DNA of 64,000 nt from Oricola nitratireducens (lineage in GTDB: Bacteria > Pseudomonadota > Alphaproteobacteria > Rhizobiales > Rhizobiaceae). The notes below the pieces were generated by a model. The model ran no database searches and was not told the origin of the DNA. It worked only from the letters and a program-made list of their open reading frames with translations. Location: positions 62,001 to 126,000 of the forward strand of contig NZ_JACZCS010000048.1 in assembly GCF_014904745.1 (NCBI RefSeq), written 5' to 3'. A program made the translations under genes and the position numbers. Of the stretch, positions 1 through 64,000 are shown piece by piece (positions within the stretch are counted from its first letter, which is position 1; each line of letters opens with the position of its first letter).

Positions 1-750
1 GCGCTTCAGCCACATTGGCAGCCTGATCGCGCCGCCCATCGTGTCGGCGGGCCGGCCGAAAACGTATTTCGGCACGAAATAATATCCCCGGCGCATCGAC
101 AGATCGCAAGAGACGCCGTGATGGATTGCATCGACGGCGATATCACAGCCCGAATTGCCCGCCCCGATGATCAGTACACGCTTGCCGTCGAACTGGCGCG
201 GCGAACGGTACCGGCTGGAATGGATCAGTTCGCCGGAAAACTCGCCCCTGAATTCCGGCATGTTCGGCTCCGACAAGGTGCCGTTGGCGATGATGACGCC
301 GGCGAAGACGTCCTCGTGCGCCGCGCCTGCTCCGTCGCGCCAGGTCACGCGCCAGCTTTCGCCATCACCGCCGAGCGGCTCTGTGCTGACGACTTCCGTT
401 TCGAAAAGGTAATGGCGGCGCAGATCGAAATGGTCGGCGAAGCGCCGGAAATAGGTCTTCAACTCGCGATGGGAGGGATATTCGGCGACATCATCATCCA
501 TCGGAAAATCGGAAAATTCCGTCATCCGCTTGGACGAGATCAGGTGCGCGGTCTCGTACATGGTCGAGTGCGGACCTTCGATATCCCAGAGCCCGCCAAC
601 ATCGGAGTGCGCTTCGAAGCCCTGGAAGGCGATGCCCTGTTCGAGCAACGTCTTGGCCATCGCAAGCCCCATCGGGCCGGCACCGATCAGCGCGAATTTT
701 TCGCGATTACGGCCGCCCTTGTCCGGCGCCCGGTCCTTGTTCTGCGTCAT
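1..750 (-). CDS. Flavin-containing monooxygenase (N-terminal part, cut by window edge)
   Basis: Reading the minus strand from ATG at 748-750 gives 250 codons that stay open to the window edge, so the C-terminus is missing. An FAD-binding GAGPMG motif lies at residues 23-28, an NADPH-binding GAGNSG near residue 195, and between them the FMO fingerprint FSGELIHSSRY (FxGxxxHxxxY). Such enzymes oxygenate nitrogen or sulfur atoms of small substrates with NADPH and O2; Baeyer-Villiger monooxygenases are close relatives, so the reaction is not settled. GGAGGAGAC sits directly before the ATG. It is divergent from a TetR-family gene 79 bp away, which probably controls it. The substrate cannot be told. 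Confidence 0.85.
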   Translation of the reverse strand, partial: MTQNKDRAPDKGGRNREKFALIGAGPMGLAMAKTLLEQGIAFQGFEAHSDVGGLWDIEGPHSTMYETAHLISSKRMTEFSDFPMDDDVAEYPSHRELKTYFRRFADHFDLRRHYLFETEVVSTEPLGGDGESWRVTWRDGAGAAHEDVFAGVIIANGTLSEPNMPEFRGEFSGELIHSSRYRSPRQFDGKRVLIIGAGNSGCDIAVDAIHHGVSCDLSMRRGYYFVPKYVFGRPADTMGGAIRLPMWLKR

Positions 751-794
751 GTCTCCTCCCCGGGCGCGACTGCCGCCCGATCCTCACGCTACTA

Positions 795-810
795 TTGAAC
801 GATCGTTAAA
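795..810. promoter_or_regulatory. Candidate TetR operator
   Basis: A perfect palindrome AACGATCGTT (798-807) extends with one mismatch on each side to TT.AACGATCGTT.AA. It lies in the 79 bp between the divergent monooxygenase and TetR genes, where an autoregulating TetR repressor would bind. Assignment is by symmetry and position only. Confidence 0.5.
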
Positions 811-829
811 AATAACGCAAGATGGTTTT

Positions 830-1525
830 ATGACCGTACTCGGCACCGAACCCGCGAAGAGAAAACGCGCATCATCGCAACGTTCGCTGGAAACGCGGGC
901 GCGCATTCTCGACACGGCGGAACGGCTGTTTGCGCGCGACGGCTTCGAGGGCACGTCAATCCGCGACATCGCGACGGCGGCGGAGGTTCCTGTCGCGCTC
1001 GTCAATTTTCACGGCGGGGCCAAAGAAGACCTCTATTTCACCATCGTCGCGCGGCGAGCCGATACGCTGGCCCGTCATCGCCTGGAGGCACTCGAAGCGG
1101 TGAAGGCTTCGGGCGACCCTCTGAGTTTGCGCGCCGTGCTGGACTGTTTCATCCGACCCTATCTCGACCTCGCCGCAACCGGGGGCGAGCAATGGACCGC
1201 CTATGCCCGTCTGATCGCCCAAGTTTCCTCCGACGAACGCTGGCGGCCGATCAGCGAACGGTGCTTCGACCCGACAGCAAAACTGTTCATGGACGAACTG
1301 GCGGCGCTACATCCTGAAGCCGACCCGCAATGCGTGGCGGGCGCCTTCGTGTTCTCGATCTCGGCGATGCTGTCGCTGGCGACTTCGCGCTGGCGCATCG
1401 AGGCGCTTGCCGGCGCCCCGCCCCAAAGCGCTCCGCCGCTCGACAGCTGGGCGGATTTCCTGATCGGTTTCTGTGAAAGCGGCTTTCGCGCCGGGCTCGA
1501 AACGAACGCGCCGCGCAATCGCTAG
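830..1525 (+). CDS. TetR/AcrR family transcriptional regulator
   Basis: The protein has 231 residues, the normal length for the family. The N-terminal helix-turn-helix region (about residues 20-65, starting SLETRARILDTAERLFARDG and ending with VALVNFHGG) is typical TetR; the C-terminal half is a ligand-binding and dimerisation domain. The frame is open further upstream, but that extension would run through the divergent promoter region and into the monooxygenase gene, so ATG at 830 was chosen. It overlaps the stop of the convergent IclR gene by 4 bp. By position it likely regulates the divergent monooxygenase and itself. The ligand is unknown. Confidence 0.88.
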   Translation: MTVLGTEPAKRKRASSQRSLETRARILDTAERLFARDGFEGTSIRDIATAAEVPVALVNFHGGAKEDLYFTIVARRADTLARHRLEALEAVKASGDPLSLRAVLDCFIRPYLDLAATGGEQWTAYARLIAQVSSDERWRPISERCFDPTAKLFMDELAALHPEADPQCVAGAFVFSISAMLSLATSRWRIEALAGAPPQSAPPLDSWADFLIGFCESGFRAGLETNAPRNR

Positions 1526-2277
1526 GCGGCGCGGCGATCCTCGGCCAGTTTCCCGCTCAGTTCGGCCGACACGTCGCGAACCCGCTTGCCGATTGCTTCG
1601 GTCATTTCGGGTGTCGCGTGTTTTCCGGCGATGGTGACGCAGAGGGTGGCAACGGGACTGTTGCCGCCGTCGAATATCGGCGCGGCAATGCCGGTGACGC
1701 CGGGGGTCACCTCGCCATGGGCGACGGCGTAACCGCAGCGGCGGATCTTGCGCAATCCGTCCATGACCTTCTCGACGTCGGCTCCGAGGCCGATCGCGGC
1801 CAGTTCCGGCAGGTTCGTCTCGATGGTCGCCAGCAGCTTGCGGCGCGTCAGATGGGCCATGATGGCGCGCGATATGGCGCCCCGCGCCAGAGGCAGCGGC
1901 CGGCCTCGCGGGTAGTCGTTTTCCAGGCCTGGCGTTACGCATTCGGACGCGACGACGAGAAGCTTGTTGCCGTACCAGCGCACCAGCAGGGCGGCGCAGG
2001 GATAATCGGCGGCGAAGCTTTCGAGATGCGGCTGCGCATAACGGGCGAGCGTATCGGATTTGCGCATCAGGAAATCCATCTCGACGACGCGCGGCCCGAG
2101 CGTGAACCCGCCGGACGGCATGGAGGTCAGGAAACCGGCCTCCTTGAGCACCTTCAGATAGCGGTAGAGCGTCGGGCGACTGTAACCGAGCTCAGTCATC
2201 AGCTGTTCCGGTGTCCACTCCAGCCGGTCTTCCGTGAAGACATCGAGAAGCGCGAGTACTCGCTCCAGACTGTTCAT
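1522..2277 (-). CDS. IclR family transcriptional regulator
   Basis: The protein has 251 residues. The N-terminal winged helix begins MNSLERVLALLDVF and continues through PTLYRYLKVLKEAGFL (residues 1-65); the rest is the IclR effector-binding domain with the expected G.T.IAAPIFD strand. The start at 2277 was chosen because the family alignment begins at MNSLERVL; 39 further open codons upstream do not look like protein of this family. It is divergent from the isomerase/oxidoreductase pair starting at 2602, so it is probably the local regulator of that sugar pathway. The effector is unknown. Confidence 0.88.
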   Translation of the reverse strand: MNSLERVLALLDVFTEDRLEWTPEQLMTELGYSRPTLYRYLKVLKEAGFLTSMPSGGFTLGPRVVEMDFLMRKSDTLARYAQPHLESFAADYPCAALLVRWYGNKLLVVASECVTPGLENDYPRGRPLPLARGAISRAIMAHLTRRKLLATIETNLPELAAIGLGADVEKVMDGLRKIRRCGYAVAHGEVTPGVTGIAAPIFDGGNSPVATLCVTIAGKHATPEMTEAIGKRVRDVSAELSGKLAEDRRAA

Positions 2278-2601
2278 CTCCGCCACGAATTCATGCCCTC
2301 CACATTCGCGCAGCAACCGATGGCTGCATGGTTCCCGGCCGTTGCGGCGAACCGCACACCGGTTGCCGTCGCGCGATGGATGCGCCTGCGGCAAAGTTTT
2401 CGCCTCTTAACGGGGAAAGGCGTCGGATGAAAGGGGACGCGAGCACCGGGTCCGAATCGCTGCGTCCGGAAATTCGGTCGCGATGCTGCCGATGGTTGAC
2501 AATTCCTTCGGCACGATCTTCCTTCGCATCGTTTAATCGTTTAAATTTTTTGCAGACGTGATTTCGAACGGGATAATCCCGTCCAGCGGGAGGAGACAGC
2601 G
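2278..2601. promoter_or_regulatory. Divergent intergenic region with tandem ATCGTTTA repeats
   Basis: This 324 bp region separates the IclR gene from the isomerase operon. It turns AT-rich near the right end. Two directly abutting copies of ATCGTTTA lie at 2528-2535 and 2536-2543; overlapping them is an inverted repeat TTTAA-N4-TTAAA (2532-2545). A TTGACA hexamer is at 2496-2501, but I see no convincing -10 box at normal spacing. The repeat is a candidate operator for the IclR protein or another sugar regulator. A strong ribosome binding site (GGGAGGAG) ends the region. Confidence 0.4.
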
Positions 2602-3657
2602 ATGAAAACCATCAAGGGACCAGCCCTTTTCCTTGCGCAATTCGCCGGAGACGAGGCGCCGTTCGATTCCTGGGCGTCGATCACGAAATGGGCCGCCGAT
2701 TGCGGTTACAAGGGCGTTCAGGTTCCGAGTTGGGACGGGCGGCTGATCGACCTCGAAAAGGCGGCATCGTCGAAGGATTATTGCGACGAGTTCAGGGGCG
2801 TGGCGGCGGAAAACGGCATCGAGATCACCGAACTCTCCACCCATCTGCAGGGCCAGCTCGTCGCCGTGCATCCGGCCTATGACGAGGCCTTCGACGGCTT
2901 CGCGGCGCCGGAGGTGCGCGGCAATCCGAAAGCGCGCCAGGAATGGGCGGTTAGCCAGGTGACGATGGCGCTCGACGCTTCGCGCAACATGGGCATCGGC
3001 GCGATGGCGAGCTTTTCCGGCGCGCTTGCCTGGCCCTATGTCTATCCCTGGCCGCAACGCCCGGCGGGCCTAGTCGAGACCGCCTTCGACGAACTGGCAA
3101 AGCGCTGGCGCCCGATCCTCGACCATGCCGAGGAATGCGGCGTCGACATTTGCTACGAGATCCATCCGGGCGAAGACCTGCATGACGGGGTGACCTTCGA
3201 GATGTTCCTCGAACGCACCGGCAACCACGCGCGCTGCAATATGCTCTACGATCCGTCGCACTACGTGCTGCAGTGCCTCGACTACCTGGAAAACATCGAC
3301 ATCTACCACCAGCGCATCCGGATGTTTCACGTCAAGGACGCGGAGTTCAATCCGACGGGACGGCAGGGCGTCTATTCCGGCTACCAGGGCTGGGTCGACC
3401 GGGCGGGACGGTTCCGTTCGCTCGGCGACGGCCAGGTCGACTTCAAGGGCATCTTTTCGAAACTGAGCGCTTACGATTTCGACGGCTGGGCCGTGGTCGA
3501 ATGGGAGTGCTGCCTGAAGCATCCCGAGGACGGCGCGCGTGAAGGCGCGCAGTTCGTCAAGGATCACATCATCCGCGTGACCGAGAAGGCTTTCGACGAC
3601 TTCGCCGGCGCGGGCACGGACGAGGCCGCCAACCGCCGCATGCTCGGCATTTCCTGA
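2602..3657 (+). CDS. Sugar phosphate isomerase/epimerase (TIM-barrel, xylose isomerase-like)
   Basis: The protein has 351 residues and is of the AP-endonuclease-2/xylose-isomerase-like barrel family. Candidate metal and acid residues occur at strand ends: CYEIHPGEDL, NMLYDPSHYVL, MFHVKDAEF and VVEWEC. Members isomerise or epimerise sugars, inositols or keto-sugars in the cytoplasm. The next gene starts 13 bp downstream and encodes a Gfo/Idh/MocA dehydrogenase, a common pairing in catabolism of modified sugars (for example 3-keto-glycosides) or polyols. The start is supported by GGGAGGAG upstream. The substrate is not identifiable from sequence. Confidence 0.85.
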   Translation: MKTIKGPALFLAQFAGDEAPFDSWASITKWAADCGYKGVQVPSWDGRLIDLEKAASSKDYCDEFRGVAAENGIEITELSTHLQGQLVAVHPAYDEAFDGFAAPEVRGNPKARQEWAVSQVTMALDASRNMGIGAMASFSGALAWPYVYPWPQRPAGLVETAFDELAKRWRPILDHAEECGVDICYEIHPGEDLHDGVTFEMFLERTGNHARCNMLYDPSHYVLQCLDYLENIDIYHQRIRMFHVKDAEFNPTGRQGVYSGYQGWVDRAGRFRSLGDGQVDFKGIFSKLSAYDFDGWAVVEWECCLKHPEDGAREGAQFVKDHIIRVTEKAFDDFAGAGTDEAANRRMLGIS

Positions 3658-3670
3658 TCAGGGGACAGAC

Positions 3671-4858
3671 ATGGCCATCGAGGATTCGAACACAATGGCA
3701 GCGCGCCGCATCCGCCTCGGCATGGTTGGTGGCGGACGCGACGCGTTCATCGGCGGAGTCCACCGCATCGCCTCGCGCATCGATGATCGCTACGAACTGG
3801 TCGCCGGGGCATTTTCCTCGACGCCGGAGAAATCGAAGGCCTCGGCCGCCGATCTCGGCGTCGCCGCCGACCGCGCCTATGGCGACTATATCGAGATGGC
3901 AAAACGCGAAGCGCGGCTGAAGAACGGCATCGAGGCCGTCGCCATCGTAACACCGAACCACATGCACTATCCGGTCGCGCGCGAATTCCTGAAGCGCGGC
4001 ATTCACGTCATCTGCGACAAGCCGCTGACCTCGACGCTGGCGGATGCGCGGAAACTCGCGAAAGCGGCGGAAGCTTCCTGCGCACTCTTCGTGCTGACGC
4101 ATAATTATTCTGGCTATCCGATGGTCCGGCAGGCGCGCGAGATGGTGATGAACGGGGATCTGGGCAACATCCGCATCGTCCAGATGGAATATCCGCAGGA
4201 CTGGCTGGCCGAGAAGATCGAGGACAGCGGCCAGAAGCAAGCGGAATGGCGGACCGACCCGAAACGCTCGGGCCTCGGCGGCGCGATCGGCGACATCGGC
4301 ACGCATGCGTTCCACCTCGGCAATTTCGTCACCGGCTTGGAGACGGAAGCCGTCCTGGCAGACCTCGACAGCTTCGTGCCCGGCCGCCTGCTGGATGACA
4401 ATTGCCACGTGCTGCTGCGCTACAAGGGCGGCGCGAAGGGTATGCTCTGGGCAAGCCAGGTCGCGCCCGGTCACGAAAACGGCTTGGCGTTTCGCGTCTA
4501 CGGCACAAAGGGCGCGCTGGAATGGGTGCAGAAGGACCCGAACTATCTCTGGCACACACCGCTCGGCGAGCCTAGACGGCTGCTGACGCGCGGCGGAGCC
4601 GGTGCCGGTGACGCCGCGGCCCGGGTCAGCCGCATTCCGGGCGGCCATCCGGAAGGCTATCTGGAGGGTTTTGCAAATATCTACACTGAAGCCGCCCGGG
4701 CCATCATCGCCCGGCGCGAGGGGAAGGCGGTTCCCGACGGCGTCACCTTTCCCGGCATCGGCGACGGTCTGGCCGGCGTCGCCTTCGTCACCGCTTGCGT
4801 CGACTCCTCTAAACGCGGCGGCATCTGGGTGAAGTTCGGGGCCTATATGCGGAGCTGA
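3671..4858 (+). CDS. Gfo/Idh/MocA family NAD(P)-dependent oxidoreductase
   Basis: The protein has 395 residues. A Rossmann fold at residues 13-35 contains LGMVGGGRDAFIGGVHR; the family signature VTPNHMHYP is followed by HVICDKPL, the usual EKP-type catalytic lysine region. The C-terminal alpha/beta domain carries the substrate site (GGAIGDIGTHAFHL). It follows the isomerase by 13 bp with AGGGGA as ribosome site, so the two form an operon. It most likely oxidises or reduces a sugar or cyclitol hydroxyl; the exact substrate is unknown. Confidence 0.87.
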   Translation: MAIEDSNTMAARRIRLGMVGGGRDAFIGGVHRIASRIDDRYELVAGAFSSTPEKSKASAADLGVAADRAYGDYIEMAKREARLKNGIEAVAIVTPNHMHYPVAREFLKRGIHVICDKPLTSTLADARKLAKAAEASCALFVLTHNYSGYPMVRQAREMVMNGDLGNIRIVQMEYPQDWLAEKIEDSGQKQAEWRTDPKRSGLGGAIGDIGTHAFHLGNFVTGLETEAVLADLDSFVPGRLLDDNCHVLLRYKGGAKGMLWASQVAPGHENGLAFRVYGTKGALEWVQKDPNYLWHTPLGEPRRLLTRGGAGAGDAAARVSRIPGGHPEGYLEGFANIYTEAARAIIARREGKAVPDGVTFPGIGDGLAGVAFVTACVDSSKRGGIWVKFGAYMRS

Positions 4859-4870
4859 CACGAACCGAAT

Positions 4871-6622
4871 TCAAGAATCTACAAAGCCGGCTAATATCTT
4901 TTCATATTTTGCGATCAGTTCCGGATCGGGAAATCCGACGCGTAATTCGCGCATCGGATCGTCCGTGGCATTGCGTCCATCCGCTGCAAATTCGGAATAA
5001 TATTTGCGCGCCAGTTGTTTGTCGTCCAGCGCAATCGCAGCGGCCAACGCGAGTACAACCGCGCGCTTGTCGCCACTGGCAATAATCAGTTGCGCTTCCT
5101 GCAAAGCTTCCGGATAGTCACCGCGCCGAAAGGCGTCCAGCGACAGCGGAATTCGCATCCACCCCGGTGGGCCCGGGCTCATGGCAATTCCCGCTTGCAC
5201 CAGTTCTATACCTAGCTTCCAGTCTCCATAATAAATATAAAAATCGCCGAAATGAGAATACAGATCAGGCTTGGACGGATTAAGAGCAAGAGCTCGCTGG
5301 AAATATTTTAGCGCCGCATCCCGCTCACCCATCATCGTGTAAATCATTGCACAGATTTCGTGCGCATTGGCATCGCCGGAGTCAAGAGCGATCGCCCTCA
5401 TGGCGGCCTCAAGCGCCTCTTGCAACAGAGACGAGCTACCTGGGCTACCAAGACGCGCCCAGTCGAGATATCGCATCAGCGCCCATGACGACCATATCGA
5501 GCTATCGCGACTGCCCGCTTCGGTCAGACGTTTCAGACATCTACGGGCATCCGATTCCAATGCGCCTGACTTCCGGAGATCGTAGGCATAAAACTTGATG
5601 AGGCATTCGTATTCAGAGATTCCTCTATTGCGGCGTCTCTTGTGCTGCTGTTCCAGTCGCGCAATTGCTTCCGTCCGTATGACGCCGGAGATGCCCGCCA
5701 ACTGCGGCGCGATGGAACGGACGGCTGCCAGAAGAAGGTCCTGGTATTCGGCATCATTGTGAGGCAGTTCCACGGTACTGGACCAGATCACATTGCGGCT
5801 CGCCATATCGCGAAGATGGAATTCGAGCCTGGCGCTGTCATTCACCCCCGTAACACTTCCCGCTATCTGATATTCTGAGGGGCGCAGCTTGGGATGAAAA
5901 ACCTCATCGGGCATATTCGATGGCAAGCGGCGCACCCTGAGCGACCGGAACTGGGAGAGGTCAATGATCAGTTGCTCCCGGATCCTTTCGACAAGCGCGG
6001 CATCGTCGACGTTGGCATCGAATGGCAGAACCTCAACGATCGGGACTTTCGTCGTGTTTTCAGACTCGGCGACGACAATATCTTCTGCATCCCTGGCCAA
6101 CGGCCCATGCATAACCAGGTGTAGGATCAACCCTCCGGCGGCTAGTATGACCGTAGCCAACAGGCCTTTCAGGATACTCAGTCGCGTGGATGTTATCGGT
6201 TTTTCGCGGCCCTGTTCCGAAGTACCTTCGCCAGAACGTCGCAGGATACCAGCTTCAGCATCTTCTCGGTTGGCTTTGGAGAAGGAGGGACGATAGCCCC
6301 CGCGCGGGATTTCGATGCGGACAGGGTCGTTGCTTCCCGCTCCCTCGTAATAGGCCGAAAGTGCGGCTCGCAACCGGCTGGCAAAGACGCGAACGACCGG
6401 ATCAGTTTTCGGATCGAAGGATTCGCGACGGCCCAGCGCCTTGACCGCAATCGCATGCGGAGAGATCGACTCACCACGACCTTCGAGCTCTTCATTCGCC
6501 ACAAAACGCAAGAAGTGCTCGAGTTTCGGCGAATTTTTCAGGAAACCGGAATCCAATATGCGCCGGAGGGCGTCCTGCGCCTCCGCGGAGTCGACTTTGC
6601 CGTCTTTACGCGCGCTTTTCAT
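4871..6622 (-). CDS. Membrane-anchored regulator-like protein with TolB-like and TPR domains
   Basis: The protein has 583 residues. The N-terminal domain (about 12-115: KLEHFLRFVANEELEGRGES, then AIAVKALGR, DPVVRVFASRLRAAL, IPRGGYRP) is the one found at the start of many rhizobial TPR proteins often annotated as adenylate cyclase; no cyclase catalytic domain is present. A single membrane helix lies at about 149-171. Then comes a TolB-like segment (VEVLPFD onwards, about 190-310) and a TPR array (about 330-560, with DANAHEICAMIYTMMGERDA and YFQRALALNPSKPDLYSHFG). It is convergent with the oxidoreductase, 12 bp away. The cellular role is unknown; a cytoplasmic DNA-binding-like head with a periplasmic TPR tail suggests signal sensing. 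Confidence 0.75.
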   Translation of the reverse strand: MKSARKDGKVDSAEAQDALRRILDSGFLKNSPKLEHFLRFVANEELEGRGESISPHAIAVKALGRRESFDPKTDPVVRVFASRLRAALSAYYEGAGSNDPVRIEIPRGGYRPSFSKANREDAEAGILRRSGEGTSEQGREKPITSTRLSILKGLLATVILAAGGLILHLVMHGPLARDAEDIVVAESENTTKVPIVEVLPFDANVDDAALVERIREQLIIDLSQFRSLRVRRLPSNMPDEVFHPKLRPSEYQIAGSVTGVNDSARLEFHLRDMASRNVIWSSTVELPHNDAEYQDLLLAAVRSIAPQLAGISGVIRTEAIARLEQQHKRRRNRGISEYECLIKFYAYDLRKSGALESDARRCLKRLTEAGSRDSSIWSSWALMRYLDWARLGSPGSSSLLQEALEAAMRAIALDSGDANAHEICAMIYTMMGERDAALKYFQRALALNPSKPDLYSHFGDFYIYYGDWKLGIELVQAGIAMSPGPPGWMRIPLSLDAFRRGDYPEALQEAQLIIASGDKRAVVLALAAAIALDDKQLARKYYSEFAADGRNATDDPMRELRVGFPDPELIAKYEKILAGFVDS

Positions 6623-6746
6623 CCATCAAGCACATAGCCCCGATTCCGCGAAGCGCCAATGCGGCAGTTGAACCCAAATCCGGGTACACTGCTCCATTCG
6701 AGCGTTAATGTTTATAGTAAGTGAATACTAACGCTTGTAATTGACG

Positions 6747-8267
6747 TCAACGCTTCTGTTTCGTCGAGAAGCCGACCCGCAATCCGCCCCAGTGCCGCCC
6801 CTTGACGAAGACGGGCGACGACAGGTCCTTCATAAGCTGATATTGACCGCCACCCATGTCGCGGCGGTAGGTCTGCAGCAGGAAGGACTTGGTGTTGCGG
6901 CCGGCCGCGAGGCCCGTGCGATCATCAAAGATGCGGCGGTTGCGGCAGTTGGCTGCGTTCCAGACCTGATCGTCGGACTGGGGGCGGGAGTATTTGTGAT
7001 TGTGCGTGGGAAGGTAACCGTTCCTGTCGACTGCCGCGCAGAACACGACGCGCGGATCGACGTCGAGGAACGCTTCCTGAATCGGCGGCATGACCCGGTC
7101 GGTGAACTCGGTAAACGCCGTCAGAACCTGTTGCGGATCGGTTCCGGCCACCGGGCGGTATCGCTCGTCGAACAGCGCCGGCATGGAAATCCCGCCGCTA
7201 TCGACGGCCTGCTCGAACAGGCGCGCGGTTTCCTGCGCAGCCGCGATGCACGCGCGGATGACGGGCGTGTCTTCTGTTTCGATGCCGCTTTCCTCTACCA
7301 GGAGGACCATGTCCTCGGAAAAAGATACAAGGTGATCGAATTTCTCGGAGGTATTCGCCAGCTTGGCGGCGTTTTCCTGCGCCATGCTGTCAAGGACCGT
7401 GACCTTATCCAGCACATCGACGCAGATCCTGTTCGCGCGCTCCACCGGTTCCGAGATACCGGAAATTTCGTTCGTCATCGTGGCGACGTTCTCGCCGAAG
7501 ACATGGAATTTGCGCAGGTCCGCATCGATCGTCCCGGAACGCTCGACGGCGGCCGCCGCCTTTTCCGAATTGGACCGGTTCTGTTTCTGCAACACTTCGA
7601 CGGACGCGCTCAGCTTTTCCAGCCGCGTGATGATGTCGCGCGATACGCGCTCGGTCTGGCCGGCGAGTTGGCGCACGGATTCGGCAACGACCGCAAAGCC
7701 GCGTCCGGCGTCACCGGCATGGGCGGCCATGATGCCGGCATTGATCGCCAGCATCTGCGTCTCGGTGGCGATATCCTTGATCGATTCGGAGAAACCATAG
7801 ACCTCCGACAGCTGACCGACGACCGCATCGAACTCGCCGGAGACCTCGTTGGACGACCGCGCCATGTCCTGAATATCGCGGATGGCCACGGACATCGCAT
7901 TTTCGATCGACGTCGCCGTATCGCTCAGCCCGTCGCGCACCGAGGCAGCCGAGCCGACCGCCTCGCGCGCCACGGACGCGGCGTCGGCGCTGGTATCGGC
8001 GATCTGCCTGAGCGATCCGGTCAGTTCGTGAAACGCCTCGGCCTCCGCAGCCAGGTCCCTGGCGACATCGCCGACCGTGCCGGAAGTATCGGCGATGTTG
8101 ACGGAAAGATTGCCGAGCCTCGAACCGACAAGGGAAACCGCGTGCGCAAGCCGTTCGTGACCGTCGACGTCCGGAGCATCCGCCGTAAAATTTTCCGGAG
8201 GCCGGGCCACCGGACCGTCGGCGTCATCGAGGACTGCCGCGGCGTTGCCGTGAAGCTGTTGCGCCAT
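6747..8267 (-). CDS. Soluble methyl-accepting chemotaxis protein with C-terminal sensor-like domain
   Basis: The protein has 506 residues from ATG at 8265-8267 (GAAAGG upstream; a longer reading from 8360 is possible but less likely). No membrane segment is visible. The central part is an MCP signalling domain with the conserved tip around FGFSESIKDIATETQMLAIN and AGDAGRGFAVVAESVRQLA. The C-terminal ~130 residues (PPIQEAFLDVDPRVVFCAAV, then GYLPTHNHKYS, WNAANCRNRRIF, GGGQYQLMKDLSSPVFVKGR) resemble a domain found at the end of other alphaproteobacterial cytoplasmic receptors. It probably senses an internal signal and feeds the neighbouring Che proteins. It is transcribed apart from the che operon, separated by 487 bp. 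Confidence 0.85.
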   Translation of the reverse strand: MAQQLHGNAAAVLDDADGPVARPPENFTADAPDVDGHERLAHAVSLVGSRLGNLSVNIADTSGTVGDVARDLAAEAEAFHELTGSLRQIADTSADAASVAREAVGSAASVRDGLSDTATSIENAMSVAIRDIQDMARSSNEVSGEFDAVVGQLSEVYGFSESIKDIATETQMLAINAGIMAAHAGDAGRGFAVVAESVRQLAGQTERVSRDIITRLEKLSASVEVLQKQNRSNSEKAAAAVERSGTIDADLRKFHVFGENVATMTNEISGISEPVERANRICVDVLDKVTVLDSMAQENAAKLANTSEKFDHLVSFSEDMVLLVEESGIETEDTPVIRACIAAAQETARLFEQAVDSGGISMPALFDERYRPVAGTDPQQVLTAFTEFTDRVMPPIQEAFLDVDPRVVFCAAVDRNGYLPTHNHKYSRPQSDDQVWNAANCRNRRIFDDRTGLAAGRNTKSFLLQTYRRDMGGGQYQLMKDLSSPVFVKGRHWGGLRVGFSTKQKR

Positions 8268-8519
8268 GCTGAAACCTTTCGACCCGTCCTGCCGTATTCT
8301 CGATAGCCCCTGCGAAACCGTATCCGCCTGCCTGCGCCAACGCGTTTGCCGGGCGTTCATGCGTCCGGCGAGAAATCAGATATGCGAAATTTAGCGGGCG
8401 ATTGTTGTCCGAACCTTTCAGCATTCCGCCGCTGCCCGGCCGGGCTTCGCAAAATTAACGCCTGATTAAGTTCTGCCTGACTAGGATTGCCACGCAACCC
8501 GGGCGGCCTCACATCCGCG

Positions 8520-8702
8520 GCATGAAGCATCAGGGTTGCTTGCCGACAACGGAATGTCATGTTTCCGAGTCACGGGTTGATTCCCACCCTGAATCAGGTC
8601 GGCGTTCACACAAATACCCCACAACACTGCCGGCGAACTCATATCGTACCGTGCCTCGGGAACCGATACCATTAAAGCCCGCCTTCTCAGGCGGGCTTTT
8701 TT
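8520..8702 (+). ncRNA. Candidate trans-acting small RNA (5' end not determined)
   Basis: A classic Rho-independent terminator pointing rightwards (8674-8702) has no upstream gene on that strand. Upstream of it are a hairpin TGATTC-CCACCCT-GAATCA (8578-8596), whose 7-nt loop CCACCCT is complementary to Shine-Dalgarno sequences, and a second possible hairpin TATCG...CGATA (8642-8668). Hairpin loops carrying anti-Shine-Dalgarno sequence plus a terminal U-tract are the pattern of many rhizobial Hfq-dependent small RNAs. The 5' end is a guess and no known family was recognised. Confidence 0.35.
8674..8702 (+). terminator. Rho-independent terminator
   Basis: The perfect 10-bp stem AAAGCCCGCC/GGCGGGCTTT (8674-8683 and 8690-8699) has a 6-nt loop TTCTCA and a T6 run ending at 8702 on the plus strand. 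On the minus strand the tail is only TTTAAT, so it would be a weak terminator for the che operon ending at 8755. Confidence 0.85.
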
Positions 8703-8754
8703 GATATCCGCTGCGCCGCCGCGACAAGGCCTGCGCGTACCATCGCCGAAGCTG

Positions 8755-9099
8755 TCAGCCGGCGCGACGGAACGCGTCCAGCGTGTGTTCGAGACCGACA
8801 TCCACCAGGATCTCCTCCAGATCGTGCAGCGTCGACGGAGAGCTTTCGCCGAACGCGTTCTGCATGATCTTGGTGACTTCCATCAGCCGCTGCCGACAGA
8901 AGTCGATCTTCTGGATCGCGACGATCTGCTGCGGCGTGAACTCATCGCTTCCGATCGGAAGATCCTCGATCTCGCCGGCAATCATCGCGAGTTCCTGCAC
9001 GAGCAGGCCGACGAGTTCCGTCTGGTGGATCTCCGCCTCGGTCCTCTGCTCCGCCTTCTGCATCTCCTCTTGCGAGAAATCCTCAAAAGAAATCGACAT
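8755..9099 (-). CDS. cheT: Chemotaxis protein CheT (CheZ-like phosphatase candidate)
   Basis: The protein has 114 residues, mostly helical and acidic, and is the last gene of the che operon, the position of cheT in S. meliloti. The motif DFCRQ at residues 66-70 fits the DxxxQ signature of CheZ-type CheY-phosphate phosphatases reported for CheT. The start was placed at 9099 (MSISFEDF), overlapping the cheD stop by 17 bp; an upstream open frame lies inside cheD and is not used. Role: signal termination by dephosphorylating CheY-P in the cytoplasm (known for the family). Confidence 0.82.
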   Translation of the reverse strand: MSISFEDFSQEEMQKAEQRTEAEIHQTELVGLLVQELAMIAGEIEDLPIGSDEFTPQQIVAIQKIDFCRQRLMEVTKIMQNAFGESSPSTLHDLEEILVDVGLEHTLDAFRRAG

Positions 9100-9619
9100 C
9101 GCCGACACTCTCCATTTGCGTGGAAATCTTCTTGGGTTCTGGCTCGGGAACCGCCATTCCGATAAATTTCTGCCGTGCCTTGCCGGTACAAGGCTCGAAC
9201 TCGATGCGGCGGCCCTGAAAACCGCCGAGGCTGGTCGACACCAGCGTAAGCCCTTCATTGGTGACGAAATTGGTTGCAAATTCCGAGTTCTTCGCGCCGG
9301 CATCGCTGCGCGCGTCGAGGACGCGCGCGCCGCCGAACAGTTTGACCTGAAGCCTGCCGCGGGCCGCGCCCTTGGCAAACAATGCGTTCAGCAACTTCTC
9401 CATCAGGTAGACGCCGTAACGCCGCGACTGATCGGAACCGTCACGATCCGGATTGCCGGGCAACAGGAAGTGGTTCATCCCGCCGACCTTTGCGACCGGA
9501 TCGTAAATGCACGCCGACACGCACGACCCGAGCACCGTGGAGATCACCGTTCCCTCGACGTCAGAAACGGCGTAATCGCCCTGGACGATGGGAATTCTCT
9601 GAGCCGTTGCCACGTTCAA
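9083..9619 (-). CDS. cheD: Chemoreceptor glutamine deamidase CheD
   Basis: The protein has 178 residues. The catalytic Cys and His are visible in STVLGSCVSACIYDP (Cys33) and GGMNHFLLPG (His50), the CheD active-site pattern. CheD deamidates receptor glutamines and tunes adaptation. The stop overlaps cheT and the start overlaps cheY2 by 4 bp, so translation is coupled. Confidence 0.95.
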   Translation of the reverse strand: MNVATAQRIPIVQGDYAVSDVEGTVISTVLGSCVSACIYDPVAKVGGMNHFLLPGNPDRDGSDQSRRYGVYLMEKLLNALFAKGAARGRLQVKLFGGARVLDARSDAGAKNSEFATNFVTNEGLTLVSTSLGGFQGRRIEFEPCTGKARQKFIGMAVPEPEPKKISTQMESVGDVDFF

Positions 9620-10005
9620 TTGAGCCGTCCCACCACCGATTCGATCGACTTTTTCAGCACATCGGGCGTGAACGGCTTCGCGATCACGTTGTTAACGCCA
9701 AGCTTGACGGCGTTCTGGACAACATTGCTGTCCTTTCGTCCCGTCAGGATGATGAATCCGGTCTTGGCGAGCTTCGGGTGCGCCCGAATGGCGCGCAGCA
9801 GCTGGAAACCATCGATATCCGGCATGTAGAGATCGGAAATCGCCAGATGCACCGGCTCAGCCGTCAGCTTCTGGAAGGCCTCGCGGCCGTCCTTGGCGAC
9901 GCTGATATGCTTGATACCCATAGCCTGCAGCGCTTCAACAGTGACCATGCGGCTGGAAATATGGTCGTCGACGACCATGATCCTCAATACGTCAAGCACA
10001 GACAT
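9616..10005 (-). CDS. cheY2: Chemotaxis response regulator CheY2
   Basis: This is a single receiver domain of 129 residues with the acidic pair Asp13/Asp14, phospho-acceptor Asp58 (AISDLYMPDIDGF), a threonine in ILTG and the lysine in VIAKPF. It is the second CheY of the operon, between cheB and cheD as in S. meliloti, where CheY2-P is the main output that slows the motor while CheY1 acts as phosphate sink. It overlaps cheB by 14 bp. Confidence 0.94.
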   Translation of the reverse strand: MSVLDVLRIMVVDDHISSRMVTVEALQAMGIKHISVAKDGREAFQKLTAEPVHLAISDLYMPDIDGFQLLRAIRAHPKLAKTGFIILTGRKDSNVVQNAVKLGVNNVIAKPFTPDVLKKSIESVVGRLN

Positions 10006-11047
10006 TTTGTGTCACCTCCGTTCGACCGCCGAACAGTGCGGTCGTTATTTCTCTTAGTGGCAAAACGAGGTTTGCAGCGCCGAGCCGTGCGGCTGCGGCA
10101 GGCATTCCGTAAACAAGACTGGTTGCGCGATCCTGTGCGACTGTGTGCGCGCCGGCCTGTCTGAGAGCGAGCAGGCCTTCGGCTCCGTCGCTTCCCATTC
10201 CGGTCAGGAGCGCCGCAGCGCACTTGCCGCCATAGACCTTGGCGACGGATTCGAACATCACGTCGACGGACGGCATATGGCCGGACCGGAGTTCCCCGGG
10301 CGTGACGCGACAGACACGTTCGGTGCGCCCGGAAACGGTAAGATGACCGACACCGCCCGGCGCAATGTAGACATGACCGTCCCTGACGGGGATCCCGTCG
10401 CGGGCCTCCACAACGGCTGGACCACAGAGACGGTCCAGGCGTTCGGCAAAACTCTTGGTAAAATGTTCCGGCATGTGCTGCGTGACGAATGTCGGCGGAC
10501 AGTCTGCGGGAAAGCCTGTCAGCACCTCCGTCAACGCCTCGACGCCGCCGGTCGACGCGCCGATGGCGATCGCGTCGAGACCGTGCACTTTCCTGCCGGT
10601 TCCGGTCCGCGACGGCTGTGCATGTTCGGCGGCGGGATTGTGGCGCCCCTTGATCGCGGTCTTGGCGGCTGCGGCGGCCTTGACGTTCTCGCACATGTCC
10701 TTCAGCGCGGCCTCATCATCCATGCGCGGTTTGGGCAGGCAGGAGAAAGCGCCGATCTCGAGCGCGGCAATGGTGGCGTCGGCACCCTTTCGTGTCCAGC
10801 TCGAGATCATCACGACCGGCATCGGCCTCAGCCGCATCAGCCGTTCCAGGAAATCGAGGCCGTTCATCCCCGGCATCTCGATGTCGAGGGTGATGACATC
10901 GGGATTGAGCGCCTTGATCATCTGTCGCGCCTCGTCGGGGTTCGCCGCGGTGCCGACGACCTTGATCTCCGGATCCGTCTCCAAAACGGCGGAAATCAGC
11001 TTCTGCATCGACGGCGAGTCATCGACGACAATAGTGCGCGCGATCAT
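9992..11047 (-). CDS. cheB: Chemotaxis response regulator methylesterase CheB
   Basis: The protein has 351 residues. The N-terminal receiver has Asp55 (ITLDIEMPGMNGL). The C-terminal methylesterase domain shows the catalytic triad Ser165 (GASTGG), His191 (THMPEHF region) and Asp287 (GMGSDG). It removes methyl groups from receptors when phosphorylated by CheA. It overlaps cheR by 4 bp (ATGA) and cheY2 by 14 bp. Confidence 0.96.
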   Translation of the reverse strand: MIARTIVVDDSPSMQKLISAVLETDPEIKVVGTAANPDEARQMIKALNPDVITLDIEMPGMNGLDFLERLMRLRPMPVVMISSWTRKGADATIAALEIGAFSCLPKPRMDDEAALKDMCENVKAAAAAKTAIKGRHNPAAEHAQPSRTGTGRKVHGLDAIAIGASTGGVEALTEVLTGFPADCPPTFVTQHMPEHFTKSFAERLDRLCGPAVVEARDGIPVRDGHVYIAPGGVGHLTVSGRTERVCRVTPGELRSGHMPSVDVMFESVAKVYGGKCAAALLTGMGSDGAEGLLALRQAGAHTVAQDRATSLVYGMPAAAARLGAANLVLPLREITTALFGGRTEVTQNVCA

Positions 11048-11922
11048 CGAATTCCCCCGGATGGCACGTGTTTGTAGGTTGTGATCCCGATCTGTTTCAG
11101 GCTCGCCGAGGCGGGACCGCTGACCCGTTCAGAATGGCCGATATAGAGATGGCCGTCGGGTTTCAGCACCGAGCAAAAGCGGGAGAAAATTTGCGCCTGC
11201 AGGTCCTGCTCGAAATAGATCAGCACGTTGCGGCAGAAGATAACGTCGAATTTCTGCTTGAACGGCCAGTCGTTGAGCAGGTTCAGAAAGCGGAAGGCGA
11301 TGAGTTCGCGCACTTGCGGGCCGGCTTCGGCCATGTCGCCCGAACGCTTGAAGAAGCGGTCACGAATGCCCGCCGGCATCTTGGCGACCATCTCGGCGTT
11401 GTAACGGCCTTCCTTGGCCTTAGCGAGCGAGTTGTGATCGATATCGCTGGCGAGGATCCGGAAGTTGAAGCGGGCGGCCTCCGGGCAGGACTGCAACACG
11501 GTGCAGGCGATCGTGTAGGGCTCGCGCCCGTCCGAGCAGCCGGCCGACCACATCCTGACGGATTCGCCGCGCGACATGCGCTCGGCGAGACCGGGCATGA
11601 CCGCCGTCGCCAGATGCTCGAAGTGATGCGGTTCGCGATAGAAGTTCGTGACATTGGTCGTGATCGCCGAGATGAGCTCGCGGCGTTCTTCAGCGCCGGA
11701 GGACGAACCAACCAGATCGATATAAGCGCCGAAATCGGGCATGTGGAGACGCCGCAGCCGCTTGACGAGCCGCGAATAGACGAGGTCGCGCTTGGCTTCC
11801 GGCAGGTTTATTCCGGCTTCACCGCGCACCAGCGCCGCGATTGTCGCAAACTGCTTGTCGGTCAGGAGATATTCGCGACCCGCCTCGGGCTTTTGGACCG
11901 CTTCTTGAACAGCAGGGATCAT
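11044..11922 (-). CDS. cheR: Chemotaxis protein methyltransferase CheR
   Basis: The protein has 292 residues. An N-terminal helical domain is followed by an SAM-binding fold with SAGCSDGREPYTIA (motif I), ASDIDHNSLAKA and FDVIFCRNVLIYF. It methylates receptor glutamates. The che-adjacent receptor ends in EWEEF, which fits the xWxxF tether recognised by CheR. Four-base overlaps with cheW and cheB. Confidence 0.96.
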   Translation of the reverse strand: MIPAVQEAVQKPEAGREYLLTDKQFATIAALVRGEAGINLPEAKRDLVYSRLVKRLRRLHMPDFGAYIDLVGSSSGAEERRELISAITTNVTNFYREPHHFEHLATAVMPGLAERMSRGESVRMWSAGCSDGREPYTIACTVLQSCPEAARFNFRILASDIDHNSLAKAKEGRYNAEMVAKMPAGIRDRFFKRSGDMAEAGPQVRELIAFRFLNLLNDWPFKQKFDVIFCRNVLIYFEQDLQAQIFSRFCSVLKPDGHLYIGHSERVSGPASASLKQIGITTYKHVPSGGIR

Positions 11923-12386
11923 GCAGCTTGCATCTCCAGTTCGGGCATTATCGCCTCAAGGCAGATTTCGCAGATGATCCGCTTGTCGATGACAATCACA
12001 CGGCGGAACATTTCGCTGGACATCGAGGGATTGACCTCGGGCACCGGACGCAGGTGATCCGGGCCGACATCGAGGATGTCGGAGACAGAATCGACCAGAA
12101 GCCCGATGGTCTTGTCGTGCACCTGCACGACGATGATGACATGGCGTTCGCTCGGCGTGCTGGATCCCATGCCGAGACGGGCCGAGAGATCCATGATCGG
12201 CAGGATGGTGCCGCGAAGATTGATGACACCGACGATATATTCCGGCGAGTGCGGCAGGCGCGTCGCCTGGCTCCAGCCGCGGATTTCGCGCGTCGAGGTG
12301 ATTTCGACGCAGAATTCCTGCTCGCCGACGCGGAACGCGATGAATTCCTCGCCGCCAATCGTCGTTTGTTCGTTCTCGTCATGCAT
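11919..12386 (-). CDS. cheW: Chemotaxis coupling protein CheW
   Basis: This is a CheW domain of 155 residues (EEFIAFRVGEQEFCVEITST, VINLRGTILPIMDLSARLGM, LVDSVSDIL). It links receptors to CheA. The start at 12386 (MHDENEQ) has GGGGTG upstream; an extra 25 open codons further upstream overlap the end of cheA and are rejected. Five bases separate it from the cheA stop. Confidence 0.95.
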   Translation of the reverse strand: MHDENEQTTIGGEEFIAFRVGEQEFCVEITSTREIRGWSQATRLPHSPEYIVGVINLRGTILPIMDLSARLGMGSSTPSERHVIIVVQVHDKTIGLLVDSVSDILDVGPDHLRPVPEVNPSMSSEMFRRVIVIDKRIICEICLEAIMPELEMQAA

Positions 12387-12391
12387 GGTCT

Positions 12392-14623
12392 TCACCCCGC
12401 CATGGATTGAATGATTTCGGGCCCGGGTTCGCCGGACTGGTGCGACACGATGTGATCGCAATCGAGGATGAGAGCGATCTGACCGTTACCGAGAATGGTC
12501 GCCGCGGCGATGCTCGGCACGCGCTGGTAGTTGCTTTCGAGACTCTTGATGACGACCTGCTGCTGCCCCTCGATCGAGTCGACGAGAAAGGCGCCCAAGC
12601 CGTTCTTGCCGCCTTCGACGACCAGGATGGTGCCCCTCGTGTAATCGTCACGCCGCTCGGAGAAGCCCAATTGGCGGCCGACATCGATGATCGGGATCAG
12701 GCTGTTGCGCATCTTCACGACACGGTTGTTCTTGCCGATCGTGTAGACGTCGCCGGGCTTGAGCGTCGCGGTTTCGAGAACCGCGGAGACCGGCAGCACG
12801 AGCGTCTGACCGGCTTCCTTGACGATCATGCCGTCGAGAACCGCAAGCGTCAGCGGCAAGGTCATCGAGAATAGCGAGCCTTCGCCCGGGCGCGACGCGA
12901 TGTGCACCCGTCCGCCGAGCGCCTGGATCGACTGGCGCACGACATCCATGCCGACGCCGCGTCCGGAGACGTCGGTGATGGTTTCCGCGGTCGAGAAACC
13001 GGGCGCGAAGATGAGATTGTCGATGTCGTCGTCGGAGAGCTTGGCGTCGCGCGCCACGATCCCCTTCTCGATCGCCTTGCTGAGCACGCGTTCGCGGTTG
13101 ATGCCGGCGCCGTCGTCGTTGATCTCGATCACGATGCGGCCGGACGAGTGGTAGGCGGACAGCTTGACCGTGCCCTGGGCGGGCTTGCCCCTGGCCTGCC
13201 GTGTCTCCGGATCCTCGATGCCGTGGTCGACGGCGTTGCGGATCATGTGGGTCAGCGGGTCGATCAGGCCCTCGATAACGGTCGTGTCGACTTCGGTGTG
13301 CTCGCCTTCGAGCTCCAGCAGCGCCCTCTTGCCGGTGGCGGAGCAAACTTCGCGAATCACGCGCGACATGCGCATAAAGACCGGCTTCACGGGTTGCGCG
13401 CGGATCGCCATCACGCCGCTCTGGATTTCGCGGGTGAGGTTCTGAAGTTCGACAAGCGCGAGGCCTGTCGGCGAAGCGGATCCGAAACCGGCCTGGCCGA
13501 TGCGTTCGGCCAGCATCGCCTGGTTGATCACCAGTTCGCCCATCAGGTTGATCAGCCGGTCCACCTTCTCGGATTCGACGCGGATCGTCTGACTGGCCTT
13601 CTTGACCTCTTTCTTTTCGGCTTTGGAACCGGCCCCGGCATTGTCGTTGCCATCGTCGCCCTGGTCGCCATTGCCGGACGCGTTGGCGCCGACAGCGGTC
13701 TCGATCGTGTCGACCAATTCGGCTACCGGATTTGCAGGCGCCGGCGCGTCGGCGCTGGCGGTCTCCGGGTCCTGACCGAAATCGTCGATGTCGACCAGAT
13801 CGGCTGGCGCCGCGTCATCGCCGCTTTCTTCCAGCGCTTGCAGGAACGCGTCGAGGTTTTCGCCGTCGCCGTCGGGCGGCGATCCGCCGATCTCCTCGAT
13901 CGACAGGACGCATTCGCCGTCGACCCAGTCGAACACGGCCTCGATGTCATCGCGATCGCGCTCGGTTTCGAAATCGATCTGCCATTTGAGATAGCTCTCG
14001 TCCGGCGTCAGGTCGTTCAACTTGGGCAATGCTTCCAGATCGCATGTGACGCTGAGCGTGCCCATGTCGCCGAGTTCGCGGAAGAAGCGCAGCGGATCAT
14101 GGCCCTTGAGATAGAGGCTGGCATGCGGCGCAAAGGAAATCCGGAATGTGCGGCCCGACGGCGCCTCGACTGCGTCAAAAGCCTCGAGGTCGATCATCAC
14201 CGGCGCGAAATTGATCTCTTCCTCGTCCTCCTCCTCGTGCGCGCCGCCGAGGCCGAAAGCGGTCTCCAGCTCGCCGGCGAGGCCCGAGGAATCCTCTGGT
14301 TCGCTACCGGTGCGTTCCGCCTCGATGACGTCCGACAACACGTCGACGGAACGCAGCAGCAGATCCATGCGCGCTTCGTTAACCTGGCTCAGGTCGTTGC
14401 GAATCACATCGAGCGCGTTCTCGAAAACGTGTGCGAAAGAGACGAGCGCGTTGTAACCGAACGCGCCGGCACCCCCCTTGATGGAATGCACTGCGCGAAA
14501 CACGGCATTGACCGTGTCCATGTCCGGGCCATCCGACTGGATTTCATGCAATCCGGTCTCCAGCTCCGACATCTGGTCAGCGCATTCGGCGAAAAATGTT
14601 TCTTTGATATCGTCGAGACTCAT
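12392..14623 (-). CDS. cheA: Chemotaxis histidine kinase CheA
   Basis: The protein has 743 residues with the full CheA domain order. P1 is residues 1-105 with phospho-accepting His46 in AVHSIKGGAG. A P2-like response-regulator docking region spans about 150-250, followed by an acidic Asp/Asn/Gly-rich linker. P3 dimerisation starts near VDRLINLMGELVINQAML. The P4 kinase domain has HMIRNAVDHGIEDP as N box and SGRGVGMDVV. The C-terminal P5 CheW-like domain follows. It phosphorylates CheY1, CheY2 and CheB. CheS binding to CheA is known in S. meliloti. Confidence 0.97.
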   Translation of the reverse strand: MSLDDIKETFFAECADQMSELETGLHEIQSDGPDMDTVNAVFRAVHSIKGGAGAFGYNALVSFAHVFENALDVIRNDLSQVNEARMDLLLRSVDVLSDVIEAERTGSEPEDSSGLAGELETAFGLGGAHEEEDEEEINFAPVMIDLEAFDAVEAPSGRTFRISFAPHASLYLKGHDPLRFFRELGDMGTLSVTCDLEALPKLNDLTPDESYLKWQIDFETERDRDDIEAVFDWVDGECVLSIEEIGGSPPDGDGENLDAFLQALEESGDDAAPADLVDIDDFGQDPETASADAPAPANPVAELVDTIETAVGANASGNGDQGDDGNDNAGAGSKAEKKEVKKASQTIRVESEKVDRLINLMGELVINQAMLAERIGQAGFGSASPTGLALVELQNLTREIQSGVMAIRAQPVKPVFMRMSRVIREVCSATGKRALLELEGEHTEVDTTVIEGLIDPLTHMIRNAVDHGIEDPETRQARGKPAQGTVKLSAYHSSGRIVIEINDDGAGINRERVLSKAIEKGIVARDAKLSDDDIDNLIFAPGFSTAETITDVSGRGVGMDVVRQSIQALGGRVHIASRPGEGSLFSMTLPLTLAVLDGMIVKEAGQTLVLPVSAVLETATLKPGDVYTIGKNNRVVKMRNSLIPIIDVGRQLGFSERRDDYTRGTILVVEGGKNGLGAFLVDSIEGQQQVVIKSLESNYQRVPSIAAATILGNGQIALILDCDHIVSHQSGEPGPEIIQSMAG

Positions 14624-14637
14624 ATGTCCAATCCGGC

Positions 14638-15003
14638 CTATGGCATGACGCGGTTAACGGCCCTGGTCAGCTTCTCAGGGTCGAAGGGTTTCACGATCCA
14701 TCCGGTCGCGCCGGCGCTCTGGGCCCGCTGCTTCTTTTCCGGCGCGCTTTCCGTCGTCAGTACGAGGATCGGGACGCGGTTGTATTCCTCGAACTTGCGC
14801 ACGTTCTCGATGAACTCGAAGCCGTCCATGACCGGCATGTTGATGTCGGTGATGACAACGTCCGGCTGGGATTCACGAAGTTTCTGGATGCCGTCGGCGC
14901 CATCCTCGGCCGTTACGACCTCAAATCCCGCGTTCGCCAGGGTGTGGCGGAGCATTTCACGCATGGTTCGCGAGTCGTCTACGGTCAGTATCTTTTTAAG
15001 CAT
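14638..15003 (-). CDS. cheY1: Chemotaxis response regulator CheY1
   Basis: This is a receiver domain of 121 residues with Asp9/Asp10, phospho-acceptor Asp53 (VITDINMPVMDGF), Thr83/84 and Lys105 (IVKPFD). Located between cheS and cheA as in S. meliloti, where CheY1 drains phosphate from CheA. It overlaps cheS by 8 bp. Confidence 0.94.
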   Translation of the reverse strand: MLKKILTVDDSRTMREMLRHTLANAGFEVVTAEDGADGIQKLRESQPDVVITDINMPVMDGFEFIENVRKFEEYNRVPILVLTTESAPEKKQRAQSAGATGWIVKPFDPEKLTRAVNRVMP

Positions 15004-15334
15004 GGTTGGCGTCCCCTACTTCCAATTCAGCTGTTGTCAGGCCAAGGGTGGTCAAATTGTCGGCAAAGACCCCGGACTGGCCGGAGAGCTTCATGGCAAT
15101 ACCGTCCTCGCGCCACATGTGGGCGGCGGACAGCAGAACCTGAATGCATGGCGTATCGATCCGCTCCACGGCGCTCGCATCGAGGTCGATCGGATGGGTG
15201 CGGGCGGATAAAAGCAGATCCGCGACATGGGTCGCCGTTTCGCCGGGCAGGCTCGCCGGAAGCGTCAGCACACGGCTCTCACCGGTCTCGGTCAGGCATT
15301 TCGCCAGCGGATTGGCGGCAACTTTCTTGATCAT
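14996..15334 (-). CDS. cheS: STAS-domain chemotaxis protein CheS
   Basis: The protein has 112 residues and a single STAS fold (VLTLPASLPGE, then DLDASAVERIDTPCIQVLLS). The S. meliloti protein at the same place, CheS, binds CheA and speeds loss of CheY1-P. Here it lies 3 bp after the receptor gene icpA and overlaps cheY1. Older annotations call it cheX-like, but the CheX phosphatase motif is absent. Confidence 0.85.
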   Translation of the reverse strand: MIKKVAANPLAKCLTETGESRVLTLPASLPGETATHVADLLLSARTHPIDLDASAVERIDTPCIQVLLSAAHMWREDGIAMKLSGQSGVFADNLTTLGLTTAELEVGDANHA

Positions 15335-15337
15335 GGA

Positions 15338-17341
15338 TCAGAACTCCTCCCATTCGTCTTTGATGGCCGCATTGCCCACGCTTCGCCCACGGAATGCGCC
15401 CTGCGCGCGCCGGACGATTTCTTTCCTGGGACGGGCTGCGGGACGTGCGGCCTGGGGTGTTGGATTTGGCTGGCGCGAACGGGCTTCGAACTGCCGGTCA
15501 GCAACCCTGAATCGTGCGATGAGCGCGGCGAGGTTTTCGGCCTCCTGCGACAGCGAATGGCTGGCGGCGGTCGCCTGTTCGGCCATTGCCGCATTCTGCT
15601 GCGTCGCGCTGTCCATGTCGCCGACGGCGGTGTTGAGCTGCTTCAACGCGATGAACTGTTCGTTCGCACCTGACGCGATCTGGTCGACGACGACTGAAAT
15701 CTCTACGACCTGGCCGGCAATGCGGTGCAATGTCTCGCCGGTCGCGTTGACGAGTTGCGACCCGGAAGAGACCTGGCTCGAGGATTTCGAAATCAGCGTC
15801 TTGATTTCCTTGGCGGCGCCGGCGGAACGCTGCGCCAGCTCGCGCACCTCCTGGGCGACGACGGCAAAGCCCTTGCCCGCATCGCCGGCACGTGCCGCTT
15901 CGACGCCGGCATTGAGCGCCAGGAGATTGGTCTGGAAGGCGATCTCGTCGATGACCGAGATGATCTCGTTGATTTCGGCTGCGGACTTTTCGATGTCGGA
16001 CATCGCCGCAAGCGCACGATTGACGACATCGCCGCTGGATTCGGCGTCTCCGCGGGCAGCGTTCACGATCTTGCGGGTGTTTTCCGCGCCCTCGGCGGAT
16101 TTTTGCACGGTCGCCGTGATCTGATCCAGCGTCGCCGAGGTCTGCTCCAGGGAGGCCGCCTGCTGCTCGGTGCGGCGCGACAGGTCGTCGGATGCGGTGA
16201 AAATTTCCTGTGTGCCGGATTCGATGCTCGTCGCGGTGACCGCGATCTGGGTGAAAACGTCGGCTATTCCGCCGAGCGCCATATTGAAGTCGTGGCGCAG
16301 ACTTTCGAGTTCACCCTGGAAATGCTCGTCGATCTCGCAATCGAGCTCACCGTCGGCGAGACGGTTGAGCGCGTCGCCAAGAATAGCGACGGCGCGGCGG
16401 GTCGCCTCGGCCTTTTCGGCAAGGTCGGCGTCGGCCTGAGCCTTGATGTCGGCCATGCGCTGGCGCTCGGTGGCGGCATGGCGCTCGGATTCCAGCTTTT
16501 CGGCCGCGACCTCCTTGAAGACCGTCAGCGCCTTGGCGATGCTGCCGACTTCGTCGCCGCGGTGTACATAGGGGACGTCCGCGTCGGTGTGGCCGCGGGC
16601 GAGATCGGTCGTGTAACCGGCAATGTTGACGAGCGGGCGGACGACGGCGCGGTTCAGCGCGACGAGGAAGCCTGCGATCAGCAGAAGCGAAATGCCGGCC
16701 GCGGCGTAGTAGATCCAGCCGAGCTCGCGCATGTGGGCGTTGCTGTCGGCCTCGACCGATTTGAGGTAGGCTTCGGCCTCCTGCGATGCACGCAAGACGA
16801 TCGCCTTGTGCTCCTTGAAGCGCTCCTTGAGAACGCCCAGAGACTGGTTGATCTCGGCAGCGCCGAGACCGATGCCGCCGGAATTTTCAAGCTTGGGGAA
16901 GAAATTGTTTTCGGCCTCGATCCAGAAGCGATCGAGGACGGTCGGAGAATCGACCGTAATCAGCTTGCGGATATCGTCCGGAATGTCGGCTTTTTCCCAG
17001 CGTTTGAGTTGCTCGAAATATGCGTCCTTCTCGGCCCGGTACTCCTGGAAATAGGCATCCCGGTTCCACGGCTCTTGCGAGGCCTGAACGATGGTCAGAT
17101 AGGCGTCGACGATGAAAGAGCGTGGCGGATTGATGTCGGCGATCAGGTCCTTGCCGGTGACGACGCGATGGTAATCCTCGCTGCCGATCCTGGTCAGTGA
17201 ATTGCGGTAGTCCGATATGGCTGTGAGCAGCAGAAGAACCACGGCAATGCCCACAGCGAAAAGCTTCAATCCGTTGGACAGATTCAAGCGGCTTTTCGCC
17301 GGCCTTTCGGCTCGCATTGACGGATTTTCGGGATAGCCCAT
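15338..17341 (-). CDS. icpA: Methyl-accepting chemotaxis protein, first gene of che operon (IcpA/McpE type)
   Basis: The protein has 667 residues. A first membrane helix lies at about 25-43, a periplasmic helical sensor region extends to about 210, and a second membrane helix ([20 protein letters not shown]) leads to a HAMP domain and an MCP signalling domain whose tip is [20 protein letters not shown]. The C-terminus ends EWEEF, matching the xWxxF pentapeptide that tethers CheR/CheB. A second ATG eight codons downstream is possible. It heads the che operon; upstream lies the bipartite element shared with the flagellin genes. Confidence 0.92.
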
Positions 17342-17375
17342 GCCGTAACGGCCCCTGGAATGGAGAGGTCTCTAA

Positions 17376-17414
17376 CATTCCGGGAATTCCGGGCCTTGGC
17401 GGGGGCATCATGCC
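17376..17414 (-). promoter_or_regulatory. Bipartite promoter-like element upstream of icpA
   Basis: On the minus strand GGCATGATGCC (17404-17414) is followed after 19 bp by CCCGGAATG (17376-17384), 35 bp before the icpA start. The same two blocks with the same 19 bp spacing occur upstream of both flagellin genes. This may be the promoter and/or regulator site of late flagellar and chemotaxis genes. Confidence 0.55.
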
Positions 17415-17478
17415 GGGCGAAAAAGCCTCCAAGCAGGAACCCACCTAATCCCATTTACCTTAATGAAAATTAAAAATC

Positions 17479-18285
17479 TCAGGGTTCGCCGTTAATATCC
17501 AGAATGCCCTGACGAATGGCGACTATTATGGCGTGGGTACGGTTGACCGCGTTCAGTTTTTTCGTCGCGCTGATGAGGTAATGATTCACCGTATGCGTCG
17601 ACAGCGTAAGGATGATTCCGATCTCCTCGCTCGTCTTGCCCTCGGCACACCATCGCAAACATTCCTTCTCGCGCACGGTTATGCGACTGGCAGCGCCCGC
17701 ATGGCCATCGGGACGCAAGGCGATCTGGTCGAGAATCACCTGTGTCAGACCGTGGCAGAAGAAGAGTTGTTCGGCATTCAGCGGATCCGCACCGGGCATC
17801 GACTGCGTGACGAATAGCAATCTCTCGCTCGCGGATGAGCGCCTGAAAAAGACATGAAACAGCGAGTTCGACATTTCGGCCCAGCTCTCGCCATGCGAAA
17901 GAACGGCGCGTTGCCGAACGACCGGGTCCGCCGAAAAACTCCAGGAAAACGGCGTGGTCACCGATATCGTCTTGCACGTGAAATCCGCCGTCTCGTCGCA
18001 GAGGGTATCCCGAATATATGCGGAGACTTGCGGGTCGAGTGACGACTCGATCGTTTCCACGCGGACCCCGCTATTTGTTAGCAGGCGAAAAATTGCATAT
18101 CGCCGGGACTTGGCTATCGTGCTTATTTCCGCGACGATCGTATCCGGATCGACGTCATTGTCGGCAAGAGTGGCAAGCATGCCTGCCGGAAGGAGTCCAG
18201 GGTGCATATCGGGTAACCCGCGCCTCAGATTCTTGTTATTATTATTGTTCAAGACCTCTCCGGGTCCGCAGGTAACGTCAACCAT
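17479..18285 (-). CDS. LuxR-type transcriptional regulator (VisR-like)
   Basis: The protein has 268 residues from the first ATG. An N-terminal sensor-like domain of about 190 residues is followed by a LuxR helix-turn-helix (ITVREKECLRWCAEGKTSEE, then IGIILTLSTHTVNHYL, KLNAVNRTHAI). The HTH sequence resembles VisR, the rhizobial master regulator of flagellar genes acting with VisN. Only one LuxR gene is present here and no VisN partner is in the window. Start uncertain: ATG at 18285 lacks a good ribosome site; ATG at 18207 (MHPGLLPAG) would remove an Asn5 run made by an AAT-type repeat. It sits upstream of icpA. Confidence 0.75.
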   Translation of the reverse strand: MVDVTCGPGEVLNNNNNKNLRRGLPDMHPGLLPAGMLATLADNDVDPDTIVAEISTIAKSRRYAIFRLLTNSGVRVETIESSLDPQVSAYIRDTLCDETADFTCKTISVTTPFSWSFSADPVVRQRAVLSHGESWAEMSNSLFHVFFRRSSASERLLFVTQSMPGADPLNAEQLFFCHGLTQVILDQIALRPDGHAGAASRITVREKECLRWCAEGKTSEEIGIILTLSTHTVNHYLISATKKLNAVNRTHAIIVAIRQGILDINGEP

Positions 18286-18327
18286 GTTTCTGTAACGGTA
18301 TCGCGTGTAACGGTGTTACAGAAACAT
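18284..18327. promoter_or_regulatory. Perfect 13-bp inverted repeat at start of LuxR gene
   Basis: ATGTTTCTGTAAC (18284-18296) is exactly repeated in inverted orientation as GTTACAGAAACAT (18315-18327), with an 18-bp spacer. Inside and around it are several GTAAC words (18272, 18292, 18307, 18347), including a direct repeat GTAACGGT (18292-18299 and 18307-18314). It overlaps the first possible start codon. It could be an autoregulatory operator or an RNA hairpin masking the start. Confidence 0.55.
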
Positions 18328-18596
18328 AAATGCATTTGCAACAATCGGTAACGTGACGGAAGATCGCGACCTTAGCGGCCGTATCCGCCATTTCTGCCTA
18401 GAAACCTTTTTTCCCCACATTTTCCGTCCTGCCGGGAAAACGCGGGTGAATTTCCGCATCGTCGCGTGAAAAGCTACGCGCAAGCGATGTGCGCCAATAT
18501 GGCAGAGGCATGCGATTCGACCTACCGGCGCGAAAAACGCCCGCACCGCGAATCGCCGGACGAAACCTGTACATTTGACAAGCTGTCATCGCGACC
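18286..18596. other. Divergent intergenic region, LuxR gene / small exported protein
   Basis: The region is 311 bp. Its left edge holds the inverted repeat described above. Further right I see an inverted repeat TGACA-AGC-TGTCA (18576-18588) just before the next start codon. No other gene or RNA recognised. Confidence 0.5.
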
Positions 18597-19019
18597 ATGA
18601 ATCTCATCCAGTACTCGATCGCCGGAACCGCAGCCTGCATTGCAGCGGTCGGAGGCGTCATGCTGCAGGTCACGCTTTCGCAGCCGTCGGCCGAGGCAAC
18701 GGATCCGCACGCCGATGAGGCCAAGGTCGGCGAGGGTGTCAAGCTTCCGCCGATTCCGGTGCCGATCTACTCGCGCACACAAAAGATCGGCTACTGCGTG
18801 ATGCGCGTGGAGTTCGACGGCGCGCATACTGATCCGGAGGAGCGACGCATCGCGGTACCGCGGGTGACCAACGACCTCTATATCGAGTTTTCCGCGACCC
18901 TGGAGAAGAATGCCGACGGGCCGGCGGAATGCGCCAGCCGGGTGGGCAAGCGCACCGACAAGTTCGTGATCTACGAAGCGGAATTCTACGAGAAGATCAT
19001 GCCGGGACAGACGCCGTGA
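18597..19019 (+). CDS. Small membrane-anchored protein of unknown function
   Basis: The protein has 140 residues. An N-terminal hydrophobic segment (IAGTAACIAAVGGVMLQVTL, about 8-27) anchors or exports it; the rest is predicted periplasmic. The segment IPVPIYSRTQKIGYCVMRVE resembles a segment of the convergent protein ending at 19032 (FAIPYVNETGIVGYVTGRF), so the two may be distant homologues. It is at the end of the flagellar block. No clear Shine-Dalgarno site precedes the ATG. No family recognised. Confidence 0.65.
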   Translation: MNLIQYSIAGTAACIAAVGGVMLQVTLSQPSAEATDPHADEAKVGEGVKLPPIPVPIYSRTQKIGYCVMRVEFDGAHTDPEERRIAVPRVTNDLYIEFSATLEKNADGPAECASRVGKRTDKFVIYEAEFYEKIMPGQTP

Positions 19020-19031
19020 TCGCGTAACAGT

Positions 19032-19532
19032 TCAGTTTTCCGTCGACGTTTCCGACGTCGATTCGAAACGCGCGTCGCCGGGCATGCGGACCGAATCTTT
19101 CGGGAAAAAATCCAACTGCTCTATCAGCACTTCGGCGATCACCTCGCGTCCGGCCGTCTTGTTGGCTACATCACGCAGTTCGTCGAGCGACTGGCGAAGC
19201 CGCGTCCAGCCGACCGGCGTGGCAAGCGCGCCGGCTTCCGCATAGAAGTGGCTGCTCAACGCATCGAAGATCAGCGTCTGAAGCGGGATCATCAACCCGG
19301 CCTCCTCCGACGCCACCGTCTTGACGGTGAAACGGCCGGTCACATAGCCGACGATACCGGTCTCGTTGACATAGGGAATCGCGAAGAGATCGGTCCTGAA
19401 GTCGTTGAAGCCGACATGAGCTTCGTGTGCGGGCGCGCTGTCCTCCGGCGTCTCGGAATATTGCTGCCCGAAATAGATACCCGTGAGGGTGGCGCCTGCG
19501 ACCAAGAGCGCGAACAGGATTTGGCCGATCAT
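19032..19532 (-). CDS. Small membrane-anchored protein, FliL-like layout (unknown)
   Basis: The protein has 166 residues with one N-terminal membrane helix (about 3-22), then an apparent beta strand (IVGYVTGRFTVKTV), a helix and a closing segment (TRLRQSLDELRDVANKTAGR). This topology recalls FliL-type flagellar proteins, but the similarity is weak. It is the last gene of the minus-strand operon flhA-fliR-fliJ-flgJ-flgN and overlaps its upstream neighbour by 4 bp, so a flagellar role is likely. Convergent with the 18597 gene. Confidence 0.65.
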   Translation of the reverse strand: MIGQILFALLVAGATLTGIYFGQQYSETPEDSAPAHEAHVGFNDFRTDLFAIPYVNETGIVGYVTGRFTVKTVASEEAGLMIPLQTLIFDALSSHFYAEAGALATPVGWTRLRQSLDELRDVANKTAGREVIAEVLIEQLDFFPKDSVRMPGDARFESTSETSTEN

Positions 19533-19924
19533 CCGTAACCTGCAGGTAGTCTCGACATCGACGGATAGGTACCGTCGGATTCGGCGTGTGTGATCGCGTC
19601 TCCGAGAATACTGATGACATCCTTTGTCGCGGCCATGTTGGCCCGAAGCGCGGCGGCGTTGTCATCGACCTTCTTGCGCAGGGCGCGCAGTTCCGCCCTG
19701 ATTTCCTCGTCGACTTCGAAGCGGGATAATTCGCGCGAAACGAGATTGAGTTCATAGAGGCAGCGATTCTTGCGCGCGTTCGAACCCGAAAGCCCGGCTG
19801 CGGGATTCGTTCGCAACAGCCTGGTTTCCTCCTCGATCGCGTCGCCAACGCGCAGAAAAAGAAACTTGAGCTGCTTCTTGCTCAGGGCACTCTGGCGCGT
19901 TGCCGGTGCTGCTGCAGGTTTCAT
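19529..19924 (-). CDS. FlgN-like flagellar export chaperone (candidate)
   Basis: The protein has 131 residues, all-helical in appearance. Features match FlgN: EEETRLLR near the start, a central helix NRCLYELNLVSREL, a late helix DDNAAALRANMAATKDVISI, and the ending AESDGTYP. FlgN binds FlgK and FlgL before export. The gene is in an operon with flhA, fliR and FlgJ-like, and overlaps the next gene by 4 bp. Assignment rests on length, pattern and context. Confidence 0.6.
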   Translation of the reverse strand: MKPAAAPATRQSALSKKQLKFLFLRVGDAIEEETRLLRTNPAAGLSGSNARKNRCLYELNLVSRELSRFEVDEEIRAELRALRKKVDDNAAALRANMAATKDVISILGDAITHAESDGTYPSMSRLPAGYG

Positions 19925-19958
19925 GCCCGCTTACTCCCTGTTTTGATCATGGACTCGG

Positions 19959-20501
19959 TCAACTGTTGTCGCCGGAACCGACGGCCGACATCATCTTGCG
20001 GATGAAATCGCGACTGATCTCGTTGGTGCCGCTGCGCGCGGCATCGATGGCGCGGGTTTCGGAAGGCGTAGCCTCCGCATCGTTGATCCCATGCAACGCC
20101 TGGACGTTTTCGCCGTCCCTGACGAGATATTTGTTGATCTTCGAGGCAACGCCGAAGTCGGTGTTCTTGACCACCTGCGTGGCAATCTGGTCGGCCATCA
20201 TCGATTTCCAGACACTGCCGGAAAATCCCCCGCCAAAATAGCTTTCGTCGCTGTCGCCCATCATGTTCTTGACCATGTTGGCAACGAGCAACGCCTCGAA
20301 TTCCTTCGAAGCCTCTTTCGGATCCTTGCCGTGTGCCACCCGCGACAGGTGGCTTCCCATCGTCGCGGCCTTGGCAATGGTCGATGTGCCATCGCCGCCG
20401 ACAGTACCGGAAGACAGCCGCGCCTGAACGCTTTGCGCCCTGGCGGGATCCGCGGCTCGCGCAACGTCGAGAATGAGATCGGATGGAAATTCGACCGCCA
20501 T
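19959..20501 (-). CDS. FlgJ-like rod-binding protein
   Basis: The protein has 180 residues. The rod-binding domain is visible at about 65-120 (KEFEALLVANMVKNMMGDSD, then YFGGGFSGSVWKSMMADQIA). It lacks the C-terminal muramidase domain of enterobacterial FlgJ, as usual in alphaproteobacteria; the separate lytic transglycosylase at 30200-30799 may supply that activity. It probably caps the growing rod in the periplasm. Confidence 0.82.
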   Translation of the reverse strand: MAVEFPSDLILDVARAADPARAQSVQARLSSGTVGGDGTSTIAKAATMGSHLSRVAHGKDPKEASKEFEALLVANMVKNMMGDSDESYFGGGFSGSVWKSMMADQIATQVVKNTDFGVASKINKYLVRDGENVQALHGINDAEATPSETRAIDAARSGTNEISRDFIRKMMSAVGSGDNS

Positions 20502-20537
20502 TAAGTCCTGTTCCAGGTGGTCCTGTTTCGTCCGGTC

Positions 20538-20954
20538 CTAGCTTATCTTGCCAATCTTGCTTGAAGCTGACAGTTGGCGCGCCAAACGCTGATCGAGCGT
20601 TTCAGCCTGCGCGACCGCCTCGTCGCGACGCGTCTCGGACGTACGCTGCTCGCCGTAGCGATTTTCGATCGTTTCCAGCTTCTTCTTCTCCTTGAGAAGT
20701 TCGTCGCCGGACGCCTTGACCTGCCGTTCGGCATCCGCCTTCTCCGACAGGGTCGTCTGGAAATAGCTGGCGAGCAAATCCGGAAACAGACCGACGATGG
20801 GCCCGCCTTCGTCAAACATCCGGTTCAGCTCCTCCAGGGAGCGTTCGGCCGTCGCCGTCCGGTTCTTCGCTTCGGCAAGGTCGCGTTCGCGCATGGCCTT
20901 GATCACGCGCTGGAGGCGCAGAAGACGGGCATAATCGGTCGGTTGGCCGCTCAT
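20538..20954 (-). CDS. FliJ-like coiled-coil protein (candidate)
   Basis: The protein has 138 residues, almost entirely charged coiled coil (RLLRLQRVIKAMRERDLAEA, then ADAERQVKASGDELLKEKKK). Length and helical pattern fit FliJ, the export-ATPase stalk protein. The gene follows fliR by one base. Sequence identity to FliJ is too low to be sure by eye. Confidence 0.6.
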   Translation of the reverse strand: MSGQPTDYARLLRLQRVIKAMRERDLAEAKNRTATAERSLEELNRMFDEGGPIVGLFPDLLASYFQTTLSEKADAERQVKASGDELLKEKKKLETIENRYGEQRTSETRRDEAVAQAETLDQRLARQLSASSKIGKIS

Positions 20955-20955
20955 G

Positions 20956-21711
20956 TCACTGCAGGGTGTAAACGGCGGCGAACCCGGCGCCGAACAGGCT
21001 CAGCATGTAGGGTACCGAGAAGTACATGATGAGCAGACCGATCACGAGGATGAAAGGCAGCGAGATGAAATAGATCGGTATCTGGACCGCGAGCTTGTTG
21101 AGCAGGCCGACACCCAGATTGACGATGATCGCGAATCCCAGGAACGGGCTGCCGAGGCGCAATGCCACCAGAAAGCTCTCGCGCAAGACATCGACCAGAT
21201 CGACGAGGAGCAGGCGCGGCGACGGGAATTGGTCGAGCGGCATGACGTCGTAGGAACCGAGCAGTGTTGTGATGACCAGATGATGGAAATCCAGCGTGAA
21301 AAGGATCATCAGGGCGGCAAAGGACAGGAAGACGGTCAATTGCGACTGCATCTCGAAGCCCTCGATACTGGCGCCGAGCATGCCGCCATAGCCGATCGCC
21401 ATGCCGACGCCGGTAATGATGAATTCTAGCGCGAGCAGATAGAAACGGGCGACCAGGCCGAAAAAGCTACCAATGATCGTTTCGCTGACGACCAGCCGCA
21501 AAATCAGGATGCCGGACGGATCGGCGAGTTCGGCCTCCATCTTCGGCGCGACGAAGGTCGACACGGCGACCGCCACGGCGAGCGAGGCAAACAAGCGGAT
21601 CTGTGGCGAGACGCGCGCACTCGACATGCCCGGCAGAACCATGAAGCAGGCGCCAACGCGGCAAAAAACCAGGAAAGCGGTCAGTATGTCGGCGGGCAAC
21701 GCCGTGATCAC
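20956..21711 (-). CDS. fliR: Flagellar export apparatus protein FliR
   Basis: The protein has 251 residues with several hydrophobic helices. It starts [20 protein letters not shown], contains [20 protein letters not shown] and the family stretch [17 protein letters not shown] near the end. It forms the core of the type III export gate. It overlaps flhA by 4 bp. Confidence 0.94.
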
Positions 21712-23792
21712 GACACCGTTCCGAGAATGCGGATTTCGATACCCTTGCCGATCTCCAGATGCGACAGCACCGGCGTATCGGGATGCAGGCGCTCGACGAT
21801 CATGCGCACATAGGGCCGCGCCTCCGGCGAGGTGATGATCGCAAAGCGCCGGTTCTGCTTCTTGAACCCCTCGATCGCCTTGTTGACGTCGGCGCCAAAC
21901 TCCTCGAGCAGGCGCGGATCGATGTCGAACTGGTGAACGTCGCCCTTGGCGTCGCGCTTCAGGCTCTCACGGAAAACGAGATCCCAGCGGTTGCCGAGGC
22001 GCAGGACATGCAGAACGCCATGTTCGGTGATGTCGCCGCACAATTGCTGGGCGATGCGGCCGCGCACATGCTCCACGATGGCTTCGGTCCGCCGCGTCGA
22101 AGGCGCAATCTCGGCCACCGCCTCGATGATAAGCGGCAGATTGCGGATCGACACGCGCTCGGCGAGCAACAGTTTCAAAACCGCCTGCAGGCCCGGATAG
22201 GAGCTGTGCGTGGTGCAGATTTCCTCGGTGAGTTTCCGGTATTCCGGATCGAGACGCTCGATGATCGCCTTCATCGTCTTGTAGGAGAAAAGCTGGGGCA
22301 GATTGTTGCGGATCACCTCGCTCATATGGGTGAGCACGACCGCGACATTGTCGGCCGTCGCGATGCGCGCGGTCTTCATGTCGTCGGCAAAGGTTTCGGG
22401 AACCGACAGCGCGTCGATGCCGTATGCCGGTTCGCGCACCTTTTCGAAGGGAATGCCCTTCATCTTTTCGGGCTCGGCGAAAACCATGAGTTCGCCGATA
22501 CGTAAGGAATGTTCCGCGACCACGGTGCCGTGAACCTTGATCTGATAGGCCTTCGGCTCGATGGCGAAATCGTCGGTGATCTGGATTTCCGGCACGATGA
22601 AGCCGTAATCGACGGCAAAGCGCTTGCGCATCTTCTTCATGCGGAAGGCCATTTCCTGGCGGTTCGGCACAAGTTTCGCGGCCAGTTGTTTGCCGAGAAC
22701 GAGTTCGAGGTCGTTGGAGCGCAGCGATTCCTTAACCGAATCGCGTTCCTCGTCCGCCTGCTTGGCGCGGGCGTCGTCGGCTTCCTGTTTTTCTTCCGCG
22801 ACACGGCGCGCAGCGGCCAGCGGGCGCATATAGCCGATCCCCGCCAATACGCCGGAAAGAGCAACGAAGGGGATGAAAGGCAATCCGGGCATCAGGCCCA
22901 GCGCGGCGAGCATGGCGGCGGCGACGAACAAGGCACGCGGATATTTGCCGAGCTGATCGAGAACGGCCTTGTCGGTCGATCCGACTGTCCCGCCCTTGGA
23001 CACCAGCAGGCCGGCCGCCAGCGAAACGATCAGGGCCGGAATCTGCGAAACGAGGCCGTCGCCGACGGAAAGTTTGGTGAAGACGTCGACGGCCTCGGAA
23101 ATCGACATGCCGTGACGCGTGTAGCCGATGATGATGCCGCCGACGATGTTGATCGCGGTGATGATCAGACCGGCGATTGCATCGCCGCGCACGAATTTCG
23201 AGGCACCGTCCATCGAACCGTAAAACGAGCTCTCCTGCTCCAGTTCCTTGCGCCGGGAACGCGCCTCCTCTTCGTCGATGATGCCGGCAGACAGATCCGC
23301 GTCGATCGACATCTGCTTACCGGGAATGGCGTCGAGGGTGAACCGCGCGCCGACTTCGGCAATACGGGTCGAACCCTTGGTGATGACGAGGAAGTTGATA
23401 ACGACGAGAATGAAGAAGACGACGAGGCCGATGACGAAGTCACCGCCCATGACGAAGCGCGAGAAGCCGCCGATGACGTGTCCGGCGGCCTCGGTTCCAT
23501 GCTGGCCTTCCGACAGGATCGTGCGGGTGGTGGCGATATTGAGCGACAGGCGCAACATTGTCGCGATCAGCAGAATCGTCGGGAAGGACGAGAAGTCGAG
23601 CGGTTTATGGATCCAGAGCGCCACCATGAGGATCAGCACGGATAATGCGAGCGAGAGCGCTAACCCGAAATCGATCAGGAATGCCGGAACCGGAAGGAAC
23701 AGGATCGTGAGCATCACGACGATGCCAACGGCAAAACCGATGTCGCGGCTGTTGGCTATTTCCGGCTTGTTGGCAACGTCAAGGATGGCCAA
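21708..23792 (-). CDS. flhA: Flagellar export protein FlhA
   Basis: The protein has 694 residues. The N-terminal half has about eight membrane helices and the FHIPEP-family signature ([37 protein letters not shown]). The C-terminal cytoplasmic domain (from about residue 350) docks export chaperones and FliI. Its start lies 102 bp from fliQ, and fliR follows with a 4-bp overlap. Confidence 0.97.
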
Positions 23793-23894
23793 GGGAACGA
23801 ACCTGACTTGGGATGAATTCGCGCGTCATCATTTCGCGATAGCATCCGTTCCTTGCGCCAAGCTTTGGGCGCAGGCTCCAACGGCAAAAAAGGT

Positions 23895-24161
23895 TCAGAA
23901 ACCGGTGACGATCCGGCTGAAGATCACGTCGGTCAACCGGCCGATCTGCGCGCCCATGAACGGGGCGGAAACAGAGACGGTCAGAAGGATCGCAACGATC
24001 TTGGGAACAAAGGTCAGGGTGATTTCCTGGACCTGTGTCAGGGCCTGGACGAGAGCGATGGTGACGCCGACGATCATCGCGATCAGCACGGCGGGCGCCG
24101 ATGTCATCAGCACCGTCCAGATGGCATACTGGACAATGTCGAGGGCATCGGCTTCGGTCAT
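23895..24161 (-). CDS. fliQ: Flagellar export apparatus protein FliQ
   Basis: The protein has 88 residues and two membrane helices (WTVLMTSAPAVLIAMIVGVT and a second around IVAILLTVSVSA) with the family stretch QALTQVQEITLTFVPK. Part of the export gate. Shares one base with the flgD stop. Confidence 0.95.
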   Translation of the reverse strand: MTEADALDIVQYAIWTVLMTSAPAVLIAMIVGVTIALVQALTQVQEITLTFVPKIVAILLTVSVSAPFMGAQIGRLTDVIFSRIVTGF

Positions 24162-24553
24162 CAGCTGATCGTCACGCCACTGGTGACCTGGACCTGTTCG
24201 CCCGAATCGAGGACAGCGATGATGCCGTCGTCGAAGACACGCACTTCGTTGATCGTGCCGGTCACGCTTTTATCCGGCGTGGTCAGTGTACGCCCGATAA
24301 TCGAGCCTGCCTGCTGGAGATGCCCCATGGAAATCAGGTCGTCGAGCTTGGAGTTTGTCTGGATCCCCTGTTCGACATTGGAGAACGTCGCGAGCTGGGC
24401 GACGTATTCCGTCGAATCCATCGGCTTGGTCGGATCCTGGTTCTTCAATTCGGCGACCAGGAGCTTCAGGAACGAATTGTAGTCGACATTCGCCTTGGCG
24501 CCCGTGGCCGCCGTCGCCGATTGTGTGCTGGTTGCGCTGGTTACGACAGTCAT
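24161..24553 (-). CDS. flgD: Hook capping protein FlgD (short rhizobial form)
   Basis: The protein has 130 residues. The conserved FlgD core is clear: DYNSFLKLLVAELKNQDPTK, then PMDSTEYVAQLATFSNVEQG. The C-terminal Tudor/Ig-type domains of longer FlgD proteins are missing, as is usual in rhizobia. It caps the growing hook. flbT ends 6 bp upstream. Confidence 0.93.
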   Translation of the reverse strand: MTVVTSATSTQSATAATGAKANVDYNSFLKLLVAELKNQDPTKPMDSTEYVAQLATFSNVEQGIQTNSKLDDLISMGHLQQAGSIIGRTLTTPDKSVTGTINEVRVFDDGIIAVLDSGEQVQVTSGVTIS

Positions 24554-24558
24554 CGCAT

Positions 24559-25011
24559 TTACCCCACTGCTGCTTCCTTGACGGGTCCGTGTTCCTGCAA
24601 CGTCCTTGCCGTCGCGGGATTCTGGCGGAGAATCTCCGCCTCGACCGGATAGAGGCCACGGATCGTCTTGAGCGCCTCATAGTATTTTTCCTCGATCACA
24701 AGCCGGTCGACATGCTTGAGTTCGGACAGGATCTTCTGGTTGGAGAAGGCCGTGATCAGAGCCGGCAGGCTCTCGCGGAAGAGCGGCATCGCCGCTTCCT
24801 TGTCACCTGGCGACATGACCATCACCTGGACGATGAAATAGAGCTGGCGCAAGGGCGTGGTCGCGTCCTCGGCCTGCAGGACGTGGTTTTCCAGCAGGAA
24901 CTGCACGTCATTGAGAAGTTCCAGCGACACCTTGCGATCGACACGGATCACAGCGCCGTTGATGAATATTCTCTCGTTGGCTTTCAGGAAAATCTTGAAA
25001 GAGCTTTTCAT
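24559..25011 (-). CDS. flbT: Flagellin synthesis post-transcriptional regulator FlbT
   Basis: The protein has 150 residues and matches FlbT (LKANERIFINGAVIRVDRK, EDATTPLRQLYFIVQVMVMS). In Caulobacter FlbT acts on the 5' untranslated region of flagellin mRNA. The flagellin leaders in this window contain a conserved hairpin at the start codon (38316-38351 and 39737-39774), a possible target. It overlaps flaF by 4 bp. Confidence 0.95.
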   Translation of the reverse strand: MKSSFKIFLKANERIFINGAVIRVDRKVSLELLNDVQFLLENHVLQAEDATTPLRQLYFIVQVMVMSPGDKEAAMPLFRESLPALITAFSNQKILSELKHVDRLVIEEKYYEALKTIRGLYPVEAEILRQNPATARTLQEHGPVKEAAVG

Positions 25012-25355
25012 TCCACCCCGCCCCGAATGATTTTAGTGATGTCAAGCAGACCATCGATATTGTCGGAGTCCCCCTTGCGGATCGCATCGGCTTCGCGAAG
25101 GATCCAGATTCCGATCGATATCAGGCTAGCGCGCAATTCCTTCGGCAATGCGTTGTCATTGCTCGCAAGGTCCTCGAGCAGCATCGTCCAGAGCCGAATC
25201 GTGAAGTGAATCGCTTCGATACGCACAAAGGAGTTCGGCCCCTCCTGCAACGCCTTGGTCAGGAGTTCGATCGACTGATCAAAGAGTTCTCGCTCCCGTT
25301 CGCGGGCATCCGCGGGGGAGTCTTCTTCGATCTCTGCGTAACGCAACATAATCAT
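25008..25355 (-). CDS. flaF: Flagellar biosynthesis regulator FlaF
   Basis: The protein has 115 residues with the FlaF core (RERELFDQSIELLTKA, then FTIRLWTMLLEDLA, LPKELRASLISIGIWIL). FlaF works with FlbT in flagellin production and assembly. Located between flgL and flbT as in S. meliloti. Confidence 0.94.
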   Translation of the reverse strand: MIMLRYAEIEEDSPADARERERELFDQSIELLTKALQEGPNSFVRIEAIHFTIRLWTMLLEDLASNDNALPKELRASLISIGIWILREADAIRKGDSDNIDGLLDITKIIRGGVE

Positions 25356-25387
25356 TTCTTACAACCCATCGGTAACCAAGCCCTAAA

Positions 25388-26428
25388 TTACAGGTAATCC
25401 ATGATCGAAAGATTCTGGATCCGCGACGTGATTGAATAGGAGACCTCAATCTGCGTCAGCAGCGTATTGAGTTCGATCGACGTCTGGTACGGATCGACCG
25501 ATTCCAGGTCGCTGGCAAACGTTTCAAGCAACGACTTCTGCGCCGAAAGCGCATCGTTTGCGCGCTTCAACCGTTCTTCAACGAGACCTGTCTGGCCCTG
25601 AAGTTTCGTCATGCCGCCCGTGGCCGATCCGGATTGCGAAATGACAAAATTCGAGACGCCCTCCTTCGCTTCGCCACCCAAATTGCTGTCGAAGAGTTCG
25701 GTCGCCACGACGGAAGCCATCATCAGTTCCCGAAATGGTTTCTCGTTGGCACTGACGGAGGTATCGGCGGTCACCTCGGGTGAAATTCGCGACTTGATCA
25801 CCTCGTCGGTCGCGGACGACATGTTCGCGGTCCAGCCCGCGCCGAGGAACAAGGGTTTCACCGCGGTCTCGAGGAAGTTTTCGATGTCGGTTCGGGTGAT
25901 GTTGGCGGCGGCCGGATCGTTCTTGTCGAAACCGAAATAACCGAGAAAAGCGGCGTCGAAAGCGGCCTTGCCGCCACCGGTGTCGTAATCGGCGATCGGC
26001 TGGTTGTCGGTATTCACTCCGCCGAACAGAAACGTACCGTTGATCTGGGTGTTGAGAATGGACGAGGTCTCCGCGACGACATTTTTCGCGGTTTGCTGCG
26101 CGGTCGGATACTGGTTGTTGTCGCCCATGACGATACCGACCGCGTTCATCAGGTTGGACGCGAGCGTATTGATGCGGCTCATGCTTTCCTGGGTCATCGT
26201 GAGCCGCGTCTGCACCTGGGCGTTCGTGTCCATAAGACGGCCCGTATGATCGACGTCACCGAGGAAGGAGATCAGCTTACGGCTCTCCGAACCGAGCGCG
26301 AGGCCACTGTCGGCATACTTGCCGGTCACCATCTCCTGTTGCAGGCGCGGGAGCGTTTCCTGCATGCGCGAAGTGGAGTTACGCAGCGCAAGCGAAACCG
26401 CCAGTGTGGATATCGGAGACGTCTTCAT
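25388..26428 (-). CDS. flgL: Hook-filament junction protein FlgL
   Basis: The protein has 346 residues. Flagellin-like N- and C-termini are present (RNSTSRMQETLPRLQQEMVT at the start; YQTSIELNTLLTQIEVSYSI at the end). It joins hook and filament and is exported by the type III apparatus with FlgN help. flgK ends 3 bp upstream. Confidence 0.93.
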   Translation of the reverse strand: MKTSPISTLAVSLALRNSTSRMQETLPRLQQEMVTGKYADSGLALGSESRKLISFLGDVDHTGRLMDTNAQVQTRLTMTQESMSRINTLASNLMNAVGIVMGDNNQYPTAQQTAKNVVAETSSILNTQINGTFLFGGVNTDNQPIADYDTGGGKAAFDAAFLGYFGFDKNDPAAANITRTDIENFLETAVKPLFLGAGWTANMSSATDEVIKSRISPEVTADTSVSANEKPFRELMMASVVATELFDSNLGGEAKEGVSNFVISQSGSATGGMTKLQGQTGLVEERLKRANDALSAQKSLLETFASDLESVDPYQTSIELNTLLTQIEVSYSITSRIQNLSIMDYL

Positions 26429-26431
26429 CCG

Positions 26432-27901
26432 TTACCCCACCGACTGCAAGAGCGCTTTGAGCATGTCGTCGACCGCGCTGACGATACGCGCCGAAGCCTG
26501 ATACGACTGTTCGAGATCGATCAGGATCGCCATCTCTTCATCGATATTGACTCCGGTCGACGAGGTCAGGGCGTTTTGCAGCCTTTCATGCAGCGCGTTC
26601 TTGCCGTCCGCAGCCTCCGAGGCCGTCTTGCGCGTCGACTCCAGCCAGCCCAGCGACGATTCCGCGTAGCCCGAAACCGAATAGGTGCCCGCGATGCCGG
26701 CACTAATGTCGGTCGGCAACGGATTGCTCATCGCCTCGACATAGTTGATCAGCCGATCGGAATAGCCGGATCCACCCGTTGTGTTGGAGACATAGGCGAT
26801 GCCGTTCGCTCCGCCGTCACGCAGCAGTTCCGGATTACCGCCAACCGACGGATCGAAGGCGCCGTTCACACCGAGTGTGAGGGCAATGCCGGTGCTGATG
26901 GTACCGCTTGCCGGAATGGCCGGGCCGCCGGAATAGGTGAACAGGCCGGCGAGATCCGGCAGGCCGCCGCCAGTGGTGTCGCTTTCGGCAAATGTGGTGA
27001 CCAGCCCTCGCGCGACTTCGTCGAGCTGGCTCTGCAACTGAACGGCGATCGTGTCACGCATCTGAACCATCGCCGCGAGCGAACCGGTCGAATTGGTATT
27101 GGCGCCATCGCCGCCGATGACCGGAACGCCGTCGATCCGGATCGGATTGCCGGTCACGCCGGGAGAATACGATGTCAGCGGGTCGAAGGTGACCGCTCGC
27201 GGCACGGTCTCGAACAGGGTGACACCCTGGCTGGTATAAAGCGCATAGTCGTTATTTTTCCGCTGGAGGACCGAGACGGAAACATATTCCGAAATCTGCT
27301 TGAGCAGCGAATCGCGCTGGTCAAGCGCGTCATTAACGTCCGCTCCGACGACCGTACCCTGCACGACCTCGTCGTTCACCTGTTTGAAGTTCGCCAGGAG
27401 ATCGTTCAGATTTCCGACCGACTCGCTGATATTCTGGTCGATCTCGCCACGGTATTCCTGGATGGCGAGCGATGCGCCGTTCAGGCCGTTTGCAAGCTCC
27501 TTTGCGTGGTCGACAGCCGAGGATGCCAGCAGCGTGTTCGACGAGTCCGAAGAATAGAGCTGAAGCGCGTCCTCGAAAGACGCGATAAGCGTCGCCGGCG
27601 CGGTCACATTGTCGATGCCGTTGACCAGCCGCTGCAGCCTGTCGGTCCCTTCGGAAATGATCGTCTGGGCCTTGCTGTCCGACTTGGCGAGGAGGCTGTC
27701 GCGCAGCAAATCCTCATTGGTGTTGCGGCGGACATTGACGACGCGCGCGCCGCTGTCGGTACTGACGAGTATTGAATCGCGGCGCACATAATTCTCGTTG
27801 GACGCCTCGGAGATGTTCCGGGACGTCACAACCGTCTGCCGCGCAGTGTTCAGCAGAGAGTTTTGCGCAGTTCTGATTGCCGCCGTGAGTGACATCGTCA
27901 A
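26432..27901 (-). CDS. flgK: Hook-filament junction protein FlgK
   Basis: The protein has 489 residues. N-terminus MTMSLTAAIRTAQNSLLNTA with the rod-hook asparagine motif NISEASNENYVRRD; the C-terminal helix (DIEEEMAILIDLEQSYQASA-like: NIDEEMAILIDLEQSYQASA) is typical. It forms the first junction zone after the hook. Confidence 0.95.
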   Translation of the reverse strand: MTMSLTAAIRTAQNSLLNTARQTVVTSRNISEASNENYVRRDSILVSTDSGARVVNVRRNTNEDLLRDSLLAKSDSKAQTIISEGTDRLQRLVNGIDNVTAPATLIASFEDALQLYSSDSSNTLLASSAVDHAKELANGLNGASLAIQEYRGEIDQNISESVGNLNDLLANFKQVNDEVVQGTVVGADVNDALDQRDSLLKQISEYVSVSVLQRKNNDYALYTSQGVTLFETVPRAVTFDPLTSYSPGVTGNPIRIDGVPVIGGDGANTNSTGSLAAMVQMRDTIAVQLQSQLDEVARGLVTTFAESDTTGGGLPDLAGLFTYSGGPAIPASGTISTGIALTLGVNGAFDPSVGGNPELLRDGGANGIAYVSNTTGGSGYSDRLINYVEAMSNPLPTDISAGIAGTYSVSGYAESSLGWLESTRKTASEAADGKNALHERLQNALTSSTGVNIDEEMAILIDLEQSYQASARIVSAVDDMLKALLQSVG

Positions 27902-27978
27902 GCCGTCCGATACAGCCGGTTGCCCGGCAACCGCCGGGTCCGGGTTGGTCTATGCGCGAAGAGCTTGGTCATTCGACA

Positions 27979-29235
27979 TCAGCGCTTGAGGTTGAGGAGC
28001 ACGTCCATGAGATCGGACCCGGTCTGGAAGACCTTGGAATTTGCAGTGTAGTTTCGCTGCGACTGAATCATCTCGGTCAGTTCTTCCGCGATATCGACGT
28101 TGGAACCTTCGAGGGCGCCGGACACTATCGATCCGTTGCTGCCGCTGTCCGCAAATCCGAGACGAACCTCGCCGGAGAGATCCGTCGTCTGGAAAAGGTT
28201 TCCCGACATGGATGTCATCTGGTCCGGGCTGGCGACGGCGCCGAGCGGAATGCGGAACAGCGCCTGGGTCGACCCGTCACTGTACTGGGCGTACACCGTA
28301 CCGTCGGCGGAAAAGTCGACACGATCGATGGTCGCGGGCGCGTTGCCGTTGACATCGGTGTCCGAGACCAGAAAGTCCGTAGCGAGCTGCGTCATGTCGG
28401 ACATGTCGATCGTAAGCGCCTGACCGCCCGGGACGTTGACGACGATCGAACTGGGGCTCGCGCCGTCAAGATCGCCGCTAACCGGATCGAAGTCGATCGT
28501 CTCGGTCGACAGGGGACCCGCCGCATAGGGGAACGACGTCCCGGCCGCCGCATCGGCTTGATCGAACACGGCGACTTCCCACGTGTTGGCCGCCGTCTTG
28601 GTGTAGTAGATGTCGAGAATGACTTCCGAACCGAGGTTGTCGTAGACAACCATCGAGGTCTTCTGCGAATATTCGCTGCCCAGAGCGTTGGCCGACGGCA
28701 AGGTGCCAGTGACGATCTCGTCCGAGGCCGGGAGGTTGGACGCAAACACGCCCTCGGTCGAAGGCGCCGCCGTCAGATCGTTGGATGTCACGACGACGGG
28801 CTCGAGTCCGTCAAACCCGTTCACCACGACGGACGGCTCGCCATTGGCGTAGCTGTAACCGGCGAGGTAGTAGCCGGCCGCATTGATGAGGCGGCCATCG
28901 GCATCCGGCACGAAGGAGCCGGCGCGGGTCAGGAAGGAATTGCCGTCTGCGTCCTGCACGACGAAAAAGCCGTCACCGTCGATCGCGAGATCGGACGCCG
29001 AGGTCGTGTATTGCGGAACGCCCTGCTGCGAAACCGCCTGCCGCACCGAAGTGACCACGCCGCCGGAATTGTAGCTGCTGGAAGATCCATTGACGACAAG
29101 GGTCGAGAACTCAATACCGAAACGCTTGTAGCCGGTGGTGTTAGCGTTGGCGATGTTGTCGGCGATGGTCGACAGCTTGCTCGCCTGTCCCTGCATACCG
29201 GATACGCCGGTCCGCATCATACCATAAAGGCTCAT
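27979..29235 (-). CDS. flgE: Flagellar hook protein FlgE
   Basis: The protein has 418 residues. N-terminal rod/hook motif MRTGVSGMQGQASKLSTIAD followed by NIANANTTGYKRFG; the C-terminus ends with QRNYTANSKVFQTGSDLMDV. It polymerises into the hook. rem starts the same transcription block upstream; 24 bp separate it from the rem stop, with a ribosome site AGGAGGGA. Confidence 0.96.
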   Translation of the reverse strand: MSLYGMMRTGVSGMQGQASKLSTIADNIANANTTGYKRFGIEFSTLVVNGSSSSYNSGGVVTSVRQAVSQQGVPQYTTSASDLAIDGDGFFVVQDADGNSFLTRAGSFVPDADGRLINAAGYYLAGYSYANGEPSVVVNGFDGLEPVVVTSNDLTAAPSTEGVFASNLPASDEIVTGTLPSANALGSEYSQKTSMVVYDNLGSEVILDIYYTKTAANTWEVAVFDQADAAAGTSFPYAAGPLSTETIDFDPVSGDLDGASPSSIVVNVPGGQALTIDMSDMTQLATDFLVSDTDVNGNAPATIDRVDFSADGTVYAQYSDGSTQALFRIPLGAVASPDQMTSMSGNLFQTTDLSGEVRLGFADSGSNGSIVSGALEGSNVDIAEELTEMIQSQRNYTANSKVFQTGSDLMDVLLNLKR

Positions 29236-29259
29236 GAGGAAATCCCTCCTGTTGCGATA

Positions 29260-30024
29260 TCAGCCTACGGTAGCCTCCAAATCTTGTCCGAACCTGCCCC
29301 CGGTTGCGCGCGCGCCGGCGTCCTTCGCGGTCGTCTCGGCACGGGCTGTCTCGACCTTCGCCTCGAGCCGGTAGCCGAGGAAACGCTTGGAATCGATGAT
29401 TTCGTAACCGAGCACCTTGCGCAGCTTCTTGCGCAATTTGGAGATGTGGCTCTCGATCACGCATTCCTCGACGTCCTGCTCGAAGAGCCCGTAAACGGCG
29501 TTGTAGATCTGGCTACGCGTTGCGCGGCGGTCACCGTTGGATGCCAAATATTCCAGGATACGGCGTTCGCGGCGCGGAAGCGGAAAACTGTTTCCGTCGA
29601 TTTCGGGATCGCGTCCGTCGGTGAAGACACGCAACCGGTCGAGTTCGAATACGGAACGGCTCGTATCGCGCCGGCGCTTGATCGCCGTGACCCGCGCCAG
29701 GATTTCGCGGACGTGAACCGGCTTGCGGACAACATCGTCGGCGCCCACTTCGAACTGACGCAGTATTTCCGGTAGCGAATTCTGCTCCAGGACGGAAATC
29801 ACCGGTAGTTTCGTCACCTGGCGAATCTGGTTCACCGGGCAGGATTCACCTTCGGTCTGCCCGACAAGAAAAGCTTCTATAGATTCCATCTCATTAGTGC
29901 AGATTGAATCAAGCCAATTCGGAAGTTCTTTTCCCGATACTCCAAATACAGGGTAACCAATACGCTGGAACATGCCGCTGAAACCTTGCTGAACAAGGTC
30001 GCGGTCATCAATAACAACTATCAT
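29260..30024 (-). CDS. rem: Flagellar regulator Rem (atypical OmpR-type response regulator)
   Basis: The protein has 254 residues. The N-terminal receiver-like domain keeps the acidic pair near the start (VIDDRD), but the strand that should carry the phospho-acceptor reads EAFLVGQTEGE with no aspartate. The C-terminal winged helix (about 125-220, RRERRILEYLASNGDRRATR and ESHISKLRKKLRKVLGYEII) is OmpR-like. The position next to flgE and the lytic transglycosylase matches Rem of S. meliloti, which activates mid-class flagellar genes in exponential growth. A GTTAAC word overlaps its start and recurs at 30118-30126, possibly for autoregulation. Confidence 0.88.
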   Translation of the reverse strand: MIVVIDDRDLVQQGFSGMFQRIGYPVFGVSGKELPNWLDSICTNEMESIEAFLVGQTEGESCPVNQIRQVTKLPVISVLEQNSLPEILRQFEVGADDVVRKPVHVREILARVTAIKRRRDTSRSVFELDRLRVFTDGRDPEIDGNSFPLPRRERRILEYLASNGDRRATRSQIYNAVYGLFEQDVEECVIESHISKLRKKLRKVLGYEIIDSKRFLGYRLEAKVETARAETTAKDAGARATGGRFGQDLEATVG

Positions 30025-30199
30025 TTGTTAACCCCCGCCCGAATCACTTCATTGTTCGGCACCTCCGGCTTAACGAAAGGGCGAATCTGTCCACAATCGC
30101 AATAAGTCACATATTGCTTTGTTAACTAAATTGTGAGGCAAGGCGAATCATCTGAAAGCGGGCGCTCGCAACCGAGAAAACCGCTACACTCGAAAACAA

Positions 30200-30799
30200 T
30201 TAAGAGTTGCAGAAACTTTTCGCAGCCGGGGTCCAGTTTCCGACGCCGGTGGCAACCATATTGCGGATGACCCGGCAGACATACTGCTTCTGAGCGCGGT
30301 TATTATCCGGGCCCGCATGATACCGGGCGACCGCCATAGACCAGGTTTTGTATTGTTCTTTCAGGGATTTGAGAAATGAAGCGGCGTACATGACATTGCG
30401 GGCCGGATCGAACATGGCAATGTCGGACGGAAACTTGTCGCGATGGTAATACTGATTGATCTGCATACAACCCACGTCGATCAAACGGACACCCCGCCTG
30501 CGCGCTGCCTCGAATTCGCGCATTGCCTTTTCAACCGTGTCGGGAAATTTTGTTTCGCCTTCGATGTTCATCGCGAAGGGATGCAAACCGCCCTTGAGAC
30601 CCGATTCCGTCAATCCGACCGCATAAAGCACGCCAATCGGCACGTCATATTTGCGTGCGGCCTTTGCCAAATAGCGTTCACATATGCCCTGATGCTGAAT
30701 TCCGGACGCCCGAGCAGCGTCAAATGGTGACCCGGCCATCACGGCGAAGGCCGCCATCGCCAGTGTCATTGCCATGTGCCGGAGTGCGCGCGGTGTCAT
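30200..30799 (-). CDS. Periplasmic lytic transglycosylase of the flagellar cluster
   Basis: The protein has 199 residues with a signal peptide (MAMTLAMAAFAVMAGSPFDA region, cleavage likely after ARA). The SLT domain shows catalytic Glu65 in AVGLTESGLKG, followed by GCMQINQYYH and the YAASFLKSLKEQY helix and VARYHAGPDN. It should open peptidoglycan for the rod or hook. The start overlaps the end of motD by 80 bp; internal ATGs at 30775 or 30769 are alternatives. Confidence 0.88.
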   Translation of the reverse strand: MTPRALRHMAMTLAMAAFAVMAGSPFDAARASGIQHQGICERYLAKAARKYDVPIGVLYAVGLTESGLKGGLHPFAMNIEGETKFPDTVEKAMREFEAARRRGVRLIDVGCMQINQYYHRDKFPSDIAMFDPARNVMYAASFLKSLKEQYKTWSMAVARYHAGPDNNRAQKQYVCRVIRNMVATGVGNWTPAAKSFCNS

Positions 30800-32186
30800 T
30801 GGACGCTAATTCCCGATAGTTCTGCCTTGATTCGTTGGGCGTATTTCCGCGGTTTTCCTGGCTCCCGAATTGCTGCCCCGGCGCTTCGCGGTTCGGCGCA
30901 TTGTGCGCCTGCTGCTGCGCCGTATCGGACCGGTTTGTGGCAACCGAAACATCCGGCGCGGCGATACCCACTGCGCGCAATGCCGACCTGATCGCATCGG
31001 AATCCCCGGAAAGCATTTTCGCGGTCTTGTCGGATTCGGCGCGGATCGTCACCCGCAATTCGCCATCCACGGACTGCAACCGGATATGCACGACACCGAG
31101 TTCGGCCGGGTTGAGTTGCAGCCGCATCGTCTTGACCGTACCGCCCTGGGATGTGCCAGTCGTAAGCACCAGCCGCGACGGCGACAGGTCCTCGAGATCT
31201 CTTGTAACCGCGGCCACAACCTGACGGCCGGCCGGCGTTTCGGGATTTGCTACAGGTTGCTGACCGGCTCCGACGACCGTGACCGGCCTGGCGGTTTCGG
31301 CCGACGGGGTCGGGTTCGCCGGGACCGGGCGAGGCATCCGTTCCTCGGCGCCCGAAAGCGCTTCGTCGGCATTGCCTCGTTCCCCACGCGTGCCGGGTTC
31401 GCTCGCCCGGGCGGGAATGACCGTGCCCGCCGGACGCTCAACGGGGCCCATGCGCGCCTTGTCACCTGCAACCGGCGCGACGACCGGTGCGCCGTCACCG
31501 GCTTTCTTCCTGTCTTCGGACACGACCGCCTGCATCGCGATGGCGGGCTGTTCGTCCCCGCCGGCGACCGCCGCACCGGCAGAGCCTGCCGCCGCCTGCG
31601 CGGTATCGGCATTTCCGGCGGCTTTCGCGGCAGCCAGGTTATCGCGATCGCCTTCCTTGCGCGTATCGGCATTCGCCGCCGGCCGGGCCTGCGCAACGGC
31701 TGCGGCACCCGCATTTTGCACCCCGGCGGCGTCCGGCCGGACATCCCGCGCGTCGGTTTCGTCCCTGCCCGTCTCGCGTGACGAAGCATCCTCGCTTCCC
31801 TCATCGCCCGAATTGTCCGGAGAAGCCGTGTCCCCGGCGGTAACGCGACCGGCATGCAAAATGTCCGACGGTTCCTTTCCGGCAGCGGCGTCCGTGTCAT
31901 CACCGGACGGCTTCGGTGCAGTCTCCGCGTCTTCGCCTACAGGAGTTTTCGTTCCGTCTTCGCCATTTTTTTGGACCGCGCCGCGCCAGCGCGCATCGGC
32001 GATGACCGAATGCGCCTTTCCGCCGGTTTCCCGCGTTTCCTGCTTGTCCTCCTGCGCGCTGTTGTTCCCGGTCCGGTCGAGCGCTTCCTTGAACGCGCTG
32101 TGCGCCTTCTCGCTGGCGTGACCGGAAGGCCCCTTGGGCGATGACGCGGGACCGGCGACGGCGGCCGCAACGGCATTGCTGATCAT
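30720..32186 (-). CDS. motD: Hook-length control protein MotD (FliK-like)
   Basis: The protein has 488 residues. A long Ala/Glu/Asp/Gly-rich disordered N-terminal part (to about 330) is followed by the FliK C-terminal domain (MRLQLNPAELGVVHIRLQSV, then DGELRVTIRAESDKTAKML). Known in S. meliloti as MotD, later shown to act as FliK. The start at 32186 overlaps the motC stop by 4 bp; an open frame extending to 32711 lies inside motC and is rejected. Confidence 0.9.
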   Translation of the reverse strand: MISNAVAAAVAGPASSPKGPSGHASEKAHSAFKEALDRTGNNSAQEDKQETRETGGKAHSVIADARWRGAVQKNGEDGTKTPVGEDAETAPKPSGDDTDAAAGKEPSDILHAGRVTAGDTASPDNSGDEGSEDASSRETGRDETDARDVRPDAAGVQNAGAAAVAQARPAANADTRKEGDRDNLAAAKAAGNADTAQAAAGSAGAAVAGGDEQPAIAMQAVVSEDRKKAGDGAPVVAPVAGDKARMGPVERPAGTVIPARASEPGTRGERGNADEALSGAEERMPRPVPANPTPSAETARPVTVVGAGQQPVANPETPAGRQVVAAVTRDLEDLSPSRLVLTTGTSQGGTVKTMRLQLNPAELGVVHIRLQSVDGELRVTIRAESDKTAKMLSGDSDAIRSALRAVGIAAPDVSVATNRSDTAQQQAHNAPNREAPGQQFGSQENRGNTPNESRQNYRELASNDTARTPAHGNDTGDGGLRRDGRVTI

Positions 32187-33418
32187 TGGATACCCTCCAG
32201 CAACTTGTCGACGCCCTGCAGCGCCTCGCGGGTGCCGCCGACAAAATCTTCGAAATCGTTCAAAACGGGCTCTGTCTGCTGCTTTGGCGCATCGTGGAAA
32301 ATGCTTTCGCGCCTGCCATTGGCCGGCGTTGCCATCCCGGCGGGAACCGTGGCTTTCGGATCGGTGACCGCATTGGCGACGGCGAGAACGGCACGCAGGA
32401 GTTCGCGATCGCCTTCGGCAAGCGGTTTGGTATCGATATTCCGCAACTGGTTGGCGACCTCGCGAACGTTTTCCGAGGTGATTTGGGATATCTGAGTATA
32501 GAATCGTTGGCGGGCATCGATTTCGGGATCGACCGCTTGTGATTCGTCCGTGTTCTCGCTGTCTTGCGCCGGCGTCAACTCGGCGACGCGCCTGACCAGT
32601 TCGGACTTGCCTTCCACTGTCGCCGTTCGCATCAGGCGCACGGTCACCGCGCTGCGATAGGGTTCCGGCATGAACTCTATGACCTCCATGACGCTCGCCA
32701 TGTCCATCCATTCGCCCAGCGCGATGACGCCGGCAATGAACTCCTGCGCGAATTGCATGGCGTAGGGCGAGGCAACGAAGCGACGCGCGTAGCGGCTGGA
32801 TACGCGCAGGAAGGACACCGGATCCTGACGGCGCCTGTGGATGGTCATCAGGCGACGCAGCGCAGCCTCTTCGATCAGCGTTCCGGGCGCGAGGAGCCGT
32901 GCGGTGTCGAAATCGGCGCGCGCCTTGTCGTCGTCCCGCGTTACCAGGCCGCGGACCAGTGCAAGCGAAGCGCCGAACAGCCCGCCCGCTCTCAACGGAT
33001 CGGCGTTCTTCAGCCGCGATTCCGCAACCCGGGCGCCGCCTTTCTGGTACATGAGAATCGCCACAGCGAGTCGAACGAACTCGTCTTCCTTGTGGCCGAG
33101 ATCCGTCAGATGCGCTTCCAGCGTCGCCGGATTTCCGCCGAGCATCGCGTAGGAGATCAGCGCCCTGGCGTTTTTCGGGTCGGTAAATTCGGAACGGTCG
33201 AGCTTGGCGAAACTTTCGTCAATCAGCCTGGTGAGCTCGCGCTGCATTCCAAGCGCCGACTTGTCACCGTCGGCGATCTCGTCCTGCACGCGCTGCAGCG
33301 AACGCACGAGCTTGTACGGCTCGGTGTCAAGTCCGCTCGCGTGCACGCCGGACGCAAGCAGAAGCAACGGACTGCACACCGCCGAGGTCACCAGGATTGG
33401 CCGCAACGCGCTCATCAC
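32183..33418 (-). CDS. motC: Periplasmic motility protein MotC
   Basis: The protein has 411 residues. A signal peptide at about 1-28 (MSALRPILVTSAVCSPLLLL, then ASGVHASG) is followed by a helical-repeat periplasmic domain. In S. meliloti MotC binds the periplasmic part of MotB and needs the chaperone MotE for folding. Overlaps motB and motD by 4 bp each. Confidence 0.92.
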   Translation of the reverse strand: MMSALRPILVTSAVCSPLLLLASGVHASGLDTEPYKLVRSLQRVQDEIADGDKSALGMQRELTRLIDESFAKLDRSEFTDPKNARALISYAMLGGNPATLEAHLTDLGHKEDEFVRLAVAILMYQKGGARVAESRLKNADPLRAGGLFGASLALVRGLVTRDDDKARADFDTARLLAPGTLIEEAALRRLMTIHRRRQDPVSFLRVSSRYARRFVASPYAMQFAQEFIAGVIALGEWMDMASVMEVIEFMPEPYRSAVTVRLMRTATVEGKSELVRRVAELTPAQDSENTDESQAVDPEIDARQRFYTQISQITSENVREVANQLRNIDTKPLAEGDRELLRAVLAVANAVTDPKATVPAGMATPANGRRESIFHDAPKQQTEPVLNDFEDFVGGTREALQGVDKLLEGIQ

Positions 33419-34755
33419 GTGTTTACTCCGACGAGAACCTCGATGCGGCGGTTTTTCGGTGAGAGCGGTTCATCGGGAACCAGCAGTTGGCGGTCGGCGA
33501 AGCCGGAAATCTCGCGCACGCGGGTTTCCTCCATGCCGCCGCGCAACAGCATGTAATAGGCCGACTGGGCACGGGCGGCAGACAGGCGCCAGTTGTCGTA
33601 ATCCTTGGACCGGAACGGGCGTGCGTCCGTGTGACCGCGAATGCGGATCCCGCCCTTCTGCTCGCCAAGCACGTTACCGATCTTTTCCAGCGCGATGACG
33701 AGATCATGCGAAGGAATCGCCGAACCGACCTCGAACATGGAGATGTCGAAGGCGTCTGTCAGGGAAATGAGGATTTCGTCGCCGGACGGGACAACAGTCA
33801 ACTCGCCGGCCAATTTCGACCCCTCGCCGAAGGCTTCGGTGAGTTTCTCGGTGATCTTCTCGCGCATCTGCTCGGCCGCCGCCGCGACGGCCTCGGCCTT
33901 GCGGACTTCAGCTACCGCCTGCTCCAGTTTCGCGGCATCGCTGGTCTTGTCCTGCGCATCCTTGGCGATGGCCGCAGTCTTTGCCGGATCTTCCGCCCCC
34001 GCGACAACCTTCGCGACAGACATGCCTTCCTGACCGGCTTTCATCTCGCCGGTCTTCATCTGGCCCGAATTTTCCTTGCCGCTCGCCTGATCGCCGGCGT
34101 GAGCATTGCCGCTGTCGCTTCCCTTGCCGCCCTTGCCGATCGCGGCGGGGGCCGTCTTGTTCTTGTCGGCGACTTCGCCCTGCCCATCGGTCTCGTAACG
34201 GCCGGCGAGTTGTCCGCTGTTGTTGGAGGGGCGAACCTCTTCGTTCCAGAAATTGGGCGAGAAGGGATCCATGAAGGCTTCGCCGCCCGCCGCGTCGTTG
34301 ATGGCATCGTTGCCGTTGCGGCCGCCCTGCTCCTCGATCGCGCGCAGTTCGCCCGGCGCCTGGTGCGCGGCGATCTCGTTGAGGGCAGAGAACGGATCGG
34401 CGAAATACTGGGATTCGGTCTTGGATTGCTTGTCGGAGGGCGAGCTTATGGGCTTTTCCTCGGGGAACTGCTCGTTCGGCGCCTTGACCTCGGTTTCCTG
34501 CACGCCCTCGGCATCGTGAAGCCCCTTCACGCTGCGGTTCCGGTCGACGAGCTTGACCGGATTGAAGTAGCTGGCGACGGCCTTCTTGGTCTCCTCGTTA
34601 GCCGCGTTGATCAGCCAAAGGACGAGAAACAGCGCCATCATGGCCGTCATGAAGTCGGCAAAGGCGATCTTCCAGGCGCCGCCGTGATGGCCTTCTTCGC
34701 CTTCGCCGCCGCGCTTGATAATGATGATTTCCTGAACCTTGTCGGGACTGTTCAA
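33415..34755 (-). CDS. motB: Flagellar stator protein MotB
   Basis: The protein has 446 residues. One membrane helix (FADFMTAMMALFLVLWLI) carries the proton-binding Asp34. A long Lys/Glu/Ala/Gly linker, much longer than in E. coli and typical for rhizobia, leads to an OmpA-like peptidoglycan-binding domain (GGIRIRGHTDARPFRSKDYD, NRRIEVLVG). Works with MotA (49620) and MotC. Confidence 0.95.
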   Translation of the reverse strand: MNSPDKVQEIIIIKRGGEGEEGHHGGAWKIAFADFMTAMMALFLVLWLINAANEETKKAVASYFNPVKLVDRNRSVKGLHDAEGVQETEVKAPNEQFPEEKPISSPSDKQSKTESQYFADPFSALNEIAAHQAPGELRAIEEQGGRNGNDAINDAAGGEAFMDPFSPNFWNEEVRPSNNSGQLAGRYETDGQGEVADKNKTAPAAIGKGGKGSDSGNAHAGDQASGKENSGQMKTGEMKAGQEGMSVAKVVAGAEDPAKTAAIAKDAQDKTSDAAKLEQAVAEVRKAEAVAAAAEQMREKITEKLTEAFGEGSKLAGELTVVPSGDEILISLTDAFDISMFEVGSAIPSHDLVIALEKIGNVLGEQKGGIRIRGHTDARPFRSKDYDNWRLSAARAQSAYYMLLRGGMEETRVREISGFADRQLLVPDEPLSPKNRRIEVLVGVNT

Positions 34756-35564
34756 GACATGGCCTCCTGAAGCAGTCGGTCGATTTCGGACAGGCGGGTG
34801 GCAAGAACGGATCTCTCGACGCGGGCGACAAGGTCGATATCACTGCCCGGGACGAGCCGCACTTGCGAAGCGTCGCCGGACCATTTGTCCATGAACGCCG
34901 ACAACAGACCTTCAGGCCCGCGCAGTTCGAAACCGACAGCGTCAGTGTCCTCGAGAAGGGCGGCAACTTCCGCGACCAGCGAGTCCAGCGTGTTCGAAAC
35001 GATGTCGGCACGGATACGGCCGGACACAAGCGGCGCAAGGTCCGCGGCGATGGCTGCGACGACATCTTCCTTGATCTTCGGTATCGCCGTAGTGACAAGG
35101 TGATCGAGCGCTTCACGATGGGCTGCCTCGATCCGCTCGATCTCGGCGCGGTGCGCCTCTTCCAGCATTTCATGAGCGGTCGCATCATCCTCCGCGCCCC
35201 CGGATCCCTGATCCAGATCCAGGAGATCGGCCGGCGGCAACGCCGCTTCGGACTCATAGAGGCTATCCAAACCGGGCTCGCCGGCAAAAGGATCGGGCAA
35301 ATCGTCGGCATCCGCCTCGATGTCCGAAAGGTCCAGGTCACTCGTGCCTGTGTCGCCGCCGACATCGGCGAAAGGATCCGCTGGTTCGGCAAACGGATCC
35401 GCGTTCAATCCGGTGAACCCGGCCGGCATATCAAGGGTCGTGAACTCGTCCCGCGAAAGCGCCTCGTGAACCAGTGGCTCGAAGCCTGGCTCACGACTCG
35501 GCGCGGGACGCGGTTGCGCCTCCGAGAAATCCGGCAGCAGGTGCAGGAGAGCAGAGCGGCTCAA
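34752..35564 (-). CDS. FliH-like export ATPase regulator (candidate)
   Basis: The protein has 270 residues. The N-terminal half is acidic and low-complexity (repeated DPFAE/DPFAD). The C-terminal half from about 130 is helical (HEMLEEAHRAEIERIEAAHR) and ends with a small domain in which VRLVPGSDIDLVARVERSVL matches the FliH/HrpE C-terminal pattern. FliH binds FliI and the C-ring. No other fliH is visible in the cluster. It sits one base after fliF and overlaps motB by 4 bp. Inference from pattern and position. Confidence 0.6.
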   Translation of the reverse strand: MSRSALLHLLPDFSEAQPRPAPSREPGFEPLVHEALSRDEFTTLDMPAGFTGLNADPFAEPADPFADVGGDTGTSDLDLSDIEADADDLPDPFAGEPGLDSLYESEAALPPADLLDLDQGSGGAEDDATAHEMLEEAHRAEIERIEAAHREALDHLVTTAIPKIKEDVVAAIAADLAPLVSGRIRADIVSNTLDSLVAEVAALLEDTDAVGFELRGPEGLLSAFMDKWSGDASQVRLVPGSDIDLVARVERSVLATRLSEIDRLLQEAMS

Positions 35565-35565
35565 A

Positions 35566-37230
35566 TCAGGCGGCCTCCTGCCTCACCCAACGACGAAGGA
35601 TCGCCGCGGCGCGCTCCTCGTCGAGATCGACGATCATGGTCAGGCGCTCCTCGGGAGAAGGCCGCATCTTGGCCAGCAACTCGCTCTGGTCGGACGACTG
35701 CGACGACGACGGCAACGGCGGGAGACCCGGAAGGGCGGCGAGCCCCATGTCGTCGCTATCGAAGGCCGCGCCAATCGTCGCGTCCTCAAGCGCCGGCAGT
35801 TCGCCGCCACCGGAGAATGCCTCCTGCTGGGCCGGGGCACCACCTTTCAGGACATTGACAAGCGGGCGCAGGCCGAGGAACACGACGAGCAATATCGCGG
35901 CGATGAATGCAAGGGCATTGATGAACGTGCCGAGGTGTTCGCCAATCATGTCCATCATGCCCGGCTCGGAAAGCGGAACGCCGTCGAAACCGTCCATGAA
36001 ATCGACCGCGGTCACCTGGACGAGATCGCCGCGATCCTTGGATATGCCGGCGGCGGCAACCGCGAGCTGGCGGATCTCGTCAAGCTTGGCGTCGATCTGC
36101 GCCTGGTCGGCGTTGCCGCCCAACGCTTCGACGATGCGTTTCTGATTGACCACGACGGCGATCGACAGCCGGCTGATCGAATAGCCGTTGGTAACGGTCG
36201 CAATTCGTTTGGAATTGATCTCGTAATTCGTGGTTTCCTCGCGGCGCTCGCTGCGATCCGATGATGTCGGGGCCGCCCCGTTGCCCTGCGGCGACTGCGG
36301 CAGGTTCTGCTCGACGGTTGCCGGATCGCCCGATGACTGCTGAGAGGAGGCATCCTCGCTGCGCACGACCTGGACGGACCGCTCCACGCGCGATTCGGGG
36401 TCGTAGATTGTTTCCTCGACCTGTTTCTGGTCGGTGTTGATGTCGGCCTGGACACTGACCCGGAGGTTCATTTCTCCAATATAGGGCGCAAGTGCCTTGT
36501 GGACGCTGTCGGCCACCTCGCTCTCGACAGTCGTCTTGATGCCGAGGTTGCTGGTCGCCGTATTGGTTAGCGGATCGTCGCCGGCCGCGAGAAGCCGGCC
36601 GGTCGAATCCAGGACCGTGACGTTTTCCGTCTGCAGTCCCGGAACGGCGGCGGCAACCAGATGGCGAATCGCCATGGCGCTCGATTCCGCGGTATCTCCT
36701 TCATAACGCACGATGACCGAAGCGGTCGGCGTCTGCTCGGCAAAGCGGAAATTGCCGCGGTCCGCCAGCACGATATGCACGCGCGCGCCCTTGACGCCGC
36801 GAATCGTCTGGATCGACCGTGCGATTTCGCCTTCGAGGGCGCGGACGCGCGTCACCTCCTGCATGAAGGCGGTCAGACCGAGCGAGCCGAGATTGTCGAA
36901 CAGCTCGTAGCCGGTCCCTGAGCCGTTCGGCAGGCCCTTTTCGGCAAGGATCATCCGCGCGCGGCTGGTCTTTCCCGTCGGCACCAGAATCGACGTGCCG
37001 TCAGTATTGACATCGAAAGGGATACCCGCGTCGCCGAGCGCCATGCCCATGCGGGTGATGTCGTCGCGTTCCAGCCCGACGTAAATCGGTTCGAAGGCGG
37101 GGCGATTGAGGTAAAAGGCGGCAAGACCGACGCCGCTGACAACCAAGAGCCCGATCGCGGCAAGTATCGCCAGCTTGCGTGTTCCCAGCGCGGTCAGGTT
37201 GTTCACGATCTGCTGCAACGGCTCAGGCAC
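35566..37230 (-). CDS. fliF: Flagellar MS-ring protein FliF
   Basis: The protein has 554 residues. The first membrane helix is at about 20-38 (LAILAAIGLLVVSGVGLAAF), the second at about 430-450 (FINALAFIAAILLVVFLGLR). Between them are the ring-building domains (ARVHIVLADRGNFRFAEQTP). It builds the MS ring. In S. meliloti fliF follows cheT; here it lies between the flagellins and the FliH-like gene. Confidence 0.95.
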   Translation of the reverse strand: MPEPLQQIVNNLTALGTRKLAILAAIGLLVVSGVGLAAFYLNRPAFEPIYVGLERDDITRMGMALGDAGIPFDVNTDGTSILVPTGKTSRARMILAEKGLPNGSGTGYELFDNLGSLGLTAFMQEVTRVRALEGEIARSIQTIRGVKGARVHIVLADRGNFRFAEQTPTASVIVRYEGDTAESSAMAIRHLVAAAVPGLQTENVTVLDSTGRLLAAGDDPLTNTATSNLGIKTTVESEVADSVHKALAPYIGEMNLRVSVQADINTDQKQVEETIYDPESRVERSVQVVRSEDASSQQSSGDPATVEQNLPQSPQGNGAAPTSSDRSERREETTNYEINSKRIATVTNGYSISRLSIAVVVNQKRIVEALGGNADQAQIDAKLDEIRQLAVAAAGISKDRGDLVQVTAVDFMDGFDGVPLSEPGMMDMIGEHLGTFINALAFIAAILLVVFLGLRPLVNVLKGGAPAQQEAFSGGGELPALEDATIGAAFDSDDMGLAALPGLPPLPSSSQSSDQSELLAKMRPSPEERLTMIVDLDEERAAAILRRWVRQEAA

Positions 37231-37340
37231 TGCGTCGACTCCCTATCCAAGACAGGAAATAGACCGCGAAACTTGTGTGAGAGTGTCTTTACGCCGATCC
37301 GGCTTCACAATCGCCGGACTTGTACAGCCGGAAAAAGATC

Positions 37341-37370
37341 AGGGCAGGCTGCCCGGAGGCAGCCCGCCCT
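37341..37370 (-). terminator. Terminator after flagellin 1
   Basis: A long hairpin (stem AGGGC.GGCTGCC with GGCAGCC.GCCCT, loop CGGA) lies 25 bp after the flagellin stop. Read on the minus strand it is followed by GATCTTTTT. It should end the flagellin message before fliF. Confidence 0.8.
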
Positions 37371-37394
37371 TGAATGGAACCGTCAGTCTGATTT

Positions 37395-38318
37395 CTACTT
37401 GAAGAGTGAAAGGATCGTCTGAGCGTTGGAGTTCGCGATCGAAAGCGCCTGGACACCCAGTTGCTGCTGGACCTGCAAGGCCTGCAATTTGGTCGATTCC
37501 TCACTCATGTCCGCGTCGACAAGCTGACCGATACCTCGATCGACCGCGTCCATCAGATTCGACACGAAGTCGTTCTGCATGTCGATGCGCGATTTCGATG
37601 CACCGAGATTCGAAGCCGACGTCGTCATGCTCTGGAAGGCCGTATCGACGTTGGAGATCATGTCGGCAAGATCCTGATCGTCAATGTTTGCCGCTGTGAT
37701 GTCGAGCGTGGAGACCGAGACGGTTACTCCGCCGGTACCGGTCGTGGTGAAGTCGGTGTCCAGGATACCAGTTCCCGCAGCGTTGGAATCGAACAATGTG
37801 GTCGACGTGATATCGATCGCAATAGTCGACACCGACACGTTTCCGGCACTGTCACGCGAAAACGAAGAGACGATATTCTTCGTCGCCGAGTAGCTGGCAG
37901 AGCCCGAATCGACCGAAAGCCAGTTCTCACCGGAGAACGATGCCGACGACGACATGCTGATAAGCTGGTTCTGCAGTTCGCCGATTTCGGACTGTATCTT
38001 GCTCTTGTCCACGCCCGGCTCGCTGGCGGCGACGAGCTTCGATTTGATTTCGTCGACGACCTTGATGGCGCTGTTCATCGCGGTATAGGCGACATCCACC
38101 TTGCCGGCGCCGAGCCCGAGGGCGTCCTGGACGGTTGAAAGCGCTGAATTGTCCGAACGCATCGTGGTCGCGATCGACCAGTAGGCGGCGTTGTCGGCGG
38201 CTTCCGCGACGGAGTAACCGGTTGAAATACGGCCTTGCGTGACCTCGAGGTTCTTGGTGGTCGCCTGCAGGGATTTCAGTGCGGTCATCGCCGCAGTGTT
38301 GGTCATTATGCTGGACAT
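37395..38318 (-). CDS. Flagellin (copy 1)
   Basis: The protein has 307 residues. Conserved flagellin ends: MSSIMTNTAAMTALKSLQAT at the start and LQVQQQLGVQALSIANSNAQ at the end; the centre is variable and Ser/Thr rich. It is very similar in length and ends to the flagellin at 38816-39739. The start at 38318 is set by alignment with the paralogue; nine extra codons upstream lie in the leader hairpin. Exported and polymerised into the filament. Confidence 0.96.
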   Translation of the reverse strand: MSSIMTNTAAMTALKSLQATTKNLEVTQGRISTGYSVAEAADNAAYWSIATTMRSDNSALSTVQDALGLGAGKVDVAYTAMNSAIKVVDEIKSKLVAASEPGVDKSKIQSEIGELQNQLISMSSSASFSGENWLSVDSGSASYSATKNIVSSFSRDSAGNVSVSTIAIDITSTTLFDSNAAGTGILDTDFTTTGTGGVTVSVSTLDITAANIDDQDLADMISNVDTAFQSMTTSASNLGASKSRIDMQNDFVSNLMDAVDRGIGQLVDADMSEESTKLQALQVQQQLGVQALSIANSNAQTILSLFK

Positions 38319-38389
38319 GGTGTCCCTCTCCAAATCTCGAAACAAGGGACATTCCGGGTTAGCCGGTACAGTGGCTGGGCATCATGCCC
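38316..38389 (-). promoter_or_regulatory. Flagellin 1 promoter-like element and leader hairpin
   Basis: On the minus strand, in order: GGGCATGATGCCC (38377-38389, a perfect 6-1-6 palindrome), 19 bp from its core to CCCGGAATG (38350-38358), then the arms TGTCCCT (38345-38351) and AGGGACA (38321-38327), three bases before the ATG. The ribosome site GGAG lies in the 17-nt loop. The same set is found before flagellin 2. Confidence 0.6.
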
Positions 38390-38390
38390 T

Positions 38391-38762
38391 ATCATGCGAT
38401 ATCCACTGTGCTTGGCCTGCAGCTCGGCCAGTATGTCGTTCCATTCGCGTATTCAATTCGAATGCAACTCGAAGTGCCAAACCCCCGTCGGATGTGCGGG
38501 CAACCGCCAGCCCATGCATGTACGACCCCTTGCTCCCGGCTGTCGGGAACAATCGTGCAGCGACGAACTTTACGGATTGCCAGGCCACACAAACGGCCAC
38601 TCGGCGGAACACGGACTCATAACCAAACGGTAGGCTACGCACCGAAGCTTGCGCGAAACGTTTCGCAGCAAGAAAACTCAAATCACACTTGCCAGAGCCT
38701 CTTGGGCGTCAATGGCGAATAACACATATAGAAATTAACGAAAATGCTTAACAAAATGCAAA
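38391..38762. other. Intergenic spacer between flagellins with LacI-type palindrome
   Basis: No gene seen. A striking inverted repeat lies at 38648-38672: CTTGC, GCGAAACGTTTCGC (a perfect 14-bp palindrome at 38653-38666), one unpaired A, GCAAG. The GAAACGTTTC core has the CG-centred look of LacI-family operators. No LacI gene is in the window. Confidence 0.5.
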
Positions 38763-38790
38763 GAACGGGCCGCCCAAGGACGGCCCGTTC
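38763..38790 (-). terminator. Terminator after flagellin 2
   Basis: Perfect 10-bp stem GAACGGGCCG/CGGCCCGTTC with an 8-nt loop, 25 bp after the flagellin stop. On the minus strand it runs into TTTGCATTTTG. Confidence 0.85.
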
Positions 38791-38815
38791 AAAAATATTG
38801 TCATTTCTGCCGTTA

Positions 38816-39739
38816 TTAACGGAAGAGCGACAAGACAGTCTGCGCGTTCGAGTTCGCGATCGACAGTGCCTGGATACCGAGCTGCTGCTGAACCTGCAGG
38901 GCCTGCAACTTGGTCGATTCCTGACTCATGTCGGCATCGACGAGCTGGCCGACACCCCGGTCGATGGCGTCCATCAGGTTGCCGACGAAGTCGCTCTGCA
39001 TGTCGATGCGCTTCTTGGACGCACCGAGCGACGACGCCGCGTCGGTCATTTCGGTGAGCGCCGCATCCGTCACCTCGATCATGTCATCGAGCTGCGCGTC
39101 CGTGGTCGCGGCACTGATCGTAATATCGCTGGCGCCGCCGGCAATCGAGACCGTCGTGGTGTTGGTGCCGGTGCGGTCCTTCGACAGGATGCCATTGGCC
39201 GGCGTGTCCACGTCCGTCAGCATGGTCGCGGTTGTATCGATGTCGACGGTCGAGATCGAGACCGTACCGGATGAGTCACGCGTAAAGGAGGCGACGACAG
39301 ACTGGGTACCCGGTGCGGTCGCGCCGGTTGCAGTATTGAGGTAGTTTTCGCCGTTGAACGACGCGGATGCAGCAATGCCCACGAGCTGGTTTTGCAGCTC
39401 GGTGATTTCGGACTGGATCTTGTCCTTGTCGACACCCGGTTCCTTTGCGGCGACGAGCTTGGTCTTGATCTCGTCGACAACCTTGATGGCAGAATCCATG
39501 CCGGTGTAGGCGACGTCGAGCGTGGCGGCGCCCATACCGAGGGCATCCTGGACCGTCGACAGCGCCGAGTTGTCCGAGCGCATCGTGGTCGCGATGGACC
39601 AGTAAGCTGCGTTGTCGCTGGCGTCTGCAACGGCGTAGCCGGTGGAGATGCGAGCCTGGGTGGTTTCGAGGGATTTGTTGGTCATGGCGAGCGACTTGAG
39701 CGCCGTCATCGCCGAAGAGTTGGTCATAATACTGGACAT
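38816..39739 (-). CDS. Flagellin (copy 2)
   Basis: The protein has 307 residues, the same length as copy 1. N-terminus MSSIMTNSSAMTALKSLAMT, C-terminus LQVQQQLGIQALSIANSNAQ, variable centre. The two copies are tandem, each with its own promoter-like region and terminator. Probably the two subunits of a complex rhizobial filament; S. meliloti has four such genes. Confidence 0.96.
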   Translation of the reverse strand: MSSIMTNSSAMTALKSLAMTNKSLETTQARISTGYAVADASDNAAYWSIATTMRSDNSALSTVQDALGMGAATLDVAYTGMDSAIKVVDEIKTKLVAAKEPGVDKDKIQSEITELQNQLVGIAASASFNGENYLNTATGATAPGTQSVVASFTRDSSGTVSISTVDIDTTATMLTDVDTPANGILSKDRTGTNTTTVSIAGGASDITISAATTDAQLDDMIEVTDAALTEMTDAASSLGASKKRIDMQSDFVGNLMDAIDRGVGQLVDADMSQESTKLQALQVQQQLGIQALSIANSNAQTVLSLFR

Positions 39740-39812
39740 AGTGTCCCTTTCCCAAAACTAACAAAGGAGGGACATTCCGGGTCAACCGGTACAGAAGCCG
39801 GGCATCATGCCC
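39737..39812 (-). promoter_or_regulatory. Flagellin 2 promoter-like element and leader hairpin
   Basis: On the minus strand GGGCATGATGCCC (39800-39812) lies 19 bp from its core to CCCGGAATG (39773-39781), followed by arms TGTCCCT (39768-39774) and AGGGACA (39742-39748) flanking a 19-nt loop that holds the ribosome site, then ATG. Further upstream, AT-rich DNA contains a CtrA-like half site TTAACCAT (39887-39894). Confidence 0.6.
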
Positions 39813-39972
39813 CTATCACAACGATAGCCACTGTGACTGGCCGCAACATGCCGGCGAAACATTAAAAAAGCATTGAATGAGTATTTTTAACCATACGCGG
39901 CGCGCTTGGCTAACAATCATGGTAAATGAAGAGTAAATATCTATGGTAAACGGATTGTAAACGCCCGTTGTG

Positions 39973-40713
39973 TCAGACGACTGAACGCACCATGCTTCCG
40001 ACCAGGACGTTCCAGCCGTCGATCATGACGAAGAACAATATCTTGAACGGAAGGGAGACGACCGAAGGCGGCAACATCATCATGCCCATGGCCATGACGA
40101 TGGTGGCGACGACGAGATCGATGACGAGAAACGGCAAAACGACAAGGAAGCCGATCTCGAAGCCGCGCCGGATTTCGGAGATCATGAAGGCCGGGACGAC
40201 AATGCGGATGTCCAGCGTCTGGTCGGCGCCGACATCCTGGCCGCGCTCCTTGGCAAGATCGGAGAAAAGCCGCAGATCCTGGTCGCGCACATTGTTCAGC
40301 ATGAACTCGCGAAACGGCGCTGCGATGCGACCGAGTGCCTGCTCCTCGGTTATCTGCTCCTGCATCAGCGGTTGCACACCGTCGTTCCAGGCGCGATCGA
40401 AGACCGGCGACATGACGTAAAACGTCATGAAAAGCGCTAGGCTGACAAGGACGAGATTGGCCGGCGTCGTCTGCAGTCCCATGCCCGACCGCAAAATGGA
40501 AAAGACGATCACGAACCGGGTGAAGCTCGTCACCATGATCAACAGGCCCGGCGCAATCGCCAGAACGGTCAGCAATCCGAAAAGCTGAACAATATAGCCG
40601 CTGGTCTGACCGCTGAACCCCTGCGGCAGGGTAAATCCTGGCTGATCCTGGGCCAGGGCCGGGACGGCAAAAAGCGTCAGGACAAACGCGAGGAGGAAGA
40701 CAGCTCTTTTCAT
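39973..40713 (-). CDS. fliP: Flagellar export apparatus protein FliP
   Basis: The protein has 246 residues with a cleavable signal (MKRAVFLLAFVLTLFAVPAL, then AQ) and several membrane helices; family stretches LLIMVTSFTRFVIVFSILRS and EIRRGFEIGFLVVLPFLVID. Part of the export gate. The start overlaps the fliL stop by 4 bp; a longer frame to 40935 lies inside fliL and is rejected. Confidence 0.95.
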   Translation of the reverse strand: MKRAVFLLAFVLTLFAVPALAQDQPGFTLPQGFSGQTSGYIVQLFGLLTVLAIAPGLLIMVTSFTRFVIVFSILRSGMGLQTTPANLVLVSLALFMTFYVMSPVFDRAWNDGVQPLMQEQITEEQALGRIAAPFREFMLNNVRDQDLRLFSDLAKERGQDVGADQTLDIRIVVPAFMISEIRRGFEIGFLVVLPFLVIDLVVATIVMAMGMMMLPPSVVSLPFKILFFVMIDGWNVLVGSMVRSVV

Positions 40714-41261
40714 TCGAGTATGAACGACCTCACGAGAACGCGCTTCACCCGCCCCTCCGAACGAATGGCGGCGCGTTCCTGCAGATCCTCGATGAAGTGC
40801 TGATAGCCGCTGCCGCCACGCAGATTGTAAAGTTTCATCGTGTGGACATAGGCGAGAATGTCCTGACCGATCGCCTCGGCCAATTCCTGATCGGCGCTCT
40901 CCTCGAAGACGAGTGACAATTCCATGCGTATCCATGTGTCGGGTGGATCGAACAGGTTTGTCGTGATCGGTGGAATGTCGACGACGACGATCTTGTGCTC
41001 CGGTTTCTCGGGCGGTTCCGCCGCCGCTCCGTGAGCGGGCGTTGCGCCATGGGTCGCCGCCGCGCCATGTCCCGCGGCGGGCGCGTTTTCGACCTTGTGC
41101 TCCGTGGAGGATCCACCCGCCATCGTAGCGGGCTTCAGCATCGTCGCGCTGACACCGAACCCGGCTCCGCCGGCGACCAGGGTGATCACCGCGCAGGTGG
41201 CCAGGAACATGACCAGGGACGGCCCCTTCTTGCCTGCCTCGAGATTTTCAATGGTCGCCAT
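40710..41261 (-). CDS. fliL: Flagellar basal body-associated protein FliL
   Basis: The protein has 183 residues. One membrane helix at about 17-40 (LVMFLATCAVITLVAGGAGF), a His/Ala/Gly-rich linker, then the periplasmic FliL domain (PPITTNLFDPPDTWIRMELS, SGYQHFIEDLQERAAIRS, ending VRSFILE). It stabilises stators. Confidence 0.92.
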   Translation of the reverse strand: MATIENLEAGKKGPSLVMFLATCAVITLVAGGAGFGVSATMLKPATMAGGSSTEHKVENAPAAGHGAAATHGATPAHGAAAEPPEKPEHKIVVVDIPPITTNLFDPPDTWIRMELSLVFEESADQELAEAIGQDILAYVHTMKLYNLRGGSGYQHFIEDLQERAAIRSEGRVKRVLVRSFILE

Positions 41262-41281
41262 CGCCGCCAGCCGCCCCGCCG

Positions 41282-41989
41282 TCAGAATGGAAGATAGAGA
41301 TCGAGCGCCTGCTGACCGTAAGGCGGCTGCTGGACCTCGGTGATCCGGCCCTTGCCGCCATAGGAAATGCGCGCTTCGGCGATCCGGTCATAGTCGATCG
41401 TGTTTTCGGGCCCTATGTCGGACGGGCGAACGATTCCGGAGATCGTCAGAACCCGCATTTCGGCGTTGACGCGCACTTCCTGCGATCCCTGTACCACGAG
41501 ATTGCCGTTCGACAATTCCGCCACAACTACGGCGGCGACCGAAAGATCGATCGTTTCAGAACGGGTCGTGCCGCCCGTACCCGAAAAATCGGTCGTGGAA
41601 TCGACATTGGCATCGGCCGACAGGGCTCCGCTTGCGCTTCCGCTGGAAAAGCTGCCTCCGAGACCGATCTTCTTGGTCGACTTCCGGTTGCGCGCGCTCT
41701 TGTTATCCAGCTTGGCACGGTCGTTGATCGCGATCTTGATGGTGACGATATCGCCCTTGTGGACGGCGCGGTTGGCCGTGAACAGCGAGGCGGCATGATC
41801 GTCCCACGTCGAGTAGCGACGCGCCATCGGCCGCGCCGGATAAACGTCCGGCTTGGTCATCAGCTGTTCGGCGGCCAGATCGCCGCCAACCGGCGACAGG
41901 GCGGGCACCTGGCCGATTTCGCGCGGGTGAACGGCGCAACCGGCAAGGCCGGCACCGGCCGCGATCAAGAGCAAAGGCAGCGCCTTCAT
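41282..41989 (-). CDS. flgH: Flagellar L-ring lipoprotein FlgH
   Basis: The protein has 235 residues. Lipobox LAGC with Cys18 after a short signal. Family stretch GDIVTIKIAINDRAKLDNKS and ending QQPPYGQQALDLYLPF. It forms the outer-membrane L ring. Overlaps motE by 4 bp. Confidence 0.95.
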   Translation of the reverse strand: MKALPLLLIAAGAGLAGCAVHPREIGQVPALSPVGGDLAAEQLMTKPDVYPARPMARRYSTWDDHAASLFTANRAVHKGDIVTIKIAINDRAKLDNKSARNRKSTKKIGLGGSFSSGSASGALSADANVDSTTDFSGTGGTTRSETIDLSVAAVVVAELSNGNLVVQGSQEVRVNAEMRVLTISGIVRPSDIGPENTIDYDRIAEARISYGGKGRITEVQQPPYGQQALDLYLPF

Positions 41990-42531
41990 TTCCGAATTTC
42001 CTGTTTATCCGCCGCGGCCGCCATGATCATCGTGACCATCGCGGCACGATCCGCCGACATCTCGTTGAGGATCGTGCCCGCCGTGCGCGCGTTGAGTTTC
42101 GAGAGCAGCGCCGCCGACAGTTCACCGGGCAGTTTCTCCATGCGCTTTGCCGCAGCATCAGGACGCATCTTGGAATAGACATCGACCAGGCCCGCACTGG
42201 CGGCGGCCGAGAAGGTTTCGCGCCTCTTGGCCCACATTTCGAGTTCCGCGCGCTTGCCCTCGAGCACCTTGATGCGCGCCTCGATCTCATCGCGAAGCGA
42301 CTGCAGTTCGGCCTTCTGGATCGCGTAACGCCTCTCGCGGGCGGGATCGGCGATATTCGTGCAGAAGCGTTCGATGTCGTCGGCGTTGGCTTGCGGCGGC
42401 TGCGAATCGAGCAACGACGCGGTGTGATTCTGGGCAACAGCCGGGCCGGCGGCCGCCAGCAGTCCGGCAATGACCACGGCGAAAGAAAGGGCCGTTTTTG
42501 CCGGCAATTTTTCGGCGTGGTTCACGATCAT
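41986..42531 (-). CDS. motE: Periplasmic chaperone MotE
   Basis: The protein has 181 residues. An N-terminal hydrophobic signal (LSFAVVIAGLLAAAGPAVAQ) is followed by a coiled coil (AIQKAELQSLRDEIEARIKV) and a MgtE-N-like helical domain (KMRPDAAAKRMEKLPGELSA, then LNARTAGTILNEMS). In S. meliloti MotE is a chaperone for MotC. Between flgI and flgH, both with 4-bp overlaps. Confidence 0.9.
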   Translation of the reverse strand: MIVNHAEKLPAKTALSFAVVIAGLLAAAGPAVAQNHTASLLDSQPPQANADDIERFCTNIADPARERRYAIQKAELQSLRDEIEARIKVLEGKRAELEMWAKRRETFSAAASAGLVDVYSKMRPDAAAKRMEKLPGELSAALLSKLNARTAGTILNEMSADRAAMVTMIMAAAADKQEIRK

Positions 42532-43628
42532 TGCACCACCAGCTCGGCCTGCATTGCCCCGGAACTCTTGATCGCCTCGAGAATTGCGATGATGTCGGTC
42601 GGGCCGACGCCAAGGCGGTTCAGGCCCTCAATCAGGCTTTGCAGATTGGTACCATTGACCGTCGCAAGCTGGGTGCCGGTTTCCGCGACATCGATCGTGG
42701 TATTGGGCTCGACCGCCGTCTGCCCCCTCGAGAAAGGCAATGGCTGCACGATCGTCGGGGTTTCGCTCACGCGCACGGTCAACGTACCGTGGCTGATGGC
42801 AACCTGGGAAATCCGTACATCTTCACCGATCACCACCGTGCCCGTGCTCTCGTCGAGGACGACGCGCGCCGGCGTGTCGGTTTCGACCATCAGGTTCTCG
42901 ATGCTTGCCACGAAACGCGCCGCAGACACCTTCTGCGGCTTGCGGATCGCGATGGTTCGCGAATCGACCTCCTTGGCCGGCTTCATTCCGAAGTGCTTGG
43001 CGCCGTAGGCATTGATCGCGTCGGTGACCGCGATCACCGTGGTGAAATCCGGATTGCGCAATTGCAGCGTCAACGCCTGCTCGGCGTCGAACTCGGCCAG
43101 GACTTCACGCTCCACGATCGCGCCGCCGGAAATGCGTCCGGAAGTCGGTATGCCGCGCGAGACGGTTTCGGCGGCGCCCTGTGCCTGGAAACCGGAAATC
43201 GAGACCGGCCCCTGCGCAACCGCATAGATTTCTCCATCGGCGCCGCGCAGCGGCGTCATGATCAACTGGCCGCCACCGAGCGATGTCGCGTCACCGAGGG
43301 AGGATACCGACACGTCGATGCGCGAACCCTGGCGCACGAAGGCGGGCAGATTCGCGGTGACGATGACGGCGGCAATGTTCTTCAGCCGGGCCCTGCCTCC
43401 CGCCGTGGCGATGCCGAGATTGTCGAGCATCGACCGCATCGACTGCTCGGTGAACGGCGCATTGCGCAAGCCGTCGCCCGTGCCCTGCAGGCCGACGACG
43501 AGGCCGTAGCCGACAAGCTGGTTGTCGCGGGCGCTCTGGAGGACGGCAATGTCCTTGACGCGCGACTTCGCCAGAACCGGCGAGGCGATGCAGACAGCCG
43601 CCGCCAGAAGAAGAAGGAACCTTCTCAT
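42528..43628 (-). CDS. flgI: Flagellar P-ring protein FlgI
   Basis: The protein has 366 residues with a signal peptide (MRRFLLLLAAAVCIASPVLA). Family stretches RVKDIAVLQSARDNQLVGYG, GLVVGLQGTGDGLRNAPFTE and ending ITAILEAIKSSGAMQAELVV-like. It forms the P ring in peptidoglycan. The start overlaps the flgA stop by 4 bp. Confidence 0.95.
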   Translation of the reverse strand: MRRFLLLLAAAVCIASPVLAKSRVKDIAVLQSARDNQLVGYGLVVGLQGTGDGLRNAPFTEQSMRSMLDNLGIATAGGRARLKNIAAVIVTANLPAFVRQGSRIDVSVSSLGDATSLGGGQLIMTPLRGADGEIYAVAQGPVSISGFQAQGAAETVSRGIPTSGRISGGAIVEREVLAEFDAEQALTLQLRNPDFTTVIAVTDAINAYGAKHFGMKPAKEVDSRTIAIRKPQKVSAARFVASIENLMVETDTPARVVLDESTGTVVIGEDVRISQVAISHGTLTVRVSETPTIVQPLPFSRGQTAVEPNTTIDVAETGTQLATVNGTNLQSLIEGLNRLGVGPTDIIAILEAIKSSGAMQAELVVQ

Positions 43629-44095
43629 CGTGCCTCCACGGAGACAGTGCCGTCCGGCATCACGACACCCGAGATTGTCCGTCCGCTGAGCGTGTTGCGA
43701 ACCCGGATCGGCTTGCCGTAACCGGCCGACTGAAGCGCGACCGCATCCATGACGATGGAAAGGCCGCCGCTGCGGTAATAGACGGTCGCGGTTTCTCCCG
43801 CCTCGATGGCATAGGCTTCGCGCAGCGCACTCGGCACGATGAGGCGATTGGGCAGGATCGTTTTTGCGGCCACCTTGCCGACAATCGACCCGGCGTCGCG
43901 AATGACCTGCACGCCATTGGCGAGCGGCCTGCGAAGCGGCGTCTCGACAACGGCGTCGGCCGGCACTTCCTGGCCGGGATAGATGACCCGGTTGACGGTG
44001 ATCACGACATCCGCATTTTCCGTCGCGAGCGCGGCGGAAATCCAAAGGCAGATGGCCGGAACCAGGATCCCGGCAATGTGAAGCCACCGTTTCAT
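43625..44095 (-). CDS. flgA: P-ring assembly chaperone FlgA
   Basis: The protein has 156 residues. An N-terminal signal is followed by the SAF-type domain (NRVIYPGQEVPADAVVETPL, then GKVAAKTILPNRLIVPSALR) and the C-terminal beta domain (SGRTISGVVMPDGTVSVEAR). It helps FlgI polymerise in the periplasm. Confidence 0.92.
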   Translation of the reverse strand: MKRWLHIAGILVPAICLWISAALATENADVVITVNRVIYPGQEVPADAVVETPLRRPLANGVQVIRDAGSIVGKVAAKTILPNRLIVPSALREAYAIEAGETATVYYRSGGLSIVMDAVALQSAGYGKPIRVRNTLSGRTISGVVMPDGTVSVEAR

Positions 44096-44099
44096 CGGT

Positions 44100-44888
44100 T
44101 TATCTCAACCCGTTGGAGATGACGCCTGCCATCTGGTCGGCGGCCTGAATGACCTTCGAGTTCATTTCGTAGCCACGCTGGGCGGAGATCAACTCGGTGA
44201 TCTCCTTGACGGGATCGACGTTCGAATCCTCGAGATAACCCTGCTGGATTGTCGCGAAACCGGGATCGCCCGGCACGCCGGCGACAGGCGCGCCCGACGC
44301 CGCTGTTTCGGCGAAGAGGTTGCCGCCGAGCGGCTTGAGGCCGGCGTCATTGGCAAAAGTCGCAAGCGAAATCTGGCCGAGATCCTGAAGATCTGTCTGA
44401 TCTTCCAGCCGTGCGAACACCTGGCCGCTTTTGTTGACGATCACTTCGACGGTGCCCTCGGGAACGGTTATTTCAGGGGAAACCAGAAAACCGTCGGTGG
44501 TCACGAGCTGACCGAGCGCGTTGGTGTTGAACGCCCCTGCCCGCGTATACACCGTTTCGCCGCCGGAGCCCTCGATCTGGAACCAGCCGCGGCCGGTCAG
44601 CGCGAGGTCGAAACTGTTGCCGGTGCTCGTCAGGGCACCCTGGGTGTGCACGTTACGGATCGCCGCCGTGCGCACGCCGAGGCCGATATTCGCCCCTTCC
44701 GGGATCATCGACTGGTTGCCGCTGTTCGGCGTGCCGGCGAGACGCTCGCTCTGGTAGAGCAGATCGGAAAACTCGGCGCGGGCGCGCTTGAAACCTGTTG
44801 TGTTCACATTGGCGATGTTGTTGGCGATGACCTCTAGATTGGTCTGCTGCGCATTCATGCCGGTCGCGGCAATGGACAGGGCCTTCAT
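44100..44888 (-). CDS. flgG: Distal rod protein FlgG
   Basis: The protein has 262 residues. N-terminus [20 protein letters not shown] followed by [20 protein letters not shown]; the C-terminus [20 protein letters not shown] is characteristic. Length is normal for FlgG. Four bases separate it from flgA. Confidence 0.96.
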
Positions 44889-44898
44889 GGACTACTCC

Positions 44899-45228
44899 TT
44901 AGATTTGCATCCGGCTGATTTCGAGAAAGGCGGTGACGATCTTGTCGCGGATGGCGATCGCCGCCTGCAGGTTCTGTTCGGCGCTCATCACCGCGTCGGT
45001 GACTTCGCGAATGTCGGCGTCGCCGGTCAGCGCCTGCATGGAGAGTTTCTCCGCATTGCGAAGATCGCCCACGGTCGTTTCGGCGGCGTTCTGCAACGCA
45101 TCGGCGAAACTCGGCCCGGTCTGCGCTGCCGGAGCGGCGGCGCCACCTGCGGCGCCACTCGCCGCGCCGGAATTGCCGACCCGATCGAAGCCGCGAATGC
45201 TTGCCAGCGCGAGATTGAGATCCATCAA
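44899..45228 (-). CDS. fliE: Hook-basal body protein FliE
   Basis: The protein has 109 residues. Family C-terminal half: [20 protein letters not shown] and [20 protein letters not shown]. It joins the MS ring to the rod. Overlaps flgC by 4 bp. Confidence 0.93.
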
Positions 45229-45641
45229 CGCGCCCTCATCAGGTCAATCGTCATCGAGATGAGATCCCGCGCCTGTTTCAGAACCTGGAGATTGGCCTGA
45301 TAGGAGCGGTTGGCATCGCGCATATCCGCCATCTCGACCAGGACGTTGACGTTCGGAAACTTCACATAACCCTTGTCATCGGCGGCCGGATTCGACGGAT
45401 CGTACTCGATCCGGAAAGCGGCTTCGTCCCTGCCGATCGATTCGACGCTGACCTTTGTCGCCTGGGTTGCGCGATCCAGCTCGGCACCGAATGTCACGAG
45501 CTTGCGCTGATAGGGATCGCCGCCAGGGATGTTGGACGTCGAATCGGCGTTGGCGATGTTTTCCGACACGATCCGCAGACGTGTCGATTCGGCGTTGAGC
45601 CCGGATGCGGCGACCCTGATGGCGGAATCGAGTAAATCCAT
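45225..45641 (-). CDS. flgC: Proximal rod protein FlgC
   Basis: The protein has 138 residues. [20 protein letters not shown] followed by NIANADST is the rod motif; [20 protein letters not shown] is the FlgC C-terminal signature. Shares one base with flgB. Confidence 0.95.
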
Positions 45642-46021
45642 TACGAACCCTTCGCGGTCATCAGGATCATCCGGTGAAAGGCCCCGACGATCGCAGTGTT
45701 GGTTTCGAAGGCGTGGCGGATTTCAGCGGACTTCACGAGTTCGTCTTCCAGCGACACCGGTTTGCCGGCGGTGGTAAGCCCTGCGGGCTTTTCATCGACG
45801 ACCTTGAAGGACGCGCCCTCCGGCTGAGCGCCGACATGGTTCGGGCTGGTGGCGCCAAGGCGAACCGTTGCGCTGTCGAGCGCAGCCTTGAACGGCTCGA
45901 CGTCCACGGCCCGGTATCCCGGAGAATCCGCGTTGGCGATGTTGTTTGCGACGGTGGTCTGACGCAGCGAAAGCCATTTCGCCTGGGTCGAGGCCAGTTT
46001 GAAAAGATTGACGGCGTCCAT
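45641..46021 (-). CDS. flgB: Proximal rod protein FlgB
   Basis: The protein has 126 residues. The rod motif [20 protein letters not shown] is near residue 25; the C-terminus [20 protein letters not shown] is typical. The start codon is preceded by a TGTCCC/GGGACA hairpin like those of the flagellins. Confidence 0.94.
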
Positions 46022-46025
46022 GTCG

Positions 46026-46046
46026 TGTCCCTTCTCTGACGGGACA
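46026..46046 (-). promoter_or_regulatory. Leader hairpin before flgB, flagellin type
   Basis: On the minus strand TGTCCC (46041-46046) and GGGACA (46026-46031) flank a 9-nt loop, with the second arm 4 bp before the flgB ATG. The surroundings (CCGG.AATGTCCC...AAGGGACAC...ATG) resemble the flagellin leaders. The upstream palindrome of those genes is absent here. Confidence 0.45.
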
Positions 46047-46096
46047 TTACCGGCGGTTTCTTGCGTGTGCCTTGTCGCGGCACGATCAGAGCAAGG

Positions 46097-46639
46097 TCAG
46101 TTCGGGCGCAGGACCTTTTCTTCCGACGTCACGATGTGCCAACCGCGGTCGTCACGCTCGAAGGCAACGGCAAGCGTGCCGTCGGGCAGGCGCGACCGCG
46201 GCCGAATCAGATAGACGCCTTCCGAATCGCCGACGAGCGCCCGCGACGCGTCGACGGCAAGAACCTCGAAACGGGCGCCGTTGCTGGGAAACGCCTGTTT
46301 CAAATCTCCGCCGGAGACCGCATTCGGGCTGATCTCACCGGTGGTGACCGGATCGACCGCCGGCGGCCGGCGGTCATTCATCACGAACTTGCCGGTTCCG
46401 AGGTCAAAAATGGCATTGCCGGATTTAAGAGCCATAATCTCGGCCTCCGGTATGACGCCACCGCGCGAAAACGCCATGCGCGGCGGACCGTAGGAATCAG
46501 GATTGAGATAGACATGCCAGGGGAACAGGGCCGCCGCCGTGCCGATGCACAGTCCGACGGCGCTCAAGACGTAGTCGATCGGCTGCATGTCCTTGAACCA
46601 GCGCCTTTTCCGGCGAGGCTGCTTATTTTTTCGTGTCAT
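46097..46639 (-). CDS. Conserved flagellar-cluster membrane protein (unknown)
   Basis: The protein has 180 residues: a basic N-terminus (KQPRRKRRWFK), one membrane helix (about 22-40, YVLSAVGLCIGTAAALFPWH), then a mainly beta soluble part ending VAFERDDRGWHIVTSEEKVL. It lies between fliI and flgB, where S. meliloti also has an unnamed gene. It overlaps fliI by 17 bp. Function unknown; probably helps motility. Confidence 0.8.
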   Translation of the reverse strand: MTRKNKQPRRKRRWFKDMQPIDYVLSAVGLCIGTAAALFPWHVYLNPDSYGPPRMAFSRGGVIPEAEIMALKSGNAIFDLGTGKFVMNDRRPPAVDPVTTGEISPNAVSGGDLKQAFPSNGARFEVLAVDASRALVGDSEGVYLIRPRSRLPDGTLAVAFERDDRGWHIVTSEEKVLRPN

Positions 46640-47957
46640 TCTTCAAATGGTCCGCGAGTTCGGCAAAGGGATCGCTGTCCGGCGAACTGGGCTGCGACTG
46701 GGTGAGGGCTTCGTAGATACGCGGGACGGCAAGCACGGCCTGGTCGAGTTCGGGATCGACCCCCTGCTGCCATCCGCTCATCATGCGCAGGTCACGCGTT
46801 TCCTCGAACAATGCGATCATCGCACGCAATTGCGAAACAAGTTGCCGCTGCTGCTCGTTCCAGGCCTTGTCGGCAAGGCGCGACACCGAAGAAAGCGGAT
46901 CGACCGCCGGAAAACGCCCGCGATTGGCGATCGATCTCTGCAGCACGAGATGGCCATCGAGAATGCCGCGCAGCGTATCGGAAACCGGATCGTTGTGGTC
47001 GTCGCCGTCGACAAGGACAGTGACGATGGCGGTGATCGACCCGCAGGTCGGGCCGCCGGGGCCGGCGCGTTCGAGCAGGCGGGGCAAGTCGGTGAATACG
47101 GACGCCGGATAGCCGCGCGAAACCGGCGGCTCGCCAACGGAAATGGCGACTTCACGCAGCGCGTGGGCGTAACGCGTCACCGAATCGAGCAGAAGCAGGA
47201 CACGTTTGCCGCGGTCCCGGAACCATTCGGCGACCTCCATGGCGCAGTCCGGCGCGCGGCGGCGCATGATCGCGCTCTCGTCGCTTGTCGCCACGACGGC
47301 GACCGCCTTTTTCATCCCTTCCGCCCCAAGCGTGTCCTCGAGGAATTCGCGCACTTCGCGGCTTCGTTCGCCGACCAGCGAGACGACGACCACGTCGAAA
47401 GCGCTGGCGCGCGCCAGCATGGCCAGAAGCGTCGACTTGCCAACGCCCGATCCGGCGAACACACCGAACCGCTGGCCGACGCATAACGGCGTGAAGATGT
47501 CGACGACGCGAACCCCGGTGCGAAAATGTTCGCCGATGCGCGCCCGCATGAGCGGCGAACGGCGCCCCGCAGTCTCGGGCCTGTCGGCGGAGGGGATCAG
47601 CGGCCCCTTGCCGTCGACGGGTTCGCCGATGGCGTTGACCACGCGTCCGAGCCACGCCTCGTCCGGACGGGCATGGACCGACCCCTTGCGCAGCACGACA
47701 TCGTTGATGGAGAGCGACTGCGCGTTTTCGCAAGGCGCCACGAGGATGCGGTCCGGCTCGATTTGGACCACCTCTCCGCGCGCCGCGTGCGGGCCCTGGC
47801 CGATCGACACGAAGTCGCCGAGCGACGAATAGCCCGCCATGCCCTCGGCGGCGATGACATTGGGATTGATTGCCGATACCGTTCCGCCACGTTCCAGCGG
47901 CCGCGCGTCAATGGCGGCGGAATCAATGGCATGCCTCAATCTGACCAGCGCGTTCAT
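46623..47957 (-). CDS. fliI: Flagellar export ATPase FliI
   Basis: The protein has 444 residues. Walker A is FAGSGVGKST (about 168-176), Walker B RVLLLLDSVTRYAHAL, and the export-ATPase stretch SRGYPASVFTDLPRLLERAG. It powers unfolding and release of export substrates with FliH and FliJ. Five bp from flgF. Confidence 0.96.
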   Translation of the reverse strand: MNALVRLRHAIDSAAIDARPLERGGTVSAINPNVIAAEGMAGYSSLGDFVSIGQGPHAARGEVVQIEPDRILVAPCENAQSLSINDVVLRKGSVHARPDEAWLGRVVNAIGEPVDGKGPLIPSADRPETAGRRSPLMRARIGEHFRTGVRVVDIFTPLCVGQRFGVFAGSGVGKSTLLAMLARASAFDVVVVSLVGERSREVREFLEDTLGAEGMKKAVAVVATSDESAIMRRRAPDCAMEVAEWFRDRGKRVLLLLDSVTRYAHALREVAISVGEPPVSRGYPASVFTDLPRLLERAGPGGPTCGSITAIVTVLVDGDDHNDPVSDTLRGILDGHLVLQRSIANRGRFPAVDPLSSVSRLADKAWNEQQRQLVSQLRAMIALFEETRDLRMMSGWQQGVDPELDQAVLAVPRIYEALTQSQPSSPDSDPFAELADHLKNDTKK

Positions 47958-47962
47958 GATCC

Positions 47963-48685
47963 TCAGCCGCCGTTGAACGCCTTAATGAGCTGGCCCAATG
48001 ATTCTTCGGTGCTCTGCGACAGGGAGGCCGCCTCCTCGAAGGAGCGCTGAACCATGATGAGATCGGTAATTTCCTGCAATGCGTTGACGTTGGACTGCTC
48101 GATATGGCCCTGCACGATTCCGACAGTGCCGTCGTCAACAATCGGATCCGGATCACCACCCACAACGATGCCCGAGTTGCCGAAGCGCTGAAAATCCGGC
48201 GGTGGCTTGAAAGCAAACAGGCCGATCGCGGCGACCTGCTTTCCGCCTTGGCGGATGAAACCATCGGAGCCCAGTTCCGGCACACCGCCGGCGGGATTAA
48301 GCGTGATCGGCGATCCGCCAGGATCGAGCACCGGATGCCCCAAAAGGGTAACGAGATCGCCATTGTTGGTCATGGTGAAACGGCCGTCGCGCGTGACAAC
48401 CGTTCCGGCATCCGTCTGGATGCCGAACCATGCGTCGCCGCGCACGGCGAAATCAAGCGGATTGCCGGTTTGTTCCAGGCCGCCGGAGGTCGCATCGAGA
48501 TATTCTACGCCCTTCGATGCGAAGGAGACGTCTGTCCCGGACACCTGCCGGACAACCTCCTCGAAACGGATCTGGCCGGCGCGAAAACCGACCGTCTGGC
48601 TGTTGGCTATGTTCTCAGCGATCGTGGTCAGCCGCATCTCGCGGGCTACCTGGGCCGAAAGGCCAACATAAATCCCCGTTTCCAT
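47963..48685 (-). CDS. flgF: Proximal rod protein FlgF
   Basis: The protein has 240 residues. METGIYVGLSAQVAREMRLT followed by IAENIANSQTVGFRAGQIRF; the C-terminal stretch ALQEITDLIMVQRSFEEAAS. The start at 48685 is set by the family; a longer open frame up to 48814 falls in the DUF1217 gene. Confidence 0.93.
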   Translation of the reverse strand: METGIYVGLSAQVAREMRLTTIAENIANSQTVGFRAGQIRFEEVVRQVSGTDVSFASKGVEYLDATSGGLEQTGNPLDFAVRGDAWFGIQTDAGTVVTRDGRFTMTNNGDLVTLLGHPVLDPGGSPITLNPAGGVPELGSDGFIRQGGKQVAAIGLFAFKPPPDFQRFGNSGIVVGGDPDPIVDDGTVGIVQGHIEQSNVNALQEITDLIMVQRSFEEAASLSQSTEESLGQLIKAFNGG

Positions 48686-48693
48686 TGCCGCTC

Positions 48694-49467
48694 CTACCGC
48701 TTCATCTGTGCGATCTGGAGCATCAGGTCCTGGCTGATGCCGTTCGACGAGGTGTTGAAGAGCTGCGCAATTCCAGTCGCTTGCTGGGTCGCAGCTCCAT
48801 TGTTGACTTCCCACATGGTCGTGAAACGCTCCAGCAGCTTGTCGAGCTTGTCCGGGTCGGCGAGCGTTTCCAGATCCAGGCGCTTGGAGAACATTTCCAC
48901 CTGCTTGTCGAGATCAGCGCTGGCAATCGAGTCAGGCAGGCCGAGCGTCGTGCGGACCACCTGCGAGAGCGCCGGGTCGGCGAGGATTTGATAGAAACTG
49001 TCGATATTGTCGGCCTTGCGCTGGAAATAGAGCGCGAGACGCACACCCTGATTCTCGTCGCCGGCCTGTTCCTCCAGCGTCTGGCGCAGATACTTGTCGA
49101 CAACACCCTGCTGCGTCTTGGTAAATGAGGTCGCCGCGGTGCCGAAAGACTTAAAGTCGAACGTCTCGGCAAAGTCGGCGTAGCGTTTGTCCGACAGCGA
49201 GTTGGCGAAACTGCCGTCCCCGGTGCCTTCCGTCAGAACCTTCTCCATGAAAGCCTTCGCGTACGTCATGTCGCCAAGACCATGCGCCTTCATCGCGAAG
49301 CTGAACAGGCGGTAGTCGGATGTGAGGTCCTTGATCGACTTAACGTTGCCGATGTTCTCGAGGTAATAGTCGACTTCGCGTGAAACGGTCGGCTGCTCGG
49401 AGACGCGCTGGATCGTCTTGTCGATATCGCTTGCGGCAAGCTTGTAAGAAACGAGCGTGCTGATCAT
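48694..49467 (-). CDS. DUF1217 flagellar-cluster protein
   Basis: The protein has 257 residues, soluble and helical (SREVDYYLENIGNVKSIKDL, SYRLFSF-like LTSDYRLFSFAMKAHGLGDM). It matches the DUF1217 proteins found beside flgF in rhizobia (orf22/SMc03023 position). It is the first gene of the long minus-strand block and is divergent from motA, 152 bp away. Function unknown. Confidence 0.85.
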   Translation of the reverse strand: MISTLVSYKLAASDIDKTIQRVSEQPTVSREVDYYLENIGNVKSIKDLTSDYRLFSFAMKAHGLGDMTYAKAFMEKVLTEGTGDGSFANSLSDKRYADFAETFDFKSFGTAATSFTKTQQGVVDKYLRQTLEEQAGDENQGVRLALYFQRKADNIDSFYQILADPALSQVVRTTLGLPDSIASADLDKQVEMFSKRLDLETLADPDKLDKLLERFTTMWEVNNGAATQQATGIAQLFNTSSNGISQDLMLQIAQMKR

Positions 49468-49619
49468 CGGTTTCGCCCCGGATTTGCGCTGTTACCGGCT
49501 ATAGCGCGTGCGCCTTGCGCGAGCCTGTCGCGCCGTTTCAGGCCAGGCAAAGCCGCCCTGCCAGCCCCGTGCAAGGTTTGGCCTCTAGTTTCCGCGCAGG
49601 CAAACAAGCGGGGTAAGCC

Positions 49620-50486
49620 GTGGGCGTTATCATTGGACTGGTCGTTACGCTGGGGTGCGTGATCGGGGGCTTCATGGCCATGGGCGGCCATGTGGAGGTT
49701 TTGGTCCAGCCATTCGAATTCGTGATCATCGGCGGTGCCGCGATCGGCATCTTTCTCGTCGCCAACCCGATGTCCACGGTGAAAGACAGCGGCAAGGCTA
49801 CGCTCGAGGCGATCAAGAATGGCGTGCCGACCCGCGACGAGTATCTCGAACTGCTCGGCTTGCTGCACCAACTCCTGCGCGAACTGAAAACCAAGCCGCG
49901 CAACGAAGTGGAGAGCCATATCGACAATTCCGACGAATCGCCGATTTTCCAGGAATACCCGCTGATCCTGGCCAACAAGGATCTCACCAGCTTCATCTGC
50001 GACTACTGCCGCCTGATCATCGTCGGAAATGCGCGTCCGCACGAGGTGGAAGCGCTGATGGAGGAGGAGATCGGCACAATTCGCCACGACAAGCTGAAAT
50101 CCTATCACGGCCTGCAGGGCATCGCCGACGGTCTGCCGGCGCTCGGAATCGTCGCCGCCGTGCTCGGCGTCGTCAAGGCGATGGGCGCCATCGACCAGAG
50201 CCCCGAAGTCCTCGGCGGCCTGATCGGCGCCGCGCTCGTGGGCACGTTTTTCGGCATCTTCCTGTCCTACGCGGTGGTCGGCCCGATCGCCACGAAGATC
50301 AAGATCGTGCGCGAAAAGAAGATCCGGCTGTATTTCGTCGCCAAGCAGACGCTGATCGCCTACATGAACGGCTCGTTACCGCAGGTGGCGCTGGAATTCG
50401 GCCGCAAGACAATCTCCAACTACGATCGGCCCTCGCTTGACGATGTCGAGAACGAAGCGATGGGAACGGGCGATAAAGCCGCCTGA
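49620..50486 (+). CDS. motA: Flagellar stator protein MotA
   Basis: The protein has 288 residues starting with GTG at 49620 (GGGG ribosome site 7 bp upstream); no ATG fits the conserved N-terminus [20 protein letters not shown]. Four membrane helices; cytoplasmic loop with [20 protein letters not shown]; the late stretch [20 protein letters not shown] is typical. With MotB it forms the proton channel. First gene of the motA-fliM-fliN-fliG-flhB operon. Confidence 0.95.
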
Positions 50487-50488
50487 CG

Positions 50489-51445
50489 ATGACCGAAGCC
50501 GCGGCCCAACCGGAACAAAGCAACGACGTCTTCGACCGACTGCTCGGCCGCAAGGGCGACGCCATGCGCCTCGACCCGGCAATCAATGCGGTCGTGAAGT
50601 TCCTGGGCGCGCGGCTGCAAACGATCCTGCAGAACGCGGGGCTGGAAGCCAGACTGGAAGTCGTGGGACAGCAACATTCCAGCGCTTCTGCGGAGATGGG
50701 AAAAAACAGTTCCGGGGCGATTTGCGTCGTTCTGGGGACGAAATCCGCGAATCCGTCCGCCTATCTGATCTGCGACTATTCGGCGGCGAGCATCATCGCC
50801 GAGATCATGCTTGGCGGCGATCCGGAATTCGCCTCGCTTTCGGCAAGCCGAGCGCCAACATCGATGGAGCGCGACCTGGTTTGCCAATTCGCCGATCTGA
50901 CCGGGCAGGCAATTCAGACAACGCTTTCGACACCGGACTGCCCGAAAATGATCCGGCTGGCCCAGAAGGTTGAAGAGATTCGCGACGGCGAGGACGAAGA
51001 ACCGGTCGTGGCTTTCGAGACAACACTTGTCTTCGGCGAGGCGAAACCGACCCTGACCCTGGCGATCGCCCATTCCCTGCTGTTGCGAATGGCGCGCCCG
51101 GTGCGCGAGACGGTCAAGAAGCCGGCCTCCGGCGGCGCCGGAACACAGAACCGCAACGCATTGACCGTGAAAGTGCCCGTTTCGGGATCGATCCAGCTTC
51201 CGCCGATAACGCTGGGCGAACTCGCGGCGCTGTGCACCGGCGATGTTCTGGCCCTTTCGACGGAGGCGGACGCCACGGTCAAACTCAAGGTCAAGGGCCG
51301 CCCGCTCTACGACTGCAGCCTCGGCCGCAAGGGTGCCAACTACGCCATGTGCCTGCAAAGGCCGCATGAGGCCATGACCGAGGCGCTCAACGGAATCGGC
51401 CTTTCCATACCCAATCCCGATCTAGAGGAGACCTATGATGAGTGA
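50489..51445 (+). CDS. fliM: Flagellar motor switch protein FliM
   Basis: The protein has 318 residues. The middle CheC-like domain and the C-terminal SpoA domain (ITLGELAALCTGDVLALSTE) are visible. The N-terminus lacks the enteric CheY-binding motif; DVFDRLLGRKGD may serve that role. It starts 2 bp after motA and overlaps fliN by 11 bp. Confidence 0.9.
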   Translation: MTEAAAQPEQSNDVFDRLLGRKGDAMRLDPAINAVVKFLGARLQTILQNAGLEARLEVVGQQHSSASAEMGKNSSGAICVVLGTKSANPSAYLICDYSAASIIAEIMLGGDPEFASLSASRAPTSMERDLVCQFADLTGQAIQTTLSTPDCPKMIRLAQKVEEIRDGEDEEPVVAFETTLVFGEAKPTLTLAIAHSLLLRMARPVRETVKKPASGGAGTQNRNALTVKVPVSGSIQLPPITLGELAALCTGDVLALSTEADATVKLKVKGRPLYDCSLGRKGANYAMCLQRPHEAMTEALNGIGLSIPNPDLEETYDE

Positions 51446-51875
51446 GCCGGAGCTTTCCCCGCTCGAAGACCTCGGGCTGCCGATGGACGGTGAAAACGAA
51501 GCCGATGCCCTGGACGAGGCGCTGGCCGAACTGCAGGGTGTCATAAATAAGGATCAGGAGATGGGCCCACTCGGCGACGGCTTCGATCCCGACGATTTGG
51601 CCGAAACCGCAGCGGCGCAAGCACCGCAGAACGGGCTGCAGGACCTCGTGATGTCCATCCCGGTCCAGCTCGATGTCGTAATCGGATCGGCCGAAATGCC
51701 GGTCTCCGAGCTGATGGGCATGGAAACCGGCTCGGTCGTGTCTTTGAACCGCAAGATCGGCGAAGCGGTCGATATCTGCGTCAACGGCACCAAGATCGCG
51801 ACCGGCGAGATCCAATCTCTTGAGGATGACCCGTCACGGCTGGGCGTAAAGATCATCTCGCTGGAAAAAAGCTGA
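51435..51875 (+). CDS. fliN: Flagellar motor switch protein FliN
   Basis: The protein has 146 residues. An acidic N-terminal extension (about 1-65) precedes the SpoA domain (VMSIPVQLDVVIGSAEMPVS, then VSLNRKIGEAVDICVNGTKI). It forms the bottom of the C ring. Confidence 0.94.
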   Translation: MMSEPELSPLEDLGLPMDGENEADALDEALAELQGVINKDQEMGPLGDGFDPDDLAETAAAQAPQNGLQDLVMSIPVQLDVVIGSAEMPVSELMGMETGSVVSLNRKIGEAVDICVNGTKIATGEIQSLEDDPSRLGVKIISLEKS

Positions 51876-51912
51876 TAGAAATTCGTGAAGCGAATCGCTT
51901 CGGAAGCGTGGA

Positions 51913-52911
51913 ATGGCGAAACGGTACGTACTGACAAAACCCCAGAGAGCGGCGGCCGTGCTTGTCGCCATGGGGAAGGGGCGCGCCTCGCAACTCTTGA
52001 AATTCTTCAAGAGCGAAGAACTGCGCGTGATGATCGACGCCGCCCACACGCTCAAGAACATTCCCCAGCCCGACCTCGAGGAACTGGTCAAGGAATTCGA
52101 ATCCGAATTCACGATCGGCGCGGGGCTCATGGATTCGGCCGAAAGCATGGAAAAGATCCTCAGTGAAGCGCTGACCGACGAGGAAATGTACGCGATCACC
52201 GGGATGAACGCCGATCCCGGTCCGGCCGAGCCGGCTCTTAGCGTCTGGGAAATGCTGCCCAAGGTCGATATCGACGAGTTGAACGCATTCTTTTCCAACG
52301 AATCGCCGCAGCTTTGCGCCGTGGTGCTGTCGAGACTGGATTCGCGCACGGCGGCGAAGCTGATCGAGAATTTGGAGCCCGGCCTGCGAAAGGCGACGGT
52401 TGCGCGGCTGATTTCCTCGAAGCCGGTGCCGGAGAACGTCATCCAGAGCGTGGAGAAACGGCTGGACGAGGCTTTCAAACTGACCGACACCTCGTCCGGG
52501 TCCGGCGAGGGCGTGACGCGGCTCGCGGAAATCCTCAACGAGATGAAAAAGGACGTCTCCGACGACCTGCTCGAACAACTGACTCCCGTCGTCGGCGAAA
52601 AGAAGGTGGAAGGCGTGAAGTCTCGCCTGTTCCGCTTCGAGGACCTGCCCAACATTTCCAAGGAGGCGCGTACCTTGCTGTGCGACGGCCTTTCCACGGA
52701 AGTGCTGACGCTCGCCCTGCGCGAAGCCGACGAGGATCTGAAGGAGACCGTGCTTTCCTCGATCAGCCAGCGGACGCGCCGGATGATCGAATCCGAGCTC
52801 AGCGCCGGCAAGGCGCGACAAACGGATATCGAACAGGCGCGCAAGTCGATCGCCGCGCTTGCCCTGCGCATGGCCGCCGAAGGGCGCATCGAACTGCAAA
52901 CCGCAGCCTGA
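51913..52911 (+). CDS. fliG: Flagellar motor switch protein FliG
   Basis: The protein has 332 residues. The N-terminal domain has LTKPQRAAAVLVAMGKGRAS; the middle domain carries the conserved SNESPQLCAVVLSRLDSRTA; the C-terminal domain (about 230-330) has the torque helix with charged residues (LFRFEDLPNISKEARTLLCD). It couples stator and rotor. Confidence 0.95.
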   Translation: MAKRYVLTKPQRAAAVLVAMGKGRASQLLKFFKSEELRVMIDAAHTLKNIPQPDLEELVKEFESEFTIGAGLMDSAESMEKILSEALTDEEMYAITGMNADPGPAEPALSVWEMLPKVDIDELNAFFSNESPQLCAVVLSRLDSRTAAKLIENLEPGLRKATVARLISSKPVPENVIQSVEKRLDEAFKLTDTSSGSGEGVTRLAEILNEMKKDVSDDLLEQLTPVVGEKKVEGVKSRLFRFEDLPNISKEARTLLCDGLSTEVLTLALREADEDLKETVLSSISQRTRRMIESELSAGKARQTDIEQARKSIAALALRMAAEGRIELQTAA

Positions 52912-52934
52912 TCCGGTCCCGTTGAGCAGGTTTC

Positions 52935-54005
52935 ATGGCTGACGAAGAAGACAAGGAAAGCAAAACAGAAGAGGCGTCGGAGAAAAAAATCCGCGACGCC
53001 CTGGAAAAGGGCCAGACGCCCTTCTCCAAGGAAACGCCGATCCTGTTCTCGCTGCTGGCGATCCTGTTCGTCATGACATTCGTCATGCCGGGCCGGATCA
53101 CCGACATGGCGCAGCAACTCGCGACCATGATGGACCAGTCATTCGAGTACGAGCTGGGCGGCAGCGGCGATATCTACTGGCTGCTGCAACGCGTCATACT
53201 GATCGCCGGTGCGATAACGTTGCCGCTTTTTATTGCCCTTATCATCGCCGGCATCGCCGGATCGGCCGCGCAGAATACGCCGCGTTTCGTCGGCGAGCGC
53301 ATCAAGCCGCAAATGTCGCGGATCTCGCTGATCAAGGGCTGGGAACGGATTTTCAGCGTCAAGGGATTTGCCGAGTTCATCAAGGCCACCGCCAAGCTGA
53401 TCTTCGCGACGGTGCTGGTCGTGATGATCCTGCACGATCTCGTGCCGCGGATGATGCAGGGGATGAACACGGAAATCGGCGGTTTCCTGCTCGTCGTCAA
53501 GGAAATGCTGCTGAAGCTGTTCGCCGCGATCATCTTCGCGATGGTGCTGATCTCGGCGGCCGACTGGTTCTGGACGCGCTTCCAGTGGAAGACCGACCTG
53601 AAGATGTCGCGCCAGGAGGTCAAGGAAGAGGTGAAGCAGTCGCAGGGCGACCCGATCGTCAAGGCGCGATTGCGCTCGATTGCCCACGACCGGGCGCGGC
53701 GGCGGATGATGAACGCCGTTCCCACCGCCTCGCTGGTGATCGCCAACCCGACTCACCTTGCGATCGCGCTGCGTTACGATCCCGGGAGCGATCCCGCCCC
53801 CATCGTCGTCGCCAAGGGCCAGGACCTGATCGCGCTGCGCATCCGCGAACTTGCCGAGGAGAAAGGCATTCCCGTCTTTCAGAACGTCGAACTCGCCCGG
53901 GCAATGTACGGGCAGGTTTCGCTTGATCAAATCATTCCATCCGAATTCTTCAAAGCCGTTGCGGAACTGATCTCGATCATCCGGCGACGCGCACAGAAAA
54001 GCTGA
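52935..54005 (+). CDS. flhB: Flagellar export switch protein FlhB
   Basis: The protein has 356 residues: four membrane helices, then a cytoplasmic domain with the self-cleavage motif NPTH near residue 271 (SLVIANPTHLAIALRYDPGS). It switches export from hook to filament substrates. 23 bp after fliG. Confidence 0.97.
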   Translation: MADEEDKESKTEEASEKKIRDALEKGQTPFSKETPILFSLLAILFVMTFVMPGRITDMAQQLATMMDQSFEYELGGSGDIYWLLQRVILIAGAITLPLFIALIIAGIAGSAAQNTPRFVGERIKPQMSRISLIKGWERIFSVKGFAEFIKATAKLIFATVLVVMILHDLVPRMMQGMNTEIGGFLLVVKEMLLKLFAAIIFAMVLISAADWFWTRFQWKTDLKMSRQEVKEEVKQSQGDPIVKARLRSIAHDRARRRMMNAVPTASLVIANPTHLAIALRYDPGSDPAPIVVAKGQDLIALRIRELAEEKGIPVFQNVELARAMYGQVSLDQIIPSEFFKAVAELISIIRRRAQKS

Positions 54006-54012
54006 CAACACG

Positions 54013-54480
54013 ATGCTGGCACAGGATATCTGCTTCGAACTTGAACCGCATGTCGCATCCGCGATCGCGAACCTGGCGGCCGAATTGCGCCTTGTCGACA
54101 TCAGCGACTACATCGCCTATCTGCGCATGGAGCAGTTCGGCTGCATTGCCGACATCGTTCACGACGCCTCGGAGCTTTATTTCACGCCCGGCTTCGTCCG
54201 GTTCGACATGGACGGGGAAGCCTCGGCCGATTGGGGCGCCCCGCCCGAAGTCACGCTGATGCTGGTCATCAACAGCGCCCGCGCCAAGGCGCATGTGGCG
54301 TTGAAGCTGTGTACCGATCACGCCGAGGTCAAACTCGGCTATGTCAGTTTCGCGGCGGCACTGGAAAGCCGGCACGACAGGGTCGACCTGCTGATCCAGG
54401 ACATTTCCGCCAATATGGTCGGGTCGAGAAGGCCGGCCGTCCGGCTGCTGCGGCCGACCGCGACGCGTTCGAGCTTCTAG
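54013..54480 (+). CDS. Conserved unknown protein at end of motA-flhB operon
   Basis: The protein has 155 residues, soluble. It starts 7 bp after flhB, so it is probably co-transcribed. No known domain recognised; the middle (ELYFTPGFVRFDMDGEASAD, then VTLMLVINSARAKAHVALKL) looks mainly beta. It overlaps the convergent PAS-like gene by 4 bp. Confidence 0.75.
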   Translation: MLAQDICFELEPHVASAIANLAAELRLVDISDYIAYLRMEQFGCIADIVHDASELYFTPGFVRFDMDGEASADWGAPPEVTLMLVINSARAKAHVALKLCTDHAEVKLGYVSFAAALESRHDRVDLLIQDISANMVGSRRPAVRLLRPTATRSSF

Positions 54481-54947
54481 AGCGTGAACGCGTCGTCCTG
54501 AGACTCGGCGGGAAGAGGTTCTGCAGATACCAGCCCGCAACGGGACATGACGACGATGCCGGTGAATTCTCCGTCGGCCTTGCTGCCGCCTTCGGTGCAG
54601 CCGATGAAGCCGTGAATGAATTGCCCGTCCGGACCTTCAAGCTGTGCCGTGTAGTGAAACGGCTCCTCGAAGCAGGTAAGGCGTTCAAGCAGGCAGAGCA
54701 GATCGCGCCGGTCGTGCTCACGGTAGCAGTTCAGAAACTGCCGTATCCCAACGGATTCTCTGTCTGCAGGGAGACCGTGGAAGTCGCGGGCCCGGGAGCC
54801 GAGCAGGATCAGGCCCCGATGCAGATCAATGCCAATATGGTCAACGAAAGCATAGCGGTCAAAGCGCTGCAGATCGTTTTCGCTGTTCTCGACTTCCACA
54901 AATCCCCGCGAAAGCGGAATCGTGGCGCCGCCGAATATTGCGCGCAT
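54477..54947 (-). CDS. PAS-like sensory protein
   Basis: The protein has 156 residues. The C-terminal part (DLLCLLERLTCFEEPFHYTA, then GPDGQFIHGFIGCTEGG and GIVVMSRCGL) has the look of a PAS fold, and the N-terminal part precedes it without a clear second domain. No output domain. AGGA precedes the start. It may be a stand-alone signalling module beside the flagellar genes. Ligand unknown. Confidence 0.6.
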   Translation of the reverse strand: MRAIFGGATIPLSRGFVEVENSENDLQRFDRYAFVDHIGIDLHRGLILLGSRARDFHGLPADRESVGIRQFLNCYREHDRRDLLCLLERLTCFEEPFHYTAQLEGPDGQFIHGFIGCTEGGSKADGEFTGIVVMSRCGLVSAEPLPAESQDDAFTL

Positions 54948-55236
54948 GTTCGATCATTCCTTTGGCGCGAGCGGCCGCATGATCGCGGGACGCGCTTTTT
55001 GCGCAGTGAGCCGGCAATCCCGCCGGCGAAGCTGTCTGACATGTCATGACGCCGCCTGGACGCCGTAACGTCAACAGTGATTCCCGATCCGGGATTCTTT
55101 CGCAATATCAATCATTTGTTAACCTAACTAAACGGGATTTAACTCAAATGCCGCCAACGTCACGTGTAGCGCGGAACATTCCGGATATCCGATCGTTTCC
55201 CTTGCATCGCCGAAACCACATGCGAAGGAACACGCC

Positions 55237-55491
55237 ATGACCGCCGACGCACGCAAACAGAACCGGAAACCGGAGACCACCGACCTGACCCGATCCGACC
55301 TTGCCGCCGACGAGATGGGCAACAACCAGCTGCAGGGCGACGATCAGGAGAGCGTCCGCAACGAGCGCAAGGCCATTCCGGGCGCCCGCAAGAAGGCGGA
55401 CGGCGTCATCGAAAGCTTCGAGAAACTGGACAAGAATGCGCGCGCAGAGAAGGATCTGGGGAAAGGCAACCGGTCATCGCACGCCGACTGA
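55237..55491 (+). CDS. Small hydrophilic protein of unknown function
   Basis: The protein has 84 residues, highly charged and without a hydrophobic segment (TADARKQNRKPETTDLTRSD onward; KADGVIESFEKLDKNARAEK later). GAAGGAAC precedes the ATG at suitable distance. Composition suggests a disordered stress-type small protein. No family recognised. About 120 bp upstream lies ATCATTTGTTAACC, also present at the rem start. Confidence 0.6.
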   Translation: MTADARKQNRKPETTDLTRSDLAADEMGNNQLQGDDQESVRNERKAIPGARKKADGVIESFEKLDKNARAEKDLGKGNRSSHAD

Positions 55492-55548
55492 CCGGCGCCC
55501 GATTTCCTATATGATAATCTGGCCACGAGCTCAATCAGGGACTTTTCC

Positions 55549-56217
55549 ATGACGCACGCATTGGCGATCAGGGCCATTACGCCCGTTGCACAGAATGTCT
55601 TTTCCTACGACCTCGAAAAGCCGGATGGCTTCACGTTTACGCCCGGCCAGGCGACGGACGTGTCGATCGACCGGGACGGATGGCGCGACAAGAAACGGCC
55701 ATTCACCTTCACCTCGCTTCCCGATCAGGACACGTTGCAATTCACGATCAAGTCGTATCACGACCACAACGGTGTCACGGACCAGCTCGCGAAACTTCTG
55801 GTCGGCGACCGACTGATCGTCGGCGATCCGTGGGGAACGATCGGCTACAAGGGGAAAGGCGTCTTCATCGCCGGCGGCGCCGGCATAACGCCGTTCATCC
55901 CGATCCTGCGCCAACTGAACGGCCGCACCGGCCACCTCGCCGACCACACGCTGATCTTCGCCAATCGCGGCGAACGCGACATCATCCTGCGCGAGGAGCT
56001 TGAGGCCATGCCCGGTCTCACCGTCCATCACATCCTGAGCCAAGAGGACAAGACCGGCCTTGCCCATGGCCGTGTCGACCGCGCCTTCCTGGAACGAACC
56101 GTCACGGATTTCGGTCAAAAATTCTATCTGTGCGGGCCGGATCCGATGGTCGAGGATCTCAAGCAGACGCTCGCCGGGCTCGGCGCCGAAGCCGATGCCC
56201 TGGTCTTCGAGAAATAG
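55549..56217 (+). CDS. FAD-binding flavodoxin/ferredoxin reductase-like oxidoreductase
   Basis: The protein has 222 residues of the ferredoxin-NADP reductase fold. FAD motif RPFTFTSLP, NAD(P)H motif GVFIAGGAGITPFIPILRQL and the terminal CGPDPMVEDL motif are visible. No [2Fe-2S] domain or globin domain is attached. It transfers electrons from NAD(P)H to an unknown partner. It faces an NsrR-like repressor, which hints at a role in nitrosative or redox stress. Confidence 0.85.
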   Translation: MTHALAIRAITPVAQNVFSYDLEKPDGFTFTPGQATDVSIDRDGWRDKKRPFTFTSLPDQDTLQFTIKSYHDHNGVTDQLAKLLVGDRLIVGDPWGTIGYKGKGVFIAGGAGITPFIPILRQLNGRTGHLADHTLIFANRGERDIILREELEAMPGLTVHHILSQEDKTGLAHGRVDRAFLERTVTDFGQKFYLCGPDPMVEDLKQTLAGLGAEADALVFEK

Positions 56218-56237
56218 GCCGGCAGCAGCGCGTCAGG

Positions 56238-56744
56238 TCAGGCCAGCCCGGCACCGCCGCGGGCAATGCAGCCCCCGTCTCCCTTGCGGCCGCTTCCCAT
56301 TGCTTTGCCAACCGGCATGTTGAGCAGGTCTTCGAGCTTGCCATTCCCCTCGACGAGATCGGACAGGCGAATGCCGTCGAGCGTCTCGTAGAAGGATTCG
56401 ACAGCCATATGGAGCGCCGGCCGGAGCCAGCAACTGTCGATCAACGGGCAATTGTTTTCCTTTTCGTCGAAGCACTCGGCGAAGGGGAGATCGGATTCGA
56501 AGACCCGGAACACGGCTCCGACCCGGATCTCGTCCGCCGGCATGGCGAGATACATCCCGCCGTTGCGGCCGCGCATCGCGCGGACATAGCCGAGCCGGCC
56601 CAGGTGCCGGATGACCTGGCCCAAATGGTTCTTCGACGCGTTGCATTTTTCGGCAATCTCGGACTTGGTGACGCTCTTGCCCGGGTTCACCGCACAAGTC
56701 ATCAATACTCGCATCGCAAGGTTCGTGCGTATCGTCAGACGCAT
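56238..56744 (-). CDS. Rrf2 family regulator, NsrR-like iron-sulfur repressor
   Basis: The protein has 168 residues. The winged helix has SKSEIAEKCNASKNHLGQVI and LGYVRAMRGRNGGMYLA. Three cysteines, Cys91, Cys99 and Cys105, lie in the loop where Rrf2 proteins such as NsrR bind an iron-sulfur cluster (AECFDEKENNCPLIDSCWLR). Such proteins sense nitric oxide or cluster status. An FNR-type box lies about 76 bp upstream of its start. Convergent with the reductase gene, 20 bp apart. Confidence 0.8.
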   Translation of the reverse strand: MRLTIRTNLAMRVLMTCAVNPGKSVTKSEIAEKCNASKNHLGQVIRHLGRLGYVRAMRGRNGGMYLAMPADEIRVGAVFRVFESDLPFAECFDEKENNCPLIDSCWLRPALHMAVESFYETLDGIRLSDLVEGNGKLEDLLNMPVGKAMGSGRKGDGGCIARGGAGLA

Positions 56745-56819
56745 ACTATCACTTCAGTTCCGCACCCGGCGGACCTCCCATTTGGCCGGTAACGATACAC
56801 GCAGCTTTGAGACCGGAAT

Positions 56820-56833
56820 TTGATCGAGATCAT
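56820..56833. promoter_or_regulatory. FNR/FixK/DNR-type box
   Basis: TTGATCGAGATCAT matches the consensus TTGAT-N4-ATCAA in 9 of 10 defined bases. It lies 76-89 bp upstream of the NsrR-like gene, compatible with activation of that gene under low oxygen or nitric oxide by a Crp/Fnr-family regulator. Confidence 0.5.
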
Positions 56834-57079
56834 ACTTTCTGACTAGAAAATGCTTCGTGCCAAGGGACCACAGCATTTTAAGCATGGTTCCAATCGGCCG
56901 TTAAGCTCAACAATCCACCCTTGCAGCCCCGGTTTCGACCATGCTCCTTGAACGCAGGGGTTATCCGGTTGTCGCCTTCCCCGATATCGCAGACCTTCGC
57001 CTGACCGGGCTCCCACTTTGCATAACGGACCCTATCGGCAAGTGCGGACCGGGTGTTTTCGCGCCTCCTTTTGTGAATT

Positions 57080-57108
57080 CCGACACGCAACTGTCACCGT
57101 ACTGTCAG
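57080..57108 (+). promoter_or_regulatory. Pho box (PhoB binding site) upstream of ABC transporter
   Basis: Two heptamers CTGTCAC (57091-57097) and CTGTCAG (57102-57108) repeat with the 11-bp period of a Pho box; a third degenerate unit CCGACAC lies one period upstream (57080-57086). It ends 92 bp before the start codon of the substrate-binding protein. This suggests induction by phosphate starvation. Confidence 0.65.
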
Positions 57109-57200
57109 GAAAGCGTTGCCGACGGGCAGTATGTGCCGGGTCGGGAGGGCTCGTGGCCCCGATCCCCTTTTTCCGTTTCCAAACACTGCAGGAGACTCTC

Positions 57201-58325
57201 ATGATTTCGCGCCGCTCTCTGCTCAAGAGCTCCGCCGCAACCGGCGTCATTCTTTCCGCACCCGCCATCCTGAAAGCCACCGACGCGCTCGCGTCGTCGG
57301 GCCAGGTCAATGTCTTCGCATGGGGCGACTACATCCAGCAGAACCAGATCGACAAGTTCGAGGACGAAAGCGGCATCAAGATCAACCTGTCGACCTACGG
57401 CTCCAACGACGAAGCCGAACAGAAACTGAAAGCCGCTGGCGGCAAGGGTTTCGACGTAATCTTCCCGTCGGTCACCAACGGCCCCAACTACTATCCGGAC
57501 GACCTGCTTGCCGAACTCGACGAATCCAAGCTCGTCAACGCGTCGAACCTGATCCCGTCGATGGTCAACGACTCCGTCAAGCTCGGCGGCACCTATCGCG
57601 GCAAGCGCATGCTGCTGCCGTTCAACTGGGGTACCGAGGCGATCACCTTCGATTCCTCGATCTTCCCGATGGCCGACGCCGACGTTTCCTTCGGTTCGCT
57701 GTGGATGCCGGAAGCCGCCGGAAAGTCGGCTTTCCGCCAGAAGTCGGTCATCATGGGCGTCGGCCTCTATCTCGACTCCATCGGCGAAGTGAAGTCGAAC
57801 CGCATGCTCGAGGTCTACAAGACCGAGGACGACGCCCGCCGCGTCTGGGACGCCTGTGCCAAGTTCATTATCGGCAACAAGGACAAGATCGCGGCCTTCT
57901 GGAACAACGCCACCGAAGCCGAAAACGCCTTCAAGCAGGCCGGCGCCGGCATCGGCCAAACCTGGGACACCACCGGCCTTCTGCTCAACCGCGAAGACGC
58001 CAAGTGGAAATACCGCATGCCGAAAGAGGGCGGCATCACCTGGATGGACTCGGTCGGCATTCCGTCCGGCGCCGAGAACATCGAACAGGCCTATGCCTTC
58101 ATCAACGCACTAATGACACCGGAATTCGGCGGCCTCCTGTCGAAGAACACCGGCTACAACTCGGCTGTCGCGGGCGCCGCCGACTTCGCCGGCGACGATT
58201 ACAAGAACCAGTTCGCCGAAACCTACAACGCGGAAAATCTCGCCAACCTTTGGTGGTGGCAGGCCGACACGCCGTGGTTCGCGCCGCTGCGTCAGGAATA
58301 TGTCGACAAGATCACCAACGCCTAA
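57201..58325 (+). CDS. ABC transporter substrate-binding protein, polyamine/phosphonate type
   Basis: The protein has 374 residues. The N-terminus MISRRSLLKSSAATGVILSA is a Tat-type signal with the twin arginine RR. The mature part is of the spermidine/putrescine-binding family (VNVFAWGDYIQQNQIDKFED, KGFDVIFPSVTNGPNYYPDD). The start at 57201 has AGGAGA upstream. The cargo is unknown: this family binds polyamines but also phosphonates and other organic phosphorus compounds, which would agree with the upstream Pho box. A strong terminator follows the gene. Confidence 0.85.
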   Translation: MISRRSLLKSSAATGVILSAPAILKATDALASSGQVNVFAWGDYIQQNQIDKFEDESGIKINLSTYGSNDEAEQKLKAAGGKGFDVIFPSVTNGPNYYPDDLLAELDESKLVNASNLIPSMVNDSVKLGGTYRGKRMLLPFNWGTEAITFDSSIFPMADADVSFGSLWMPEAAGKSAFRQKSVIMGVGLYLDSIGEVKSNRMLEVYKTEDDARRVWDACAKFIIGNKDKIAAFWNNATEAENAFKQAGAGIGQTWDTTGLLLNREDAKWKYRMPKEGGITWMDSVGIPSGAENIEQAYAFINALMTPEFGGLLSKNTGYNSAVAGAADFAGDDYKNQFAETYNAENLANLWWWQADTPWFAPLRQEYVDKITNA

Positions 58326-58343
58326 GGGCCTTTGCAACAACCT

Positions 58344-58372
58344 CCGGGGGCGGACGACCGCCCCCGGTTTTT
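58344..58372 (+). terminator. Terminator/attenuator between binding protein and ATPase genes
   Basis: Perfect stem CCGGGGGCGG/CCGCCCCCGG (58344-58353 and 58358-58367), loop ACGA, then T5. Located inside the operon, it probably gives partial termination so that the binding protein is made in excess of the membrane components. Confidence 0.88.
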
Positions 58373-58403
58373 CCATAACACCGATCTTGCGGGGGCGGGT
58401 GCG

Positions 58404-59519
58404 ATGAGCGGCCAGGACGTTGAACTAACCGGTGTGTCGATGACCTATCCGAACGGCTTCACGGCCGTTCAGCCGACCGACCTGACGATCAAGGCCGGTG
58501 AATTCTTCTCCATCCTCGGTCCGTCGGGCTGCGGCAAGACGACCATCCTGCGCATGATCTCCGGCTTTCTCGATCCGACGACGGGATCGATCGCCATCGG
58601 CGGCGAGCCGATGATCGGCATCGGACCCAATCATCGCCCGACCGCGCTGATCTTCCAGAGCCTCGCGCTGTTCCCGTTGATGAGTGTATGGGAGAATGTC
58701 GCCTTCGGACTGGAGGCGCGCGGCGTTTCGAAGACCGCGCGGCGCAAGCGCGCCGAGGAACTGCTCGACCTGGTCGCGCTGTCCGACCAGGAGGACAAGA
58801 AACCGGGCGAACTTTCCGGCGGCCAACGCCAGCGCGTCGCGGTTGCCCGCGCCCTCGCGGTCGAACCGGCCGTGTTGCTGCTCGACGAACCGCTTTCCGC
58901 GCTTGACCTGAAACTGCGCCAGCACATGCGCGCGGAACTGAAGGACATCCAGCGCAAGACCGAAGTCACCTTCATATACATCACCCACGACCAGGGCGAG
59001 GCGCTGGCCATGTCGGACCGCGTCGCCGTGATGAACGAAGGCGCGATCGACCAGGTTGCGTCCGCCGAGGACCTTTACAACCATCCCAACACGCCATTCG
59101 CAGCGACCTTCGTCGGCGAGCAGAACGTGTTTTCCGGCAAGGTGAAGACGGTGGCGAACGGCCATGCACAGGTCGAGACGCCGCACGGCATGCTTCTCGG
59201 CATGAACAAGCACGGGCTCTCCACCGGTGAAAACGCCATCGTCATGGTGCGCCCGGAGCGTATCTATCTGGAAGATCGCAAGGATCGCCTGGGTCCGCTC
59301 CCAAACGAACTCAACCGGATCGAGGCCCGACTGCAACGCCGCGATCTGGAGGGCGCGCTGATCAACATGTATCTCGACGCCGCCGGCCACAGCGTGCACG
59401 TCAACCTGCACAACACCGGCGACGCGACGCTCGGGGCGCAAGACGACCATATGCTTCTGTTCACGCCGGACGATACGGTGGTCATGCGGCCAGGCCCGAT
59501 GGCCCGCGACAAGGCGTGA
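58404..59519 (+). CDS. ABC transporter ATP-binding protein (PotA-like)
   Basis: The protein has 371 residues. Walker A GPSGCGKT, signature LSGGQRQRVAVARALA and Walker B VLLLDEPLSALD are all present; the C-terminal ~120 residues are a TOBE-type regulatory domain. The start at 58404 was chosen over an open extension that runs into the terminator hairpin. It energises the two permeases encoded next. Confidence 0.94.
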   Translation: MSGQDVELTGVSMTYPNGFTAVQPTDLTIKAGEFFSILGPSGCGKTTILRMISGFLDPTTGSIAIGGEPMIGIGPNHRPTALIFQSLALFPLMSVWENVAFGLEARGVSKTARRKRAEELLDLVALSDQEDKKPGELSGGQRQRVAVARALAVEPAVLLLDEPLSALDLKLRQHMRAELKDIQRKTEVTFIYITHDQGEALAMSDRVAVMNEGAIDQVASAEDLYNHPNTPFAATFVGEQNVFSGKVKTVANGHAQVETPHGMLLGMNKHGLSTGENAIVMVRPERIYLEDRKDRLGPLPNELNRIEARLQRRDLEGALINMYLDAAGHSVHVNLHNTGDATLGAQDDHMLLFTPDDTVVMRPGPMARDKA

Positions 59520-59523
59520 CGCG

Positions 59524-60741
59524 ATGGGCGAGTTGACGAAAATCTATGGCCGCGGCCTGACGTTCCTTTTTGTGGGTCTGGTGACCATCTGGATACTGTT
59601 GATGATCGTCGTGCCGCAGATCCGGATGATCGAGCGCGCATTCACCTTCGAGGACCGCGGCGGAGAGACCGCCATGCTGGCGCTCGACATCGACCACGCC
59701 TACACCGAGAAATTCCAGATCGAACAGCAGTTGCTGACGCTTCAGCAGCAGGGATCGTCGGGAACGAAGAGCTCTCCTGCCGCGCCTTCGCCGTTCACAC
59801 CGAGCATGACCGTGCCCGGCGCCGCGCCGACCGCGCCCGGCCCGGGCCTTGCACCTTCGCCGTCCGCATCCCCGCAGAATGCGATGAGCGCGGAAGAGCG
59901 CCAGGCAGAAGCCGCAGACCTGCGCTCGCAGATCGCCGCTCTCGAAAGCCGAATCACCGATATGGAGGCACAGGAGGACACCTCGTCGGGCGAAGCCGGC
60001 ATGAAGGAACGCCTGTCGCTGGACAATTTCACGACGATGAGCGCGCTGCATTTCAAGATCTTCCTGATGACGCTTCTTTATGCGTTCACCGTGACGGTCT
60101 TCGCCTTCGTCATCTGTTATCCGGTCGCCTATGCGGCGGCGATGGCGGAAAGCAGGAACAAGCTGACGCTGATCCTGATCGGTCTCGTCATTCCCTATGC
60201 GATCAATGAACTCCTGCGCATCTTCTCCTGGGTGATGATCCTGGAAAAGAACGGCATCCTGAACGCGTTTCTGGACGGAATCGGCATCATCGACATGAGC
60301 GCCGGCGAGGGTTTCCGCTTCGTCGCGTCGAACGGTGCGGTCTTTACCGTGATGGTCTACGCCTATGTGCTGTTCATGGTGTTTCCGATCTACAATACCA
60401 TCGACACGCTGGATAAAAGCCAGATCGAGGCGGCGCGCGACCTCGGCGCCTCGGTCTGGAAAATCCACACCCGCGTCGTCATCCCGCACGCCAAGCCCGG
60501 CATCGCGGTCGGCTCGATCATGACCTTCATGCTGTCGGCGGGCTCCATTGCGGCGCCCGAAATCGTCGGTCGCGGAATGCATCCGGACTGGTTCAGCCAG
60601 TTGATTTACAGGCGTTTCTTCGAAGCCGATTCGTGGAACCAGGGCTCGGCCTATTCACTGGCGCTTCTCACCGCTTGCATCATCTTCATTCTGATCACCA
60701 TGGCCATCTTCAAGGTGGGCGTGAAGGATATCGCGAAATGA
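59524..60741 (+). CDS. ABC transporter permease (PotB-like) with large periplasmic insertion
   Basis: The protein has 405 residues, about 110 more than usual PotB proteins. The first membrane helix (11-31) is followed by an unusual segment: a helix (56-77), a Pro/Ala/Ser-rich stretch (83-119) and a charged coiled coil (121-151). The normal permease core begins near 175 with LHFKIFLMTLLYAFTVTVFA; the coupling motif is EAARDLGASVWKIHTRVVIP. The insertion should lie in the periplasm, near the docking site of the binding protein. Confidence 0.92.
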   Translation: MGELTKIYGRGLTFLFVGLVTIWILLMIVVPQIRMIERAFTFEDRGGETAMLALDIDHAYTEKFQIEQQLLTLQQQGSSGTKSSPAAPSPFTPSMTVPGAAPTAPGPGLAPSPSASPQNAMSAEERQAEAADLRSQIAALESRITDMEAQEDTSSGEAGMKERLSLDNFTTMSALHFKIFLMTLLYAFTVTVFAFVICYPVAYAAAMAESRNKLTLILIGLVIPYAINELLRIFSWVMILEKNGILNAFLDGIGIIDMSAGEGFRFVASNGAVFTVMVYAYVLFMVFPIYNTIDTLDKSQIEAARDLGASVWKIHTRVVIPHAKPGIAVGSIMTFMLSAGSIAAPEIVGRGMHPDWFSQLIYRRFFEADSWNQGSAYSLALLTACIIFILITMAIFKVGVKDIAK

Positions 60742-61577
60742 CTGCTGCTTCCGACGTCTCCATGGCGGCGCCCCGCGCCGCCGCACGGCGCCGCAGCCGT
60801 GACTGGTCCGGCGCGCTGCTGAACGGTTATCTGCTCGTCTTCTTCGCCTACATGTTCCTGCCGCTTGGCTTCATGGTGATCGCCGCCTTCAACGCCGCGC
60901 CGACGCCGTCGGCCACAGACTGGCAGGGCTTCACGCTCCGATGGTTCACGGAACTGCCGCAGGACAAGCGCTTCGTGCAGGGACTGTGGCACAGCCTGGC
61001 GATCGCCGGCGGCGTAATCGCCTTTTCCATTCCGCTCGGGTTGTCCGGCGCCTTCATCCTGACGCGGATGCAGTCGCGCGTGACGACCGTGCTCTATACC
61101 GTGCTCGTCTCGCCGGTGCTGATCCCCGGCATCGTGCTCGGCGTGACGACGATGATCTTCTGGCGCGACTATTTCGGCCTGCAGGCCGGATTGTTCACCG
61201 CAATGATCGCGCAGACCTCGTTCATCGCCTCCTACTGCATGCTGATGTTCATGGCGCGGCTGCAGCGCCAGGACCGCGTGCTGGAGGAAGCCGCGCTCGA
61301 TCTCGGCGCGACGCCGATGCTGGTCTTCCGGCGCATCACGATCCCGTTCCTGATGCCGACGATCCTGACGGCCTGCGTGATCTCGTTCCTGCAGTCGATC
61401 GAGAACTACAACACGACCTTCTTCGCCATCGGCAGTTCGTGGACGCTGGTGACGGAAATCGGCAGCCGGATGCGTTTCGGCCTGTCACCGATCATCAACG
61501 CGATCGGCGTGATCTTCATCGCGATCACGATCACCGTTGCGGTGACGCACACGCTCGTGACGAGAAAGCGGGCATGA
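60738..61577 (+). CDS. ABC transporter permease (PotC-like)
   Basis: The protein has 279 residues and six membrane helices. The coupling motif is EEAALDLGATPMLVFRRITI. Its ATG overlaps the previous stop by 4 bp. It pairs with the 59524 permease. Normal length for PotC. Confidence 0.94.
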   Translation: MTAASDVSMAAPRAAARRRSRDWSGALLNGYLLVFFAYMFLPLGFMVIAAFNAAPTPSATDWQGFTLRWFTELPQDKRFVQGLWHSLAIAGGVIAFSIPLGLSGAFILTRMQSRVTTVLYTVLVSPVLIPGIVLGVTTMIFWRDYFGLQAGLFTAMIAQTSFIASYCMLMFMARLQRQDRVLEEAALDLGATPMLVFRRITIPFLMPTILTACVISFLQSIENYNTTFFAIGSSWTLVTEIGSRMRFGLSPIINAIGVIFIAITITVAVTHTLVTRKRA

Positions 61578-62278
61578 AGGTCCGCTTTTCCTGCCTGCCG
61601 GGATACGAGGATATCGTTCCGCGACCGTGCCTCGCGGCCGGAGCGCTGCCCGGCTGGGTCAAAGAGATGCCCGCGAAGGCGCAAAGCGACATCCTCGGCG
61701 GCGCCGAGGTGCGCACCGTCAAACAGTGCCCGCCCTTTCTCGACGCGATGCAGGCAGGCATCCTGTTTCCCCTCGCCGCCGACCTGACATTCGAGAACGG
61801 GGAATTTTCCTGGGACTGGGGCCTGCCCGCGCATCCGGCAAGCCGCGCGACGCGATCGCCGATCGGCGTGCATGTGCCGGAACAGGCGGCCGGCGTTCCC
61901 GGCATCGAACCCGGCCGCTTCGCGGTGAAATTCAACAATTTCTGGACGATCGAATTGCCGGAGGGCTGGTCGATGCTGTTTTCGCATCCGGCCAACTGGC
62001 TCGACCTGCCGTTCCGCACCCTGACCGGACTCGTCGATGCCGACCGGTGGCGGGACGGCATGGTGCATTTCCCGGCATTGTGGACGGACATTGATTTCAG
62101 TGGAACGCTCGCCGCGGGCACGCCGGTCGCACAGGGCTGGCCGGTGCCGCGCGAAGCGCTGGATCTCGACTTCGCGCCGATGGATGACGAGGCGCTCTCC
62201 CGCCATACCGCCCTCCAGGACGGATTGCAGGACGAGCCGGGCCTCTATCGCAAGAGCTACCGGGCGAAACGGGTCTGA
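61574..62278 (+). CDS. Conserved protein of unknown function coupled to ABC transporter
   Basis: The protein has 234 residues, soluble, rich in aromatic residues. Recognisable conserved blocks are TVKQCPPFLDAMQAGILFPL, KFNNFWTIELPEGWSMLFSH and DLPFRTLTGLVDADRWRDGM. I recall similar proteins of unknown function in other bacteria and in T4-like phages, but cannot confirm that here. It overlaps the permease stop by 4 bp, so it is part of the operon. Function not known. Confidence 0.75.
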   Translation: MKVRFSCLPGYEDIVPRPCLAAGALPGWVKEMPAKAQSDILGGAEVRTVKQCPPFLDAMQAGILFPLAADLTFENGEFSWDWGLPAHPASRATRSPIGVHVPEQAAGVPGIEPGRFAVKFNNFWTIELPEGWSMLFSHPANWLDLPFRTLTGLVDADRWRDGMVHFPALWTDIDFSGTLAAGTPVAQGWPVPREALDLDFAPMDDEALSRHTALQDGLQDEPGLYRKSYRAKRV

Positions 62279-62859
62279 TCGACGGCAAGCGCGATCCGGC
62301 CGCGCGCGCCCTGCGTCAGGATCTTGAGGCGGAGCGCCGAGGATTCCGGTGTCTCCGGCAGGGCCGAGAGCAGCACCTCGCATGCGGCGAGATCGCCGCG
62401 ATCGCGCAGGGCCGTCGCAAGAGCCGCCACCGATTCCTGCGAGGGCGCGATCTCATGCGCCTTGCGGAGATGGGTCACGGCTTCGGCGCCACGGTCGAGA
62501 CGAACGAGACAATTGCCGAGATTGAGCAGCGCGTCTGCATCCTCCGGCGCAGAGGCGAGATAGGCCGAAAACTGCTCGGCGGCCGGCGCGAATTCCCGTC
62601 CGTCCATCAGCGCCGATGCGAGCTCGAACCGGGCATTGGCATGGCCGGGTTCGAGCGCAAGCGCGCGGTCAAGGCAGGCGATGCGCTCATCGGCACGACC
62701 AAGCTGCCTGAGCACGAGCGCCTTGTTGTAAACGACCGAGGCATTGTCCGGCAGGACCCGGGCCAGCGCCTCGACGGCGGCAAGGGCTTCCGGCCAGTCG
62801 CCTTGCGCCGCCGCGTTCGCGAATTGTCTGGCGAGACCCTCTGGCAATGATTGCTCCAT
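62257..62859 (-). CDS. TPR repeat protein
   Basis: The protein has 200 residues (start MEQSLPEG at 62859; a start 12 codons upstream at 62895 is also possible). At least four TPR units are visible (ASVVYNKALVLRQLGRADER, then LALEPGHANARFELASALMD, ALLNLGNCLVRLDRGAEAVT). No signal or membrane segment. Probably a scaffold for protein interaction. It overlaps the convergent gene by 22 bp. Confidence 0.8.
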   Translation of the reverse strand: MEQSLPEGLARQFANAAAQGDWPEALAAVEALARVLPDNASVVYNKALVLRQLGRADERIACLDRALALEPGHANARFELASALMDGREFAPAAEQFSAYLASAPEDADALLNLGNCLVRLDRGAEAVTHLRKAHEIAPSQESVAALATALRDRGDLAACEVLLSALPETPESSALRLKILTQGARGRIALAVDQTRFAR

Positions 62860-62888
62860 GTCCGGTTTTTCACATATGGAAGGCGGCG

Positions 62889-62906
62889 CTGTCACGGATA
62901 TGACAA
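62889..62906 (+). promoter_or_regulatory. Weak Pho-box-like site upstream of metallophosphoesterase
   Basis: CTGTCAC-GGAT-ATGACAA keeps the 11-bp spacing and the TG.CA positions of a Pho box, though the second half is poor; it can also be read as an inverted repeat TGTCA-N6-TGACA. It ends 45 bp before the start of the phosphoesterase gene. Confidence 0.35.
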
Positions 62907-62951
62907 GCGGGCTGTTTATGAAACGGCAAATCTACCAATCCGGATTCCACG

Positions 62952-63797
62952 ATGAAACTCGTCCATATCTCCGACATCCACATCAGCCCCGAACACATTC
63001 TGGAACTCGACCCGGTCGAGAATTTCAGGAAATGCCTGGCGCATGTGGAAAAGCACCAAAGCGACGCCGACCGGATCGTCATCACCGGCGACCTGACCCA
63101 TCACGGACTTGCCGAAAGTTACGAGCGGCTGAAGGATATCTTGGCCGGCAGTTCGCTCACCGGAGACCGTGCGCCACGCCTTCTGATCGGCAACCATGAC
63201 AGCCGCGACAACTTTTCGGCGGCCTATCCCGGCGCCAATCGCGACGAAAACGGTTTCATCCAGTGGACCGAGGACACGCCGGCCGGCGTCTTCGTCTACA
63301 TGGACACGGTGCAGGCGGGCGAACATGCCGGCTCCTATTGCCCGGCGCGCCAGAAGTGGCTCGAAGCGGCGCTGGAGGATGCCCGGGCGCGCGGCAAACC
63401 GGTCTTCCTGTTCATGCATCACAATCCGACGGCGGTGCATGTCGCCAATGCCGACCTGATCGGGATTGCCGAGGAAGCGGAACTGAAGGCGCTGTTCGCG
63501 CGCTATCGCGACACGGTGCGGCACATGTTTTTCGGCCATTGCCACTACACGCTGAGCGGATCGGTCGCCGGCATTCCGTTTTCCGCGCCGCGTTCGACGA
63601 ACCACACTTGCTGGCCCGATTTCTCGGGCATCGCCGAACGCATGGGCTATGGCGATCTGCAGCCGAACTACAATGTCTGTTTCCTCGGCGACGACGACGT
63701 CGTCGTCCACTCCATCGACTTCCTCGATGAGGACAAGGTACGCTGGCAGGAAACCAACGACGAAGGCTGGTTTACGGAACTGCCGAACGCGTCGTAA
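62952..63797 (+). CDS. Metallophosphoesterase (PlcP/GpdQ-like phosphodiesterase)
   Basis: The protein has 281 residues. The calcineurin-type metal motifs are complete: DIHISPEH near the start, GDLTHHG, GNHDSRD, FMHHNPT and GHCH. The block STNHTCWPDFSG near the end recalls the rhizobial phosphodiesterase family that includes PlcP, a phospholipase C made under phosphate starvation. It may release phosphorus from lipid head groups or glycerophosphodiesters. A cAMP phosphodiesterase role cannot be excluded. Confidence 0.85.
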   Translation: MKLVHISDIHISPEHILELDPVENFRKCLAHVEKHQSDADRIVITGDLTHHGLAESYERLKDILAGSSLTGDRAPRLLIGNHDSRDNFSAAYPGANRDENGFIQWTEDTPAGVFVYMDTVQAGEHAGSYCPARQKWLEAALEDARARGKPVFLFMHHNPTAVHVANADLIGIAEEAELKALFARYRDTVRHMFFGHCHYTLSGSVAGIPFSAPRSTNHTCWPDFSGIAERMGYGDLQPNYNVCFLGDDDVVVHSIDFLDEDKVRWQETNDEGWFTELPNAS

Positions 63798-63831
63798 GCG
63801 ACGGCGCAAACACGTCGAATGCGGGAGGGGT

Positions 63832-63880
63832 GGCGCACCCGACAGGATTCGAACCTGTGACCTTTGCCTAAGAAAGGCAG
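63832..63880 (-). tRNA. 3' half of a tRNA gene (Arg-like), displaced attachment site
   Basis: On the minus strand the T arm (ACAGG-TTCGAAT-CCTGT), the acceptor strand GGGTGCGCCA with encoded CCA, and an anticodon-like arm with a 7-nt loop TTTCTTA are present. A 5' half (D arm, TAGCTCAG-like) is missing; the sequence to the right is different and AT-richer. If the loop is real the anticodon would be TCT (Arg). This looks like the 3' fragment left at one end of an element integrated by recombination in the anticodon loop. Confidence 0.65.
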
Positions 63881-64000
63881 AGGTAAGTTGAAAATATCGA
63901 GCTGAATCCGAGTTAGATTGATTTTCTGATACAATGGCTTGTCTCCTTTCGATTTTTCATCAATCCAGCTCTGGAGAATGCCGGGTAACACCGGGGTAGC
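63881..64000. mobile_element. Possible start of an integrated element (cut by window edge)
   Basis: The last 120 bases are visibly richer in A and T than the rest of the window and begin exactly where tRNA similarity ends. No complete gene can be read. By the usual geometry, the rest of the element and the intact tRNA would lie to the right, outside the window. Confidence 0.4.

Follow-up and report, generated by a model that had tools for sequence, protein, structure and literature searches.

A bipartite element repeated in the 64,000-nucleotide stretch of the Oricola nitratireducens genome analysed here (the window) is best explained as part of a new family of structured mRNA leaders before flagellin genes. 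With a probability of about 70%, we read it as a 5′ leader RNA that holds flagellin translation, or mRNA life-time, in check until a trans-acting factor, likeliest FlbT with FlaF, acts; the folded leader would thereby probably set the timing of flagellar filament protein synthesis. This conserved and easily mutated leader offers a concrete target through which to study FlbT; how that protein acts is unresolved according to PMC4347634, and the presence of the leader in named rhizobial records makes the question directly testable.

A bipartite element and its predicted fold

The three sites reported in an earlier note on this DNA are real: at 17376-17414, 38350-38388 and 39773-39811, all on the minus strand, the two blocks lie exactly 19 bp apart, a spaced pair found in none of 100 shuffles of the window (0 vs 3 real copies). 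Scanning the whole 4.93 Mb genome with up to three mismatches returned these sites at zero mismatches and a single match with three (C20:251955), with no fourth copy at two or fewer; a control pattern gave no match in the same scan. The exact copies belong to the flagellin genes flaB (37395..38318, minus strand; Flagellin_N/C in a search run on 37395-38321) and flaA (38816..39739, minus strand; Flagellin_N/C), and to the first gene of the chemotaxis (che) operon, a chemoreceptor with MCPsignal and HAMP domains (15338..17341, minus strand; 'icpA') followed downstream by STAS, CheY-like and CheA genes. They confirm the proposal that the element is a marker of flagellin and chemotaxis-operon genes, for which it is specific in the O. 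nitratireducens genome. The end of the second block lies 31 nt from the start codon of flaB (ATG 38318), 33 nt from that of flaA (ATG 39739) and 34 nt from that of icpA (ATG 17341).

As RNA, the element folds with its surroundings into helices P1 to P5. P1, a 7-bp helix upstream of both blocks, closes a three-way junction with the variable hairpin P2 and with P3, a near-invariant hairpin (GGC-AUGAN-GCC) that accounts for the palindrome already noticed in the first block; all 24 leaders picked for alignment A1 have GCATGA-G. The near-invariant P4 (CCGG-loop-CCGG) sits directly against P1; its 3′ strand, together with the start of P5, makes up the second block. In flagellin mRNAs, P5 (UGUCCC...GGGACA) is predicted to pair the Shine-Dalgarno region immediately ahead of the start codon.

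The flaB leader (38319..38410, minus strand), whose sequence belonged to the training sets of covariance models R1 and R2, scored 79.1 bits with R1 (E 1.6e-17) and 62.7 bits with R2. Its MFE fold contains all five helices, including P1 (5′ ACAGTGG, 38409-38403; 3′ CCACTGT, 38374-38368), the P3 hairpin GGGCATGATGCCC (38377..38389, also recovered by pattern match), the P4 hairpin CCGG-CTAAC-CCGG (38354..38366, also backed by the comparisons of model matches), which holds most of the second block, and P5 (38321..38351; TGTCCC 38351-38346, GGGACA 38326-38321), predicted over the Shine-Dalgarno region from the fold and conserved complementarity, all on the minus strand. The flaA leader (39740..39835, minus strand), absent from both training sets, folded with P1-P5, P1 being partly mismatched, and scored 59.7 bits with R1 (E 8.1e-13) and 51.5 bits with R2. 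That of the first che gene (17342..17433, minus strand) has P1 (CTTGG/CCAAG), P3 and the P4 sequence, and was recognized by R2 (28.7 bits, genome-wide E 0.0012), the training of which held no icpA of the genus Oricola; with R1 it reached only 13.6 bits (E 0.13). Here a GGAATG/CATTCC stem replaces P5 and competes with P4, and the MFE and centroid folds contain P1, P3 and the competing stem, P4 being absent. Fold z-scores of the three leaders were modest (-3.26, -1.36 and -0.56).

Conservation and covariation in Rhizobiales

Of 249 genomes sampled across the order Rhizobiales, 54 carry the leader by covariance-model search, and it occurs in named Agrobacterium, Sinorhizobium, Rhizobium, Mesorhizobium, Bradyrhizobium and Hyphomicrobium records. 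Among 72 matches at E<1e-3 (61 genomes), 63 stand just before flagellin genes, as do 88 of the 91 testable pattern matches; 37 of 99 strong flagellin matches are without a leader at E<1e-3. The bipartite pattern is unspecific in relatives at three mismatches (45 of 61 genomes match; the reversed control gave four matches in all). Under stringent filters, a class-wide sample of 289 genomes gave no credible model match outside Rhizobiales; the one match from another genome of that sample (G283, L287) is by eye a CCGGCATGAAGCCG repeat and was taken as false.

For covariation, 58 flagellin leaders were reduced to 38, the helix finder having given no result for eight and 12 having been set aside by eye, and alignments A1 (24 leaders) and A2 (20 leaders) were drawn from these. 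The helix finder picks the best-scoring P1 and hence is no test of P1. In A2, aligned with MAFFT from leaders chosen for a common P1 register, 95.7% of P1 cells are paired and six of seven pairs show two-sided changes; RNAalifold, unaided, recovered P1, part of P2, P3 and P4 from A2, and only P3 and P4 from the mixed A1, in which P1 registers lie one column apart. Alignment A4 was left out because P1 of the icpA leaders from the genus Oricola itself was out of register, and R2 was built from A5, which leaves those leaders out.

Across 84 model matches, two-sided changes occur in 28 of 29 pairs and covariation is 0.426, compared to 0.167 when shuffled and at most 0.111 when slid. In the 62 matches from loci found without P1/P2, it is 0.375 compared to 0.162 when shuffled, with a summed G of 853 against a tree-null maximum of 335. 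P1 and P2 covary above shuffles, slides and the tree-based null; P5 showed no significant covariation against the tree null, and its predicted position over the ribosome-binding site comes from conservation and folding. In an alignment-free test on 68 distinct arms, mean pairing of the true arms exceeded all 5000 permutations; per sequence the signal was weak, the true upstream sequence ranking first for 5 of 68 and within the top tenth for 29, and an earlier, looser version favoured the true upstream sequence in 66 of 95. The Shine-Dalgarno region was unpaired at 0.24, compared to 0.42 with the upstream leader shuffled, and lower in 55 of 60. Comparative sequence analysis shows the P1-P4 fold, its spread through Rhizobiales and its position ahead of flagellin genes and of the gene that opens the che operon; we infer that P1 is transcribed as part of the 5′UTR. 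Covarying helices, one class of downstream genes and a wide phylogenetic range place the element among structured cis-regulatory RNA leaders.

The earlier note had raised the possibility of a DNA promoter or regulator site, in which GGCATGATGCC and CCCGGAATG would be contacted by Rem, a LuxR-type regulator (VisR) or an unknown sigma factor (ECF). Three identical sites at similar distances to start codons fit that proposal, as do a Rem-like OmpR-type gene and a LuxR-type gene within the window and the lack of FliA (sigma-28), borne out here with none of four genome matches above the family cut-off, which also takes the element out of the FliA promoter class. We nevertheless judge a DNA site highly improbable, because spacing varies and the helices covary: the exact 19-bp spacing breaks down in relatives, ranging over 18-33 in 96 looser-pattern matches from named genomes (19 in 18, 21 in 37 and 28 in 15), outside the class of fixed-spacing promoters and operators, the blocks are RNA helix halves, P1/P2 arms vary in sequence with pairing kept, and G-U pairs are tolerated in the 84 model matches. 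A consensus promoter scan of 38300-40000 gave nothing above shuffles. By eye, promoter-like blocks lie further upstream.

FlbT as a candidate trans-acting factor

In the mechanism we propose, the leader would keep flagellin translation down, or fix mRNA life-time, and a trans-acting factor would bind P3/P4 and open or stabilise it, so that the cell would make its most abundant late flagellar protein only once export is possible; a promoter upstream of P1 would govern transcription independently. Foremost among the candidate factors is FlbT (with FlaF); binding of the Caulobacter homologue to the flagellin 5′UTR has been reported (Anderson and Gober 2000, as cited in PMC4347634). Both cases would place post-transcriptional control at an alphaproteobacterial flagellin leader; unlike the Caulobacter system, the present leader has no credible model match outside Rhizobiales in the class sample and also precedes the che operon. 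The window holds flbT (24559..25011, minus strand; PF07378, E 4e-41), in the same flagellar cluster as the flagellin leaders, and flaF (25008..25355, minus strand; PF07309, E 1.3e-30). FlbT was present in 39 of 39 leader genomes and the leader in 0 of 23 FlbT-less genomes. Since 19 of the 42 leaderless genomes have FlbT as well, part of this co-occurrence comes down to possession of a flagellum. By sequence, no solved structure is clearly related to FlbT (best E 0.71).

In the CsrA-FliW system on hag mRNA, the RNA fold and the protein differ from those of the present leader. There, in Bacillus, an RNA-binding protein likewise gates flagellin synthesis at the mRNA (see also PMC6529632). The S. 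meliloti flaA-C genes are direct CtrA targets according to PMC4433202; this control concerns the same genes, is transcriptional and would act upstream of the leader.

A leader for mRNA stability or processing, or for small RNA docking under Hfq or RNase control, rather than a translation switch, appears unlikely. A 5′-terminal stem is a classical mRNA stabiliser, a point for such a role. An A. tumefaciens hfq mutant has lower levels of 13 proteins of motility and chemotaxis, as stated in PMC4201532, which would also suit it; the predicted P5 over the Shine-Dalgarno region and the conserved three-way junction, however, exceed the needs of a stabilising stem.

Known RNA families, other downstream genes and isolated matches

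Rfam 15 at the gathering score has no family in the window, and in eight leader loci none lies over the leaders at E up to 0.5; the leader could become a new Rfam family. The flg-Rhizobiales RNA, found in the context of flagellar genes, is like the present leader a candidate leader RNA of such genes in Rhizobiales. It is Rfam RF01736 (Weinberg 2010, PMC2864571, in excerpt). Membership in RF01736 requires 55 bits or more from its covariance model, a score reached in 0 of 31 genomes; neither the window, even with E relaxed to 10, nor eight loci with the present leader gave a match, and RF01736 was discarded as the identity of the leader, being a different element. Its single weak match (G048) precedes a gene resembling flgF by eye. 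We found no published flagellin leader RNA of rhizobia in the open-licence literature searched.

Because only one of the roughly 16 chemoreceptor genes in the genome clearly carries the leader, and one more weakly, the element is no general code for mcp genes. A GGDEF-EAL gene in one congeneric genome has a leader match in front of it, which, with the compact junction and near-invariant P3 loop, would suit a motility-linked riboswitch that senses a metabolite, for instance c-di-GMP. We consider this quite unlikely: no Rfam riboswitch matches at these sites, the invariance lies in hairpins, as for a protein site, and most checked targets are flagellins. As to a leader read by FlbT, control of chemoreceptor or GGDEF-EAL genes, both also preceded by the leader, has to our knowledge not been reported for that protein. 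More broadly, and as a tentative possibility, one RNA element might define a post-transcriptional late-motility regulon of Rhizobiales that replaces FliA and comprises flagellins, the che operon, some chemoreceptors and a c-di-GMP enzyme, with a single trans-factor or ligand reading P3/P4 and switching filament and chemotaxis synthesis together at hook completion.

R2 gave 13 matches in the O. nitratireducens genome beyond the three leaders, six of which (L154-L159) all lie inside open frames and were taken as chance. L124, PilZ-like by eye, was dropped, a Pfam search finding nothing. The R2 match at C36:17570, also matched by R1 (E 0.014), precedes an ORF that is unrelated by eye.

Bipartite sites and the helices around them

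All three bipartite sites described in the earlier note were borne out, and a scan of the 4.93-Mb genome with GGCATGATGCC-N19-CCCGGAATG returned these three exact copies, no further one and a single match with three mismatches, against none for the reversed-pattern control. The sites are on the minus strand, 5' of the flagellin genes flaB and flaA and of the first che-operon gene (icpA), which encodes a HAMP/MCP chemoreceptor. The same two blocks recur upstream of the flagellin genes of relatives, with inverted repeats around them. The 19-bp spacing, proposed to be exact, holds at the three sites of the window but not in relatives: across 96 loose-pattern matches from 80 named loci it ranges from 18 to 33, and the loop of helix P4 varies there from 4 to 16. 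In the proposed leader RNA, P1 is a long-range helix of ~7 bp whose sequence varies from gene to gene, P2 a variable hairpin, P3 the palindromic first block, P4 a CCGG-loop-CCGG hairpin and P5 a TGTCCC...GGGACA pairing before ATG.

Covariation of the leader helices

In a sequence-only MAFFT alignment (A2) of 20 leaders, picked from 58 for a common P1 register, 95.7% of P1 cells were paired and six of the seven pairs showed two-sided changes, one of them being CG in 8 leaders, UA in 7, AU in 4 and GC in 1. With no structure supplied, RNAalifold recovered P1, three P2 pairs, P3 and P4 from A2, and P3 and P4 only from a mixed alignment of 24 leaders. R1, a covariance model built from A2, gave 84 matches at E ≤ 0.01 in 62 supplied loci. 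A fairer locus set was drawn with a DNA pattern containing P3, P4 and ATGTCCC, without P1 or P2, which found at least 119 stretches; run on 35 loci (34 among the 80 pattern stretches listed, plus the S. meliloti che locus), R1 matched at least once in every one, 62 times in total. Both sets of statistics lean towards structure because the alignments were model-fitted and the matches had to pass the model: the 84 matches had 85.1% of cells paired (69.5% when shuffled), two-sided changes in 28 of 29 pairs and a covariation of 0.426 (0.167 shuffled, at most 0.111 slid), and the 62 matches from P1/P2-independent loci had 89.9% paired (78.2% shuffled) and a covariation of 0.375 (0.162 shuffled).

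We also designed a null in which columns were re-evolved on the tree of the 62-match alignment (300 simulations). Five of seven P1 pairs were reached in at most 4 simulations, six of eight P2 pairs in at most 1 and the outer P4 pair in none, and the summed G was 853 compared to a null maximum of 335. P3 and the inner P4 pairs showed little or no variation in this alignment, and no P5 pair was significant (best 24/300). In an alignment-free test on 68 distinct arms, mean pairing of the upstream sequence with its own 3' arm was 16.65, above the maximum of 14.71 in 5000 permutations; per sequence, the true upstream was best in only 5/68 and in the top tenth in 29/68, and an earlier, looser version favoured it in 66/95. 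The leader is distinct from flg-Rhizobiales and no other Rfam family matches at the leader sites; on these grounds we regard it as a new family of leader RNAs, of a general kind already known. In Aminobacter, sub-threshold matches to the sRNA family BjrC68 between flagellin leaders (locus L210, 1168-1253, 2447-2521 and 3888-3938) are probably terminators.

Leaders in the genome and its relatives

R1, whose training set included the flaB leader, scored flaB at 79.1, flaA at 59.7 and icpA at 13.6 bits; R2, a P1-P4 model trained without any icpA of the genus Oricola, gave 62.7, 51.5 and 28.7 bits (genome-wide E 0.0012 for icpA), its next best match (22.4 bits, E 0.044) lying inside an open frame. 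Minimum free energy folds of the flaB and flaA leaders show all five helices, and fold z-scores were −3.26 for flaB, −1.36 for flaA and −0.56 for icpA. P4 is absent from the icpA fold because its 3' part pairs with a downstream CATTCC; in this che-operon leader (17339-17433) the predicted GGAATG/CATTCC pairing, which competes with P4, is a possible switch. Separating flaA from the flaB leader is a strong hairpin that resembles a terminator (38763-38790), so that each flagellin gene probably forms its own transcript. Among the ~16 chemoreceptor genes of the genome (17 matches, two in one frame), one other, on contig C49, has a weak leader match (R1 20.2, R2 7.7 bits); the leader-like structure before it (L040:5620-5733) has a 7-bp P1 and a different P4. 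In S. meliloti, a leader match of 52.2 bits precedes the first che-operon position, occupied by a protein annotated as a globin-coupled sensor; the leader stays with the operon position and not with the protein type, which at 15338-17341 is a HAMP-type chemoreceptor.

Matches were found in 52 of 81 relatives at E ≤ 1 and in 39 at E ≤ 1e-3. Within the 61 genomes that the flagellin search also covered, there were 72 matches at E < 1e-3, of which 63 lay no more than 140 nt from a Flagellin_N match; a leader match accompanied 62 of the 99 strong flagellin matches among those listed. Six of the nine non-flagellin matches (G008, G016, G022, G029, G034 and G036) precede chemoreceptor-like proteins (BLAST), that in G002 (L120, 202-301) a GGDEF-EAL gene (Pfam) and that in G030 an ORF resembling, by eye, a CheY-type response regulator; no gene is assigned to the ninth, in G009. 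G005 (L119) has a weaker match, followed by a 168-aa ORF whose resemblance to the N-terminus of the G002 protein is by eye only. Leaders scoring too weakly to reach the E < 1e-3 limit in G001, G003 and G005, of the same genus, precede proteins 65-70% identical to the chemoreceptor of the window. Behind 91 of the 96 matches in the named genomes there was a testable ORF, 88 being flagellin-like, one chemoreceptor-like by eye and two probably in wrong frames. By model match alone, irrespective of downstream genes, 54 of 249 genomes of an order sample had a leader at E ≤ 1e-3. In a class sample 2 of 289 matched; absences in both samples are soft because only 13-15 candidates were scored per genome. 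One class-sample match is the own genome; the other was rejected as a repeat.

Possible translation gate, candidate factor FlbT and putative promoter

The predicted unpaired probability of the Shine-Dalgarno (SD) region (nt −13 to −6) was 0.24, compared to 0.42 with the leader before nt −14 shuffled, and SD accessibility was lower than shuffled in 55 of 60 leaders tested (of 87), in agreement with a translation gate. FlbT, a candidate trans-acting RNA-binding regulator, is encoded in the window and present in all 39 leader genomes; the leader was not found at E ≤ 1e-3 in any of 23 FlbT-less genomes, and 19 genomes have FlbT without it. PMC4347634 describes the flagellin 5'UTR as the proposed target of FlbT binding, through which FlbT would promote mRNA decay in Caulobacter and act as an activator in Brucella; it calls the mechanism unclear.

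TTAA-rich blocks upstream of P1 look conserved by eye. PMC4433202 treats flaA, flaB and flaC as direct CtrA targets, excepting them from a control that is otherwise indirect; a promoter upstream of P1 would be in line with this. CtrA motifs are predicted for flaA, flaC and flaD in PMC3616915. P2 of the S. meliloti gene annotated as flagellin D is made up of two repeats of the TTAACC type, and our guess is that these may be RNA and not a CtrA site. The window also encodes a Rem-like OmpR-type regulator (29260-30024), with its receiver domain under the Pfam cut-off.
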